The notes under the pieces: generated by a model
The model's input: only the letters and a program-made list of their open reading frames with translations
Database searches by the model: none
Told to the model about the DNA's origin: nothing
Translations under genes and position numbers: made by a program
Source of the DNA: Chrysogorgia sp. JL179-B06
Lineage: Eukaryota; Cnidaria; Anthozoa; Scleralcyonacea; Chrysogorgiidae
NCBI GenBank assembly: GCA_035772405.1
Contig: JAYKKM010000375.1
Span: forward strand, 5,862,001 to 5,926,000
Length of the DNA stretch: 64,000 nt
Reading direction: 5' to 3'
Shown: piece after piece, positions 1-64,000 of the stretch
Layout: every line of letters begins with the position of its first letter
Position numbering within the stretch: the first letter of the stretch is position 1

Positions 1-616
1 CTGTTCGACTAGAAACACTTGCCTTAAAAAATAACGAAGTATTTGAAGATATTGCAAAAGATGTTTAAACTAGGCTAGCTGCTTAAAGTCTGACGAGTTC
101 ACAAGAAAACGAACGGGAAAAAGAAAAGTCGATAGGAAGACATGTTCTGCCACAAAAACAGCCTTTCTTCATTGCCTTTTCTTTTTCTAGAGAAACGTTT
201 TACGATTTGCAATTCTGCCGCCATTTTGATTTTTAAAGGCCAAGCATGATTTGTTCCCAGGCATTTTACTATTGATCGCGCTATTCCAGCTAGTTCGTCT
301 GAATAGTTCGTCTTGTGTTTATACTTATACGGATGATCTGTCAGACGGATGATGCGTCTTGACGGATGGATCGTCTCTAGATAAATAGAACCATTGACTA
401 TGATTTTACGTGGTAACCTGCAAAACTAACCAGCAGTTGAACAAGTGTTTGTCATGATAGAAAGACACTTGTCAAAATAGTGAATTTTTAACAGTTAAAA
501 GTTCTAAACCAGACAGGAAACACGAAGTGAAAAGCACAAAGGTTTATTACATATACGATATACAGGCTCTAATTACTTCGTGTACCTGACACAGAATTTT
601 AGCACTGTATAGAACT

Positions 617-743
617 GCCTCGTTCTTTAAAAAATCCCGTTTATTTTATCTAGGATAAGTTTATTTTATCTAGGATAGGTTTATTTCATGAATTGGATGA
701 AATTCTAGGACAAAAATAAACGGGATTTTTTAAAGAACGAGGC
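617..743. repeat. Foldback (hairpin) repeat
   Basis: The left arm reads gcctcgttctttaaaaaatc and its reverse complement closes the element at 743. The arms are about 35-40 bp around a loop that itself holds a tandem tttattttatctaggata. It looks like a non-autonomous foldback/MITE element. No protein is encoded. Confidence 0.7.
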
Positions 744-1680
744 GGTACACGAAGAGCCGATAAACAAGATAAAACACATTAAACATACCGTCTCGAAACT
801 GTCACCAACGATCAGGACACATGGATGCCAACTCGTAAAAAACTCGCAAAGACTAACATTCTATAGAGTTTTTACTTCGTATTATAACAGCAAAAGACTC
901 TTATATGATCATTTATATACTAATGCCCAACAGATAACACAAAACAACTATGAGTTTAAATACATATTTAATTCATCAGCAATTGTCTGATTAAAAGAAT
1001 GATTATATATAATTATATACATTACATTTCAAACATAGTAATTATTTCATTGCACATTATATTACAAGAATGGAAGGCAACAAAAAAAAAGAGCGGAAAT
1101 GAGAAAAGGCAAACGAGAAACAACAGAACAAAACGTTATATATAGTCGTAGATAACGAGTACATATAGCCTATAATACTACCATATATACCGTCTGGTAT
1201 ACTTGTTTAATAATATAGACATTTGTGGCAATTTTTTCGTGTTGTTTTAACAAGCATATCACCTGATTTTCGCTCATTCACTTTAGCCAAACTTTCCGCC
1301 ATTATAAGAACACATCAGAATGTAAAATAACCCATAATGTCTATATTATAAATGACGTTGTACATCTAACCTCTACTTAGCAGTCACCATTGGGGAATCA
1401 TGGCTAACTGACCATTAAATACATGCAGGCTGGCCGTTTAAAATAGGTCCGACGAAAATGCAAAATTCAAATGCATATCTCAAAACGGTTGTCCAATTAA
1501 AAAACAGGTTAAGCCAATATAGCAACAGCGTATTGGGACTTTGTGAAAGGTGACCCGGTGTCCGCTAAATAGAGGATGCAATTCCGCGACTCTAAGAACA
1601 CAAGACCGCCTAAGTAATATATATAGGCTTACGGCTTAATCAAATATCAATGATATATAGTGCAGTATTCATGTATGTAT

Positions 1681-1858
1681 TTATTATCCAACTTCGTTTC
1701 CGAGGCCAAATAACGCGATAGACAAGTACAAATATCCTGCGATATTTTGAAACTTGTTTGAAACCGGTTTTTCCCGCGCTTTTCTTCCGTGGTCATTTTG
1801 AAAGCTGGCGAAAATTGTAAGGGAAAAAAGGTAAGATTTTTATAGAGTTGGATAATAA
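1681..1858. repeat. MITE-like element with short terminal inverted repeats
   Basis: The ends ttattatccaact (1681) and agttggataataa (to 1858) are inverted copies of each other around about 150 bp of non-coding sequence. The class is not identified and no clear target-site duplication is visible. Confidence 0.4.
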
Positions 1859-2233
1859 GGCATGACTCGTAATATATCGAGCCCTACTGTACACTAAACC
1901 TTCTAATAATGTATATTTATTTAATAAAAGAAACACTAGCAATAGTTGCGAACTAGAGCAACGGATAAACGATTATTTACAGTGAATGTATGTAATTTAC
2001 AAGACTTTTATAAAATGAGTTGCTTCCTACTCAGTAGTATATATATACACACACGGAATGTTCGCTCCTTTTTTAAAGTCTGTATTTTCAAAAGAAATGT
2101 AAAATGTTTTTAATATGTTTATATATACATGTGATATAAACACTTGGGATGTCGTGAGACTTTCGAAAAGCTAACAAATAGTCGCTTATACGGCAGTCGT
2201 CTTGTCTCAATGTGCAAGCAATGTTTGAATCAT

Positions 2234-2690
2234 GGACGATCGTAATCGGACAGGAATCGAACCTGTAATCTTTTGATTGCCGGTGAGACGCTCTATTACC
2301 ATTAAGCTCAGACCGAGAGACGGAGAGCGAAGGTTACAAAATACTGGTTCGATTGATATATATGTATACTGCCAATGCGGCGGTCACTATATATATATCG
2401 GTAATGTTTATAGGTGTGTTAATATATACACTGCTGTAGTCAATATCAAATCCCGAGTTCGGGACAGGGTGTACTGATATATGTAGTGACTGCTGCATAT
2501 AGGCAGTACATATGTCAATCGATGCAGTACATCATTGTAACCTTCGTTCTCCACCTGAGTCTCGGTAGCATAATGGTTACAGCGTCTCACTGGCAATCAG
2601 AATAAGGATCAATTTTTTGAGGATTTGACTGCCGATCGTCCATGTATCGTCTGTCTAATCCAAGCTCGGCCACATTTACTACAGCAGTGT
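2234..2690. repeat. tRNA-derived SINE in head-to-head (foldback) arrangement
   Basis: A tRNA-like minus-strand segment (about 2247-2322) has a B-box-like aggaatcgaacctgt and an A-box region. A body follows that includes ggttcgattgatatatatgt. The same body and tRNA-like head then recur inverted (about 2470-2645, A box tagcataatgg). The same head plus body occurs alone at 54535-54690, which defines the family. The inferred origin is RNA polymerase III SINE copies inserted or duplicated in opposite orientation. Confidence 0.6.
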
Positions 2691-3061
2691 GTTTACTATA
2701 TCACTGTATGAAACATGGAAAAGCACTTTATATGATCAGAAGTAAGTGTCGTAAAGTGTGAACGTTAAACGGAAACTATACGTGATTATTGCATAACAAT
2801 GTAATATTCACATACAATAGCGCTCCGTCGAGATGACGTCAGCATCGATGTTTGTCCGCTTTTAGCGGCCATAACAAAAGAAAATAGCTCATTTGCAATC
2901 ATTTGTGAGTCAAATTTGGTTTGTTTGTCCGCTTTTTGAGCTATTAATAGCAGCCAGACTCTACGCTATTGAATCTATATATCATGAGTATCATTTATTT
3001 AAAGTAGATAACGCAAGAAAAAGTTGCCCTTTTCATCTTAGGCAGAGGCTCATGATTTGAA

Positions 3062-3100
3062 CGCAGACCTCAAACTGGAATTTCCAGTTTGAGGTCTGCG
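3062..3100. repeat. Perfect 19-bp-arm palindrome
   Basis: The arm cgcagacctcaaactggaa is followed by one base and then its exact reverse complement. No known regulatory site is recognised. Confidence 0.85.
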
Positions 3101-3339
3101 ATTTGACCAATTACTAAGGCTCCGAGCAGCTACGATTTAACTTCGTTATCTGAGAAGACTCGAAAGTCTTACCATTTACTGATGTTATCGCAAGGCAGCA
3201 CTTTCCAGTCCTCAATTATTTTAAGACCCTGAGTTCGTTGGGGTCCGATCAGAATCTAACCTCGATCTCCCGACTGATAAACAAGTGTAGTAAAAACTAT
3301 ACTAAGCTGGCTGGTTAGTAAATATATTGGAATACGACA

Positions 3340-4060
3340 TTTTATTCGGATGATTGTGAATATCGATGATTTACTAACATCATCTGCACAATCAATATTG
3401 TTATCACTATTGTTATTATTATTAGAGTAATCATTATTATTATTATCATCATTATACGATCATCACCAATCTACAATCTATACAATCTGTGATATACAAT
3501 CTACAATCTAAAATCTACAACCTGCAATCTACAATTTGTAATATACAACAGACCATTATGATTATGATAATGTTATATACACTGCTGTATAGTGAATGTG
3601 GGAGAGCTTGGATTAGACAGACGATACATGGACGATCTTCAAGCTCAAATCCTCAGAAAAATGATTCTGAGTCCTAGACAAGGATCGAACCTGTAACCTT
3701 TTGATTGCCATGAGTGAGACGTTCTAACCATTGAACTACCGAGACTCTGCTCAGATGGAGAGCGAAGGTAGGTCAATATAGTTAGAACGTCTCCTCGACA
3801 ATCAGAAGGTTACAGATTCAATTCCTGTTCGAAACATTTTCTGAGAATATGAGCTTGACGATCGTCCATGTATCGTCGATTATGATGATCGCGATCATCA
3901 TGATCATGGTCGTTGTTGTCATCATCATAATCAATACCATTATATCATCATCAATATACCATCGTTATTATATCATCATCAATACCATTATCTTCATTAT
4001 AATCATCATCATCATCATAACCTGCATCATCATCAATATTCACAATACATGGACGATCGT
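3340..4060. repeat. (ATC/ATT)-rich microsatellite blocks
   Basis: Imprecise ATC, ATT and CAATCT short repeats fill about 3400-3560 and 3880-4050. The ORFs seen here are products of this simple sequence. Similar ATC blocks lie at 4790-4890 beside the terminal exon. Confidence 0.7.
3673..3748 (-). repeat. tRNA-like SINE head
   Basis: On the minus strand the order is an acceptor-like tctcggt, A box tagttcaatgg, B box ggttcgatcc and a closing accg-rich stem. There is a 6-nt insertion in the anticodon region. It is a SINE or tRNA pseudogene, not a functional tRNA gene. A degenerate second copy lies at about 3787-3835 on the plus strand. Confidence 0.6.
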
Positions 4061-4112
4061 CAAGCTCATATCCTCAGAGTCCCGGACAGTTTTGATTGCC
4101 GGTGATACCAAA

Positions 4113-4183
4113 TCATTGTAGCTCAATGGTTAGAGCGTTTCGCTGGCAATCATAAGGTTACAGGGTTCGATCCCTGTCCGGGG
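4113..4183 (+). repeat. tRNA-like SINE head
   Basis: A box tagctcaatgg (from 4119) and B box gggttcgatcc (4163-4173) have normal tRNA spacing, and the loop ctggcaa would give a GGC (Ala-type) anticodon. The 5-prime acceptor strand does not pair well with ccgggga. The tail gacgatcgtccacgcatcgt is shared with the neighbouring copies, as expected of a SINE family rather than a tRNA gene. Confidence 0.6.
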
Positions 4184-4270
4184 ACTTGACGATCGTCCAC
4201 GCATCGTCTGTCTTCTTCAAGCTCTCGCACATTCACTACAGCAGTGTATAACACATCATCAATATCATCA

Positions 4271-4601
4271 TTATTGAACTAAAATGAAACCAAATGCTGC
4301 GGTCTCCTTGCATCCATTAATGTTTCCAGAGAATGTGTTAAAATCATTACGACAGTACTTTCCTTCAAACCCGAAACCTATGAAGGAATCTGGAGTAACA
4401 CAGTTATTTTCGTTGTTAGCGATCAATCCCAACCGCAACTTGACATTTTTGCGCATCTTCTTGTTAAACCCTTCACTGTTGCAGTTCTCCTGTAAAGACG
4501 ACCCCTCAATAAGTGTCATCCAATGTTCTTTGCCCAGACTTGTTTCTCGATTTTTACCGCGTCCGCAATCAAATTGTACAGCGAACTTTTTGGGTAGTCC
4601 A
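4271..4601 (-). pseudogene. Decayed second copy of the terminal fibrinogen-like exon
   Basis: This minus-strand stretch is closely similar to the last 350 nt of the exon at 4898-5413. It shares NRETSLG, GFNKKM, LRLG, IANN.NNC, DSFIGFGFEG and the terminal AFGFILVQ-stop. Homology stops abruptly at about 4601, so the 5-prime part and the splice acceptor are missing. Two extra bases near 4559 shift the frame just before the GKNRE segment. A tRNA-like SINE (4665-4738) and ATC repeats separate it from the intact exon. I read it as a tandem duplicate of the gene's last exon that has lost function. Use as an alternative last exon is possible but would need an acceptor that I do not see. Confidence 0.7.
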
Positions 4602-4664
4602 AGAAGTTTACATGAAGTATACATTGAGATACCGACACTCAGATTGAGAGCGAAGGTTACTGAG

Positions 4665-4738
4665 TCTCGGTAGCTCAATGGTGATAGAGCATCTCATCGG
4701 CAATAAGAAGTTTACACATGCATGTTCGATTCCTGAGG
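4665..4738 (+). repeat. tRNA-like SINE head
   Basis: tctcggtagctcaatgg at the 5-prime side and a B box tgttcgattcc are present, with a degenerate anticodon arm (ctcatcggcaa). It belongs to the same family as the copies at 3.7-4.2 kb and 54.5 kb. Confidence 0.55.
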
Positions 4739-4897
4739 ATTTGAGCTCGACGTATCCAAGCTCACACATTCACTACACTAGTGTATATACACAACACATC
4801 ATCGTCATCATCATCATCATCATCATTAATACCTTCATATCGTCATCATTATCATCAATACCATCGTCAATATCATCAACATCATTATTATTCATCA

Positions 4898-5413
4898 TTA
4901 TTGAACTAAAATGAAACCAAATGCTGCCGTATCCTTCTTCACGTCATCGCAAAAATAAACGTTTCCACAGAATGTGTTAAAATCATGACGACAGAAGCTT
5001 CCCTCAAACCCGAAACCTATGAAGGAGTCTGGAGAACCACAGTTATTTTGGTTGTTAGCGATAAATCCCAACCGCAAGTTGGCATTGTTGCCCATCTTCT
5101 TGTTAAACCCTTCTTCGTTGCAGTTCAGCTGCAAAGACGACCCCTGAATAAGTGTCATCCAATTTGCTCTGCCCAGACTTGTTTCTCGATTTTTACCGTC
5201 CGCAATCAAATTGTACAGCGAACTTCCTGGGTAGTCCAACTTTATCCAGTTTGTTTCACCATTTACTGCCATCCCGAGGCAGATCTTGGTAAATGGTGTG
5301 TTCCAGTAGGAAGCCAGTTTGCTTTCTTCTTCAGTTAACCCATTAAGACCTTGGGGACTCGCCTGATAAGTGTTCTTGTCTGACCAAAGAGGCGAGCTGT
5401 ACTTAAACGTATC
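4898..5413 (-). CDS. Last exon, fibrinogen-C-like domain, C-terminal part
   Basis: The exon follows an acceptor (ctatacag, AG at 5415-5414) and starts DTFKYSSPLWSDKNTY. It runs 171 codons to ...AAFGFILVQ-stop. Motifs include KLASYWNTPFTKICLGM, LYNLIADGKNRET, NCNEEGFNKK, LGFIANNQNNCGSPDSFIGFG and several Cys. This continues the GGGWTLVMK domain of exon 8173-8308 in phase 0 across a 2.8-kb intron. The fold is related to fibrinogen C-terminal/intelectin-like domains. Coral proteins annotated as uncharacterized skeletal organic matrix protein 5 end the same way as far as I recall. The role is probably extracellular matrix or glycan binding, which is inferred. The frame is intact. Confidence 0.85.
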   Translation of the reverse strand, partial: DTFKYSSPLWSDKNTYQASPQGLNGLTEEESKLASYWNTPFTKICLGMAVNGETNWIKLDYPGSSLYNLIADGKNRETSLGRANWMTLIQGSSLQLNCNEEGFNKKMGNNANLRLGFIANNQNNCGSPDSFIGFGFEGSFCRHDFNTFCGNVYFCDDVKKDTAAFGFILVQ

Positions 5414-6404
5414 CTGTATAGACAAAGCAATTTTTCATGTCAATAGTTTTATTCTCTTTTCAGAGCAATCTTTTCAATCTCGGGACCAGAACTAACCTAA
5501 CTTCTGAAATATCACATTTTCTCTTTAACAAATAGAAAACATGCCATGCATACAGTATATAGCAAAACGTGTGAAAGTATATGGGAGAACGACAAATAGC
5601 CGGGGGGGACTTCGATTTCTAGTTCTCTCAAACGTTCAAGAGTGCTTTTATAATGGTATGGGAGCAAATAAATAATACAAAACTTTTTTAAATAAGTAAA
5701 AGTTAGGGATAAGGGTCTTAAGCTACGAATTTCTCTCTCGAGAACTTTGATTCCATATTTTTGTATATGCATTATATCATTGGCAATGTGGTTTCTATAT
5801 TGTGCATGAGAAGCATTCCATAGTATACAATTGCTGCAGTAAATTTCTATGAACGACTTATTAATCTACGCCAATATTTTATCCAAGTTTTGTCTGTCGT
5901 AGCAATATAAGAGTTCCGAAAAAGTTGAGCAAAATCAAGAGTAAATCTGCTAGAACGCATCCACCAGGATGAGGAGTGAGACCGATAAATACTGTCATTT
6001 TTTCCAACTCACAGCATATATGTTAAACATGTGAAATGGAAGAGGAGTTGAAACTTCGCTTAATAAAAACCGCTTTCTGAAATATTTTCAGAGTTACCGA
6101 ATACTTTTCCTGCGAAATTATTCTTTGTTGTGTTTTGGTATAGAGTTATAACTTATACATAACTTACGGTAGCTATATAAATTTATGTTATGATTTATAT
6201 CATAAATTCGAACAAACATCGACAATGTGCTCCGCTTTGGGTTCTTATAAACAGAAATAGAGAGATCAGTGCCTTCGGGTAGCTGTAATATAACGTCCAC
6301 AAGTGAATCGCAAGCATAAAGTGTGTTCTTTATAAAGTAATTAAAGGCTTTTTTACTTTCATGGGAAAGTCAAATTAGATAGAAAGAGACGAGGTCACAA
6401 TTTC

Positions 6405-6934
6405 AGCACGATGACAATCTCAGACCGTTCCCACACGTGCTGAGATTGTAAACACTGTGAGAGCATGCGCACTAAGTGATTATACAATCTCTAGCTCGAT
6501 GACAATCTCAGACCGTTCCCACACGTGCTGAGATTGTAAACACTGTGAGAGCATGCGCACTAAGTGATTATACAATCTCTAGCTCGATGACAATCTCAGA
6601 CCGTTCCCACACGTGCTGAGATTGTAGACACTGTGAGAGCATGCGCACTAAGTGATTATACAATCTCTAGCTCGATGACAATCTCAGACCGTTCCCACAC
6701 GTGCTGAGATTGTAGACACTGTGCGAGCATGCGCACTAAGTGATTATACAATCTCTAGCTCGATGACAATCTCAGACCGTTCCCACACGTGCTGAGATTG
6801 TAGACACTGTGAGAGCATGCGCACTAAGTGATTATACAATCTCTAGCTCGATGACAATCTCAGACCGTTCCCACACGTGCTGAGATTGTAGACACTGTGA
6901 GAGCATGCGCACTAAGTGATTATACAATCTCAGC
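6405..6934. repeat. 88-bp tandem repeat, six copies, each with a hairpin
   Basis: The phrase atgacaatctcagaccgttc begins at 6411, 6499, 6587, 6675, 6763 and 6851, exactly 88 bp apart, with only a few substitutions. Each unit contains caatctcag and its complement ctgagattg about 16 nt apart, so each can form a hairpin. It also contains gcatgcgcac. There are no unique spacers, so this is a satellite and not a CRISPR. The near-identity of the copies suggests recent expansion. Confidence 0.95.
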
Positions 6935-6938
6935 ACAA

Positions 6939-7525
6939 TTTTTTGAAAATGAAACAAAATGGCTTTCTCGGGTTTCTCAATACGTCATCTCGTAGCAGAA
7001 TGTTTTGAAACCTTACATATGTATGCCAATGATAAAAGTACACACCACTGTGCATAGTATGTTGTTGCCATGGAGATCGCTTGGTGTCAGATCTCTTCCA
7101 TTTGTAAAACAAAAATTGTTTTTTTCTCCTCTATCAAAGAACGCTTACTCCAATGGATAGATTCGAAGATTCGTACACACGTAGTTATTGTATTCCAGAG
7201 GTCTAAATTATCTTATTCTTTAAGAAAGAGACATAATTAAATTTGTTTTTAGTTGGAATACTCCTGTTTCCTACTAGTCTTCTTGGCAACAACATACGTC
7301 ACACAGTGGTGTGCACTATCATCATTGGCATGCATGTATAAAGTTTCAAAACATTCCACTTGTTATTTGCAGAGATATTCCTCATTTTGTGAATTTTATT
7401 TTGTCTATGTGATAAAATGGTGCCATACGGCATCTAATTTGCATGTTTCAAAAACCTGAATATAACGAGATGGCGTATTGAGAAACCGAGAAAGCCATTC
7501 TGTTTCATTTTCAAAATATTTTTAG
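6939..7525. repeat. Long foldback element
   Basis: The left arm (6939-7110: ttttgaaaatgaaacaaaat, then ggctttctcggg) is the diverged reverse complement of the right arm (about 7285-7525, ending agaaagccattctgtttcat). The centre is near 7190. It abuts the 88-bp array directly. It is probably a non-autonomous foldback transposon, and the mirrored short ORFs in it are not genes. Confidence 0.7.
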
Positions 7526-7954
7526 ACTGTAAAATCAAAATTAGATAGACGAATTTAAAGTACCGATCTCATGTTTGGGTGTTCATATATTTATTTGCTT
7601 CAGATATCCGACCTAAAGAAGGACACATCGTCCGAAACGTCGTCCATGGAAATACGTAAGTACTCTTACTTAAGTATTTTTCGACACATTGAAGTTCTCT
7701 TATTTCTCCTTTTCACATTATATCCAATTTGTAAAAACTTACTACAAGTCTAATGCAAATGCTGCAAATGTAATCTGATTGGCTACGCTACTCGGTATCT
7801 AATTAACAATTAGATATCGAGTCAGCGGCAAGTGACGCGATATGGTCGATTCAATCGCTCTCAATCTCTTCCGAGCTCATAATCTAATTGTTAAGTATAA
7901 GCCCATGGGTTTATATTTGGAGGAGGATTGCGGCATCATTGGGGGGATTAATTT

Positions 7955-8110
7955 CGGGGGCTTATTGTCGCTGGCTTAATGTCGGAGGGCTTATTGTCGG
8001 GGGGCTTATTGTCGGGAGGCTTATTGTCGCGGGGCTTATTGTCGGAGGGCTTATTGTCGCGGACTTATTGTCGGGGGTTTATTGTCGGGGGCTTATTTTC
8101 GCAGTTTTCG
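7955..8110. repeat. 15-bp minisatellite
   Basis: About ten copies of a gcttattgtcggggg-type unit produce the artificial GGLIV repeats in translation. Confidence 0.85.
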
Positions 8111-8172
8111 GTATACGAGAAGCGCAAATTAGATAGGCATTAATTAAAGTCGTAAACTGAAGAACTATTTAC

Positions 8173-8308
8173 ATATGTTCCGTTCATTTTCATCACCAGT
8201 GTCCAACCACCACCTCCACATCCGGGAAGTTCCGACATGTGACAGTAAGCGCTGTAAATCTCAGAATGTTCTTTCAGTTGAAGTTCATACGCACCATCCT
8301 TCAAGCAG
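8173..8308 (-). CDS. Exon, fibrinogen-C-like domain, N-terminal part
   Basis: The acceptor is gatgtttag at 8310-8309 and the donor GTAAAT starts at 8172. The encoded segment is CLKDGAYELQLKEHSEIYS, then AYCHMSELPGCGGGGWTLVMKMNGTY. GGGWTLVMK is the hallmark start of fibrinogen-C-like domains (usual form GGGWTLVxR/K). The join to the 5413 exon is in phase 0 and reads ...NGTY-DTFKY. The exon needs two carried bases at its 5-prime end, whereas the last recognised upstream exon donates one, so a linker exon is missing. The frame is intact and the splice sites are good. Confidence 0.85.
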
Positions 8309-9327
8309 CTAAACATCATGTGATATAGAAAGACAGAGAGAATAGTGTTATAAAACCATGGGAACAACGAATACGTTCAATATGGAATTATTGCCTAGGG
8401 CTTAGCTGAAAGGAAGAGCCAAAAGAACCTTTCTAGATGAGGTGCCGGTTGTTAAAACGCATCTGTCTTTTAGCGTTAATTAAATAGTTGTAGTTAAAGG
8501 GGTTCTGTGATAGAAAAAGATGCATTGTATGAAATGATCTTAAGGGTGTTTGGACGTATTCCGTTGCTAAGTAACGGGTTGCTAAGGACATTTAGTGCCC
8601 AATATACTTCGTGAGTGAAGGTATAAGCAAGATATTTTATGTGTGGAATATGTAGGCAACTTCTTTCGTCTGGTGATGTAATGTGAAGACGTCACAAAGA
8701 TGTCATCGACAAAAACACTCTATAATTTTCATCATTTTTGAGATTATGCTATATTTGTGAATGTCATGTAACCTAAATTACGATACGGTCATTTTAATGT
8801 CGTATTCTAAAATTCAAACTTTACAGGTGAGAAACAACCATTATTTAAGTCGAATTTCTAAATCAAACTTTCCACGATTGCTAATTGGCATGATATCTTT
8901 AACATAATTATTTAAAACAATTTCATTCTTATTTATATTCATCGGAGAACCACTTATCAAGAGACTCCGATCTCTACTTATCCTACCTGTTGTGCATCAA
9001 AGCCTCTTGACAGGACATAGCAGGAATGCATTTCTTTGCTCCTTGAATAGATAAATTCTTTGCTCCTTGAATAGAAAAGTTCTTTGCTCCTAGAATAGAA
9101 AAGAAAAATCGTTTGGTTCTAGAATATAAAAATCTAAAATCACCCCATGCACGAGTTTTTCGATAAGCTAGTAAAGCTACTATTTTTTAGATTTACGGTG
9201 AAGGAAAATTTCGAACTTTAAATTTCGCCATAAATCTTTAGAACATGTAGTTTAATCGAGGGAAATACCAAATATTACTTGTAATATACCCTTCTCCCGG
9301 CATTACCACCACTATATATACAGAACT

Positions 9328-9398
9328 CGTGACTTAGCTTAGTGGTCAGAACACTGCACTAGTATCGCAGACGTCGCGAGTTCAATTCCAGCCGGATG
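9328..9398 (+). repeat. tRNA-Thr-like SINE head
   Basis: The A box is tagcttagtgg and the B box agttcaattcc. An anticodon arm ctgca/cgcag with loop ctagtat would read AGT. Acceptor pairing is poor, so I call it a tRNA-derived SINE or pseudogene of a different family from the copies at 2-5 kb. Confidence 0.5.
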
Positions 9399-10844
9399 TT
9401 GATGTTGCATTTCTCGCAACTGGTCCATTAATCGAGTCATAGTCAATCGAGATATGGTCTGGAAACTCAGCTAAAGTCTTTGTTCTATCTTTTTGTTCGT
9501 CTTTATGCAATTTTGTGCACGGTGCACGGAACCTATTGTATTTTAGTATAATGAAGCAATCATCCAATAGAATCGTTTGGGTTTAATCGCTCAACCGCGT
9601 TGTTTAAATATTAATAAACCTAAAACAAAGGATGTGCACGGTGTAAGGTACGGTTCAACATCAAAACGTAGCTCATTATAGTCGCTTTGAAGTTTGCCGA
9701 GTTTTCAGACCATATCTCGATTGCCTATATGATCGAGTGAAATGCCAAATATTACTTGTACTATTTAGTGTTTTTGATTCGTAGGCCACACACTATTTTT
9801 GTATAACTAGCATATTTCACTCTGATGAAGGGCCTTCGCTCGAAACTGATCAGAGTTTCATTCCTCTATTTTGACCGTTCACTATCTTCTCGTTCTTATG
9901 TATACTTTAAAACACGAGCAGCAGTGTTTTATCGGCAGACTTGCCAACCCATCCAAAACAAAAACAGTGAACGGTGTAACGCTAATAAATGGTGTAAAAA
10001 TGGTGTAACGCTACTCTAGTTAGACATAAATTCGTATTAAGTTACCTATTTCAAATAGGTCAAAACAACTATTGTGGATATTAGAGTTAGTCTCGAGGAG
10101 ATACCCACATTGTGCAGTAGTGACCCCATATAATTTGTGGAAATATTCGCCCTTCGGACTCGGAAATCTATTTTTCTCCCGAACGTCTACTCGTGTTTCT
10201 ATAACTGTATGGAAACACGGAAAATGTTCTCTATTTTTTAATTAGAGAGAGAGAAATTCAGTGACTCATGTGATTGGTTGTTTTGTTTGCCACATTGTTG
10301 GAACCTGGCTAAACGATCTAACATTTGTTGTGCTTCAGCATTTGTTTGGAGAAGTGTTTGACCATGAGGATCAAACTTTCATCCAACATAAGAGCATCCA
10401 AAAAATGTTGTCCAATATTTCCCAACACGAGTGCTAAACAGTCTAACATTGTTGGACCAGCACATATATGTTGTACATGTACAACCTATATGTTGTACAA
10501 CAATATTGTTCGCACGTTTAGCCCAGCTCAATTATACAACAATAGTTCGACAGCTGAATATCCCTGCAGGGAACTAGTAAAATTTTACTGTCCCGATTTG
10601 TAGGGAATAACTTTGAGGTGTTGGTATGAAGTGAAGTAATACGAGAAACAAATTCTGACAACAATGTTGCTTTTAAAATTGCTCGCAATGTTATCGCTTC
10701 GCTACTTTGGGACGGTGCGCTCGAGAGGCCTTGCTCCACGTTATGGTTAGATGCGATGTCTGCCTGTTGGTGTAGAGTGAAAGCGGTGTTGAATTTAATA
10801 TGTATATGGAGAAATCACTGACTGTTCTGACCGTGACTCAATAG

Positions 10845-10912
10845 CTCAAAGGTTAGAGCGCCGAAACGTTGATTCGGAGATACCACGCAGGGTTCGATTC
10901 CTGGTTGGGGCA
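10845..10912 (+). repeat. tRNA-Asn-like SINE head or tRNA pseudogene
   Basis: Arms gctc/gagc, ccgaa/ttcgg with loop acgttga (GTT at the anticodon position), B box gggttcgattcc and a fair acceptor match gactcaa/ttggggc are present. Position 33 is C instead of the conserved U, which argues against a working tRNA. Confidence 0.5.
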
Positions 10913-10962
10913 GTCACATTTTTCCATATAATGTATTTGACTATATTAAATCCTTCGATCTG

Positions 10963-11001
<39 letters not shown>

Positions 11002-11019
11002 CTGAGGTCGAATGCTGTT

Positions 11020-11056
11020 GCTACTCTGAGTTTCACGCTATATGCGGTCTTCAGGC
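11020..11056 (-). ncRNA. Hammerhead-ribozyme-like motif, 3-prime of a Penelope-like fragment
   Basis: On the minus strand ctgaaga (CUGANGA box) is followed by a short stem cgc/gcg, a spacer and then GAAAC. These are the two conserved core boxes in the right order. It lies about 60 nt past the end of the GIY-YIG ORF on the same strand, where Penelope-like elements are known to carry hammerheads. Stem I is not convincing and activity is unknown. Confidence 0.4.
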
Positions 11057-11115
11057 AGCTGACAGATTAGGTTCCACTATTCTTAAGGTATATTACATTG
11101 GTGTAGTTAATCTAG

Positions 11116-11815
11116 CTAATTGAGTTGGTGTTTCGTTACATGTCGGCACTTCGAAAAGAGTTCGGATCGTTTATTTAAAAAGTGTTTCTTCTTTGCTTTC
11201 ATCAATAGCAGTTTTTCTTCTAGGCATAAATTGCATCGTTTTGATTGTGCTTTATATGCCGCTACTCGCTTAATTATAGACCATTTGATGTTAAAGTCTC
11301 TGTTTTCCGTCTTCAATTTCCAAATGTGTTTTGATAGTTCGGTGTCGTTTGAGTATCTCGTGTTTCGGAAAGACTTCGTGTGATTGCGGTATCTTTGTTT
11401 AAACTCGTTGGCCGTTACTCCAATGTAATTCATTGTATTTCCGTTGTCGTTTGTCGTTACTTCGGCTTGGTAAACTACTCTTTGTCAAACAATTTCCAGC
11501 GATTGGGCATTCGTTGTTTCTCGGCAGTTGCACGTGATATGGGGTTCGTTGTTTGTTGTGTGGTTTTGTTTAGCGTTTTTAGTTAGGGTTCGGTTGTTGT
11601 GTTTGCGGATAAAGCTTTTCATGTTATCCATGCAGCTATAGCTGATCCGTACTGTGTTGCGGTTGAATATTTTATGTAGTTTATTTGAGGATGTAAAGTG
11701 TTTGTCAATGAGTTTTAGAAAGTCTCGTTCTACGTTCGTTCTGACGTTTTTACTGTCGGGTGGGTTGTACCATATTACGTTTCGTCGCCTATTTTGTTTT
11801 TGTGACTACCGCGCG
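11116..11815 (-). pseudogene. Penelope-like retroelement fragment B: end of RT and GIY-YIG endonuclease
   Basis: Read on the minus strand, this shows RNVIWYNPP, then a segment ending SYSCM, then a Cys-rich CNCRE stretch, VVYQAEV and YIGVTANEFKQRYRNHTKSF. YIGVTANEFKQRY is the GIY-YIG endonuclease core (YIG, then the conserved R). Penelope-like elements carry this nuclease after the reverse transcriptase. The protein is broken by at least two frameshifts, and only the last 105 codons (11433-11116) are one open frame. The upstream end near 11815 passes into unrelated sequence. The family differs from fragment A at 13.6-14.4 kb. Confidence 0.75.
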
Positions 11816-12519
11816 GGGCGAGATCTTGCCATGCTTGCTTGCTTGAGTGCTTGTCTTGGACCTCATGTACGTCATACTCGGCCAGCTATCGTGACATATG
11901 TCGACAAGATCGCTAGGTATTCTAAGAGAAATGATCGCGTTAGATCGTGATCGCTCTATTAAAGGTATTACATATTTTTATCTATATTTTTGGTGATCAT
12001 TTTACTTTCCTATTGATATTCGTTCAAAATTATCATAAACTGCGCGGGTAATCTATACACTAGAACCAGCGAAGTGTGTGGAAGACAATATAGCTGCAGT
12101 GCTTTAAGTTAAATATTTATGGTGTTCGCTAGGACTATTAAGGCTCCGTTTAATCATTTGGTAGTGTCTGTATACCATAAGCGGAAAACCAAGATGCACA
12201 GTACAATTTATTGAATGGATTGTTTATATAGTATTTCTCATAGAACACCGTATTTACATTCGTCCACAGACTTCTCATAAACATCATTCAAGTACTTACA
12301 AGTCTAGCTAGTGTCTGACCTGTTTTATTTCTGATGACTTGTTTTAATATCTTAATATTTTAGATCTGACACATCTGGAAATTGTTTATATAGCTCTGTG
12401 TCGTTAGCAATGGTAGGAGATAATTATCTTGTTGAAAGTCTGAGGGTTATTCCAATTTTTATTATAATCATCTGTCATTTAATTCCATCCATGAAAAGCA
12501 CAAGGAGCTTCACATACCT

Positions 12520-12638
12520 TCTCCTTACAATACAATACAATACAATACAATACAATATTGTATTGTATTGTATTGTATTGTATTGTATTGTATTGTATTG
12601 TATTGTATTGTATTGTATTGTATTGTATTGTAAGGAGA
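12520..12638. repeat. (TACAA)n/(TATTG)n pentanucleotide hairpin
   Basis: tctccttacaatacaatac... turns at about 12556 into attgtattg... and closes with gtattgtaaggaga. The right arm (about 77 nt) is longer than the left (about 30 nt). The flanking tctcctta/taaggaga also pair, so the microsatellite lies inside an inverted repeat. The ORFs over it are artefacts. Confidence 0.9.
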
Positions 12639-13629
12639 ACTGGAGGTATGTACTAGTGTAAACAATCTTTTCCCTTTGTCCATTTTGTTCGAAAGTTTGG
12701 ATTTTGGTACATCTGGAGAGGAATTGGAAGTTATTTCCAATTCTGAGGATAAAAAATGGGCTAGCTTTCTTTCTATTCTCAGTCTCACTGTCACAAATAG
12801 AAATATTACTTTGTTCTATCCTGACTGTGGGGAACGTTCAAGTTATTATTTAATCAACAAGTCAATCCTAGTGTTCCTTTAACAACTGTATCTGATCATC
12901 TACACTGTACATACACTGTATATTGTTTAGTTTTGAAGGTGAAGTATTGCCATTTTGTCATTGGGAAAAGTGGAGTTGTACTAATGCTCCTGTTATGGGC
13001 ACTGGAAGAGCAGGCTTATAGCCAGAAGGGCATCCGGGTGTTGTTCGATGCCCTACAATGAAAAGTGGTCACCAAAAATTTGGGGCAAAGAAATTATTCT
13101 CAATGATTTGCCTAAAATATCTTTATAAATATATTTGAAAAGAAATAGCTTTAATTTTCAATATTATCATACATGTGACATTTTGACCAATTTGACAGTG
13201 TACCTAGTTGAGTGAAAATGTCCTAATTGAATGAAGAAACATGGCAGCATTTTGTTTGGAAAATTTTTTGATGTAGGTTAGGAAAATCCTAGATCCGCCC
13301 CTGTCAAATCACCACTAGAGTGGTTTTCTAGCTAGGACTTATCCACCGAATAAACTTCGTATAACCAGCCCCAGATGTTTTATTTACATGTGAACTTTAC
13401 AAGTTCACTTCAAATGAAATTTGGGGGCATGTTTATGATCATGCTATATTTTGGAAACGCCACGTTCAAGTTAGCAACACATTTATAAAATCATTTATAA
13501 TAACTATCAATTTCTTTGTGTCTCTGTGCTTTTCATTCATTTTCATGCATTGCTTCTTAAGTCTACATGGTTATCCTTAATAGCGGTAGTCACATGTACG
13601 CATTGCGTACCTATTTTTGAGAATTGTTT

Positions 13630-14408
13630 CTGTTATTTTAGTAACTTGGGAAACTGGTCTTTAAACGGAAAGAAACTTGACAAGCGTAAGCTAGGTTTAA
13701 AGATGACACGAAGGTCGATTTGCGGGAAACAAGAATTAAAAAGTTTGATAAGTTTGGTACGAATTTCAAGTGAATGAGTACCGGTAAATGGAAGGCAAAA
13801 TATATATAACACGCTTAGGGACAGTAATATGAATAACAGAAGGAGAAAAAACCTTATCAAGAAAAACCCTAAGACAACGGTCGAAGAAAACAGTGTATAT
13901 CAGCCCACGTTTAAAAGATAAAGGAATGAAACTATCAAAATTAGTGAAAAGACCCGTAAATGTAGGCTTACGATACACGGAAGTGGAAAATATTAAGCCA
14001 TCGGTACGATCTATAGAGATATCTAAAAAGGGAAGAGTTTTGCCGTTTACTTCTACCTCTCTAGTAAACTTGATATTACTATGACATGAATATTAAGATA
14101 ATCTAAGAACGGTTTAACATGATTCTGGGAACGAAATACAATAAAACAATCATCAACATATATCTACGATAAAACAAGGGTTTGAAATCAGGAGGACAGT
14201 TTTCCAACCAACCACCTCCGTGAAAAGATAAAAAAATATTAGCAAATAGCGGACCTAAAGGAGAGCCCATAGCAACGCCATCGACTTGTTCATAAAGAAC
14301 GCCATTGAAAAGAAAATGACAATTCTTGACTGCAAAAGATAAAAGTTTCCTAAACTGAATATGTAAGAAACCAAGAAAGTGAGTCGAATTACGAAAAAGC
14401 TTATACAT
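13630..14408 (-). pseudogene. Penelope-like retroelement fragment A: reverse transcriptase
   Basis: The minus strand encodes FLFNGVLYEQVDGVAMGSPL, then GPLFANIFL and PDFKPLFYRRY. A small indel just after YRRY breaks the frame exactly at the catalytic Asp-Asp motif. Further on come RKPTFTGLFTNFDSFIPLSF-KRGL and, in another frame, LEIRTKLIKL...RLSSFFPFKDQFPKLL. These are typical Penelope-like RT blocks (GVAMGSPLGP, RKPTFTG, FPFKD). The fragment ends before any GIY-YIG domain. At least two frameshifts make it dead. Confidence 0.8.
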
Positions 14409-14566
14409 AATAAATCTATAGTTTCATCGAGTGGGACATTGGTGAAAAGTGAAAAGATGTCAAAACTTTAACCGCCCGCTCAGGCAGCCAATCAAATTAC
14501 AGAAATGCCTAGGATTCTGCCCGCTCACGATTAATAAAAAATAAAAAGTTGTTATCCATCACTTAC

Positions 14567-14801
14567 CATAAACCTCCACTTCACACAATATAAGATTGTC
14601 TCCACTTCCCGGGCGTGTGCGGATAGTCACGTATCTTCCTTTCATGGGAGAAGGGCACACTATTTTTCTCGTTTCTCCGTTGCCAAACGAGTAAGATTCG
14701 CCGCATTTTGGATTTTTGTATTTTTCCGGGTTATTGCCAATTCGTATTTCAAAATCACTTGATCCATGTTTTGCAGTTATGTTCAAATAATGCACATCAT
14801 A
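14567..14801 (-). CDS. FTP (fucolectin-like) domain exon 2
   Basis: The acceptor is ccctttag at 14803-14802 and the donor is a strong GTAAGT at 14566-14561. It encodes YDVHYLNITAKHGSSDFEIR, then IGNNPEKYKNPKCGESYSF, ..., GRYVTIRTRP and NLILCEVEVYG. The F5/8-type jelly-roll end CEVEVYG and GRYVTI are diagnostic of the eel-fucolectin/tachylectin-4/pentraxin-1 (FTP) family, which binds fucose with Ca2+. It joins exon 21938-21793 in phase 0 (...MVDLGQK-YDVHYLNIT...), giving one continuous domain. It ends with one base carried. Confidence 0.88.
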
Positions 14802-14914
14802 CTAAAGGGAACATAGAGATAGATATACAAGTACATTTTTATACATAACCTACCTACTCGAACAAGGTGAAAATTCGCACCTTTGTGATATTGCTTCTCT
14901 GCTCATTACTGTAA

Positions 14915-15380
14915 AACCAGATTGGTTGAAACAACTGATTTGATCCAATCTGAATGGTTAAGGTGGCTCGATGGTCTAAATCATGAGAAATTACATTTTA
15001 CCCCATAAAAAAGTTTTGTAATGCAGATCTGAACTTTATTTTGGTTCATTGCATAGCTCTAACGGTCGTCTTATGTGCATGTTTATGATAAGCGGCAGAT
15101 TTTATGCAAATTAGTTTTCTGGATTTATTGGAAACACGATTTCTCCACTCACCACGATGAAGCTCAGATCTGCATTACAAACATTTTTATGCGGAAAAAT
15201 GCAATTTTTCATGATTTAGACTATCGAGCCACATTAAAATAACCAAATATTTTGATTAAAATGACCATATTTTGGTTGTTTCAACCAATAAAATTTGGTT
15301 GTTTCAACCCGTAAAAAAGGTCAATTCGTGTATCTGAGACAACCAAATTGAATTGCTTGTTTCAACCAATCTGTTTTTAC
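14915..15380. repeat. Nested foldback elements
   Basis: The outer arms are aaaaccagattggttgaaac and gtttcaaccaatctgttttt. The inner arms are gtggctcgatggtctaaatc (14962 onward) and gatttagactatcgagccac (to about 15235). This suggests one foldback element inserted in, or derived from, another. There is no coding sequence. Confidence 0.7.
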
Positions 15381-15480
15381 TTATATTATCAACAAATAAT
15401 TTCCCAACGCAACCAGGTGATAAATCAGACATAGTTTGACGCTACTCAGGTTTTTTGAACGTAACTTTAAAAGTTACTGT

Positions 15481-15530
15481 CCATGACCCAACGTTTCGAC
15501 ACTCCAATCTAGTGTCTTCATCAGGGGTGA
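15481..15530 (-). ncRNA. Hammerhead-ribozyme-like motif
   Basis: On the minus strand CTGATGA (15524-15518) is followed by a six-bp stem GACACT/AGTGTC, then GAAAC (15497-15493) and GTTGGGTC, whose final GTC is the expected cleavage triplet. The tiny helix III (A-U, C-G) is what Penelope-type hammerheads are known to have. The helix I strands (before CTGATGA and after GTC) do not pair well here, so the copy may be decayed. It lies 5-prime of Penelope fragment A on the same strand. Confidence 0.55.
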
Positions 15531-15881
15531 TCGTGACTTTTTTACAATGTAACAGTTGAGCTAAATCACTAGATTATAAAATAACATTTTAAACACGCAT
15601 GTTCTGATTGGCTAAAAGCCATGTTTCTATATATAGCAATTAGATTATTCATTATTGACTCAATTTCATTTTCTCACCATTCTTTGAAATCAAACGAACG
15701 GTTGCTAAAACTATTTTAAAAAGCTTAAAAATGTCAAATTCGCATCTTTTAAGACGACTTTCGTGTCTTTCTTGTCGATTTGTTTTTCCTCGAAATGCTT
15801 TTGTTCTCACAATTCAGTCACATTTACAGCTGAGAATTTTTGATTGAGGAGAATTATTGCGAATTATTGCGTTTATACAAA

Positions 15882-16811
15882 ATGGCGACCAGTCACGATT
15901 TTAATCGCTCAAGCAATAATTCAAATGTTGACTTTAATTTGACATCCTACAACGACAATACTATCTTGAATACAACTGTTTTTACTGCCTTAAGTGATGA
16001 TGATCATGCACAATGCTTTGAAGCACATTTTAAAGAGAAATATGTAGAAAAGTTCGAATTCAGAAGTGATAACAAAATAAGATGGTTCGGGACCTTTGAC
16101 GAACTTCGGGTCTTCGTTGCTGATTTGTTAAACGAAACTGGTAAATGGCTTGCCCCTGGTGGAACATCTAAAGTCTACCGCAACGACAGAATCTCAATCA
16201 CTTGGTACTTCGACAGACACACACTTCTCTTCCAAGGTAAATTGGGAGCTAACATGAAGCAATATTTGATTGACCTGGCCAGGGGACATGACCGCTGTTT
16301 GGTGAATGGTCAAGCTAATGGCGGGACGAGTTTTCAATCGGTTACAGAGTTGGAGCCACCTAAAGTGTTGGAAGAAGCTGCGCAGAATAAACAACCAGGG
16401 CCACGACCATTGGACGATGGGAAGACAACATGTAAGTGTATTTGCTCTTACTTAGACTTGGATGAAGAAATCGAAGATATAAAGCTAAACATTGAAGCTT
16501 TGAAAACCAGAGCCGATGCCTTTCAAGCCTTTGTAAGCACCCAAGAATACGTTTCCCCCGTAAATAACTATGAGGAGCAAATCGAACGATTAGAGGCTGA
16601 ATTAGCTAAAGAGAAAGATAAAACTGAGAAATTGGAAGCTGAATTATCAGCATTAAAACAATTACACACTATCGAAATCCATAACTCAAACGATGAATTA
16701 ATTACAAGTTTACACACAAACAACCATTCCGAAGAAGTTTCTGTAGCTCAACCTGTTTCATCAATCAAATGGCTCCATTTATCCCTGTTATTGACGAGTC
16801 TGGGTCATTAA
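15882..16811 (+). CDS. LINE ORF1 (RNA-binding/chaperone-type, inferred)
   Basis: The first ATG of the frame is at 15882 (MATSHDFNRSS), and the frame is also open for 14 codons upstream without ATG. About 310 residues follow: a globular N-terminal part with FRSDNKIRWFGTFDELRVFV and GKWLAPGG, a CKCICSYLDLDEE segment, and then a strongly charged heptad-rich stretch (EEQIERLEAELAKEKDKTEK...) that predicts a coiled coil at roughly residues 205-270. ORF1 proteins of this LINE group are commonly coiled-coil RNA-binding proteins. I cannot name the N-terminal domain. The end (after about 16745) may be out-of-frame sequence, because the next ORF overlaps it. Confidence 0.65.
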   Translation: MATSHDFNRSSNNSNVDFNLTSYNDNTILNTTVFTALSDDDHAQCFEAHFKEKYVEKFEFRSDNKIRWFGTFDELRVFVADLLNETGKWLAPGGTSKVYRNDRISITWYFDRHTLLFQGKLGANMKQYLIDLARGHDRCLVNGQANGGTSFQSVTELEPPKVLEEAAQNKQPGPRPLDDGKTTCKCICSYLDLDEEIEDIKLNIEALKTRADAFQAFVSTQEYVSPVNNYEEQIERLEAELAKEKDKTEKLEAELSALKQLHTIEIHNSNDELITSLHTNNHSEEVSVAQPVSSIKWLHLSLLLTSLGH

Positions 16812-17278
16812 CCTTACACAAAGACAAAGCGCATTGTTCGGATGTCGAAATAGCCCTTAGTACTAACTGCCGATGTGGAACCAATCAATACATGAATAAA
16901 AAACCCAATCATAACAGTGCAGGAAAGGTAAAGCATAGTGAAGTCAAACATCTTTCACAAGCTACCACCCATTCACATGTAAATGAGGATCCTACCGTTA
17001 TAAAACGTGCCAACCCCGGTCAAGACAAACGACAACCCAAATACAACAGAGACGACCAAATAAACCTCCTGATACCGAAATGGATGGGCAATTTGCCCCT
17101 AATTGAATTATCAATGACAATAGATACAAAGAAAAGTTCCACACAATTTTACCCTCTTCACACGATTTCGAACAATGAAACAGAAAAGCCTAAGCAAAAC
17201 AAGTTTTTTCGGTCGCGCAAAACGAGCGAGAAAGAATGGCTAGATCACCTGGCGTTAGTCCGTCGAGCACTGTCATAA
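16769..17278 (+). CDS. LINE middle ORF, possibly the continuation of ORF1
   Basis: Its frame is open from 16697 and is shifted by -1 relative to ORF1. It encodes a basic, polar protein (MAPFIPVIDESGSL...) with one CRCG motif, ending EWLDHLALVRRALS. It overlaps ORF1 by up to about 115 nt and ORF2 by up to about 85 nt. It could be the C-terminal part of ORF1 separated by one indel, or be expressed by -1 frameshifting. No classical slippery heptamer in the right phase is evident. The function is not recognised. Confidence 0.5.
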   Translation: MAPFIPVIDESGSLTLHKDKAHCSDVEIALSTNCRCGTNQYMNKKPNHNSAGKVKHSEVKHLSQATTHSHVNEDPTVIKRANPGQDKRQPKYNRDDQINLLIPKWMGNLPLIELSMTIDTKKSSTQFYPLHTISNNETEKPKQNKFFRSRKTSEKEWLDHLALVRRALS

Positions 17279-20200
17279 ACTTTAAAACTATTCCAGTACT
17301 TGTCTCAAACCGGCATACCAAAACTCCACTTGTCAATATATCAATCTGCCAGCGAAGAGTATCCCTATCCAACCTCATAAATATTAACATTAATTGTAAT
17401 GAAATCATTGACAATGAGGTTATTTCAGCTAATAAGATTAAGATCATCCATTTGAATATCCGATCACTCCGTAAACCCATTCATTTGTTCCAGCTTAAAG
17501 AACTAATAATCTCCGAGAACTTTGACATTGTAACGATTTCAGAAACGTGGCTGAATACTAGCGTCACTTCGACAGAAGTCAAAATTCATGGATATAAACT
17601 TTTTCGACTTGACCGCCTATACAAAAGAGGAGGAGGTGTTTGCGCTTATGTTCGTAATGAACTAGAAACGTTTGTCTTGAAAGATTTATCCTATATATCG
17701 GATCAAAATTTCCATCAGCTGTGGCTAAGTGTCCAATACAAAAAATTAAAATCTATTTTGGTTTGCGTAACTTATCGCCCGGACGACAGCCCCTTGAGCT
17801 CTTTTGAGAATGTCCTAAAACCAAACTACTTGCAAGCACTTGTACGAAACAAACTGATTATCATACTGGGTGATTTAAATTGTGATGCCTTGAAAGATAA
17901 TTGTCCAAAATCTAAAGCGCTCAAAAACTTTTCAACTGAAATGAACCTGATCCAACTTATTAAAGAACCTACCAGGATCACTGCTACTACCCAGTCCTTA
18001 TTAGACGTCATTCTTGTTTCGTCATCATCATTGGTGCGGCCCAGTGGTATAATACATTCTTCTATCAGCGACCACTTACCTGTCTACGTTGAGCTCAAAC
18101 TGAAATCTCCTAAACATTCTCCTCACTATATTACAGTACGTTCCTTTAAAAATTACTTACCGAGTCTGTTTGTGACTGATCTCGCCCGCAACTACCAATT
18201 GCTGTTAACTATTTTTAACGGCGAAGACGTGGACACGAAATTAGCCACCTTAAATCATGTTATTCAATCTACACTTGACCGACATGCTCCTATCAAAACA
18301 ATTAAAGTCCGTGGCCGTCCATGTCCTTTTATTACTTCGGCTATTAAGGATATCATAAAGACCAAAGATAAATTACATCGCCTTTTTCTCCAATCTCGCC
18401 GGGAATCAGACTGGATCAATTATAAGGCATGCCGAAACACAGCCAAAATAATGCTGAGAGACGCAGAAAGTAAATATACTATAGACGAAGTCCAGCGACA
18501 TAAAAACAACTCTAGCTCTCTTTGGAAAATTATCAAGCGACTCATTCCATCAAAAGATCTTGACAAACAATTGTATACAAAAGACTCGAAGTCTGTAGCT
18601 GACGAATTCAACCAATACTTCTCGTCTGTGGGAAGAAATGCAGCAAATAAGTCTATCCAACTTGCAGAGGAAAATAATATCATATTACAACAACCTCTCC
18701 TAGAGCCCATTGTTCCAACTGACTTGGAACCGTTCAAGTTTAGAAATGTTACAATTCAAGAAACAAGACAACTGATTTTATCCCTGCCGCTGAACAAGTC
18801 TCCTGGATCCGATAAAATCAGCACCCGCGTTATTAAAGACTGCTTACAAGTAATCTTGGGCCCTTTAACGGAGATAATAAACTGCTCTCTCCGAACCTCT
18901 ACATTCCCTACTACATGGAAAATAGCGGAAGTTGTCCCGATTCTCAAAGAAGGGGACCACGAGATTGCTTCTAACAACCGCCCTCTATCCCTCTTTGCAG
19001 TGACTTCTAAAATATGTGAAAAGATTGTTCTTGAACAATTCTGCTCTTATCTTGCTATTAACAATCAGTTATCCTCCCACCAAAGTGGAAACAAGAAACG
19101 CCATTCTACAGAAACTCTGAACATCTTTATCACTGACTCCATTTTGGAGGCCATGGACCAAAAGAAACTGACTGCCCTGATTTTGCTAGATCTGTCAAAA
19201 GCTTTTGACAGCATCAACCATTCCAGATTACTCCATAAGCTGTCAAGTGCTGGAGCGTCTATTTCAACGCTGAGCTGGTTTGAAAGTTACCTGACGGACC
19301 GTGTTCAGACGACTCGCATCAATTCCACCATTTCGGACCCTCTGGCCATCACTCATGGGGTTCCTCAAGGAGCTATCCTCTCGCCACTTTTATTTTCCAT
19401 CTATTTAAATGACCTACCAAGTGTTTCCTTGAACTGCAATCTCGAATCGTATGTCGACGACTCGAAAGTTTATCTTTCATTCCCTTTATCTGAAGCAGAT
19501 ACTGCGATCGAAAGGCTGGAATTGGACCTTCATAATGTCGCAAAATGGTGTTGTGAAAATTCTCTCCTCATCAATCCCGGCAAGACGAAATATCTTATTA
19601 TTGGGTCGAGACAGTTATTGACTCGTCTTCCTACGAATATGTCTATCACGTTCTTGGGCAATTCCCTCAAACCCGTAGATTCAGCTAAAGATCTTGGGGT
19701 GATATTGGACTCCCATCTGTCTTATGACGACCACATCTCTTCCATTGTATCATCTTGCATTTACAAATTACGTCAGATAAACCGTGTCAAAAATAGCCTT
19801 GATACAGATACCCTGACGTTAATCATAACATCGCTGGTTTTTAGCAAGATGTTATATAACTCTACAGTTTGGTCAAATACGTCATCTTTAAACATCAAGA
19901 AATTGCAGTCAATCCAAAACTTTGCCTGTAAAATAGTCACAAAAACCAGGAAATATGACCACGTTAGCCCTTTGTTAAGACAATTAAAGTGGCTACCTGT
20001 TATTAAACTGCTTTACCTCAATGACGCCGCTATGACTTATAAAGCTGTAAATAATCTGGTTCCGAAATACCTTTGCAGCAAATTAAGCAAGCGATCATCT
20101 ACACATAATTGTTCCACACGTGGAAGTGAAGCTTTACAAATACCGTTTTGTAAATCTGCAGCTGGTCAACGATCTTTTGCTTATAGAGCCGCTAATATAT

Positions 20201-20295
20201 GGAACAATCTGGACAAGGAAATAAAAGCGAGCCCTTCTTTCAAAATATTTAAACGATCTCTTAAAGAACATCTGCTTTTAGAGAAATACACTTAA
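17236..20295 (+). CDS. LINE ORF2: AP endonuclease and reverse transcriptase
   Basis: The ORF has 1,019 codons without a stop. The AP-like endonuclease lies at about residues 70-290, with HLNIRS (72), SETW (102), YRP (180), GDLN (212) and SDH (278). The reverse transcriptase lies at about 515-800: KSPGSDKIS (521), LDLSKAFDSINH (651), GVPQGAILSPLLF (708) and the catalytic YVDD (739-742). The C-terminal region has QSIQNFACKIV-like and FKIFKRSLKEHLL motifs typical of CR1/L2/Jockey-group LINEs. It performs target-primed reverse transcription of its own mRNA. All catalytic motifs are present, so it may be active. The start ATG lies 40 nt before the end of the preceding ORF. Confidence 0.92.
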   Translation: MARSPGVSPSSTVINFKTIPVLVSNRHTKTPLVNISICQRRVSLSNLINININCNEIIDNEVISANKIKIIHLNIRSLRKPIHLFQLKELIISENFDIVTISETWLNTSVTSTEVKIHGYKLFRLDRLYKRGGGVCAYVRNELETFVLKDLSYISDQNFHQLWLSVQYKKLKSILVCVTYRPDDSPLSSFENVLKPNYLQALVRNKLIIILGDLNCDALKDNCPKSKALKNFSTEMNLIQLIKEPTRITATTQSLLDVILVSSSSLVRPSGIIHSSISDHLPVYVELKLKSPKHSPHYITVRSFKNYLPSLFVTDLARNYQLLLTIFNGEDVDTKLATLNHVIQSTLDRHAPIKTIKVRGRPCPFITSAIKDIIKTKDKLHRLFLQSRRESDWINYKACRNTAKIMLRDAESKYTIDEVQRHKNNSSSLWKIIKRLIPSKDLDKQLYTKDSKSVADEFNQYFSSVGRNAANKSIQLAEENNIILQQPLLEPIVPTDLEPFKFRNVTIQETRQLILSLPLNKSPGSDKISTRVIKDCLQVILGPLTEIINCSLRTSTFPTTWKIAEVVPILKEGDHEIASNNRPLSLFAVTSKICEKIVLEQFCSYLAINNQLSSHQSGNKKRHSTETLNIFITDSILEAMDQKKLTALILLDLSKAFDSINHSRLLHKLSSAGASISTLSWFESYLTDRVQTTRINSTISDPLAITHGVPQGAILSPLLFSIYLNDLPSVSLNCNLESYVDDSKVYLSFPLSEADTAIERLELDLHNVAKWCCENSLLINPGKTKYLIIGSRQLLTRLPTNMSITFLGNSLKPVDSAKDLGVILDSHLSYDDHISSIVSSCIYKLRQINRVKNSLDTDTLTLIITSLVFSKMLYNSTVWSNTSSLNIKKLQSIQNFACKIVTKTRKYDHVSPLLRQLKWLPVIKLLYLNDAAMTYKAVNNLVPKYLCSKLSKRSSTHNCSTRGSEALQIPFCKSAAGQRSFAYRAANIWNNLDKEIKASPSFKIFKRSLKEHLLLEKYT

Positions 20296-20469
20296 CTATT
20301 CACTTTAATAAGTTTAGCTGACTTTTACTATATATATATTACACATTTTAACATGTAAGACATTTTAAATCTAATTCAATCTAATTAATTATTTTTGACG
20401 ACTATTTTAAACTGCATGCTAGTCCAAAATTCCTGTAAATTGGTTCTGAAAAACCCTTAGGGGAGCAAC

Positions 20470-21110
20470 TTATTAAAATTATTATTATTATTATTATTAT
20501 TATTTAATAATTAGAATTAATAATTATAATTATTATTATAATTATATATTTATATATATATAAATATTTATATATATATTTCAAAAACTCATTAATAATG
20601 CATGAAGAAAACACAAAAGAAATGCATCTTTAATCAATGTTTCTACCATGTAGTACAGAACTGATTAATAAAACATCCGTGTCTTTAAATGTGATAGAAC
20701 ACTCATTAATAAAACATCAGTGTCTTTAAATTTGATAGAACACTCATTCAGCCAGCCTGAAGCGCTTCATCTCACAATTATACCAAAACTATGCTGCGGC
20801 ACAAGCAGCAGTCCAAACGCACTGCAGCGTGTCCCTCGTTTGCATTGCTAAATAATTTCACACAATAGATAAATACTAATTAATGGACGTTTTTGAAGCC
20901 ATTTTTGAAGCCAACTCGTTATCGGGCTTTATCGGTGTATAAAGCCGCTCGCCTTCGGCTCGCGTCTTTATACACCGATAAAGCCCTCTAACTCGTTTTG
21001 TAAATAGTACTTATATATTTATATTATTATAATTATAATTATAATTATAATTATATTATAATTATAATATTAATAATTATTAATAATTATAGAATTATTT
21101 AATAATTTTG
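20470..21110. repeat. AT-rich microsatellites and hairpins
   Basis: (ATT)n and (TA)n runs fill 20478-20590. An AT palindrome of ataattataatt type lies at 21020-21090. A strong hairpin lies at 20912-20997: ctttatcggtgtataaag is repeated inverted around gctcgccttcggctcgcg. No gene is present. Confidence 0.75.
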
Positions 21111-21370
21111 ATTAAGGAGAATTTTTAATTTAATTCAATTTCTCACGGCAATTTATCGTTCTCCCAAACTTCCACTCGTGTTTCTATAACTGTTTATAAA
21201 ATAATGTTTACTCTATACGCACATTCTGATTGCTCAGCTTGCCGGTCTCGATCTACACAGACCGGAATGACATCAGTAATTAATGAGAATTTGCATTAAA
21301 TCAAAATCAAAACCGTTATATATCGTAATTATTCAAAGTATAAGCAGTTGTTCCGGAATTATTTTATAAA

Positions 21371-21525
21371 AGTAATAGAATACGTTTGCTTGGGTCTCTC
21401 TATAACGTGATAGAAACCCGAGTGACTTGATAAAAACACTCGAGAAGTGACTTCTCTCGTGTTTTTATTCCGTCACTCGGGTTTTGATCACGTTATAGAG
21501 ACCTGGGCAAACGTATTCTATTACT
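21371..21525. repeat. Foldback element, near-perfect
   Basis: agtaatagaatacgtttgc (21371) pairs with gcaaacgtattctattact (to 21525). Inner arms such as tctataacgtgatagaaacc and cactcgagaag/cttctctcgtg continue the pairing. It is a typical short palindromic repeat without coding capacity. Confidence 0.85.
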
Positions 21526-21792
21526 TAAATGGAACACGGAAAATGTTTTCTTTTTCTTGATTAAAAGCGCGTTCGTTCAAGCGGAATGACAATATTTCTT
21601 ACCCTATTGTTACTCTAATTAGATAAAGATTTTTATGTAAAGATTTCGACCCTGTATAATTTGATTACGTATAAACCGCTCACGTCATTTTTCATCATGA
21701 AATGTTTTTGAAGCCATTTAAATAACTCGCATCACGTGAAATAAGATATGAATTCATACATGTATGGTGTAAAGGATATGTTATTCAAGTAC

Positions 21793-21938
21793 CTTTTGCC
21801 CAAGATCAACCATCCACCATTTTGTGTCTGTGCAATTAGATTTATATCTATCCCTTATCCCATCCACGGCATAATATGAATGTCCACCAGAAGTTGAACT
21901 TTGATCGGTTTTTTTCTTAAGAGCCAAGTTTTTAAGTG
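21793..21938 (-). CDS. FTP (fucolectin-like) domain exon 1
   Basis: The acceptor is ttttattttag at 21940-21939 and the donor GTACTT starts at 21792. It encodes LKNLALKKKTDQSSTSGGHS, then YYAVDGIRDRYKSNCTDTKW and WMVDLGQK. NLALxKxTxQSS...AVDGxxD..S.C..T....WW.VDLG is the classic FTP/discoidin-like lectin start. The exon takes two bases from the preceding exon (phase agrees with 22907) and joins exon 14801 in phase 0. The intron between the two halves is about 7 kb and holds the LINE and the Penelope-side hammerhead. Confidence 0.88.
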
Positions 21939-22017
21939 CTAAAATAAAAAGGGACAAAGATTTCGGTCGGTCACCATCATCATTTTCGTAACCCACATAA
22001 TCACGATCACCTGGAGT

Positions 22018-22497
22018 AGTCATCGTTATCGTTATTATCATCATTGTCGTTGTCGTAATAATCATCACCATCGTTATCATTATCGTAATGTTCGTTATCA
22101 TCATCGTAATCTTCGTTATCATTATCGTAATCTTCGTTATCATCATCGTAATCTTCGTTATCATTATCGTAATGTTCGTTATCATCGTCGTAATCTTCGT
22201 TATCATTATCGTAATCTTCGTTATCATCATCGTAATCTTCGTTATCATCATCGTAATCTTCGTTATCATCATCGTAATCTTCGTTATCATCATCGTAATG
22301 TTCGTTATCATCATCGTAATGTTCATTATCATCATCGTAATGTTCGTTATCATCATCGTAATGTTCGTTATCATCATCGTAATCTTCGTTATCGTCATCG
22401 TAATGTTCGTTCTCATCATCGTAATCTTCGTTCTCATCATCGTAATCTTCGTTATCATCATCGTAATCTTCGTTATCATCATCGTAATGTTCGTTGC
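22018..22497. repeat. 21-bp minisatellite
   Basis: About 22 copies of ttcgttatcatcatcgtaatc (with gtaatg variants) are present. The unit is divisible by three, which creates the MMITKIT and FVIIIVI ORFs. It lies in the intron just upstream of the first FTP exon. Confidence 0.95.
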
Positions 22498-22906
22498 TGA
22501 TTTTTACAAAAAGGATAAAAATATGTAGAGCAAAAACAGATTATAAACAGATTATAATTATTATTGTTGTTGTTGTTAATTATAATTGTTGTTGTTGCTG
22601 TTGCTGCTGTTGTTTTTATTGTTGTGGATTATCTTCATGATTATTGTCGTTATTGCTATTTTCTGAAGATTTCTATTATTATAATAATTCATAATATAAC
22701 GGTATATGTCTTTGAAAACGATAGCTATTTAAATACGAACACAGTAGGTTTTTTTCAACAATTATGATTGCATTGTTTTCTTATGGAATCTAAGGATAAA
22801 TATGAAAGCTGCTAAGTTCTCAAAAGAACTAGATATATATCTACATAAGTCAAGAAGGGTGCATATTTCAGGGTGTTTAATTTTACCAAATTGTTGACAT
22901 TCATAC

Positions 22907-22969
22907 CTGCATCGAAGTATCCTTTTTTTTCACTGGAATGACAAGGATCGGAAACACACTCGTCCACAT
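22907..22969 (-). CDS. Short EGF-like exon (partial EGF)
   Basis: The acceptor is atatctag and the donor GTATGA (22906-22901). It encodes (D)VDECVSDPCHSSEKKGYFDA, i.e. the calcium-binding start D-V-D-E-C and the second Cys of an EGF module. The rest of the EGF ([10 protein letters not shown]) is missing and is replaced by a short linker into the FTP exon. Phases fit both neighbours (1-1 like a full EGF exon). It is either a truncated EGF used as a linker or the product of an internal deletion. Confidence 0.7.
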
Positions 22970-22984
22970 CTAGATATAAAACAA

Positions 22985-24870
22985 GGAGAGACACTATGAA
23001 CAACAAAGACTCACTATTCACTAAATAAGCACTATGAATAGGCACTATAAACCACAAAGACTCAGTGTTCACTAAATATGCACTATGAATAAGCACTATA
23101 AACCACGAAGATTCACTGTTCATTAAATAGGCACTATGAATATGCACTATAAATCACGAAGGCTCACTGTTCACTAAATACGCACTATAAACCACGAAGA
23201 CTCACTGTTCATTAAATATGCACTATGAATAAGCACTATAAACCACGAAGACTCACTGTTCACTAAATAGGCACTATAAACCACGAAGACCCACTGTTCA
23301 CTAAATAAGCACTATGAATATATAGGCACTATAAACAGGAAGACTCACTGTTCACTAAATAAGCATTATGAATAAGCATTATAAACCACAATGACTCACT
23401 GTTCACTAAATAACCACTATGAATAAGCATTATAAACCACAATGACTCACTGTTCACTAAATAAGCACTATGAATAAGCACTATAAACCACAATGACTCA
23501 CTGTTCACTAAATAAGCACTATGAATAAGCATTATAAACCACAATGACTCACTGTTCACTAAATAAGCACTATGAATAAGCATTATAAACCACAATGACT
23601 CACTGTTCACTAAATAAGCACTATGAATAAGCACTATAAATCACGAAGACTCACTGTTCATTAAATAAGAACTATAAATAAGCACTATAAATCACGAAGA
23701 CTCACTGTTCACTAAATAAGTACTATGAATAGGCACTATAAACCACGAAGACTCACTGTTCATTAAATAAGCACTATAAATAAGCACTATAAATCACGAA
23801 GACTCACTGTTCACTAAATAAGCACTATGAATAAGCACTATAAATCACGAAGACTCACTGTTCATTAAATAAGCACTATAAATAAGCACTATAAACCACG
23901 AAGACTCACTGTTCACTAAATAAGTACTATGAATAGGCACTATAAACCACGAAGACTCACTGTTCACTAAATAAGCACTATGAATAGGCACTATAAACCA
24001 CGAAGACTCACTGTTCATTAAATAAGCACTATAAATAAGCACTATAAACCACGAAGACTCACTGTTCACTAAATAAGTACTATGAATAAGCACTATAAAT
24101 CACGAAGACTCACTGTTCACTAAATAAGCACTATGAATAAGCACTATAAACCACGAAGACTCACTGTTCACTAAATAAGCACTATGAATAGGCACTATAA
24201 ATCACGAAGACTCACTGTTCACTAAATAAGCACTATGAATAGGCACTATAAATCACGAAGACTCACTGTTCACTAAATAAGCACTATGAATAGGCACTAT
24301 AAATCACGAAGACTCACTGTTCACTAAATAAGCACTATGAATAGGCACTATAAACCACGAAGACTCACTGTTCATTAAATAAGCACTATAAATAAGCACT
24401 ATAAACCACGAAGACTCACTGTTCACTAAATAAGTACTATGAATAAGCACTATAAATCACGAAGACTCACTGTTCACTAAATAAGCACTATGAATAAGCA
24501 CTATAAACCACGAAGACTCACTGTTCACTAAATAGGCACTATGAATAGGCACTATAAATCACGAAGACTCACTGTTCACTAAATAAGCACTATGAATAAG
24601 CACTATGAATCACGAAGACTCACTGTTCACTAAATAAGTACTATGAATAAGCACTATAAACCACGAAGACTCACTGTTCATTAAATAAGCACTATAAATA
24701 AGCACTATAAACCACGAAGTTCACTAAATAAGCACTATAAATTGGCACTATAAACCACGAAGACTCACTGTTCATTAAATATGCACTATGAATAGGCACT
24801 ATAAACCACGAAGACTCACTGTTCACTAAATAAGCACTATAAATTGGCACTATAAACCACGAAGACTCAC
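22985..24870. repeat. 51-bp minisatellite array (about 37 copies)
   Basis: The unit contains cactataaaccacgaagac, then tcactgttcactaaataagc and actatgaataag, total 51 bp. Variants (ccaca/ccacg, gttcatt/gttcact) recur in patterns, suggesting higher-order units. Fifty-one is divisible by three, giving false VNSESSWFI-repeat ORFs. It is intronic, upstream of the short EGF-like exon. The same satellite, inverted, lies in the EGF introns of the right gene. Confidence 0.95.
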
Positions 24871-24877
24871 ATAATTT

Positions 24878-25130
24878 GAACTAGCAGAAATATATGCGTG
24901 ACCCCACTCAATTCCAAAATAGATTTGTGCGAACAATGGGGAGGACATAAATCTATTTTGGGATCACTTTCCATGGGATTTCGGATCCTAATACTAATCC
25001 TAACCTCAAACCAACTGGAAGAGAAAAATTGGACGAATTTTAAAAAAAACAACGGAAAAATAAAAGACTCCGTACAAGTTCGAACCAACGGTGACGAGAA
25101 TACCACTCAGGCATGACTGCATGGCACAAA
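24878..25130. repeat. Dispersed repeat, copy 1
   Basis: The block runs from gaactagcagaaatatatgc to gagaataccactcaggcatg. It recurs at 30690-30778 (end only) and 32600-32870. Its reverse strand contains tgcctgagtgg and ggttcgaac, which resemble pol III A and B boxes but are too close together, so a SINE origin is only possible. Confidence 0.6.
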
Positions 25131-25379
25131 GCATTGTGGTTATTGGGAAGGTGGTAAATACTAAGAGAATTGGGTAGAAGGATCATTGGAAGAAAATTTG
25201 GTTGTCTTTGAAAGGAAATGTTATCAAATGTAAGGGAAAATGATCAGGAGAGGGAAATTTCACTTTAGACTTGTGGAAGCACTGCTGAGATTGCTCAGTT
25301 GCAATTTTTGCGTGCATGCTTCGAGTGTTTTAGCAAGTAGTAACCATCTATAAACTTTTTGGGGAATCTTCATATACAG

Positions 25380-25625
25380 ATACATATATACACATATATA
25401 CATACGTATATAGTACACGCATACACACATACATACGTATATAGTACACACATACAATACATTATATACATACGTATATAGTACATACATACACATATAC
25501 ATACGTATATAGTACATACATACACACATACATAGGTATATAGTACACACATACAGTACATACATACGTATATAGTACATACATACACACATACATACGT
25601 ATATAGTACATACATACATCCGACT
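25380..25625. repeat. TACA/TACGTATA-rich minisatellite
   Basis: catacgtatatagtacatac-type units repeat across the block. The MYVCTIYVCM ORFs are artefacts. An inverted counterpart starts at about 63930 at the right end of the window. Confidence 0.9.
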
Positions 25626-25789
25626 ATATTAGTATATTTAGACTAACTTTCTTCTACGAGAAATAAAGTCTTTGACCCTAATATTGTCATCATTTTTCAT
25701 GCTGTTTAATTTATTTTTTATTCACAATTTAATAAGTGGAGCTTATGCAGAAATACTCTGAATTAAGAGCACGATGTTGTTTCCGACCA

Positions 25790-26158
25790 GGGGGTGCGGG
25801 CTATACTACTCCTGAAAATGTGAATGTTAGGAATACAATTTTCAGCATTTGGAGAAAAAACGCATAGGTATCAAATTTAACTGTATTATCAATGACCTGT
25901 CCCCTCGCATTCACTGTATTTTAGCAGCTTTTCATAAAAACAAACCTGGAGAGACGATTTTGCTTGGAGGACATGGTGAAAATATAGCTGGCGATTTCCT
26001 ATACAGTAACTCTGACGGGAGCAAGGTCTTAGCAAAAGCCTTGAGAGGATCGACAAATAATTATAAAATAAGGTCACAGGCTTTCTTTCTCGTAGAAGCG
26101 AAGCAGTTTATATATTGTAATAGAGTAAATTGTAACACCATCACGAATCAGAATGTCC
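25790..26158 (+). repeat. Dispersed intronic repeat with an open frame (copy in plus orientation)
   Basis: This element encodes INDLSPRIHC, then AAFHKNKPGETILL, GHGENIAGDFLYS, SKVLAKALRGSTNNYKIRSQ and AFFLVEAKQ. Other copies are at 31255-31650, 33210-33595 and 63415-63790 (all minus-reading), with internally deleted copies at 59730-59895 and 61660-61830. I do not recognise the protein. The repeated presence around EGF exons shows it belongs to the duplicated intron module. The LINE at 26.16 kb is inserted at its end. Confidence 0.55.
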
Positions 26159-26170
26159 GTCAAATTCAAA

Positions 26171-27940
26171 ATGGCGGGTGGACGTGTGGTCTATGGCTCC
26201 CGAATTTTGGTCTTATTAATGTACTTGTATCTGATACTTGCAACGCTGTTAGTCGCAGACGGTCTTTTAGTTAATAAAAGAAAATACTCGTTTGTATTTT
26301 ATGCTTCTGAGGTCATCGCAAGAGAAACTATGCCAAGTTTTGTCAGGCATACAAAGAGCCAAACGACATCTGTCTCGAAGCCATATTCGCTGTCAACGAA
26401 ATTGACCCTTGGGGTTCGTTTGATTTTGAAGACTCAGATAATGGCAATGCTTATACTCCTATCAAATGATATTGAGACTCAACCAGGCCCTGTTTCACAA
26501 GCGAACATGTATGAAAGTCTACCGAAGATGAGAGGTTTTAAGGTAGGTCATCTTAATACTCGAAGTATACGAAACAAGATGGATGATGTTCGGCTGTTCT
26601 CAACACAAAACAAATTCGATGTGCTCACCATTTCCGAGTCTTGGTTGGATAGCTCTGTGATTGATTCCGAGGTGTCGATACCGGGTTACGATGTTATAAG
26701 ACAAGATAGGGGACAGTATAAACGCGGAGGAGGGACAATGTTTTATATCCGAAATAGAGTGCCTTATAAACACCGTACTGACATTGTCACAAAAACCATT
26801 GAGAGTTGCTGGGTCGAAATCTGTAAACCAAAAGCAAAGCCTATTCTTGTCGGCTGTATATATCGTGCTCCCGACGCGCCACTGGATCGTAGTATCGAAG
26901 AGCTAAAGAAAAACATATTGGATATCCCTACAAACTATAAAATTTTGCTTACTGGGGATTTTAATGTCGATTATTTAACTTCCAACAAAACCCAACAAGC
27001 ATGTACACAGAGAAGAAAGTTGAAGAATTTCGCAATCACTAATGACTTAGAACAATTAATTACAATTCCTACAAGGGTCACCGAATCAAGTAAATCAGCC
27101 ATTGATCTGTTGTTTGTAAACAATAATCATCGCATTGTCGCTTGTGGAACAATCGCCTCATCCATCAGTGACCATCTTATTATCTTTTGCGTGATAAAGT
27201 CAGGTGTCCCAAAGACAATACCTAAAGTGCTAAATTACCGTTGCTACAAAACGTATGATAAAAATGCTTTTGTGAGTGACCTAAGTGGCGTGGATTGGAA
27301 TCAAATTATGGACACGAATGACAGTATCGATGATGCTGTAGATAACTTTTCAGAAATGTTTAACACCATAGCGGACCGTCATGCCCCATTCAAAACAATG
27401 CGTGTAAAAGGTATCGAGGTTCCATGGCTAAATAGCAAACTTCGGAAAGCAATGCGCGATCGGGACTGTAGTCATCGTCGTGCAGTCAAAACAAAACGAA
27501 CAGTAGATTGGAATCAATATAAGAATTTAAAGATGTTCGCAAAAAATGAAATGAAGCGAAGCAAGGCAGAATATTACAAAGAGCTCATCGATGAAAACAA
27601 GGGTATGCCCGATAAACTGTGGAAAAGCATCAATGAAGTGACTGGTCGTAACACTAAATCAACCCCAACTTGCATTGCTTCAAATGATGTTATTTACTCG
27701 GATGCACAGACGATATCGGAAACTTTGAATTCGTATTTCTGCTCAATCGCAAGTAAATTGGCTGAGAATTTCCGACCTGTAATAAGAACTGATCCTATAT
27801 CAAAATCTACGTCAAATGATGAATTTCCTATTTCCGAACAATTCTGTTTTGAATATCAGTTGAAAATATTGAAAATCAATTGCAAGCACTACAGAAAAAT
27901 AAGGCAATCGGGTGCGATCGTATCAGTGCCAGGTTACTAA
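26171..27940 (+). CDS. LINE ORF, N-terminal hydrophobic region, 2A-like motif, AP endonuclease
   Basis: I place the start at the ATG at 26171 (MAGGRVVYGS), because the upstream ATG at 26153 lies in the target-site duplication. Hydrophobic segment ILVLLMYLYLILATLLVADG could be a signal or membrane segment. Then MAMLILLSNDIETQPGP (DIETQPGP at 26468-26491) resembles the ribosome-skipping 2A consensus D-V/I-E-x-N-P-G-P but has Q for N. The endonuclease follows: HLNTRS, SESW, GDFNVD, SDH. The frame then runs out at 27940, about 60 nt after the RT frame begins. 2A-like sequences near the N-terminus of CR1/L2-type LINE ORFs are known. Here the key Asn is changed. Confidence 0.85.
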   Translation: MAGGRVVYGSRILVLLMYLYLILATLLVADGLLVNKRKYSFVFYASEVIARETMPSFVRHTKSQTTSVSKPYSLSTKLTLGVRLILKTQIMAMLILLSNDIETQPGPVSQANMYESLPKMRGFKVGHLNTRSIRNKMDDVRLFSTQNKFDVLTISESWLDSSVIDSEVSIPGYDVIRQDRGQYKRGGGTMFYIRNRVPYKHRTDIVTKTIESCWVEICKPKAKPILVGCIYRAPDAPLDRSIEELKKNILDIPTNYKILLTGDFNVDYLTSNKTQQACTQRRKLKNFAITNDLEQLITIPTRVTESSKSAIDLLFVNNNHRIVACGTIASSISDHLIIFCVIKSGVPKTIPKVLNYRCYKTYDKNAFVSDLSGVDWNQIMDTNDSIDDAVDNFSEMFNTIADRHAPFKTMRVKGIEVPWLNSKLRKAMRDRDCSHRRAVKTKRTVDWNQYKNLKMFAKNEMKRSKAEYYKELIDENKGMPDKLWKSINEVTGRNTKSTPTCIASNDVIYSDAQTISETLNSYFCSIASKLAENFRPVIRTDPISKSTSNDEFPISEQFCFEYQLKILKINCKHYRKIRQSGAIVSVPGY

Positions 27941-29310
27941 AGGATGCTGCAGCTGTTATAGCACCAAGCTTAACGATACTTTTTAATCGATCCCTCACGA
28001 CAGGCTCTTTCTCTAGCTCTTGGAAAATCGGGCGAGTTACGGCACTCCATAAGCAAGGCGATCGGACAAATGTCAATAATTACAGACCAATAACAATACT
28101 TCCCACGATCAGTAAATTACTCGAGCGAGTAGTTCATGATCAATTGTATAAATACTTTATTGCAAAGGAAATTCTTGCGAAAGAACAATTCGGTTTCCGA
28201 GCAAGAAGATCAACCGACGCAGCTCTCATTCACATTACGGATAACATACTGACATGTATGGATTCGGGCCAAATCACTGGGGCAGCCTTTCTAGATTTAA
28301 GCAAAGCCTTCGACACTGTTAACCATGAACTGCTGCTACAGAAATTAACCCATGCCGGACTGTCAAATAACACTGTGACATGGTTTCGGTCTTATTTAAC
28401 AAATCGATCAATTTTCACCATGGTTGATAACAAAAGATCATCTGCGATGCAAGTGCCAATAGGTGTACCTCAAGGGAGCATCTTGGGTCCACTTTTATTT
28501 ATCCTGTTTGTGAATGATCTGCCACAATGCCTCAAATCTTGCAATGTGATGCTCTATGCTGACGACACTGTGATTTATTACTCATCATCAATGATTAGTG
28601 ATATTGAATCCAAACTTAATGCTGACCTGGCCAATATAACAGATTGGTTTAATAGTAATTTTTTAACATTGAACTTTGAGAAATCGAATTTCCTTCTTTT
28701 AGGAAGTTCCCGCAAATTAAAATCTTGTGGAACGATTGAGCTAATTGTTCAAGGGAAAAAAATTAAACAGTCGAGTACCATGAAATATCTCGGGATCACA
28801 ATTCATGTAAATTTGACCTGGTCAGACCACATTAAAGCCTTGAGTTCCAAGATAAATCAGCGTATTGGAATCCTGAAGCGTGTCCGCCACATTTTACCCC
28901 GGAAAGAACTTGTAACTCTTTATCATGCAATAATTTTACCTCTGTTTGATTACGGAGATGTAGTCTGGGGTGACAAGAGTAATAAATGTCTTATGGATGA
29001 TCTCCAGATCCTGCAAAACAAGGCTGCGAAAGTCATATTGGGTTTGCCAAGAATAAATTCATCCACTGATGCGCTTCAAACTTTGCATTGGGCAAAATTA
29101 CACTCAAGACGTGAACAGCATCGTTGCATCGTCGCTGTGTATAAATACATAAACGGTCTTATGGAAGTGGAACTTGAAATGATAAGGAATAGTGCTGTTC
29201 ATAGTTATTCCACCCGTGGGAGGAATAACCTACATCTGCCAAAAGTTAAGACTGAATGGGGAAAGCAACGTTTTGCTTTCCACGCGGTGAGAGTTTGGAA
29301 TGATTTGTAA
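27853..29310 (+). CDS. LINE ORF continued in -1 frame: reverse transcriptase
   Basis: The frame is open from 27853, without an ATG at its start. It encodes LQALQKNKAIGCDRISARLL, YRPITILPTISKLLE, FLDLSKAFDTVNHE, GVPQGSILGPLLF and the intact catalytic YADD (about 28555-28566). It ends in a C-terminal region with HSYSTRGRNNLHLPKVKTEW and VWNDL-stop. It must join the upstream endonuclease frame, so a single-base indel between about 27841 and 27900 inactivates this copy unless frameshifting occurs. It belongs to the CR1/L2/Jockey group. Confidence 0.9.
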   Translation: MSVENIENQLQALQKNKAIGCDRISARLLKDAAAVIAPSLTILFNRSLTTGSFSSSWKIGRVTALHKQGDRTNVNNYRPITILPTISKLLERVVHDQLYKYFIAKEILAKEQFGFRARRSTDAALIHITDNILTCMDSGQITGAAFLDLSKAFDTVNHELLLQKLTHAGLSNNTVTWFRSYLTNRSIFTMVDNKRSSAMQVPIGVPQGSILGPLLFILFVNDLPQCLKSCNVMLYADDTVIYYSSSMISDIESKLNADLANITDWFNSNFLTLNFEKSNFLLLGSSRKLKSCGTIELIVQGKKIKQSSTMKYLGITIHVNLTWSDHIKALSSKINQRIGILKRVRHILPRKELVTLYHAIILPLFDYGDVVWGDKSNKCLMDDLQILQNKAAKVILGLPRINSSTDALQTLHWAKLHSRREQHRCIVAVYKYINGLMEVELEMIRNSAVHSYSTRGRNNLHLPKVKTEWGKQRFAFHAVRVWNDL

Positions 29311-29698
29311 ATATTAGGAACATTGTAAATCTTACAATTTTTAAGAGAAAACTTTCTTGCCAGAAGTAATCTTAGGCTTATAGCATATATAATATTGGAC
29401 TTAATAATACTACCGAACTTGGATTATCCATATTTTAAACTATTTTTAATATTTTATATTTTACTGTATAACTGTGACAGTAAATGCATGTGCGTAAATA
29501 ATTGTGTAAACATTTTTAATTTTACAGCTTCGTTGAAAAACACCTTAGGGTGACATGTAATTTCCGGAATAAATATTATTATTAAATTGTAACACCATCA
29601 CGAATCAGAATGTCCATCGGCACCCATGTCTGACACTGATGGTACTTCATTGGGACAGCCACCTACTTCAGAACTAACTGAAAGCCCTGGCCTCTTAA

Positions 29699-30148
29699 AG
29701 TGTCTATGAAGTAAAAAATTCGCTAGCATTTTGTTGCTTTAACGGACAAAGTAGCACGGCAGGAGCGTACACTGAAAATTTCAAGTGAACCTGCTGCATA
29801 GTCTTCGAGCTATCACTACTCTCAAAATTTGGCATGGCTAAATGTTTTTGGTGAAATCTAAAACGCACGGTTCATTGTCTTGTGACGTATGCAGGTGTAC
29901 TTACTATGCATAAGAACAATGGATTTGAACATTAATGATCCACCTGCATACGTCATATACCACATATATTCAATCCCAGTCTTTCCCTATTTTGTAACGT
30001 TAAACTATGCCAATGGACAAACTTTGAGATTTGATAGCTCGAAGACTCTGCAGCAGATTCACTTGAAATTTTCAGTGAACGATCCTGCTGTGCTACTTTG
30101 TTCGTCAGAGCAAAAAAATGCTAGCGATTTTTTCACTTCATAGACACT
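29699..30148. mobile_element. TTAA-flanked foldback element (piggyBac-type MITE)
   Basis: TTAA at 29695-29698 and 30149-30152 flanks inverted ends agtgtctatgaagt and acttcatagacact. The two halves are diverged inverted copies (cacctgcatacgtca against tgacgtatgcaggtg near the centre). Paralogous modules show the empty site cctcttaacacctctgctg (about 31742-31760), so excision/insertion at TTAA is directly visible. Confidence 0.88.
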
Positions 30149-30295
30149 TTAACACCTCTGCTGTTTAGTATATTTTTTTCGCACAAAACGTTATTCTTAT
30201 ATATATATATCAAAGTTTTCCTACACTATTTATTAATAAAATCAATCCACAAAGATTTTAGATAAAAGTTATGATTAGATAAAAGTTATGCATAC

Positions 30296-30397
30296 CTGAG
30301 CAGTTATAGCCTACATCACATGCGCACATGAAAGATCCAACTGTGTTGTTACACGTGGCGTTTTCATGACATGGTGGTTCCAAGCACTCGTCGATAT
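30296..30397 (-). CDS. EGF-CA exon (left gene, second)
   Basis: The acceptor is aaatcttag and the donor GTATGC. It encodes (D)[19 protein letters not shown], then [14 protein letters not shown]. It has the calcium-binding DIDEC start, the hydroxylation-type [10 protein letters not shown] and six cysteines. Compared with the right-gene copies it lacks five residues (TGDGF) in the last loop between Cys5 and Cys6, a 15-nt in-frame deletion. Phase is 1-1, as usual for EGF exons. The neighbouring EGF exon 31920-32021 has the same deletion, so it predates their duplication. Confidence 0.85.
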
Positions 30398-30689
30398 CTA
30401 AGATTTATAAAAAGGAAATTATGACAAATACACGAGATATCATTTGAAAACTACCAGGAAAGTAGTATTACAAATATAGGTTGCCAACTGAACTGTAGCA
30501 AACGCACTGTTTTAACCAAGTAAACTAAAGATTTCAGGCAAAAAAATGTTCATACTTTGTCTTTCATAAGATGGAAGAATAACATTTGTTTGCAAACATC
30601 AAGCATGAATTCACGAACTTTTGAATCACGGACTTTTGAATTTCTGATTAGGTTATTTTGCCAAAAAGTAATTATTTGACTGAATTATG

Positions 30690-30778
30690 AATAAGCACTA
30701 ACCAACGGAAAAAGAAAAGACTCCGGTACAAGTTCGAACCAACGGTGACAAGAATACCACTCAGGCATGGCACAAAGC
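30690..30778. repeat. Dispersed repeat, copy 2 (3-prime part only)
   Basis: aaaagactccggtacaagtt to cactcaggcatggcacaaag matches the end of the copy at 24878-25130. It directly abuts the long (TA)n run. Confidence 0.6.
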
Positions 30779-31086
<308 letters not shown>

Positions 31087-31254
31087 TACTACATACATAT
31101 ATCCGACTATATATATTAGAATATTTAGACTGACTTTCTTCTACGAGAAATCCCTAATATTGTCATCATTTCTCCTGCTGTTTAATTTATTTTTATACAC
31201 AATTTAATAAGTGGAGCTTATGCAGAAATACTCTGAATTAAGAGCATGTGTGGT

Positions 31255-31650
31255 TTCCTGTGGTGTTACAATTCACTCTATTACAATATATACACTGCTT
31301 CGCTTCAACGAAGAAGAAAGCCTGTGACCTTATTTTTTAATTATTTGTCGAGCCTCTCAGGGCTTTCGCTAAGACGGTAAGACCGACACGGCTTCCGACG
31401 CAGCTACTGTATAGGAAATCGCGTACTATATTTTCACCATGTCCTGCAAGCAAAATCGTCTCGGTAGGTTTGTTTTTATGAAAAGTTGCTAAAATCCATT
31501 ATCAGTGCAATTGATACAATGAATGCCAGGGGACAGGTCGTTGATAATATAGTTAAATTTGATACCTATGCGTTATTTCTCCAAATGGTGAAAATTGTAT
31601 TTGTAAGATTCGCATTTTCAGGAGTAGTATAGACCGCACGCCCTGGCCCA
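31255..31650 (-). repeat. Dispersed intronic repeat with degraded open frame
   Basis: This is the same element as at 25790-26158 but with the coding-like strand on minus, and with indels in the ORF. It is followed by the module sequence cacccatatctgacacagatgg and the empty TTAA site. Confidence 0.6.
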
Positions 31651-31919
31651 CCACGAATCAGAATGTCCATTCGGCACCCATATCTGACACAGATGGTACT
31701 TCATTGGGACAGCCACCTACTTCAGAACTAAGTGAAAGTCATGGCCTCTTAACACCTCTGCTGTTTAGTATATTTTTTCACACAAAACGTTATTCTATAT
31801 ATCAAAGTTTTCCTACACTATTTATTAATTGGAGCATGTGCAGACAAACTCTGCATGTCCAATACACAAAGATTTCTTCATTGTCCATTAGAAATCCATT
31901 AGGTAAAAGTTATGCCTAC

Positions 31920-32021
31920 CTGAGCAGTTATAGCCTACATGACACGTGCACATGAAAGATACAACTGTGTTGTTACACGTGGCGTTTTCATGAGATGGTT
32001 GGTTCAAGCACTCGTCGATAT
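31920..32021 (-). CDS. EGF-CA exon (left gene, first), with a lost cysteine
   Basis: It encodes (D)[19 protein letters not shown], then VSFMCTCHVGYNCS. Splice sites and phase are normal. The second EGF cysteine is Ser (PSH, where all sister exons have PCH), the glycine of VGSF is Val, and the last loop lacks TGDGF. An EGF with an unpaired cysteine is unlikely to fold normally. Either this exon is decaying or the left gene is a pseudogene in progress. The right-gene counterpart (59385-59501) is intact. Confidence 0.8.
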
Positions 32022-32319
32022 CTAAGATTTATAAAAAGGAAATTATGACAAATACATGAGATCATTTGAAAAACTACCAGCGAAGTAGTATTACAAATAT
32101 AGTTTCCCAACTGAACTGTAGCAATTAAACGCACTGTTTTTAACAAAATTTAATAAACCAAAGATTTCTGGGGGAAAATGTTCATACTTTGTCTTTCATA
32201 AGATGGAGGAATAACATTTGTTTGCAAACATCCGCATGAATTCACGAACTTTTGAATCACGGACTTTCGAATTTCTGATTAGGTTATTTTGGAAAAAAGT
32301 AATTATTTGACTGAATTAT

Positions 32320-32600
32320 GAATATAAGCATTATAAATCACGAAGACTCACTGTTCACTAAATATGCACTATGAATAGGCACTATATAACTGGAAGACTC
32401 ACTGTTCACTAAATAGGCACTATGAATAGGCACTATAAACCACCAAGACTCACTGTTCACTAAATAGGCACTATGAACCACGAAGACTCACTGTTCACTA
32501 AATAGGCACTATGAATAGACACTATAAACCACAAAGACTCACTGTTCACTAAATAGGCACTATGAATAGGCACTATAAACCAGAAAGACATACTTTTCAC
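32320..32600. repeat. 51-bp minisatellite, short array
   Basis: About five copies of the same unit as at 22985-24870, placed upstream of the first EGF exon of the left gene. Confidence 0.9.
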
Positions 32601-32870
32601 TAATTTGAATTAACAAAAACATATGCGTGTCCCCAACGCAATTCCAAAATCGATTTTTGCAACCAATCGGGAGGACATGGGAAAAAAGTATTTGGGGATC
32701 ACTTTCCATGGGATTTCTAATCCTAACCCTAATACTAATTAAAATACTAATCCTAATCCTAATCCTGACCTAAAACCCACTGGAAGAGAAAAACGCAAAA
32801 ATAAAAGACTCCGTACAAGTTCGAACCAACGGTGACGAGAATACCACTCAGGCATGACTGCAAGCAAATT
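32600..32870. repeat. Dispersed repeat, copy 3
   Basis: This is a diverged full copy of the element at 24878-25130. It contains an expanded cctaatc/cctaaccc run (32718-32770). The downstream block 32960-33060 repeats 25255-25350. Confidence 0.6.
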
Positions 32871-33209
32871 ACAAGAAATTGTGTAGAAGGATAATTGGAA
32901 GAAAATTTGGTTGTCTTTGTAAGGAAATTTTATCAAAAGTAAGGAAAAATTATCAGAAGACGGAAATTTTTTTTTAGACTTGTGGAAGCACTGCTGAGAT
33001 TGCTCAGTTGCAATTTTTGCGTGCATGCTTCGAGTGTTTTAGCAAGTAGTAACCATCGAAAAACGTTATTAGTACATACATATATCCGACTATATATGTT
33101 AGAATATTTAGACTGACTTTCTTCTACGAGAAATAAAGTCATTGACCCTAATATTGTCATCATTTCTCCTGCTGTTTAATTTATTTTTATTCACAATTTA
33201 ATAAGTGCA

Positions 33210-33595
33210 TGTGTGGTTTCCTGTGGTGTTACAATTTACTCTATTACAATATATAGATTGCTTCGCTTCTACGAGGAAGAAAGTCTGTGACATTATTTTT
33301 TAATAATTTGTCGAGCCTCTCAGGGCTTTCGCCAAGACCGGCACAGCTCCCGACGGAGCTGCTGTATAGAAAATCTCCAGCAATATGTTCCCCATGTCCA
33401 AGCAAAATCGTCTCTGTAGGTTTGTTTTTATGAAAAGCTGCTAAAATTCCATCATCAGTGTAAGTCATACAGTGAATGCCAGGGGACAGGTCGTTGATAA
33501 TATAGTTAAATTTGCTACATATGAATTATTTCTCCTGCAAATGCTGAAAATTGTATTCCTAAGTGATTCACATTTTCAGTAGTAGTATAGATCGC
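33210..33595 (-). repeat. Dispersed intronic repeat with degraded open frame
   Basis: Another copy of the INDLSP...GHGE element. The frame is shifted after GDFLYSSS, so it is not an intact gene. Confidence 0.6.
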
Positions 33596-33597
33596 AC

Positions 33598-33724
33598 CAA
33601 GAGAAAGAGAAAGAGAAAAAGAGAGAAAGAGGGAAAGAGAAAGAGAGAAAGAGAAAGAGAGAAAGAGAAAGAGAGAAAGAGAGAAAGAGATAAAGAGAAA
33701 GTGAGAAAGAGAGAAAGAGAAAGT

Positions 33725-33756
<32 letters not shown>

Positions 33757-34040
33757 AAGAGAAAGATAAAGAGAGAAAGAGAGAAAGAGAAAGAGAGAAA
33801 GAGAGAAAGAGAAAGAAAAAGAAAAAGAGAAAGAGAAAGAAAGAGAGAAAGAGAAAGAGAGAAAGAGAAAGAGAGAAAAAGAGAAAGAGCAAGAGAAAGA
33901 AAAAGAAAAAGAGAGAAAGAGAGAAAGAGAAAGAGGGAAAGAGAGAAAGAGGGAAAGAGAGAAAGAGAAAGAGGGAATGAGAGAAAAAGAGATAACCCGT
34001 AAAAGATAAAGGAGAGGAAGAATAGAGAGAAAGAGAGAAA
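33598..34040. repeat. (GAAAGA)n purine-rich microsatellite
   Basis: About 440 bp of agagaaagagaa-type repeats. The counterpart in the other arm is the (TTTCTC)n run at 59230-59325, in inverted orientation and much shorter. The REREKE and FSLSLF ORFs are artefacts. Confidence 0.95.
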
Positions 34041-34102
34041 TAATTTCAATATGCCGCAGCACGTTTAGAGGTGTATTATTTATTGATTTTCAGAATACAA
34101 AC

Positions 34103-34211
34103 CTTTTTCGTATGCCATCTTCACATCGTGTGTCGCATCACAATGGCACATTCGAGATGTAGCGTTGTGTGTTCCAGTTCCTTTACAGACATTACAGCAA
34201 ATCATGTACTC
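34103..34211 (-). CDS. Small Cys-rich exon between PAN and EGF
   Basis: The acceptor is ttccttag and the donor GTTTGT. It encodes EYMICCNVCKGTGTHNATSR, then MCHCDATHDVKMAYEK(G): five cysteines in 36 residues and an N-glycosylation site (NAT). It joins the PAN exon in phase 0 (...ISPPK-EYMICC) and donates one base to the EGF exon to make the Asp of DIDEC. The right-gene exon (59062-59170) has the same length and about 90% identity. I do not know a named domain for it. Confidence 0.82.
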
Positions 34212-34985
34212 CTAAGGAAAAAGATTTTCTTTTTTTTTTTTAAATGCAAAATTTCCGGTGTCGATGGCGCCAAATACAACGTCCAAATGTCCTTCTAAAT
34301 TGGACTTAATTTCTTTCAAATTTCCATGATTAACTGGAAATTTGTTCAATTTCGGAAAAATTGTCTGTCATTCGGGCATTCATGCACAAACCAATTGTTA
34401 AAACTATTTATTGGTGTTATTATTTTAGTTGTATTAGTTTCGCTATTATAAAATAACATCTTGAAAAGGTCTGTTCTGATTGGCTAGTGGAAAATCGAAG
34501 CGAAGCCGAGTTGTTTTCCGGTATTTTCCGGTTGAAATGACGTAAAAGCAATTCGGCGACAGAGAGCAAAAGCAATTCGGCGACACGAAATACATGAATG
34601 TTATCTTAAAAGATCAGAATTTGACATTTTTGAACTTTGAACGTAAGTGATTTCAAGAATAGAGGGAATAATTCCGTGTTTCTCTACAGTTTTCATTTTG
34701 TATTATATTGCCTCTGTCGTATAACATGTGTTATTTTATAAAATAAATAAAAAATGCCTTTTTATCTCATTACTGTGATATGAATAAGACATGAATAAGA
34801 CATGAATAACACCATTTCAACAGGAAAAACACTTCACATTGTGGTTCCACTAGGCTTTTTACCGGTTCAAATAATGTCATTGATGTTCCAAGTAAACAAT
34901 GTGCCAAGCAAGCAATTTTTTATTCATTAAAGTGCCCGTATATAACCCCAAAATACGATATTAATAGGGATCCGAGGTTTGTGCA
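34212..34985. other. Intron segment without gene
   Basis: AT-rich intron sequence. It includes a short recurring motif attataaaataacatcttga followed by a gttctgattggct-type phrase (about 34441-34485), also seen near 15573 and, inverted, near 38170-38215, probably a MITE end. The first ~80 bp mirror 59000-59060 of the right arm. Confidence 0.5.
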
Positions 34986-37900
34986 AGAAAAGGAGGTGGA
35001 ATAAGAAAAGAAGGTGGAATAAGAAAAGGAGGTGGAATAAGAAAAGGAGGTGGAATAAGAAAAGGAGGTGGAATAAGAAAAGGAGGTCCAATAAGAAAAG
35101 GAAGTCCAATAAGAAAAGGAGGTGGAATAAGAAAAGGAGGTCCAATAAGAAATGGAAGTCCAATAAGAAAAGGAGGTGGAATAAGAAAAGGAGGTGGAAT
35201 AAGAAAAGGAGGTCCAATAAGAAAAGGAAGTGGAATAAGAAAAGGAGGTCCAATAAGAAAAGGAGGTCTAATAAGAAAAGGAAGTCCAATAAGAAAAGGA
35301 GGTCTAATAAGAAAAGGAGGTCCAATAAGAAAAGGAGGTCTAATAAGAAAAGGAGGTCCAATAAGAAAAGGAGGTCTAATAAGAAAAGGAAGTCCAATAA
35401 GAAAAGGAAGTCCAATACGAAAAGGAGGTTCAATAAGAAAAGGAGGTCCAATAAGAAAAGGAGGTCCAATAAGAAAAGGAGGTTCAATAAGAAAAGGAGG
35501 TTCAATAAGAAAAGGAGGTCCAATAAGAAAAGGAGGTCCAATAAGAAAAGGAGGTCCAATAAGAAAAGGAGGTTCAATAAGAAAAGGAGGTCTAATAAGA
35601 AAAGGAGGTCTAATAAGAAAAGGAGGTCCAATAAGAAAAGGAGGTCTAATAAGAAAAGGAGGTCCAATAAGAAAAGGAGGTTCAATAAGAAAAGGAGGTT
35701 CAATAAGAAAAGGAGGTCCAATAAGAAAAGGAGGTCCAATAAGAAAAGGAGGTCCAATAAGAAAAGGAGGTTCAATAAGAAAAGGAGGTCTAATAAGAAA
35801 AGGAGGTCCAATAAGAAAAGGAGGTCCAATAAGAAAAGGAGGTCTAATAAGAAAAGGAGGTCCAATAAGAAAAGGAGGTTCAATAAGAAAAGGAGGTTCA
35901 ATAAGAAAAGGAGGTCTAATAAGAAAAGGAGGTCCAATAAGAAAAGGAGGTCTAATAAGAAAAGGAGGTCCAATAAGAAAAGGAGGTCTAATAAGAAAAG
36001 GAGGTCCAATAAGAAAAGGAGGTCCAATAAGAAAAGGAGGTCCAATAAGAAAAGGAGGTCTAATAAGAAAAGGAGGTCTAATAAGAAAAGGAGGTCTAAT
36101 AAGAAAAGGAGGTCCAATAAGAAAAGGAGGTCTAATAAGAAAAGGATGTTCAATAAGAAAAGGAGGTCTAATAAGAAAAGGAGGTTCAATAAGAAAAGGA
36201 GGTCCAATAAGAAAAGGAGGTCCAATAAGAAAAGGAGGTCCAATAAGAAAAGGAGGTCTAATAACAAAAGGAGGTCTAATAAGAAAAGGAGGTTCAATAA
36301 GAAAAGGAGGTCTAATAAGAAAAGGAGGTCCAATAAGAAAATGAGGTCCAATAAGAAAAGGAGGTCTAATAACAAAAGGAGGTCTAATAACAAAAGGAGG
36401 TCCAATAAGAAAAGGAGGTCTAATAAGAAAAGGAGGTCCAATAAGAAAAGGAGGTCTAATAACAAAAGGAGGTCTAATAAGAAAAGGAGGTTCAATAAGA
36501 AAAGGAGGTCTAATAACAAAAGGAGGTCTAATAACAAAAGGAGGTCCAATAAGAAAAGGAGGTCTAATAAGAAAAGGAGGTCTAATAACAAAAGGAGGTC
36601 TAATAAGAAAAGGAGGTCCAATAAGAAAAGGAGGTTCAATAAGAAAAGGAGGTCTAATAACAAAAGGAGGTCTAATAAGAAAAGGAGGTCCAATAAGAAA
36701 AGGAGGTCTAATAACAAAAGGAGGTCTAATAACAAAAGGAGGTCCAATAAGAAAAGGAGGTCTAATAAGAAAAGGAGGTCCAATAAGAAAAGGAGGTCTA
36801 ATAACAAAAGGAGGTCTAATAAGAAAAGGAGGTCCAATAACAAAAGGAGGTCCAATAAGAAAAGGAGGTCTAATAAGAAAAGCAGGTCTAATAAGAAAAG
36901 GAGGTCTAATAAGAAAAGGAGGTTCAATAAGAAAAGGAGGTCCAATAAGAAAAGGGGGTCTAATAAGAAAAGGAGGTCTAATAACAAAAGGAGGTCTAAT
37001 AAGAAAAGGAGGTCTAATAAGAAAAGGAGGTCTAATAACAAAAGGAGGTCGAATAAGAAAAGGAGGTCCAATAAGAAAAGGAGGTCTAATAAGAAAAAGA
37101 GGTCCAATAACAAAAGGAGGTTCAATAACAAAAGGAGGTCCAATAACAAAAAGAGGTCCAATAACAAAAGGAGGTTCAATAAGAAAATGAGGTCTAATAA
37201 GAAAAGGAGGTCCAATAAGAAAAGGAGGTCCGATAAGAAAAGGAGGTTCAATAAGAAAAGGAAGTACAATAAGAAAAGGGGGTCTAATAAGAAAAGGAGG
37301 TCCAATAAGAAAAGGAGGTCCAATAAGAAAAGGAGGTCCAATAAGAAAAGGGGGTCTAATAAGAAAAGGATGTCCAATAAGAGAAGGAGGTCTAATAAGA
37401 AAAGGAAGTCCAATAAGAAAAGGAGGTCTAATAAGAAAAGGAGGTCTAATAAGAAAAGGAGGTCCAATAAGAAAAGGAGGTCTAATAAGAAAAGGAGGTT
37501 CAATAAGAAAAGGAGGTCTAATAAGAAAAGGAGGTCTAATAAGAAAAGGAGGTCCAATAAGAAAAGGAGGTCTAATAAGAAAAGGAGGTCTAATAAGAAA
37601 AGGAGGTCCAATAAGAAAAGGAGGTCTAATAAGAAAAGGAAGTACAATAAGAAAAGGAGGTCCAATAAGAAAAGGAGGTCCAATAAGAAAAGGAGGTCTA
37701 ATAAGAAAAGGAGGTTCAATAAGAAAAGGAGGTCCAATAAGAAAAGGAGGTCCAATAAGAAAAGGAGGTCTAATAAGAAAAGGAGGTCTAATAAGAAAAG
37801 GAGGTCTAATAAGAAAAGGAGGTCCAATAAGAAAAGGAGGTCTAATAAGAAAAGGAAGTCCAATAAGAAAAGGAGGTCCAATAAGAAAAGGATGTCCAAT

Positions 37901-38085
37901 AAGAAAAGGATGTTCAATAAGAAAAGGATGTTCAATAAGAAAAGGAGGTTCAATAAGAAAAGGAGGTCCAATAAGAAAAGGAGGTACAATAAGAAAAGGA
38001 GGTCTAATAAGAAAAGGAGGTCTAATAAGAAAAGGAGGTCCAATAAGAAAAGGAGGTCCAATAACAAAAGGAGGTCCAATCTCTT
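34986..38085. repeat. 18-bp satellite array, left arm (about 170 copies)
   Basis: The consensus unit is aagaaaaggaggtccaat, with the last half varying (ggtcc, ggtct, ggttc, ggtgg). The ~3.1-kb array lies in the intron between the PAN and Cys-rich exons. The unit length is a multiple of three and stop-free in most frames, so both strands show ORFs of about 1,040 codons (KKRRSN, LLDLLF, LIGPPF repeats). These are not genes. The same intron of the right gene has the array inverted. Confidence 0.97.
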
Positions 38086-38234
38086 TATTATATAACAATG
38101 GCGTCATTTTTCAAAATAAGGCTAATAGAACTAGTAAAATCCAGGAGTGGAATACACACTAAATTCCGTATTGCATTTAGCCAATGAGAACAGACCTTTT
38201 AAAACGTTATTTTATAATGATATTTTATGTTTAC

Positions 38235-38494
38235 CTTCGGAGGACTGATCAGGGGAATATGTTGATACATTTTATTATTTTCTAGTTTGCTTAGAGAACT
38301 GCCGTTCACGCCGTGCAGTAGCTCGCAATCCCCATATTCGTTCTCCAATAAATCGCAATCCCCATGTGCTTCCTCCAAGGGATCTCGTTTGAAATTAACA
38401 GATCTACAACATGGATCTTCGATGCATTTCACGATGCAAATCAATTTATCAATGGACTTAAATGTTTCCAGAATTTCACTATTCAGACGCAATT
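38235..38494 (-). CDS. PAN/Apple domain exon (left gene)
   Basis: The acceptor is tgttgcttttag (AG 38496-38495) and the donor GTAAAC starts at 38234. It encodes LRLNSEILETFKSIDKLICI, VKCIEDPCCRSVNFKRDPLE, EAHGDCDLLENEYGDCELLH, G.NGSSLSKLENNKMYQHIPLISPPK. The C..KC...PCCRSVNF and GDCELL pattern is typical of the PAN_1/Apple domain, an extracellular protein- or carbohydrate-binding module. Ten residues (a partial repeat of GDC-LL) are present here but absent in the right copy. The exon needs two carried bases, so an upstream exon (presumably the signal peptide) is missing. Confidence 0.87.
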
Positions 38495-38699
38495 CTAAAA
38501 GCAACAAACCAATGGAGGACTCTCATTTCACGTGTTATCCTTACAAAACTGGATTGTGGAACACACAGCCCAAAAACATGTTTATATTACTTGCTTTATA
38601 AGGTGAATTATAGGGATGCTGGAAATAATGTTTATTGTCGGGGACGGCCAAAAGGGATGACTCAAAAGGACCTTTATGTTTTTGTCTCGCCTTTATGTT

Positions 38700-38750
38700 T
38701 CGTTATGTTAGGGTTAGCTAGGGTTAGGGTTAGGTTTAAGGTTAGCTACT
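38700..38750. repeat. Interstitial telomere-like tract
   Basis: gttagggttagctagggtta continues ggg.ttaggtttaagg. It is irregular TTAGGG-type sequence. A second tract lies at 40022-40060. Confidence 0.6.
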
Positions 38751-38779
38751 AAAGCGAGTACGTGGCAACATTTCACCAA

Positions 38780-39300
38780 CTGTTGCATTAACAATGCACA
38801 AAGTGATGATTGAGCCAATAATTACCTACTGCTGCACATTATACCTGGGCCTACCACCAATCCATATTAATAAACTTGACGCAGTTCGTAGAAAAGCAAT
38901 GTTGATCGTTGACCATAAAAATCCACCAATTTTTGATTCGATAAGTACAACAATTCAAAGAAAAGCATAAACTTGGTCCTACATACTTTGACAATTATTT
39001 TTTGTAAAACACACCACACAAAAAAAATCACACACAGAAAATACACACAGAAAATCCACACAGAAAATCGCTACTCACATTGATAACTAATGCAATTATA
39101 GATGTACCAGTAAATAGATTACTATACTAGTTAATTAAGTTAGTTCATTTAATACTATATATCTTATATACTTTGTAAATAACTTTTAAATTATATATCT
39201 GTATATACTCCTTTTGTACACGCCCCTCGTGGAAATCAGCTTCGGTTGACGGGGTCAGCGTGTTTAAATAAAGTTTTTCTATCTAGTATCTATCTACACA
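38780..39300 (+). pseudogene. 5-prime truncated LINE, RT tail and 3-prime UTR
   Basis: The plus strand reads KVMIEPIITYCCTLYLGLPP, then INKLDAVRRKAM in the C-terminal region of a LINE RT. Broken frames follow, then a 3-prime UTR with ccctcgtggaaatcagcttc and gtttaaataaag, and a (tatcta)n-like tail at about 39280-39300. It is a dead fragment. Confidence 0.65.
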
Positions 39301-39650
39301 TATGACACTCGAGGAAACAACTCATCTCTTGTGCTTCCAAAGATGAAAACCGAATCCGCCAAAAGAAGTTTCCTATTTCAAGGAGTTCTGATATTTAATA
39401 ATTAAGCTGCCAAAGGAAGTCCATGACGAAAATAGTTTTATTTTATTTAGAAAAAGAATTTTAAATAGTACCTTTTGACCATCATTTTGGTCTATAGGTT
39501 GAACCGTTTTTCTCTTTTAATGTTTTTCGATATTATAATTAGCATAGGTTTGACTATTAATATTTTTAATCTTAATATTTTAACTTTTAACTATTTTACT
39601 GTATCTAGACACAGGTCCTTGTAGGATAGCAGCTTTTAATAGCTGAACAA
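39301..39650 (+). pseudogene. Second LINE tail fragment
   Basis: YDTRGNNSSLVLPKMKTESA, KRSFLFQG and FNN fit the C-terminal motif of CR1-type ORF2 (TRG..NLVLPK.KTE..K.SF...G). A 3-prime UTR with acaggtccttgtaggatagc follows. It appears to be the older element interrupted by the fragment at 38780-39300. Confidence 0.6.
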
Positions 39651-39656
39651 GTTTAA

Positions 39657-39978
39657 AGGTGCCGTCAAGTTCGTTCTGCGCATGTCCACGTTTCTGTTTA
39701 CATCGTTTGTTTACATTGCATTATATAAACATTGAACATGAAGTATTGCGGATTTGTTTTCCACGGTTGAGCTTTTCCGCCTAAAAAGCGTGTTATAAGA
39801 AGCTGTTCTGTTCCTAAATGTGGATAATATATCAAACTACCACTCGCGCCTTCGCCACCTTTGACGAATACTCGCTTTCGAACTCATGTCGCAAATCTAT
39901 TCCGTTGAAGTTTGTTGACATATGGGGTCCCGCACGTTTGAAATATCACACATGCGCAGAACGGACTGGACGGCACCT
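39657..39978. mobile_element. TTAA-flanked inverted-repeat element (MITE)
   Basis: TTAA at 39653-39656 and 39979-39982 flanks ends aggtgccgtcaagttcgttc and its imperfect complement gaacggactggacggcacct. The interior is non-coding. Confidence 0.8.
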
Positions 39979-40021
39979 TTAACCTGTTTAAATATGGTTA
40001 TAATAATAATAATAATAGGAT

Positions 40022-40060
40022 CAAGGTTAAGGTTAGGATTGAGATTAGGGTTAGGATTAG
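40022..40060. repeat. Interstitial telomere-like tract
   Basis: aaggttaaggttaggattga continues gattagggttagg. It is a short irregular tract of the same kind as at 38700-38750. Confidence 0.5.
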
Positions 40061-40469
40061 AATTTCTAGAAAATGTGAAGGTCCTTTTGAGTCCTTCACC
40101 TTTATTGAAATTAGGGACCATTCATTAACTATATCGGATGGGGTGGTGGTAAAAGAATGGGGGAGGTCATGCAAGAAAATTACAAGAGGGGGGTCATCCT
40201 GACACACAATAAATGTTTAACCTTCTACTAAATAACACATTGGCGGATCCAGGCGGGTTCCGAGGGTTCCATGGAACCCCCTTTCTGAAGCCGAGCTTGC
40301 TCTTTACGCTCGAAATAATTAGATTTGTAGAATGGAATTGATTAATTGATTTTAGCGTACGATAGTACTTCCAACAATCTATTTTGAACTGCCATTACCA
40401 TTGTATTTTTACACTAAACATGGTCTATAATAAAGATTTATTAATATTATTTTTACCATCAAGTGTTGT

Positions 40470-41170
40470 ATCGTAACAAATGATTGTTTCCACTATGTCT
40501 CCTTCAATGGTTGACGTCCAGATGACAGTCAAGATGAGAAATACGGTAGAATCCCACCACACGAAGTTTGACGTGCAATATCTCATAACAGCCCGCTCTT
40601 ATCACCGCCAGATGTTAAACTCTATTATGCTTTATAAGCTCAGTTTTCCTGGTAAAAAAATCAACGAGAAAAAAAAATCGTCATTTGGTGAGAATAAAAC
40701 TTTTTATAATGCTCTTATAAAATCAATTATGTTGTACGGCAGTTTAATTTCGACTTATTGTTCAAAAGAGAATTTAAATATAATTTTTAAATTACAAAAA
40801 CGTGCGGCGCGTGCAATACTCAGGGCTAGCTGATACGCGGTCTAGAACAGTAGAAAATGTTAAGAAATTAGGTTGGATTCCTTTTTATGACGATAGTTTA
40901 TAAAAAACTAAAAGGAGATTCACCATCATATATTGATGCCTTTGTTAATTACACACTACTCTACACATGCTCAAGACAGACTAGGCATGGTCAATATAAT
41001 TCAGTCTGTCCTAAGTATAGCCATGATTTACACCAGTGAGGCTGGCAGGTCATTCACAGTTATAGCAGTATTAAGTTATGGAATAGTTTACCGCGTGAAA
41101 TATAGAGAAAGCCTAGTGTTTATTCATTTAAGAAAGCTATGAGAAATCATTTTATTGAATCTTATAAAAA
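40470..41170 (+). pseudogene. Dead LINE ORF2 C-terminal fragment, left arm copy
   Basis: The plus strand reads FYNALIKSIMLYGSLISTYC, LQKRAARAIL, then (after frameshifts) LGWIPFYDD, KLKGDSPSYIDAFV and IKLWNSLPREI. These are the thumb and C-terminal motifs of CR1-type RT proteins. The preceding part (MVDVQMTVKMRNTVESHHTK) is not recognised. The copy at 50820-52140 is the inverted partner, so the fragment predates the palindrome. Confidence 0.7.
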
Positions 41171-41240
41171 CAATGACTATTTCGAAGTGTTATTGCAAAC
41201 TGATATGCATTATATATATATATATGCGTTGTATGTAGTA

Positions 41241-41337
41241 TTTAAAACACGAGAAGGAGCGTTTTATCATATTTAAAATGCGAGCGCGCAGCGCGAGCAT
41301 TTTAGATATGATAAAACGCGAGTTCGAGTGTTTTAAA
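41241..41337. repeat. Strong hairpin in a left-arm-specific insertion
   Basis: tttaaaacacgag... returns as ctcg.gtgttttaaa around gcgagcgcgcagcgcgagc. The region 41240-41560 is absent from the right arm, where flanking sequences join near 50720-50750. Confidence 0.75.
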
Positions 41338-41932
41338 TAGCTTCAAAAACAATTGATTGTAATCACCAGGGAGTGTACTGGTTTTCATTTTCTATTAGAG
41401 GTAAATTGGGTTGATGTATGAAATGCAAATTAGAAGTTCGTAGAGACTTTATATAATTTTCATGCTGATTAGTATTCATGGTTTTATCAGGTATAAAAGC
41501 CTTGCGCGTGACTAAATACGGAAATGTGATTGGACAATTTGGTTAATGAATATTAATGATTTTTGAACTATTTATATAAAATACGACGTTTTCTCCTATA
41601 GCGCGTGAAAATATCATTTTTATCTTCACATGTGAAGTAATCATCTTGGCTATTTCATCGATTTCAATATAATAAACAGAATATTATACATGGGCGCTTG
41701 GAGAAACGAATTTTAACTTCTCGTTCGCTTCGCTCATTTGTGAGAAAATATTATACCAATGCTCGAAGATAAAATTGTAAGATGCATTGTAAGTACGGTC
41801 GAGAAATAGTAACAATGATAAGGATTATGAGCCCCCAAGCATTCCGCTGAAAGTTGTTTGTCCTTAACATGCATCTAAACCATAAATCGGCGCGATTAAT
41901 CGCACTGTGTATAAACGCAGCTTAACGTAATA

Positions 41933-42116
41933 AAGGACCGTTTACACAGGAGATATTTGCTGCGATTTTTCTCTTTGTAACAGATGCGATCGAATGGATT
42001 GTCTTGCGAATGTGCAGATCTATGACGTTTAACACTTTAGAAAGTCATGCACTATATCGCATACGTCAGGGTCAGAAAAATCGCAGTAAAAATCGCCTGT
42101 GTAAACGGGCCTTAAG
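41933..42116. mobile_element. MITE with ends like aaggcccgtttacacagg
   Basis: aaggaccgtttacacaggag with tgctgcgattttt at the left matches the inverted aaaaatcgcagtaaaaatcg and cctgtgtaaacgggcctt at the right. A diverged inverted partner is at about 50250-50395, so it was present before the duplication. Confidence 0.75.
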
Positions 42117-42359
42117 GCTCCAAAACCTACGATTTTACGTCGTTATCCGAGCATATCCGGTCGTTTCTCCTCAATTATTTTAAGATCCTGAGTGATGATC
42201 CAACCCAGGATCTGGATCTCGCAGTTGATAGGGTAGTGTAAGTAACCACTATTCTACTATGCTGGCTTGTGTATAGCTGAAGGACTCGTGCTAAATGGCC
42301 TGGCTCAGAATATCGCCATGGTTATCAACCCAAACAATGACTCGTTCAAAATAATCGGT

Positions 42360-43249
42360 TACTCATTCAAAAGCTAATCGGATGCTACGGATAAATAACA
42401 CGTAACACAACAAACAGATAAGGTATACTCTTAAATTTCGGTACGCGGGTCAATTTTCTTTTGAACGGAACTCCTTGATTTTTGTAGTGTAAACGCAAAA
42501 CTATACAGGCGCGCGTGCCCTAAAAGAAAACCAACTCGAGAGGTAGTCTCGGCCTGTTTGGGGGAATAGAAGAGGAGGAAGACAAAATGGTGAAATCATC
42601 AGAGAAACAGGGTGTCCAGTGACAGTGTCACAATGATGTGTCAGGATACTTGTGGTGGAAGGATTAATTCGTGCATGTCTTGCCAGTAAGAGCAGACACC
42701 CAAATCTTGGGAATCTTGACCTTAACGGTAAAGAAATGAGATAATCGAAGAGAGGGGCGGAAAACAATGCGAAGGTTAATGTGGGAAAGCACTAGAGTAT
42801 ATAGCTTCCGAATCCGAGTGCGAAGTTCAAGGCTATACGTTGTCCAGTAAAAGGGAGACAGAAGTAAATAACCTTCTTGGGAGCAAGGGAAACTTTAGGG
42901 GAGAGTGAATGAATCTTATCTAAAAAGCGACGAATACATGTGTTAAGAAAATAAATGGGATATCGATTAAGTAAGAACGTTTTTTAAGGGTTTGAATTTG
43001 GTTTTCAAAAGAGAGGTAAGATGAGCAGATGTGAAAATAGCGATTAAGAAGGGTCGAGATCAAAGGGTCGACCTCTTTTATGTACAAAAGGAATGAAACT
43101 ATTAAAATTGGTATATAGACCAGTAAAAGTAGGCTTTTGAAACACTGAAGTAGAAAAAGACCATGGGTATGCCTATTTTTCGTGTTTTTTGCTGGGCTTT
43201 AATTGTTATTTATTATTCGATTATCACATAAAAATGAATTCAGTTTTAC
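42360..43249. other. Left-arm-specific sequence, no gene seen
   Basis: No coding feature is recognised. The ORF at 42501-42767 is serine/arginine-rich and matches nothing I know. Fragments such as aaaggaatgaaactattaaa (about 43080) resemble the antisense of the Penelope fragment A region near 13920. Confidence 0.5.
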
Positions 43250-44035
43250 AAGCTCGAAACTACTGACTAAGTCGAACCTGTACAGCTTGCTGATCGCTGG
43301 CGAAAATATATAGATGCTTTGATCATTCAAGGGCAAAATCAAAAGATATAGGGGTCACGATGTGTGTGGATATGCATGACTTATGCAAAACTACGACTGA
43401 TTACTAATTCATGTGCACAGCTGTCAAGGCTAGCGAAAACTGACTAAATCGAACCTGTATATAGCTTTCTGAACGCCGGTGAGATTATATACATGCTTTG
43501 ATCATTCATGGGAAAAATCAAAATATATGGAACGAGGGTCACGATGTGTGCGGCCATATGTATGACTTATGCAGAACTACAAATGATTATTAATTCATGT
43601 GCATATAGCTGTCGAGGCTTACGAAACATAACTAACTAAATCGAACCTGTACAGCTTTCTGATCGCTGGCGAGATTATATAGATGCTTTTGGCCATTCAT
43701 GGGCGAGGATCGAGGATCACGATGGAGCGAGGATCACGATGTCAGTGTGCGGATATGCATACAGACTTATATGCAGAACTACGACTGATTACTAATTCAT
43801 GTGCACAGCTGGCTTGCGAAAACTAACTAAATCGAACCTGCATGTATATCTTTCTGATTGCCGAAGAGAATATATATAGATGCTTTGACCATTTATGAGC
43901 AAAATCAGCAGGTATTGAGCGTGGATCACTAGCGTACGTGTTTGAGGTCTTTAATACATAAGGTCGCGAAAACTGATCAAATCGAAGCTGCAGCTTTGAT
44001 GAGAACTTATGAACAAAATCAGATGGTAGAGCAAA
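43250..44035 (-). repeat. Tandem array of degenerate tRNA-like units, block 1
   Basis: Units of about 175-192 bp begin near 43265, 43440, 43631, 43823 and 43973 with ctaaatcgaacctgtacagc, ttctgatcgctggcgaga and then tttgaccattcatggg. Read on the minus strand this matches the tRNA-like SINE head (tctcaccggcaatcaaaagg, ttacaggttcgat). The array therefore appears to be an amplified tRNA-derived unit. Confidence 0.65.
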
Positions 44036-44161
44036 CTCTTATATATGCGTATACTTCTTACTATTACTTCTATATGCTTTGTTGAACAATTTAAAGTGTG
44101 GTTTCATCGTATTTTACTGATACAATCGTTGCACGATGGCGCTACAAATACCACGACTTAA

Positions 44162-44592
44162 GTGTCCTGGTACTCCAGTCAAAATACAAGTGCATTGAGT
44201 TCATGTGAAAGATCATACTGACTTAGGTTTATTTCCAAACTTTCAGCATTCAAATCAATTAAGTTAAAGTTGAACTAACTGTTTCTACTCGCGTATTATG
44301 CCTAAGAAGCTCCTCTACTTTCCCGCATGAGGAACTAGTTTATTTCGACTAATTTTCATCCAAAGAGCACTCACAACAGCTATCACTATGTGATCGCCAT
44401 CAAAACAACTCCTGCACTGCCGATAAAGAAGCACTCGTTTCAAAACCAATATGGCGTCAAAATCCTCAAATTTTCAACTTCAACTATACTTCTTAACTTA
44501 ATTGATAGAAATGCTGAAACTTTGGGAATAAACTAAAGTCAGTAAGATCTTTCATATGAACTACATTTGTATTTTGGCTGGAGTATACCCCT
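44162..44592. mobile_element. TTAA-flanked foldback element
   Basis: TTAA at 44158-44161 and 44593-44596. The arms tactccagtcaaaatacaag and catttgtattttggctggag, and the inner ccaaactttcagcattcaaa with its diverged complement, pair around about 44370. It is inserted inside the tRNA-like array region. Confidence 0.75.
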
Positions 44593-44797
44593 TTAAAAGA
44601 CATTGACAACAAAAATAAGTAGCTTTTAGATCAAAATGTGACTTCATGTGACTTAAATAGCACTAATATAGGGTTTGAAATTGAAAAATGCTGCTAACCT
44701 GAATCATAATTGTCCGCCATGTCATCATTGTTCGCCTGAATCATTGTTCGATGTATTTCGATACGCGTGAACAACCATAACAAAGCGAAATTATTAT

Positions 44798-45194
44798 CAG
44801 GGTTCGTACAGGTTAGGGAGAAACTCAAGGATTCTCAAGGACTTTCAAGGCCTTATATCAAGAAAGTCAAGGAACAAAGGGCTGAAAAGGAGGCTTTATA
44901 TGGAAAGCAGTGGAAAATCACGAAAATGAAAAACTGTTACTTATACTTGCCACTTCAATGAATTTTAAACTACATGAGTCATCAAGGAAGCGAACTCGCG
45001 AAGATGCTGACAAAATTCTCTCTTTCAGAAAATGTCATAAAAATTAAATTATGAAGGATTCAAGGACTTCAGAAAATGTCATAAAAATTAAATTATGAAG
45101 GATTCAAGGACTTTCCACCACTTCTTCATAAATTCATTTTCTTTTTAAAATTCAAGTACATTCAAGTACTAATTCAAGTTCTGTACGAGCCCTG
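44798..45194. mobile_element. MITE with cagggttcgtacagg ends
   Basis: cagggttcgtacagg at 44798 and ctgtacgagccctg ending at 45194 are terminal inverted repeats. The interior has a direct repeat of about 43 bp (cagaaaatgtcataaaaatt at 45020-45110) and caaggactttcaagg motifs. The superfamily is not assigned. Confidence 0.7.
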
Positions 45195-45484
45195 TTACTC
45201 GATTTTCGTGAATGTCTTCCTTTTTCAATTGAACCACAACATTTTATGTTGTCGTTCAGTTGCTTAAACTTCCTAATATCATGTGACTCATACATGTTAA
45301 AAGGAAACGACGAAATCCTACTATTTATTTCTGTAAACTTTTTTATAGATATGAATCCCAAAACATTCTGAATCAGAAAACTTTCTCTGACATGTAAAGG
45401 TAGTCTGATATATACTGTCAAGCTACGATTTACCTCAATACAATATGCACGAGCTGTGCAATATTTAATCACATAAACATGAAT

Positions 45485-45880
45485 AGTTAACAAGCTCGAA
45501 GACTGACTAAATCGGACCTGTACAGCTTTCTGATCGCTGGTGAGAATATAGAGGCTTTGACCAATCATGAGCAAATCAGGTGCTGGATTTCACATCGCAT
45601 TTACACAACTAATGTTCTAGTGAGAATATAGATAGACGCTTTTTGGCGATGATGAGCGATATGGTCGTCAATATGTTACTTACAGGCAGAACTAGAAGAT
45701 TTATTCTAATTCATGTTCACAGCTGTAAAACTAGCTAAATTCAACTTGCAGCTTTCTGATCGTCGGTGAGAAAAAAGACACAGACACTTTAGCCCCTCAT
45801 GACATGATCGTTACAGTAATATGTGACTTATACGCACTGTCGAGATTACTAATTCATGATTGTGCATATAGCTGTCAAGG
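45485..45880 (-). repeat. Tandem array of degenerate tRNA-like units, block 2
   Basis: This continues the array at 43250-44035 (actgactaaatcggacctgt at 45503, gctttctgatcgtcggtgag at about 45747). The two MITEs above lie between the blocks, so they probably split one array. Confidence 0.6.
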
Positions 45881-47139
45881 AAAACGTGTTCACAATTGGA
45901 CAGGAAAACGTGCTTAAAAAAGTAGGTCGTATAAATACATTGACGTAAAATTATAGGACGCGAACTTCAGATCAGTTTTAATATACATACTTTCCGCCCG
46001 TTCAGGCTTCTTCTTCAGTGTACATAAAACACTTGGCTTCAACAATTAATACGGCATAGACATGAATAAATAAGCATACATAATACGATGACAAAGAGCT
46101 AGGTTTTTAAAAAGTAAAAAGTATGTAAAACTTATGTTAAAATAATGTTAAAAATAATTAGTCTTGAAAAGTTCAACTATATATATATATTTATATATAT
46201 ATATATATATATAAATATATACTGTATATATATATAGTTCTGTTTTTGCATATGCTTTTGCACATAACTCATGTGCGCTCGAATAAGCCACTCTTGTATA
46301 AGTAGACGTTTCTCGCAGCTGTTTTTATCGCTTTTGTTGTTAATTGAAACGTCTGTTTATTAAAACTGATCCTATATCTTTTCTGACCCGATCCGTCTGT
46401 ATATTAAAACGCGCGTGCCATATTTTATTCCTTTTACTATAAATATCCAGCGTTGCGTATCCTTTGGGTCCTCCAAGCAAGTAACATCGCCGTTGGTTAT
46501 CCAATTTTCATACGAAGCTATATATGTACATCATTAAACATGACTTTAGGTAAACAACTATGTTTTGGGGCACAGCCCATAGAGTATGATTTATTTATAT
46601 TCGAACAAGCACACAGGGTATAAGGTTGTCCTATTTATCCGAGTCAGAGAATCATGTTTTAAGAGCTCGACTATTCAGTTTATCACTCTTGCGTGAACGG
46701 AAAACCCAACTGATATAGGAGTTCCGAGGTTTAAGGCTTTTATTCGAGAAGACCAAAAGTCTTACGATTTGCTGGTGTTGTTGTAGGCAGCACCTTCTCC
46801 TTAATGATTTTAAATAAAGTTATGTTTAGTGCGTGATCGTTTATATTTATTCTGGCTATTGATGCGCTTATATATATATATATATATATACATGTGTGTG
46901 TGTGAAATGAGCATGTTCAAGCCTTCATCTTCACCACTTTCAACGCGTGTTTTCAGACAACTTTCAAGCTTGACAATTCTCTGATCATTGCAGTTAGTGT
47001 TCAGGGTAAGCAATAAACTGAAAGTAGTATATCGGTCGACGTCGTGCACAGAGCGTGACAATACTGTACGCAACGTCCTGTTTGGATGAAGGACGTCGTT
47101 GAGATTACATTCTTGGGATTAATAATCACACATATAGCA
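45881..47139. other. Left-arm-specific sequence, no gene seen
   Basis: It contains a possible hammerhead-like core on the minus strand near 45985-46020 (ctgaaga, short stem, GGAAAG), a (TA)n tract (46181-46240) and another at 46869-46890. The ORF at 46810-47073 is not recognised. Confidence 0.45.
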
Positions 47140-47810
47140 GTACTTGGCTACCTGTAGCGAACTATACTAGCTGTACCTTCATAAAATATGTATAGGAAGT
47201 CATGAAACATGACAATATGTACAGCATTAAATAAGTTATGGTACTCACAAATTGACTGATACCCTTGTACTTCTTATAGACGAGTCGAAAGGTATAGGGA
47301 TCTCCTGACATATGTCGAATGTCTGTCTTCCTTATGCTGCGAGGCTAATCATGAACTGAAACTTTGAAAAACTCATTGAAAATCAATGAGCAATTACTTA
47401 ATAGGCGATAATAATAACTCTGGGCGGAATATATTACACGCACGCACTATACAGTTTGTATAAAATTAACACGAAACCGGCAGAAAAACAATTAGTATTC
47501 TTTTAAAATATAACATATTGTGGTAGTTTGAAAGCCCTAGACACCACTGAGTCACGGGCAATTAAGATACACTTAAAGTTTTAAGTGTATATGCATAGTA
47601 AAAGTATTTAAAAGCTATATTAATTTTCTGTCGATTTCGTTACAAACTGTAGTCGTAGAGCAACCTCGTGGGGTTGACTGCATGTAGAGTAGCTTCACAT
47701 GACGTCAAAGCGGCCATGTTAGACGGTAACTTCAAAGTTCCGACGTTCAACAAATCGAATCATCACTCTAGGTTTCGGTGGCTTTCCTATATTTTTCGTG
47801 TCGACAACTT
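47140..47810. repeat. Innermost palindrome arm, left
   Basis: It is the diverged reverse complement of 48720-49520. For example, atacccttgtacttcttata with gacgagtcgaaaggtatagg (47261-47300) pairs with 49385-49420. The phrase gtcgacaacttgcaatt inside also recurs as a direct repeat near 48380. No gene is recognised. Confidence 0.75.
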
Positions 47811-48719
47811 GCAATTATTGAATCATCCTTGACGATAGTCCTGTATGTATCGTCCTCGCTTTTTGACAATGCACACACTTCCCAAATTTGCTTCCAGTTG
47901 AGCCTTGAAACAGATTGCATGAAATAGAAGGTTTCGCGTATTCTCCAGTTGGCGAGTAATTGTAAATGCCGATATTGAAAATAATTTATATTAACACAAC
48001 TTTCATGGTTGTACTTTAAAAGTACAAAACTCTCAGAAGCAATTATTATAAAGCAATGTAGTCAGGTAAAACCCTGAAAGGGTGCACAAATCGAACGACC
48101 CTTGAAGCGATTGCCATATAAACAACAAGGCACAAGCCCGTAATCGCCAAATAATCAAACGATCTTAATACTTTCAGTAAACAAAACCTATAGTGCTGAA
48201 TTCAGCAGATTCAAGCGACAATTCCGATATATAATTCATGTAAATCGTACCAACAGAAAATGTTTTTAAAATTTATCGTATCACGTTTCTAAAATGTAAT
48301 ACGACACCTACATGATACGACTGATACGACTAGAGGCCACTGACGTCTGGGTTTCGGTGGCTTTCCTGTATTTTTCGTGTCGACAAATTGCAATTGTATC
48401 ATCCCGTCAGGCCTTGCGAAACTGTAAGGCAATGTTACGTGCTCGATTTTTTCGAGTTCTGACTTTTCGACAGCTTTGCCTTTGATCGAGTTGAGGTGCA
48501 GTTTTCCGACGGTATTGGTGTATTCATGAGTAGTTGATCAGTAATGTTGCTGACAAGGTTTGTCCATGAAGACAGATTAGACGAATTTATCACAGACGCG
48601 AAAAAATGCCGTGTTGACATCAGTACCTAGGAAGTTTGAGTATATAAAAGAACATATAAATATTGTTAATCTAGTAACAGCTTGCTGTTCCAACAACTAT
48701 ACAATACGCAAGTAAGAAA
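47811..48719. other. Palindrome centre
   Basis: This is the unpaired loop between the innermost arms. The direct repeat tttcggtggctttcctgtat occurs at about 47772 and 48350. The minus ORF 48435-48620 (MSTRHFFASVINSS...) has no recognised relative. If the head-to-head genes share a promoter region it would lie somewhere around here, but I see no clear promoter. Confidence 0.5.
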
Positions 48720-49520
48720 CACCGAGTTGATTCGATTTGTTGAACGGCGGAACTTTGAAGTTATACCCCCAAAATGGCCGTGCTTTGACGTCATGTGAAG
48801 CTACTCTACATACAGTCAACCACACGTTGTCAATTGAACTCTTTGTTCTTCCTAAATTCAAAGGAGTTCATCTACCATGAAGTGCTTACTGCGCTTGCGT
48901 ATGTCGCTGCGTTACGATTCTTACGACAAGTGTAAACTAGGCTTAAGTGTGTGCGTAGTGAAAGTAATTTAAAAGCTAATTAATTTTCTGTGAATTTCGT
49001 TACACACTGTAGAGCAACATGAAGTGCTTACTGCGCTTGCGTATGTTGCTGCGTTACGATTCTTACGACAAGTGTAAACTAGGCTTTAAAACTTCAAGTG
49101 TATCTTAATTATACCCGAGGTGTACAAGACCTTATTCTTTCGCACATCCGTGGCTCCGAGGTGTCTATGGCTTTCAAACTAGCACAATGGGCGGGTTGTT
49201 TTAAAAGAATACTAATTGTTTTTTCTGCCGGTTTCGTGTTTATTTTATACAAACTGTATAGTGCGTGCGTGTAATATATTCCGCCCAGAGTTATTATCGC
49301 CTTAATTGAGTAATTGCTCATTGATTTTTAATGAGTTTCGCCTTGCAGCATAAGGAAGACAGATATTCGACGTATGTCTGGATCCCTATACCTTTCGACT
49401 CGTCTATAAGAAGTGCAGGATCTCAGTCAATCTGTGAGTACCCATAACTTAATGCTATACATATTGTCTATGTTTCATAACTTCCTATACATATTGTATG
49501 AAGGTACAGGTATAGTTCGC
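48720..49520. repeat. Innermost palindrome arm, right
   Basis: Partner of 47140-47810. It holds an internal direct repeat of about 55 bp (atgaagtgcttactgcgctt at 48878 and 49018). Confidence 0.75.
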
Positions 49521-50000
49521 TACAGGTAAGGTATACAGGTGTTTTTAAGACTAAGGTACAGGAAGTTAAGGCCCAAACGTTAGATCTCCTACACACTATT
49601 TCGGCATGAGTACACCAACCTTGTATTTGTAGTTTTACACCCCATACTTATACGCGGGATCACTCAAACCAAACACGGGTCTCAAATTTTGTCTCGTTCA
49701 CACTGTACGTAAACACGACGCGAACATAACGAGAACGACGTCTCTTAACCCTTTAAGCCCCAGTATCAACATACAAATTCTCCTTATTGTTCTCCAAACA
49801 TTTCTTATAGTACTAGTTGGGAGAAGTTGTTTCAAAAACATGTCTGTTTGTCTTTGTGATCATTTTCTTTATGAAACTGATTACTAATTGCATGAAGATG
49901 AAATTTTCGCACGAAAAGATATTTTACAATTTTTCTCAAGAGATTGCAAAGATCACAAATATGTAAAATATCGAAACCCCGGATAAGCACTTTAACCTTT
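49521..50000. other. Right-arm-specific sequence, no gene seen
   Basis: Nothing recognisable. On the left the corresponding position is the junction that carries the 4.8-kb insertion. Confidence 0.5.
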
Positions 50001-50819
50001 TGTCAGTTTTGAACGAGTCATTGCTTTAGTTGACTGAGCCATAGTATACGAGTCCTTCAGTTCACACGAGCCAGCAAGTAGTATGGTGGTTACTTACACT
50101 ACTCTATCAACTGGGAGATCCAAATCCTGCATGGTTGGACCACCACTCAGGATCTTAAAATAATTGAGGAGAAACGTGCTGCCTTTGCAACAACATCAGT
50201 AAATGGTGAGACTTTCGCGTCTGCTCGGATAACGACCTTTAATCGACCTTAAATGGATGACTTTCTAAAGTATTGAACGTCATATAAGATCTGCACAAAT
50301 GGTTCGATGCATTCGTAAGACAATCCATTCGATCGCATGTGTTAAAAAGAGAAAAATCGCAGCAAATATATCCTGTGTAAACGGGCCTTTAAGCTGCGTT
50401 TACATATAGTGCAATTAATCGACCGATTTATGGTTTAGATGCATGTTAATGACAAAAAACTGTCAGCGGAATGCTTGGTGGGCTCATAATCCTTGTTCTT
50501 GTACTTACCATTCATCTTCGAGCGTTGGTATAATATCTCTCCCAAGTGAGCGAAGCGAACGAGAAGATAAAATTCGGCCATGTAATGTTCTGATTATATT
50601 GAAATCGATGAAATAGCCATGATGATTACTTCCCCTAGATAACGAAGATAGAAGATAAAAATGATATTTTCGATGATATTATTTAGGAGAAATTATTTAG
50701 GAGAAAACGTCGTATTTCGTATAAATAGATACAATGCATATATATAAAATGCATACCAGTTTGCAATAACACTTCGAAATAGTCATTCGTGTTTTTATAA
50801 GATTCAATAAAACGATATC

Positions 50820-52140
50820 TCATAGATTTCTTAAATAAATAGACACTAGGAATTCTGCTTATATCATGAAGTAAGCTATTGCATAACTTAATACTGCTAA
50901 CTGTGAATGAATTGCCAGCCTCACTGGTGTCGTATCATGGCTATACATATAGGACAGACTAAATTACATTGACCATGCCTAGTCTGTCTTGAGCATGTGT
51001 AGAGTAGTGTGTAATTAACAAAGGCATCAATATATGATGGTGAATCTCCTTTTGGTTTCTTATAAACTAGGACACACTTACTTATTGTGACCTCGTCATA
51101 AAAAGGAATCCAACATAATTTCTGAATATTTTCTATTTGAATATTTTTGCCTGAATCGTGCTTGCAGATTTCCAAATTTGATATTTACATACTAGATTAC
51201 ATTATCATAATTTTGCGGCAACGGGATATATACTTTTACAATATTATCTCACTTGCTTTAATACACTTATTTGATCGTTTTATTGTTTTGACTTGTGCAA
51301 GGTTTTGTAGGGCCTTTCCAGGCCATTATTTAACGTTTTTGTAGATAGAAACGTTCCTGTCTTTATGATTGCTTTGGTGTATATTCACGCCTCGTGTTTT
51401 GCGTCCAAGCACGCCTCGTTTGATTTATGTGTGTTGGCATTTACACATTGATGTTTTTTGTCATTGGTACTCAAATATTGTTGTGGTATACTGCCATGAG
51501 CGGTGTTGTTTGGCATGTCTTGTCTTTTCAGCTTCACTCCAATTGATGAAAATGCCCAGAGATTCATGTGCTCTTTAATTGATTTACCACTGGTTTTGTC
51601 TCATAAGCCAAAGTTACCTAAGCTTTTAACTAAACCAGTTAAATTGCATAATATCGTAGGCGATGGAAACTGTTTATTTCGAGCTCTTTCGTATATTATT
51701 ACCGGGCGACAAGTATGACTTTTTAGAGTAGAATTGCATAATTATCTGTTTCACCAATACTTTGTTATGCTTGTGCTGAAAATGCGAAACTTTATTTTCT
51801 ACACACTTAAAATGCCCGCAGCACTCCCTACCTTGCAGGTATCCTAGTTTAAGAATTATATTTAAATCCTCTTTTGAAAAATAAGTCCAAATTAAACTAC
51901 GACGTACAATATAACTGATTTTATAAGAGCATTATAAATGAAACGTTTTCTTTCACCAATTGACGATTTTTTCTCTCGTTGATTTTTTACCAGGAAAACT
52001 GAGCTTATAAAGCATAACAGAGTTTAATATCTGGCGGTGATAAGAGCGGGCTGTTATGAGACATTGCACGTCAAACATCGTGTGGTGGGATTCTACCGTA
52101 TTTCTCATCTTGACTGTCATCTGGACATCAACCATTGAAG
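50820..52140 (-). pseudogene. Dead LINE ORF2 C-terminal fragment, right arm copy
   Basis: The minus strand reads VDVQMTVKMRNTVESHHTMF (52135 downward) and, after a right-arm insertion at about 51160-51850, LCWIPFYDE and KPKGDSPSYIDAFVNYTLLY. It is the inverted partner of 40470-41170 and equally broken. Confidence 0.7.
51503..51718 (+). CDS. OTU-type cysteine protease fragment in a right-arm insertion
   Basis: The open frame ends in KLHNIVGDGNCLFRALSYII, then TGRQ. GDGNCLFRALS is the catalytic Asp-Gly-Asn-Cys block of OTU deubiquitinase-like proteases. The rest of an OTU domain (the histidine region) is not present, and the frame stops three codons later. A possible splice donor GTATGA overlaps the end. 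OTU domains are carried by some cnidarian transposons as well as host genes, so this may be a transposon fragment or a captured exon. It is embedded in about 0.7 kb that is absent from the left arm. Confidence 0.5.
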   Translation: MLFGMSCLFSFTPIDENAQRFMCSLIDLPLVLSHKPKLPKLLTKPVKLHNIVGDGNCLFRALSYIITGRQV

Positions 52141-52372
52141 GAGATATAGTGGAAACACTCTTTTGTTACGATACAACACTTGAAGGTAAAACTAATGATA
52201 ATAAAGCTTTATTAGACCATTTTAGCATGAAAATACAATGGTATAACGACAGTTAAAAATAGATAGTAAGTTAATATATAATTACGCTACAAAATTATAC
52301 TACTACTTAAAATATAAATCCCTAATGGCCCTTGGAATAAATGACTGCTTGTGCCTCTCTGTCACGGATAAT

Positions 52373-52425
52373 GTTAACGCTCGTCTACGAGTTCGCTTAG
52401 ACCTGAGCGAACTCGTAGACTAGCG
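52373..52425. repeat. Short palindrome beside a TTAA element
   Basis: cgctcgtctacgagttcgct and agcgaactcgtagactagcg form a hairpin with an 8-nt loop, ending directly at the TTAA of the next element. Confidence 0.8.
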
Positions 52426-52429
52426 TTAA

Positions 52430-52903
52430 AGGACATTGGCAACAAAAATTAAGTTTGTCTAATATGAAAGAACTCGTAAAATGATAGAGCAACACCTTTT
52501 ACAACTTTCCCGTATTTTACTTCGTTTTTGAAATATTTCAGTTTGTTTGATATGTAAATGAGATGGTCTCTGACGTCAGGTGTGGGGTGGAGAATTTTCA
52601 CTCATTAAAATATCAGTTACATCTTCAAGTTTGTTCCACAAATTTACTTGAAAATGTGCGTATAACAACTCCCCATGATAATGAACGTTGTAAACTTAGC
52701 AATCACTGAGATATAATACATTTTTTAATGAATGAAAATTCTCTACCCCACACCTGACGTCAGAGACCATCTCATTTACATATCAAACAAACTGAGATAT
52801 TTCAAAAACAAAGTAAAATACGGAAAAGTTGTAAAAGGTGTTACTCTATCATTTTACGAGTTCTTTCATATTAGACAAACTTAATTTTTGTTGCCAATGT
52901 CCT
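52430..52903. mobile_element. TTAA-flanked long foldback element
   Basis: TTAA at 52426-52429 and 52904-52907. The ends aggacattggcaacaaaaat and atttttgttgccaatgtcct are exact complements. About 180-bp arms include cacctgacgtcagagaccat. The arms are about 95% alike by eye, so it is young. It is nested in the dead LINE at 52300-54032. Confidence 0.88.
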
Positions 52904-52954
52904 TTAACATTATCTGGGACAGAGAATCAGAGGCTGTGTTGAAAACAGGCAAGA

Positions 52955-53370
52955 ACCTATAGACGACTTTCACGATCATGCGCAGTAGCAACAAATATTC
53001 AAATTTTCATGATAGGTAAAAACAACTGTTTCAGCTGGAAAGAGCATATTGAAAATAGTAGAAGTGCAAAGTTTGAAAGGAATTGTGTAAAAAAGGAAGA
53101 AGTTACACAAGCAGAAAGTTGGCCATTTCAAAAGGGATTTATTAGTGATTTAATAAGGATTTTGGCTTGGCGGGCGGGCGTTGCACGCCAAGCCAAAATC
53201 CCTATTAAATCCATAGTGAAGAGCAAAACTTCCAAAGTGTGTAGCTTTCGCACTATTTGCCCGATTAGTTTCAAACTTTGCACTTTTGCACTATTTTTAA
53301 TATGATCTTTCTAGCTAAAACAGTTGTTTTAATAAAATTGCTACTGCGCATGACCCTGAAACTCGTCTAT
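52955..53370. mobile_element. Foldback MITE (TA-type target)
   Basis: The ends gacgactttcacgatcatgc with gcagtagcaac and the inverted gttttaataaaattgctact, gcgcatgaccctgaaactcgtc match. The inner arms pair around the hairpin gattttggcttggcgggcgg / cacgccaagccaaaatcc near 53160-53200. TA borders both ends. It is inserted in the dead LINE. Confidence 0.75.
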
Positions 53371-54059
53371 TACATGGGTGAGTCTTATCTTCAATAATAC
53401 GATTTAATTCACGTTTCATTACCTTTTTGCGTCTGACACAAGGTGTTTCGAAATTATCACTGGGGCACCCAATGATAGCTAAACACCTACGCTGCACACG
53501 TTCTAACTCTTGCAATAGATAGTCCGTTATACCACCCCATATTGGTGATGCATACTCTAAAACTGGTCTAATTCTAGAGCGATTACATGGTTATTCCAAC
53601 CTCAATAGGTAATTTTGCCTTCCTGCATTCGCGTAAAATATAGCCCTTTATTAGCTTTAACTGTAATTTCTTCCACATGTGACTATTCCACTTCAGATTG
53701 TTTTGACAACGAACGCCCAATAGTTTAAAGTTATCTACTCTATCAATCTGCTTATTTTCTATGGTTAAACTATCAGGTGGGATACTCTCCCTGAATGAGA
53801 TCCACATATCCTTAGTTTTACCACAGTTCAAGGCCATTTTATTTCGAGATGACCATTCCTCTATACTGTCAAGAACTGTTTCCATTTGGCTTAAACATCC
53901 GACAGGAATAGCTTCGTACAGAGTACAGTCACCAGCGTATTTACATACACCGATACTGTCTTTGATTTCCTGTGGAATGGTATCCTCAAGATCTTCAATA
54001 AGTGCGTTGAACAAGGATGGTGACTTCACCAAAATCCTAAAGTCTCTATTGTAACATCC

Positions 54060-54245
54060 TGTTGAGTGGGTGGGTCGCTACGTACTTATACAAAGGAGTT
54101 TTGTGATTGGTTGATTAAAACAATAAAGCAATAGAAACAACCACAAATAAACCAATGTCCGAACCCTAACCACTTTTGTTTCATGTGTAAGCCAATCACA
54201 AAACCTGTTCATTTTAGGTACGTATTTACCGGAGTGGCTAACACA
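54060..54245. mobile_element. Small MITE
   Basis: cgctacgtacttatacaaag with ggagttttgtgattggttga pairs imperfectly with aagccaatcacaaaacctgt and taggtacgtatttaccg. Non-coding. Confidence 0.6.
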
Positions 54246-54534
54246 TTTGGCTAACACACAAGTACGGTTTATCGTATAACTAGAAAAAATATGAAAGCTG
54301 CTAAGTTCTCAAACGAACTGGATATAATATGAAAAAGAGAAATAAGAAAACTACTCAAACTATTGTACGATGGCGTATAATGACTCGAGTTGACGAAGAC
54401 ATAGTTTAGCCGTTTTTGCACTTTTTGACAGTTGTAACTTGTAACGCTGTTGAAGAGGTGTACTTTATCTTTCTTGTAAGATCAGACAATAAATTACGTG
54501 TTTATAACAATTCGGTATAGCAGTCAGAAATGTT

Positions 54535-54690
54535 TCTGAGTTCTGAACAGGAATTAAACCTGTAACCTTCTGTTATTGCCGGTGAGACGCTTGCTCTTGA
54601 GCTACCGAGACTCAAATCGAGAGAGAAAGTTGCAATGATGTACTGGTTCGATTGATATATGTATGTACTGCCTATGCGGCGGTCACTATA
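54535..54690 (-). repeat. tRNA-derived SINE, single copy
   Basis: Minus-strand tRNA-like head (ttgagtctcggtagctcaag ... ggtttaattcctgttc) plus the body tactggttcgattgatatat seen in the foldback copy at 2234-2690. Confidence 0.6.
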
Positions 54691-55018
54691 TATCAGTCAT
54701 TTGAAAAAATGCTCCCCGAAAATATAGCTCAGAACAAGCTAAAACCTCGCCAGATATTAAGGTAAAGTACAAGTAGCAACTAGGAGAAAGATTGGATTAT
54801 TTTATTCATTAACTATGTCTGCGGGGCGGCGGGGTAGTAAGCCTTAAATAACTATTTAAAAAAATTATTTTAACCCCCCTTCTCATGTGGCAAAATTTCT
54901 TAGACGGTCCCCCCAAAAACATTCAAATTTTATAACCCGGTGGAGAACAGACTTCACCAGGGCCGTACATAAGGATAACACGTGAAATGAGAGTCCTCCA
55001 TTGGCTTGTTGCTTTTAG

Positions 55019-55248
55019 AATTCCGTCTGAATAGTGAAATTCTGGAAACATTTCAGTCCATTGATAAATTGATTTGCATCGTGAAATGCATCGAAGATCC
55101 ATGTTGTAGATCTGTTAATTTCAAACGAAATTCCTTGGAGGAAGCACATGGGGATTGCGACCTTCTGCACGACGTGAACGGAAGTTCCTCAAGCAAACTG
55201 GAAAATAATAAAACGTATCAACATATTCCCCTGATCAATCCTCCGAAG
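55019..55248 (+). CDS. PAN/Apple domain exon (right gene)
   Basis: The acceptor is ttgttgcttttag (AG 55017-55018) and the donor GTAAAC starts at 55249. It encodes FRLNSEILETFQSIDKLICI, VKCIEDPCCRSVNFKRNSLE, EAHGDCDLLHDVNGSSSSKL, ENNKTYQHIPLINPPK. Cysteines match the left copy except for the ten-residue GDC-LL segment, which is missing. Two bases must come from an upstream exon. Sequence identity with the left exon is high and continues about 45 bp upstream and 130 bp into the intron. Confidence 0.87.
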
Positions 55249-55397
55249 GTAAACATAAAATATCATTATAAAATAACGTGTTCAAAAGCTCTGTTCTCAT
55301 TGACTAAATGCAATACGGAATTTACTGTGTATTCCGCTCCTGGATTTTACAAGTTCTCGTTTGAAAAATGACGCCATTGTTATATAATAAAGAGATT

Positions 55398-58300
55398 GGA
55401 CCTCCTTTTCTTATTGGACCTAATTTTCTTATTAGACCTACTTTTCTTATTAGACCTCCTTTTCTTATTAGACCTCCTTTTCTTATTGGACCTCCTTTTC
55501 TTATTGGACCTCCTTTTCTTATTGGACCTCCTTTTCTTATTGGACCTCCTTTTCTTATTAGACCTCCTTCTCTTATTGGACCTCCTTTTCTTATTAGACC
55601 TCCTTTTCTTATTAGACCTCCTTTTCTTATTGGACCTCCTTTTCTTATTAGACCTCCTTTTCTTATTAGACCTCCTTTTCTTATTGGACCTCCTTTTCTT
55701 ATTGGACCTCCTTTTCTTGTTAGACCTCCTTTTCTTATTGGACCTCCTTTTCTTATTAGACCTCCTTTTCTTATTGGACCTCCTTTTCTTATTGGACCTC
55801 CTTTTCTTATTAGACCTCCTTTTCTTATTGGACCTCCTTTTCTTATTGGACCTCCTTTTCTTATTGGACCTCCTTTTCTTATTAGACCTCCTTTTCTTAT
55901 TGGACCTCCTTTTCTTATTAGACCTCCTTTTCTTATTAGACCTCCTTTTCTTATTGGACCTCCTTTTCTTATTGGACCTCCTTTTCTTGTTAGACCTCCT
56001 TTTCTTATTGGACCTCCTTTTCTTATTAGACCTCCTTTTCTTATTGGACCTCCTTTTCTTATTGGACCTCCTTTTCTTATTGGACCTCCTTTTTTCTTAT
56101 TGGACCTCCTTTTCTTATTAGACCTCCTTTTCTTATTAGACCTCCTTTTCTTATTGGACCTCCTTTTCTTATTAGACCTCCTTTTCTTATTGGACCTCCT
56201 TTTCTTATTGGACCTCCTTTTCTTATTGGACCTCCTTTTCTTATTAGACCTCCTTTTCTTATTAGACCTCCTTTTCTTATTAGACCTCCTTTTCTTATTG
56301 GACCTCCTTTTCTTATTGGACCTCCTTTTCTTATTGGACCTCCTTTTCTTATTGAACCTCCTTTTCTTATTGGACATCCTTTTCTTATTGGACCTCCTTT
56401 TCTTATTAGACCTCCTTTTCTTATTGGACCTCCTTTTCTTATTGGACCTCCTTTTCTTATTAGACCTCCTTTTCTTATTGGACCTCCTTTTCTTATTAGA
56501 CCCCCTTTTCTTATTAGACCTCCTTTTCTTATTAGACCTCCTTTTCGTATTGGACCTCCTTTTCTTATTAGACCTCCTTTTCTTATTAGACCTCCTTTTC
56601 TTATTAGACCTCCTTTTCGTATTGGACCTCCTTTTCTTATTGGACCTCCTTTTCTTATTGAACCTCCTTTTCTTATTGGACCTCCTTTTCTTATTGGACC
56701 TCCTTTTCTTATTGGACCTCCTTTTCTTATTGGACCTCCTTTTCTTATTGGACCTCCTTTTCTTATTGGACATCCTTTTCTTATTAGACCTCCTTTTCTT
56801 ATTGGACCTCCTTTTCTTATTAGAGCTCCTTTTCTTATTAGACCTCCTTTTCTTATTAGACCTCCTTTTCTTATTGGACCTCCTTTTCTTATTGGAAATC
56901 CTTTTCTTATTGGACATCCTTTTCTTATTAGACCGGAAATCCTTTTCTTATTGGACATCCTTTTCTTATTAGACCTCCTTTTCTTATTGGACCTCCTTTT
57001 CTTATTGGACCTCCTTTTCTTATTGGACCTCCTTTTCTTATTGGAAATCCTTTTCTTATTGGACATCCTTTTCTTATTAGACCTCCTTTTCTTATTGGAC
57101 CTCCTTTTCTTATTAGACCTCCTTTTCTTATTAGACCTCTTTTTCTTATTGGACCTCCTTTTCTTATTGGACCTCCTTTTCTTATTAGACCTCCTTTTCT
57201 TATTGGACCTCCTTTTCTTATTGGACCTCCTTTTCTTATTAGACCTCCTTTTCTTATTGGACCTCCTTTTCTTATTAGACCTCCTTTTCTTATTGGACCT
57301 CCTTTTCTTATTGGACCTCCTTTTCTTATTGGACCTCCTTTTCTTATTGGACCTCCTTTTCTTATTAGACCTCCTTTTCTTATTAGACCTCCTTTTCGTA
57401 TTGGACCTCCTTTTCTTATTAGACCTCCTTTTCTTATTGAACCTCCTTTTCTTATTGGACCTCCTTTTCTTATTGGACATCCTTTTCTTATTGAACCTCC
57501 TTTTCTTATTAGACCTCTTTTTCTTATTAGACCTCCTTTTCTTATTGGACCTTCTTTTCTTATTAGACCTCCTTTTCTTATTAGACCTCCTTTTCTTATT
57601 AGACCTCCTTTTCGTATTGGACCTCCTTTTCTTATTGGACCTCCTTTTCTTATTGAACCTCCTTTTCTTATTGGACCTCCTTTTCTTATTGGACCTCCTT
57701 TTCTTATTGGACCTCCTTTTCTTATTGGAGCTCCTTTTCTTATTGGACCTCCTTTTCTTATTGGACATCCTTTTCTTATTGAACCTCCTTTTCGTATTGG
57801 ACCTCCTTTTCTTATTGGACCTCCTTTTCTTATTGAACCTCCTTTTCTTATTGGACCTCCTTTTCTTATTGGACCTCCTTTTCTTATTGGACCTCCTTTT
57901 CTTATTGGACCTCCTTTTCTTATTGGACCTCCTTTTCTTATTGGACATCCTTTTCTTATTGAACCTCCTTTTCTTATTGGACCTCCTTTTCTTATTAGAC
58001 CTCCTTTTCTTATTGGACCTCCTTTTCTTATTGGACCTCCTTTTCTTATTGGACCTCCTTTTCTTATTAGACCTCCTTTTCTTATTGAACCTCCTTTTCT
58101 TATTGGACATCCTTTTCTTATTGAACCTCCTTTTCTTATTGGACCTCCTTTTCTTATTAGACCTCCTTTTCTTATTGAACCTCCTTTTCTTATTGGACCT
58201 CCTTTTCTTATTGGACCTCCTTTTCTTATTAGACCTCCTTTTCTTATTAGACCTCCTTTTCTTATTAGACCTCCTTTTCTTATTGGACCTCCTTTTCTTA

Positions 58301-58835
58301 TTGGAAATCCTTTTCTTATTGGACATCCTTTTCTTATTAGACCTCCTTTTCTTATTGGACCTCCTTTTCTTATTGGACCTCCTTTTCGTATTGGACCTCC
58401 TTTTCTTATTGGAAATCCTTTTCTTATTGGACATCCTTTTCTTATTAGACCTCCTTTTCTTATTGGACCTCCTTTTCTTATTAGACCTCCTTTTCTTATT
58501 AGACCTCTTTTTCTTATTGGACCTCCTTTTCTTATTGGACCTCCTTTTCTTATTAGACCTCCTTTTCTTATTGGACCTCCTTTTCTTATTGGATCTCCTT
58601 TTCTTATTGGACATCCTTTTCTTATTGGACATTCTTTTCTTATTGGATCACCTTTTCTTATTGGACCTCCTTTTCTTATTGGACTTCCTTTTCTTATTGG
58701 ACATCCTTTTCTTATTGGACATCCTTTTCTTATTGGACCTCCTTTTCTTATTGGACCTCCTTTTCTTATTGGACATCCTTTTCTTATTGGACATTCTTTT
58801 CTTATTGGATCACCTTTTCTTATTGGACCTCTATT
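55398..58835. repeat. 18-bp satellite array, right arm (about 190 copies)
   Basis: The unit is ttttcttattggacctcc and its attagacc/attgaacc variants, the reverse complement of the left array. It occupies the same intron (PAN to Cys-rich exon). A dozen-copy segment (tattggaaatcctt, then tattggacatcctt) recurs at about 56890, 57045, 58305 and 58415, showing higher-order duplication. Long ORFs of 530-850 codons on both strands are artefacts of the 18-bp period. Confidence 0.97.
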
Positions 58836-59061
58836 TCAAAAAATGTTCTCTGGGAGAATACCTCCGGACCCGCTAATATATATGTTCTAATGCACATCCA
58901 TTTTTTAACGAAAAACGTGCATGTATGATAATGCTTAGGCAATGCATTAAATAGATTAATATTGACGTCATCATTTATTCGGGCAAGTTATACTCCGCCT
59001 CGCATACAAACTTTTACCCGTACGCCTATGGACATTTGGACGTTGTATCTTTTTTCCTTAG

Positions 59062-59170
59062 GAGTACATGATTTGTTGTAATGTCTGTAAAGGAACGGGA
59101 ACACCCAACGCTACATCTGGGATGTGCCATTGTGATGCGACACCCGACGGGAACGCGGCATACGAAAAAG
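59062..59170 (+). CDS. Small Cys-rich exon (right gene)
   Basis: The acceptor is tttttccttag and the donor GTTTGT. It encodes EYMICCNVCKGTGTPNATSG, then MCHCDATPDGNAAYEK(G). Five cysteines and NAT are conserved with the left exon, and most differences lie near the C-terminal end. It joins PAN in phase 0 and donates G to the EGF Asp codon. Confidence 0.83.
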
Positions 59171-59229
59171 GTTTGTATTCTGAAAATCAATAAATAATAC
59201 ACCTCTAAAAGTGCTGCGATATATTGAGA

Positions 59230-59325
59230 TTATTTCTCTCTTTTTCTTTCTCTCTTTTTCTTTCTTTTTCTCTATTTTTGTTTCTCTTTCTCTCTTTTTC
59301 TTTCTCTTTCTGTCTTTTTCTTTTC
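59230..59325. repeat. (TTTCTC)n pyrimidine microsatellite
   Basis: Short inverted counterpart of the 440-bp purine tract at 33598-34040, at the same position relative to the Cys-rich exon. Confidence 0.85.
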
Positions 59326-59384
59326 CTGGTAGTTTTTCAAATGATCTCATGTTTTTGTCATAATTTCATTTTTATAAATCTTAG

Positions 59385-59501
59385 ATATCGACGAGTGCTT
59401 GAACCAACCATGTCATGCAAACGCCACGTGTAACAACACAGTTGGATCTTTCATGTGCACATGTGATGTAGGCTATACTGGTGATGGCTTTAACTGCTCA
59501 G
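59385..59501 (+). CDS. EGF-CA exon 1 (right gene)
   Basis: It encodes (D)[38 protein letters not shown](G). It has all six cysteines, the DIDEC calcium ligand start and the [10 protein letters not shown] hydroxylation and calcium consensus. Acceptor aaatcttag, donor GTATTC, phase 1-1. NAT and NNT are possible N-glycosylation sites. Confidence 0.92.
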
Positions 59502-59589
59502 GTATTCATAACTTTTATCTAATGGACAATTGGAGTCATTGGACATGCAGAGAGTTTCTGCACATGCTGCAATTAATAAATAGTGTAGG

Positions 59590-59924
59590 AAAACTTTGAT
59601 ATATAGAATAACGTTTTGTGCGCAAAATATACTAAGAGGCCATGGCTTTCACTTAGTTCTGAAGTAGGTGTCTGTCCCAATGAAGTACCATCAATGTCAG
59701 ATATGGGTACCAAATGGACATTCTGATTCGTGGTGGACCAGGGGGTGCGGTCTATACTACTCCTGAAAATGTGAATCTTAGGAATACAATTTTCAGCATT
59801 TGGAGAAATAACGCATAGGTATCAAAATTAACTATATTATCAACGACCTGTCCCCTCGCATTCACTGTATCAATTACACTGATAATGGAATTTTAGAACA
59901 GCGAGATTTCCTGGTTTATAGTGC
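59590..59924. other. EGF-module intron sequence
   Basis: It carries gaagtaggtgtctgtcccaa, tgtcagatatgggtaccaaa and the deleted form of the INDLSP repeat (59730-59895). It shows the pre-insertion form of the site that holds a LINE tail at 61187-61620. Confidence 0.6.
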
Positions 59925-60560
59925 CTATTCATAGTGCCTATTTAGTGTACAGTGTGTCTTCGTGGTTTAATATAGTGCCTATTCATATATAGTGCCTATT
60001 TAGTGTACAGTGTGTCTTCGTGGTTTAATATAGTGCCTATTCATAGTGCTTATTTGGTGAACAGTGAGTCTTTGTGGTTTATAGTGCCTATTCATAGTGC
60101 TTATTTAGTGAACAGTGAGTCTTCGTGGTTTATAATGCCTATTCATAGTGTCTATTTAGTGAACAGTGAGTCTTCGTGGTTTATAGTGCCTATTCATAGT
60201 GTCTATTTAGTGAACAGTGAGTCTTCGTGGTTTATAGTGCCTATTCATAGTGTCTATTTGGTGAACAGTGAGTCTTCGTGGTTTATAGTGCCTATTTATA
60301 GTGCTTATTTAGTGAACAGTGAGTCTTCGTGGTTTATAATGCCTATTTATCGTGCTTATTTAGTGAACAGTGAGTCTTCGTGGTTTATAATGCTTATTCA
60401 TAGTGCTTATTTAGTGAACAGCGAGTCTTCGTGGTTTATAGTGCCAATTTATATAGTGCATATTTAGTGAACAATGAGTCTTCGTGGTTTATAGTGCCTA
60501 TTTATAGTGCATATTTAGTGAACAATGAATCTTCGTGGTTTATAGTGCTTATTCATAATT
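59925..60560. repeat. 51-bp minisatellite (about 12 copies)
   Basis: tgcttatttagtgaacagtg with agtcttcgtggtttatagtg units, inverted relative to the left-arm arrays. Located just before EGF exon 2. Confidence 0.95.
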
Positions 60561-60863
60561 CAGTCAAATAATTACTTTTTTCCGAAATAACCTAATCAGA
60601 AATTCAAAAGTCCGCAATTCAAACGTTCGTGATTCAAAATCTCGTGAATTCATGCGGATATTTGCAAACAAATGTTATTCCTCCATCTTATGAAAGACAA
60701 ATATGAACATTTTTGCCAGAAATCTTTAGTTTATTTGGTTAAAAACAATGTGTTTGCTACAGTTCAGTTGGCAACCTATATTTGTAATACTACTTCGCTG
60801 GTAGTTTTTCAAAATTCCAATTATCTCATATATTTGTCATAATTTCCTTTTTATAAATCTTAG

Positions 60864-60980
60864 ATATCGACGAGTGCTTGGACGAACCATGTCATGAAAA
60901 CGCCGCGTGTAACAACACAGTTGGATCTTTCATGTGCACATGTGATGTAGGCTATACTGGTGATGGCTTTAACTGCTCAG
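60864..60980 (+). CDS. EGF-CA exon 2 (right gene)
   Basis: It encodes (D)[38 protein letters not shown](G). Six cysteines and the calcium-binding signature are intact, and splice sites and phase are identical to exon 1. Nearly the whole flanking intron is also duplicated, so the copy arose as a ~1.5-kb tandem module. Confidence 0.92.
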
Positions 60981-61186
60981 GTATTCATAACTTTTATCTA
61001 ATGGACAATTGGAGTCATTGGACATGCAGAGAGTTTCAGCACATGCTGCAATTAATAAATAGTGTAGGAAAACTTTGATATATAGAATAACGTTTTGTGC
61101 GAAAAATATACTAAACAGCAGAGGTGTTAAGAGGCCATGGCTTTCACTTAGTTCTGAAGTAGGTGTCTGTCCCAATGAAGTACCAT

Positions 61187-61620
61187 CAATAATAATAATA
61201 ATAATTTTTAATATTTATATCGCGCAAATTTACATGAGAATATGATCAAATGCGCGTGACAAAATATAATAATAGTGATAATGTTAAAATATGCTAAGAT
61301 AAAAAAAACCAAAAAAAACCGGATAAATCTATGTACAATATGCAATTTGAAAAAGATACGTTTTCAATGAAGACTTAAAACTATTAAAATTACTATCCCG
61401 TCTGATAAAATGCGGCAAAGCATTAAAAACTGTAGGAGCTCCAAAACTAAAAGCTCTATCACCTAAAGTCTTCTTCGTATTTCTGTTATTAGCTGGCTCT
61501 ATCAATAGTTCATTATTTCTACGTAACTGATAAATACTTGGTCTCATCACTGTTACTAATTCACTAATGTATGATGGCGCTAATCCATGTATTGCTTTAA
61601 AAGTCAATATGAGATATCAA
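61187..61620 (-). mobile_element. 5-prime truncated LINE tail with (ATT)n
   Basis: The minus strand reads MTFKAIHGLAPSYISELV, LGDRAFSFGAPTVFNALPHF, FNSFKSSLKTYLF, the end of a CR1/L2-type ORF2. The 3-prime (ATT)n tail is at 61187-61206. A short target duplication atcaat is visible at both sides. The paralogous site at 59690 is empty (ccatcaatgtcagatatggg), which proves insertion after the EGF module duplicated. Confidence 0.82.
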
Positions 61621-61849
61621 TGTGAGATATGGGTACCAAATGGACATTCTGATTCGTGGTGGGCCAGGGGGTGCGGTCTATACTACTCCTGAAATGTGAA
61701 TCTTAGGAATACAATTTTCAGCATTTAATATATTTAATAAATAACGCATAGGTATCAAATTTAACTATATTATCAACGACCTGTCCCCTCGCATTCACTG
61801 TATCAATTACACTGATAATGGCATTTTAGAACAGCGAGATTTCCTGGTT

Positions 61850-62740
61850 TATAGTGCCGATTCATAGTGCCTATTTAGTGTACAGTGTGTCTTCGTGGTT
61901 TAATATAGTGCCTATTCATAGTGCTTATTTAGTGAGCAGTGAGTCTTCGTGGTTTATAGTGCTGATTCATGGTGCTTATTTAGTGAACAGTGAGTCTTCG
62001 TGGTTTATAGTGCCTATTCATAGTGTCTATTTAGTGAACAGTGAGTCTTCGTGGTTTATAATGCCTATTCATAGTGTCTATTTAGTGAACAGTGAGTCTT
62101 CGTGGTTTATAGTGCTGATTCATAGTGTCTATTTAGTGAACAGTGAGTCTTCGTGGTTTATAGTGCCTATTCATAGTGCTTATTTAGTGAACAGTGAGTC
62201 TTCGTGGTTTATAGTGCCTATTCATAGTGTCTATTTAGTGAACAGTGAGTCTTCGTGGTTTATAGTGCTGATTCATGGTGCTTATTTAGTGAACAGCGAG
62301 TCTTCGTGGTTTATAGTGCCTATTCAGTGTCTATTTAGTGAACAGTGAGTCTTCGTGGTTTATAATGCCTATTCATAGTGCCTATTTAGTGAACAGTGAG
62401 TCTTCGTGGTTTATAGTGCCTATTCATAGTACCTATTTAGTGAACAGTGAGTCTTCGTGGTTTATAGTGCCTATTCATAGTGCCTATTTAGTGAACAGTG
62501 AGTCTTCGTGGTTTATAGTGCCTATTCATAGTACCTATTTAATGAACAGTGAGTCTTCGTGGTTTATAGTGCTTATTCATAGTGCCTATTTAGTGAACAG
62601 TGAGTCTTCGTGGTTTATAGTGCTTATTCATAGTGCTTATTTAGTGAACAGCGAGTCTTCGTGGTTTATAGTGCTTATTCATAGTGCATATTTAGTGAAC
62701 AATGAGTCTTCGTGGTTTATAGTGCTTATATTCATAATTC
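61850..62740. repeat. 51-bp minisatellite (about 17 copies)
   Basis: Same unit as at 59925-60560, before EGF exon 3. The VNSESSWFIVPIHS ORFs are artefacts. Confidence 0.95.
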
Positions 62741-63034
62741 AGTCAAATAATTACTTTTTCCGAAATAACCTAATCAGAAATTCAAAAGTCCGTAATTCAA
62801 ACGTTCGTGATTCAAAAGCTCGTGAATTCATGCGGATGTTTGCAAACAAATGTTATTCCTCCATCTTATGAAAGACAAATATGAACATTTTTGCCAGAAA
62901 TCTTTAGTTTATTTGGTTAAAAACAATGCGTTTGCTACAGTTCAGTTGGCAACCTATATTTGTAATACTACTTCGCTGGTAGTTTTTCAAATGATCTCAT
63001 ATATTTGTCATAATTTCCTTTTTATAAATCTTAG

Positions 63035-63151
63035 ATATCGACGAGTGCTTGGACGAACCATGTCATGAAAACGCCGCGTGTAACAACACAGTTGGATCTT
63101 TCGTGTGCACATGTGATGTAGGCTATACTGGTGATGGCTTTAACTGCTCAG
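63035..63151 (+). CDS. EGF-CA exon 3 (right gene)
   Basis: It encodes (D)[38 protein letters not shown](G). Only one residue (Met to Val) differs from exon 2. Donor GTATGC. No further exon is recognised before 64000. Confidence 0.92.
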
Positions 63152-63414
63152 GTATGCATAACTGTTATCTAATGGACAATGAAGAAATCTTTGTGAATTG
63201 GACATGCAGAGTGTTTCTGCACCTGCTCCAATTAATAAATAGTGTAGGAAAACTTTGATATATAGAATAACGTTTTGTGTGAAAAAATATACTAAACAGC
63301 AGAGGTGTTAAGAGGCCAGGGCTTTCACTTAGTTCTGAGGTAGGTGGCTGTCCCAATGAAGTACCATCAGTGTCAGACATGGTTGCCGAATGGACATTCT
63401 GATTCGTGGTGATG

Positions 63415-63790
63415 TTATAATTTACTCTATTACAATATAACACTGCTTCGCTTCTACGAGAAAGAAAGCCTGTGACCTTATTTTATAATTATTTGTCGAG
63501 CCTCTCAAGGCTTTTGCTAAGACCTTGCTCCCGCCAGAGCTGCTGTATAGGAAATCTCCAGCTATATTTTCACCATGTCCAATTAGCAAAATCGTCTCTG
63601 CAGGTTTGTTTTTATGAAAAGCTGCTAAAATCCCATAATCAGTGTAACTCATACAGTCAATGCCAGGGGATAGGTCGTTACTAATATAGCTGAATTTGCT
63701 ACTTATGAATTATTTCTCCAAATGCTGAAAATTGTATTCGTAAGATTCACATTTTCAGGAGTAGTATAGCCCGCACCCCCTGGCCGGAAA
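63415..63790 (-). repeat. Dispersed intronic repeat with intact 76-codon frame
   Basis: Full copy of the INDLSP...GHGENIAGDFLYS...SKVLAKALRGSTNNYKIRS element on the minus strand, the best-preserved open frame of the family. Not recognised. Confidence 0.55.
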
Positions 63791-63929
63791 CCACGCATCA
63801 TGCTCTTAATTCAGAGTATTTCTGCATAAGCTACACTTATTAAATTGTGAATAAAAATAATTTAAACAGCAGGAGAAATGAATATTAGGGTCAAAGATTT
63901 TCTTCCTCGTAGAAGAAAGTCAGTTTAAA

Positions 63930-64000
63930 TATTTTAATATAGTCCGATGTATGTATGTACTATGTATATGTATGTATGTACAGTATGTGTGTATGTATGT
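63930..64000. repeat. TGTA-rich minisatellite (continues past window)
   Basis: gtatgtatgtactatgtata type units, the inverted counterpart of 25380-25625. Confidence 0.85.

Follow-up and report, generated by a model that had tools for sequence, protein, structure and literature searches.

Mirrored exons and blocks in the window

The window, a stretch of 64,000 nucleotides from the anthozoan Chrysogorgia sp. JL179-B06, contains two sets of related exons placed head to head. In each arm one PAN-like and one Cys-rich exon are followed by phase 1-1 EGF exons; all have consistent splice sites and phases and read away from the centre. The exons and the tandem arrays within the arms are as follows.

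38235..38494, minus strand: left PAN-like exon, 260 bases, including 30 bases without a right equivalent (splice sites, frame, alignment, tblastn to the Dendronephthya protein P0033)
55019..55248, plus strand: right PAN-like exon, 230 bases (splice sites, alignment, tblastn to P0033)
34985..38080, no strand: left 18-bp array of 172 units, putatively intronic and downstream of the PAN exon
55395..58837, no strand: right 18-bp array, 190 units, same consensus, two frame-shifting indels
34103..34211, minus strand: left Cys-rich exon (splice sites, alignment)
59062..59170, plus strand: right Cys-rich exon (splice sites, alignment)
31920..32021, minus strand: left EGF exon 1, 15 bases missing, one Cys replaced by Ser
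30296..30397, minus strand: left EGF exon 2, missing the same 15 bases as left EGF exon 1
59385..59501, plus strand: right EGF exon 1 (splice sites, Pfam)
60864..60980, plus strand: right EGF exon 2, a hybrid of unit 3 (5′ side) and unit 1 (3′ side)
63035..63151, plus strand: right EGF exon 3 (splice sites, Pfam)

The window was compared with itself unmasked, with tandem arrays masked, and in a more sensitive run on the central parts. Blocks on either side of about 48.25 kb pair in inverted orientation and in mirror order (self-BLAST, BLASTN), and all seven non-array blocks have E ≤ 2e-28 in the array-masked comparison.

25622..47762, gene strand minus: left arm of the putative inverted duplication (BLASTN mirror blocks)
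47763..48727, no strand: central spacer of about 1 kb without an inverted match, holding one end of a short direct-orientation match
48728..64000, gene strand plus: right arm of the putative inverted duplication, cut by the window end (BLASTN mirror blocks)
47667-47762 and 48728-48826, inverted: mirror block 1, central (BLASTN)
47149-47557 and 49148-49528, inverted: mirror block 2, central (BLASTN)
41568-42289 and 50048-50728, inverted: mirror block 3 (BLASTN)
40851-41237 and 50726-51135, inverted: mirror block 4 (BLASTN)
40374-40794 and 51845-52267, inverted: mirror block 5 (BLASTN)
38081-38543 and 54970-55394, inverted: mirror block 6 (BLASTN)
34985-38080 and 55395-58837, mirror order: the 18-bp arrays, between blocks 6 and 7
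34041-34222 and 59051-59232, inverted: mirror block 7 (BLASTN)

Outward of block 7, purine tracts and then EGF units follow in both arms. The midpoints of the two central blocks lie at 48.25 and 48.34 kb, while those of the outer blocks spread from about 44.7 to 48.5 kb because of arm-specific insertions and repeated EGF units. The self-comparison thus confirms the mirror order around about 48.2 kb that the original prediction had described. The extent given there, 4.3–63.8 kb, proved too wide: the mirrored part covers about 25.6–64.0 kb, and the left 4.25–5.4 kb have no mirror copy within the window (self-BLAST). EGF exons had also been listed among the mirrored features, and they are present in both arms, with recognisable counts of two on the left and three on the right, plus a degenerate start on the left.

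Both arms have been heavily edited. The left 42.3–47.1 kb have no substantial counterpart on the right, and the left 38.5–40.4 kb and the right 52.3–55.0 kb do not match each other. A LINE (26162..29582, plus strand) is present in the left arm only, between two copies of a 36-bp repeat (one mismatch) that is probably its target-site duplication. The body of this LINE has no match in 59.0–64.0 kb, and its flanks match 63.31–63.94 kb. It carries two overlapping frames (26129-29310, plus strand), and the N-terminal part has DIETQPGP, which resembles a 2A-type motif apart from a change at one key residue. Part of the mirrored 40.4–42.3 kb had been read as a LINE tail shared by both arms. Against 162 proteins, the mirrored stretch gave weak LINE-like matches on the left (best E = 5e-6) and none on the right at E ≤ 1e-3, which leaves that reading plausible and thinly supported.

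Several further repeats lie in the window. A second LINE (15834-20295, plus strand) has a 1033-residue frame with endonuclease and reverse transcriptase, preceded by one that matches no Pfam family; the top identity is 69% among 120 listed of 380 relatives (7992 candidates scored). A near-palindromic element at 52425-52908, 85% self-complementary over about 490 bp and holding two of six TGACGTCA sites, is probably a fold-back transposon. Rfam matches of tRNA type score slightly above the gathering threshold at 3670-3745 (minus), 4118-4178 (plus) and 10835-10912 (plus). Repeats near the first two recur at 54.5–54.7 kb, so a tRNA-derived short repeat is likely. An 88-bp tandem repeat (6397-6931, 6.1 copies) is probably recent, given its 98% matches.

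Gene models and their relatives

Four further features on the strand of the left gene may extend its model.

22935-22970, minus strand: degenerate EGF start (tblastn, alignment)
21781-21990, minus strand: F5/8C-like fragment (Pfam E = 0.0012, below cut-off)
8176..8304, minus strand: exon matching the start of the relatives' C-terminal domain, putatively of the left gene (tblastn E = 6e-14 to P0018)
4901..5412, minus strand: putative last exon of the left gene, encoding the C-terminal domain; its start is placed at an acceptor-like site

Pfam finds EGF_3 in the right gene model at E = 1e-31 in three stretches, and EGF_3 (3.5e-8) and EGF_CA (2e-12) in the left model. The PAN_4 matches, with E = 0.011 on the right and 0.0054 on the left, fall short of the curated threshold, and at E ≤ 1 no Pfam family matches the joined C-terminal domain. 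The end of the presumed last left exon has a direct duplicate (4253-4602 and 4879-5239, 86%), which is still open to a similar C-terminus.

When the left model, extended by the presumed last exon, served as query, 42 proteins matched at E ≤ 0.001. Those that are named as to source come from octocorals and stony corals, and 11 of the 42, all from the octocoral Dendronephthya gigantea, are called 'uncharacterized skeletal organic matrix protein 5-like' (SOMP 5-like). For 20 of the 42 the match covers 47% of the query, roughly what the C-terminal exon contributes. The longest contig has the same length, 2,866,738 bases, for nine of the proteins, which may point to clustering of the family there. 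The best partner of the PAN exons among these proteins is P0033 of Dendronephthya (tblastn, E = 2e-8 left and 1e-11 right), which has EGF and TLDc domains; the TLDc domain stands at its end, unlike the C-terminal exon found here. In P0024 of Oculina, PAN and EGF occur together with a C-terminus like that at 4.9–5.4 kb. For this reason the left PAN, Cys-rich and EGF exons and the C-terminal exons are read as probably one gene, whose product would be secreted. The homologue of the SOMP 5-like C-terminal domain lies on the left at 4.9–5.4 kb, 25 kb from the EGF exons, and its joining to them is a predicted one; any right counterpart would lie beyond the window end.

The locus resembles SOMP 5-like and other coral PAN-EGF proteins, as octocoral proteins bearing the first of these names match its presumed last left exon. 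The available excerpts of a red-coral skeletome study name EGF-like and fibrinogen domains and make no mention of USOMP, apple or PAN domains (PMC7853314). Those of an octocoral calcification paper make no mention of EGF, USOMP, matrix protein 5 or tandem (PMC11959691).

The exons are not clearly less diverged between the arms than introns and flanks, and coding constraint is thus without support. The PAN exon differs at 14/230 positions, compared with 1/49 and 8/145 in its flanks, and the Cys-rich exon at 11/109, compared with 4/62 in the downstream flank. The former estimate of about 10% for the Cys-rich exons therefore agrees with the count. Over 112 codons of the PAN and Cys-rich exons, dN/dS was 0.064/0.135 (NG86) and 0.076/0.086 (YN00), values that do not separate weak from no constraint and that exclude the 30 bases present in the left PAN exon alone, the choice of which half of this apparent repeat to omit being arbitrary.

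Divergence and remodelling of the arms

Arm divergence was counted over the seven mirror blocks, with arrays and EGF units excluded. Blocks 1 to 7 differ at 8/96, 36/377, 108/630, 32/381, 35/416, 23/424 and 15/182 positions. All seven together are not homogeneous (P = 1e-8), the third standing at 17%; this block, whose ends align well and whose middle stretch does not, was dropped post hoc. The other six form one divergence class (149/1876, 7.9%; P = 0.38 for homogeneity).

Heterozygosity in cnidarians amounts to a few per cent. A divergence of 7.9% is therefore more than two haplotypes of a single locus should show, and the earlier view that the arms are too old for a duplicated-haplotype join is supported. 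An assembly artefact could also take another form, in which two paralogous loci, in place of two haplotypes, were joined head to head at repeats. The long tandem arrays and transposon pieces in the arms are the kind of sequence where assemblies fail, and two paralogous loci would be compatible with the divergence, the left-only LINE and the EGF numbers. For two haplotypes, however, the divergence, the one-arm LINE and the unequal EGF numbers exceed expectation. Taking both forms together, we regard an artefact as unlikely.

Gene conversion between the arms, which the original prediction had proposed, would leave blocks of low divergence. The lowest value is 5.4%, and no mirror block is near-identical. 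One pair of EGF units (31649-32323 and 62730-63411) is closer, at 31/652 or 4.8% against 7.9% in the six blocks (Fisher P = 0.006), which leans weakly towards exchange there. Block-by-block comparison, suggested as a check for conversion tracts, thus yielded this one pair and no near-identical block.

The 18-bp arrays bear on the same question. They hold 25 unit types on the left and 23 on the right, and the eight in common make up 77% of the left and 86% of the right units. The longest run of units common to both is seven, a length matched by 149 of 300 shuffles. This pattern fits arrays of common origin that would then have turned over independently. With no near-identical block and no array order shared beyond chance, recent arm-to-arm conversion is not supported. 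The reading frames through the arrays are long and open, as a stop-free 18-base unit permits. A coding role was considered and judged unlikely: the indels in the right array shift the frame, and in no one frame do the four positions of the unit that vary most all fall on third codon positions.

The EGF units have been remodelled. Right unit 2 is a hybrid: its 5′ side is like unit 3 and its 3′ side like unit 1. A single breakpoint fits 24 of 25 sites, several of them adjacent and so not independent, and none of 5000 permutations equals this fit; two sites particular to unit 2 were dropped as uninformative. The pairwise distances (2.7% for units 1 and 2, 3.8% for 2 and 3, 8.3% for 1 and 3) agree with a hybrid origin. 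On the left, the purine tract abuts the block that follows the EGF unit directly, whereas an EGF unit intervenes on the right, so either the left arm has lost a unit or the right arm has gained one. A tree of the five EGF units supported neither inner branch. The left copy looks degraded, since the same 15 bases are missing from both of its EGF exons and a Ser replaces a Cys in one of them. A 51-bp minisatellite lies beside the EGF units in both arms (22992-24870, 32324-32603, 59896-60557 and 61829-62729) and may promote their unequal exchange.

The centre and the origin of the arrangement

The PAN exons of the two arms are 16.5 kb apart. Two short matches at the centre (47767-47828 with 48346-48404, and 47581-47652 with 48943-49012) run in direct and not inverted orientation; the centre is therefore locally rearranged. 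The sequence TGACGTCA occurs six times against 0.6 expected, twice in the mirrored central blocks and four times elsewhere. Since four of the six sites lie outside these blocks, TGACGTCA is no evidence for a shared promoter. A non-exhaustive scan for first exons with a hydrophobic, signal-peptide-like start and certain phase-1 donors gave none on the left and two candidates on the right, neither mirrored. Patterns typical of bacterial promoters and terminators occurred at the centre at chance level only, and no phage match was found.

The mirror layout, the closer EGF-unit pair and TGACGTCA in both central blocks would agree with a pair of working genes that stand head to head, use one promoter at the centre and undergo conversion between their arms. 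Against it stand the four further TGACGTCA sites, the failure of the scan to find a mirrored first exon, the homogeneity of six of the seven blocks and the absence of a near-identical one, an array run of a length that shuffling reaches, and the damaged left EGF exons. The shared promoter of the original prediction is thus unsupported, and we consider such a pair very improbable. We give hardly any credence to the bolder idea that a bidirectional control region occupies the mirrored centre and drives joint expression of two diverging matrix-type genes, with EGF number tuned separately in each copy by unequal crossing-over.

The locus is very probably an old inverted segmental duplication of an octocoral-like PAN-EGF gene segment, whose copies stand head to head and later diverged and were remodelled. 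The copied segment would have carried the 5′ part of a PAN-EGF gene and perhaps the whole of it, along with the 18-bp array in its intron and a LINE-like tail; an inverted copy would have come to lie beside the original, presumably in a single founding event, with a spacer of about 1 kb between them. The two would then have diverged by about 8%, each arm acquiring insertions of its own, while unequal crossing-over altered the number of EGF units and the left copy accumulated damage.

Comparable arrangements are known. According to the excerpts available for each source, coral tandem duplicates are likewise adjacent, diverged gene copies, and gene conversion does not appear to be common in corals, in the authors' judgement; inverted or head-to-head copies such as those found here go unmentioned there (PMC10236652). 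Inverted duplication has produced palindromes in the springtail Folsomia candida, where they make up 11 of 15 within-scaffold blocks (PMC5490193). These are collinear inverted blocks within a scaffold, as here, some with changes in gene copy number, but two of them hold eight and five gene copies per arm, compared with one gene segment per arm here, the right one cut (PMC5490193). Palindromes of mammalian sex chromosomes also have large inverted arms with genes; arm conversion is documented there and unsupported here (PMC6790999). A term search of the literature found no inverted duplication of a skeletal organic matrix protein gene and no head-to-head inverted duplication in a cnidarian.

This is an ordinary kind of gene duplication and not a new mechanism. 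Its value is as a readable local example of a coral extracellular-protein gene that was, on this reading, duplicated in inverted orientation and then remodelled exon by exon. The hybrid EGF unit would be a trace of unequal crossing-over, and the satellite arrays, if of common origin as they appear, illustrate how such arrays can turn over independently.
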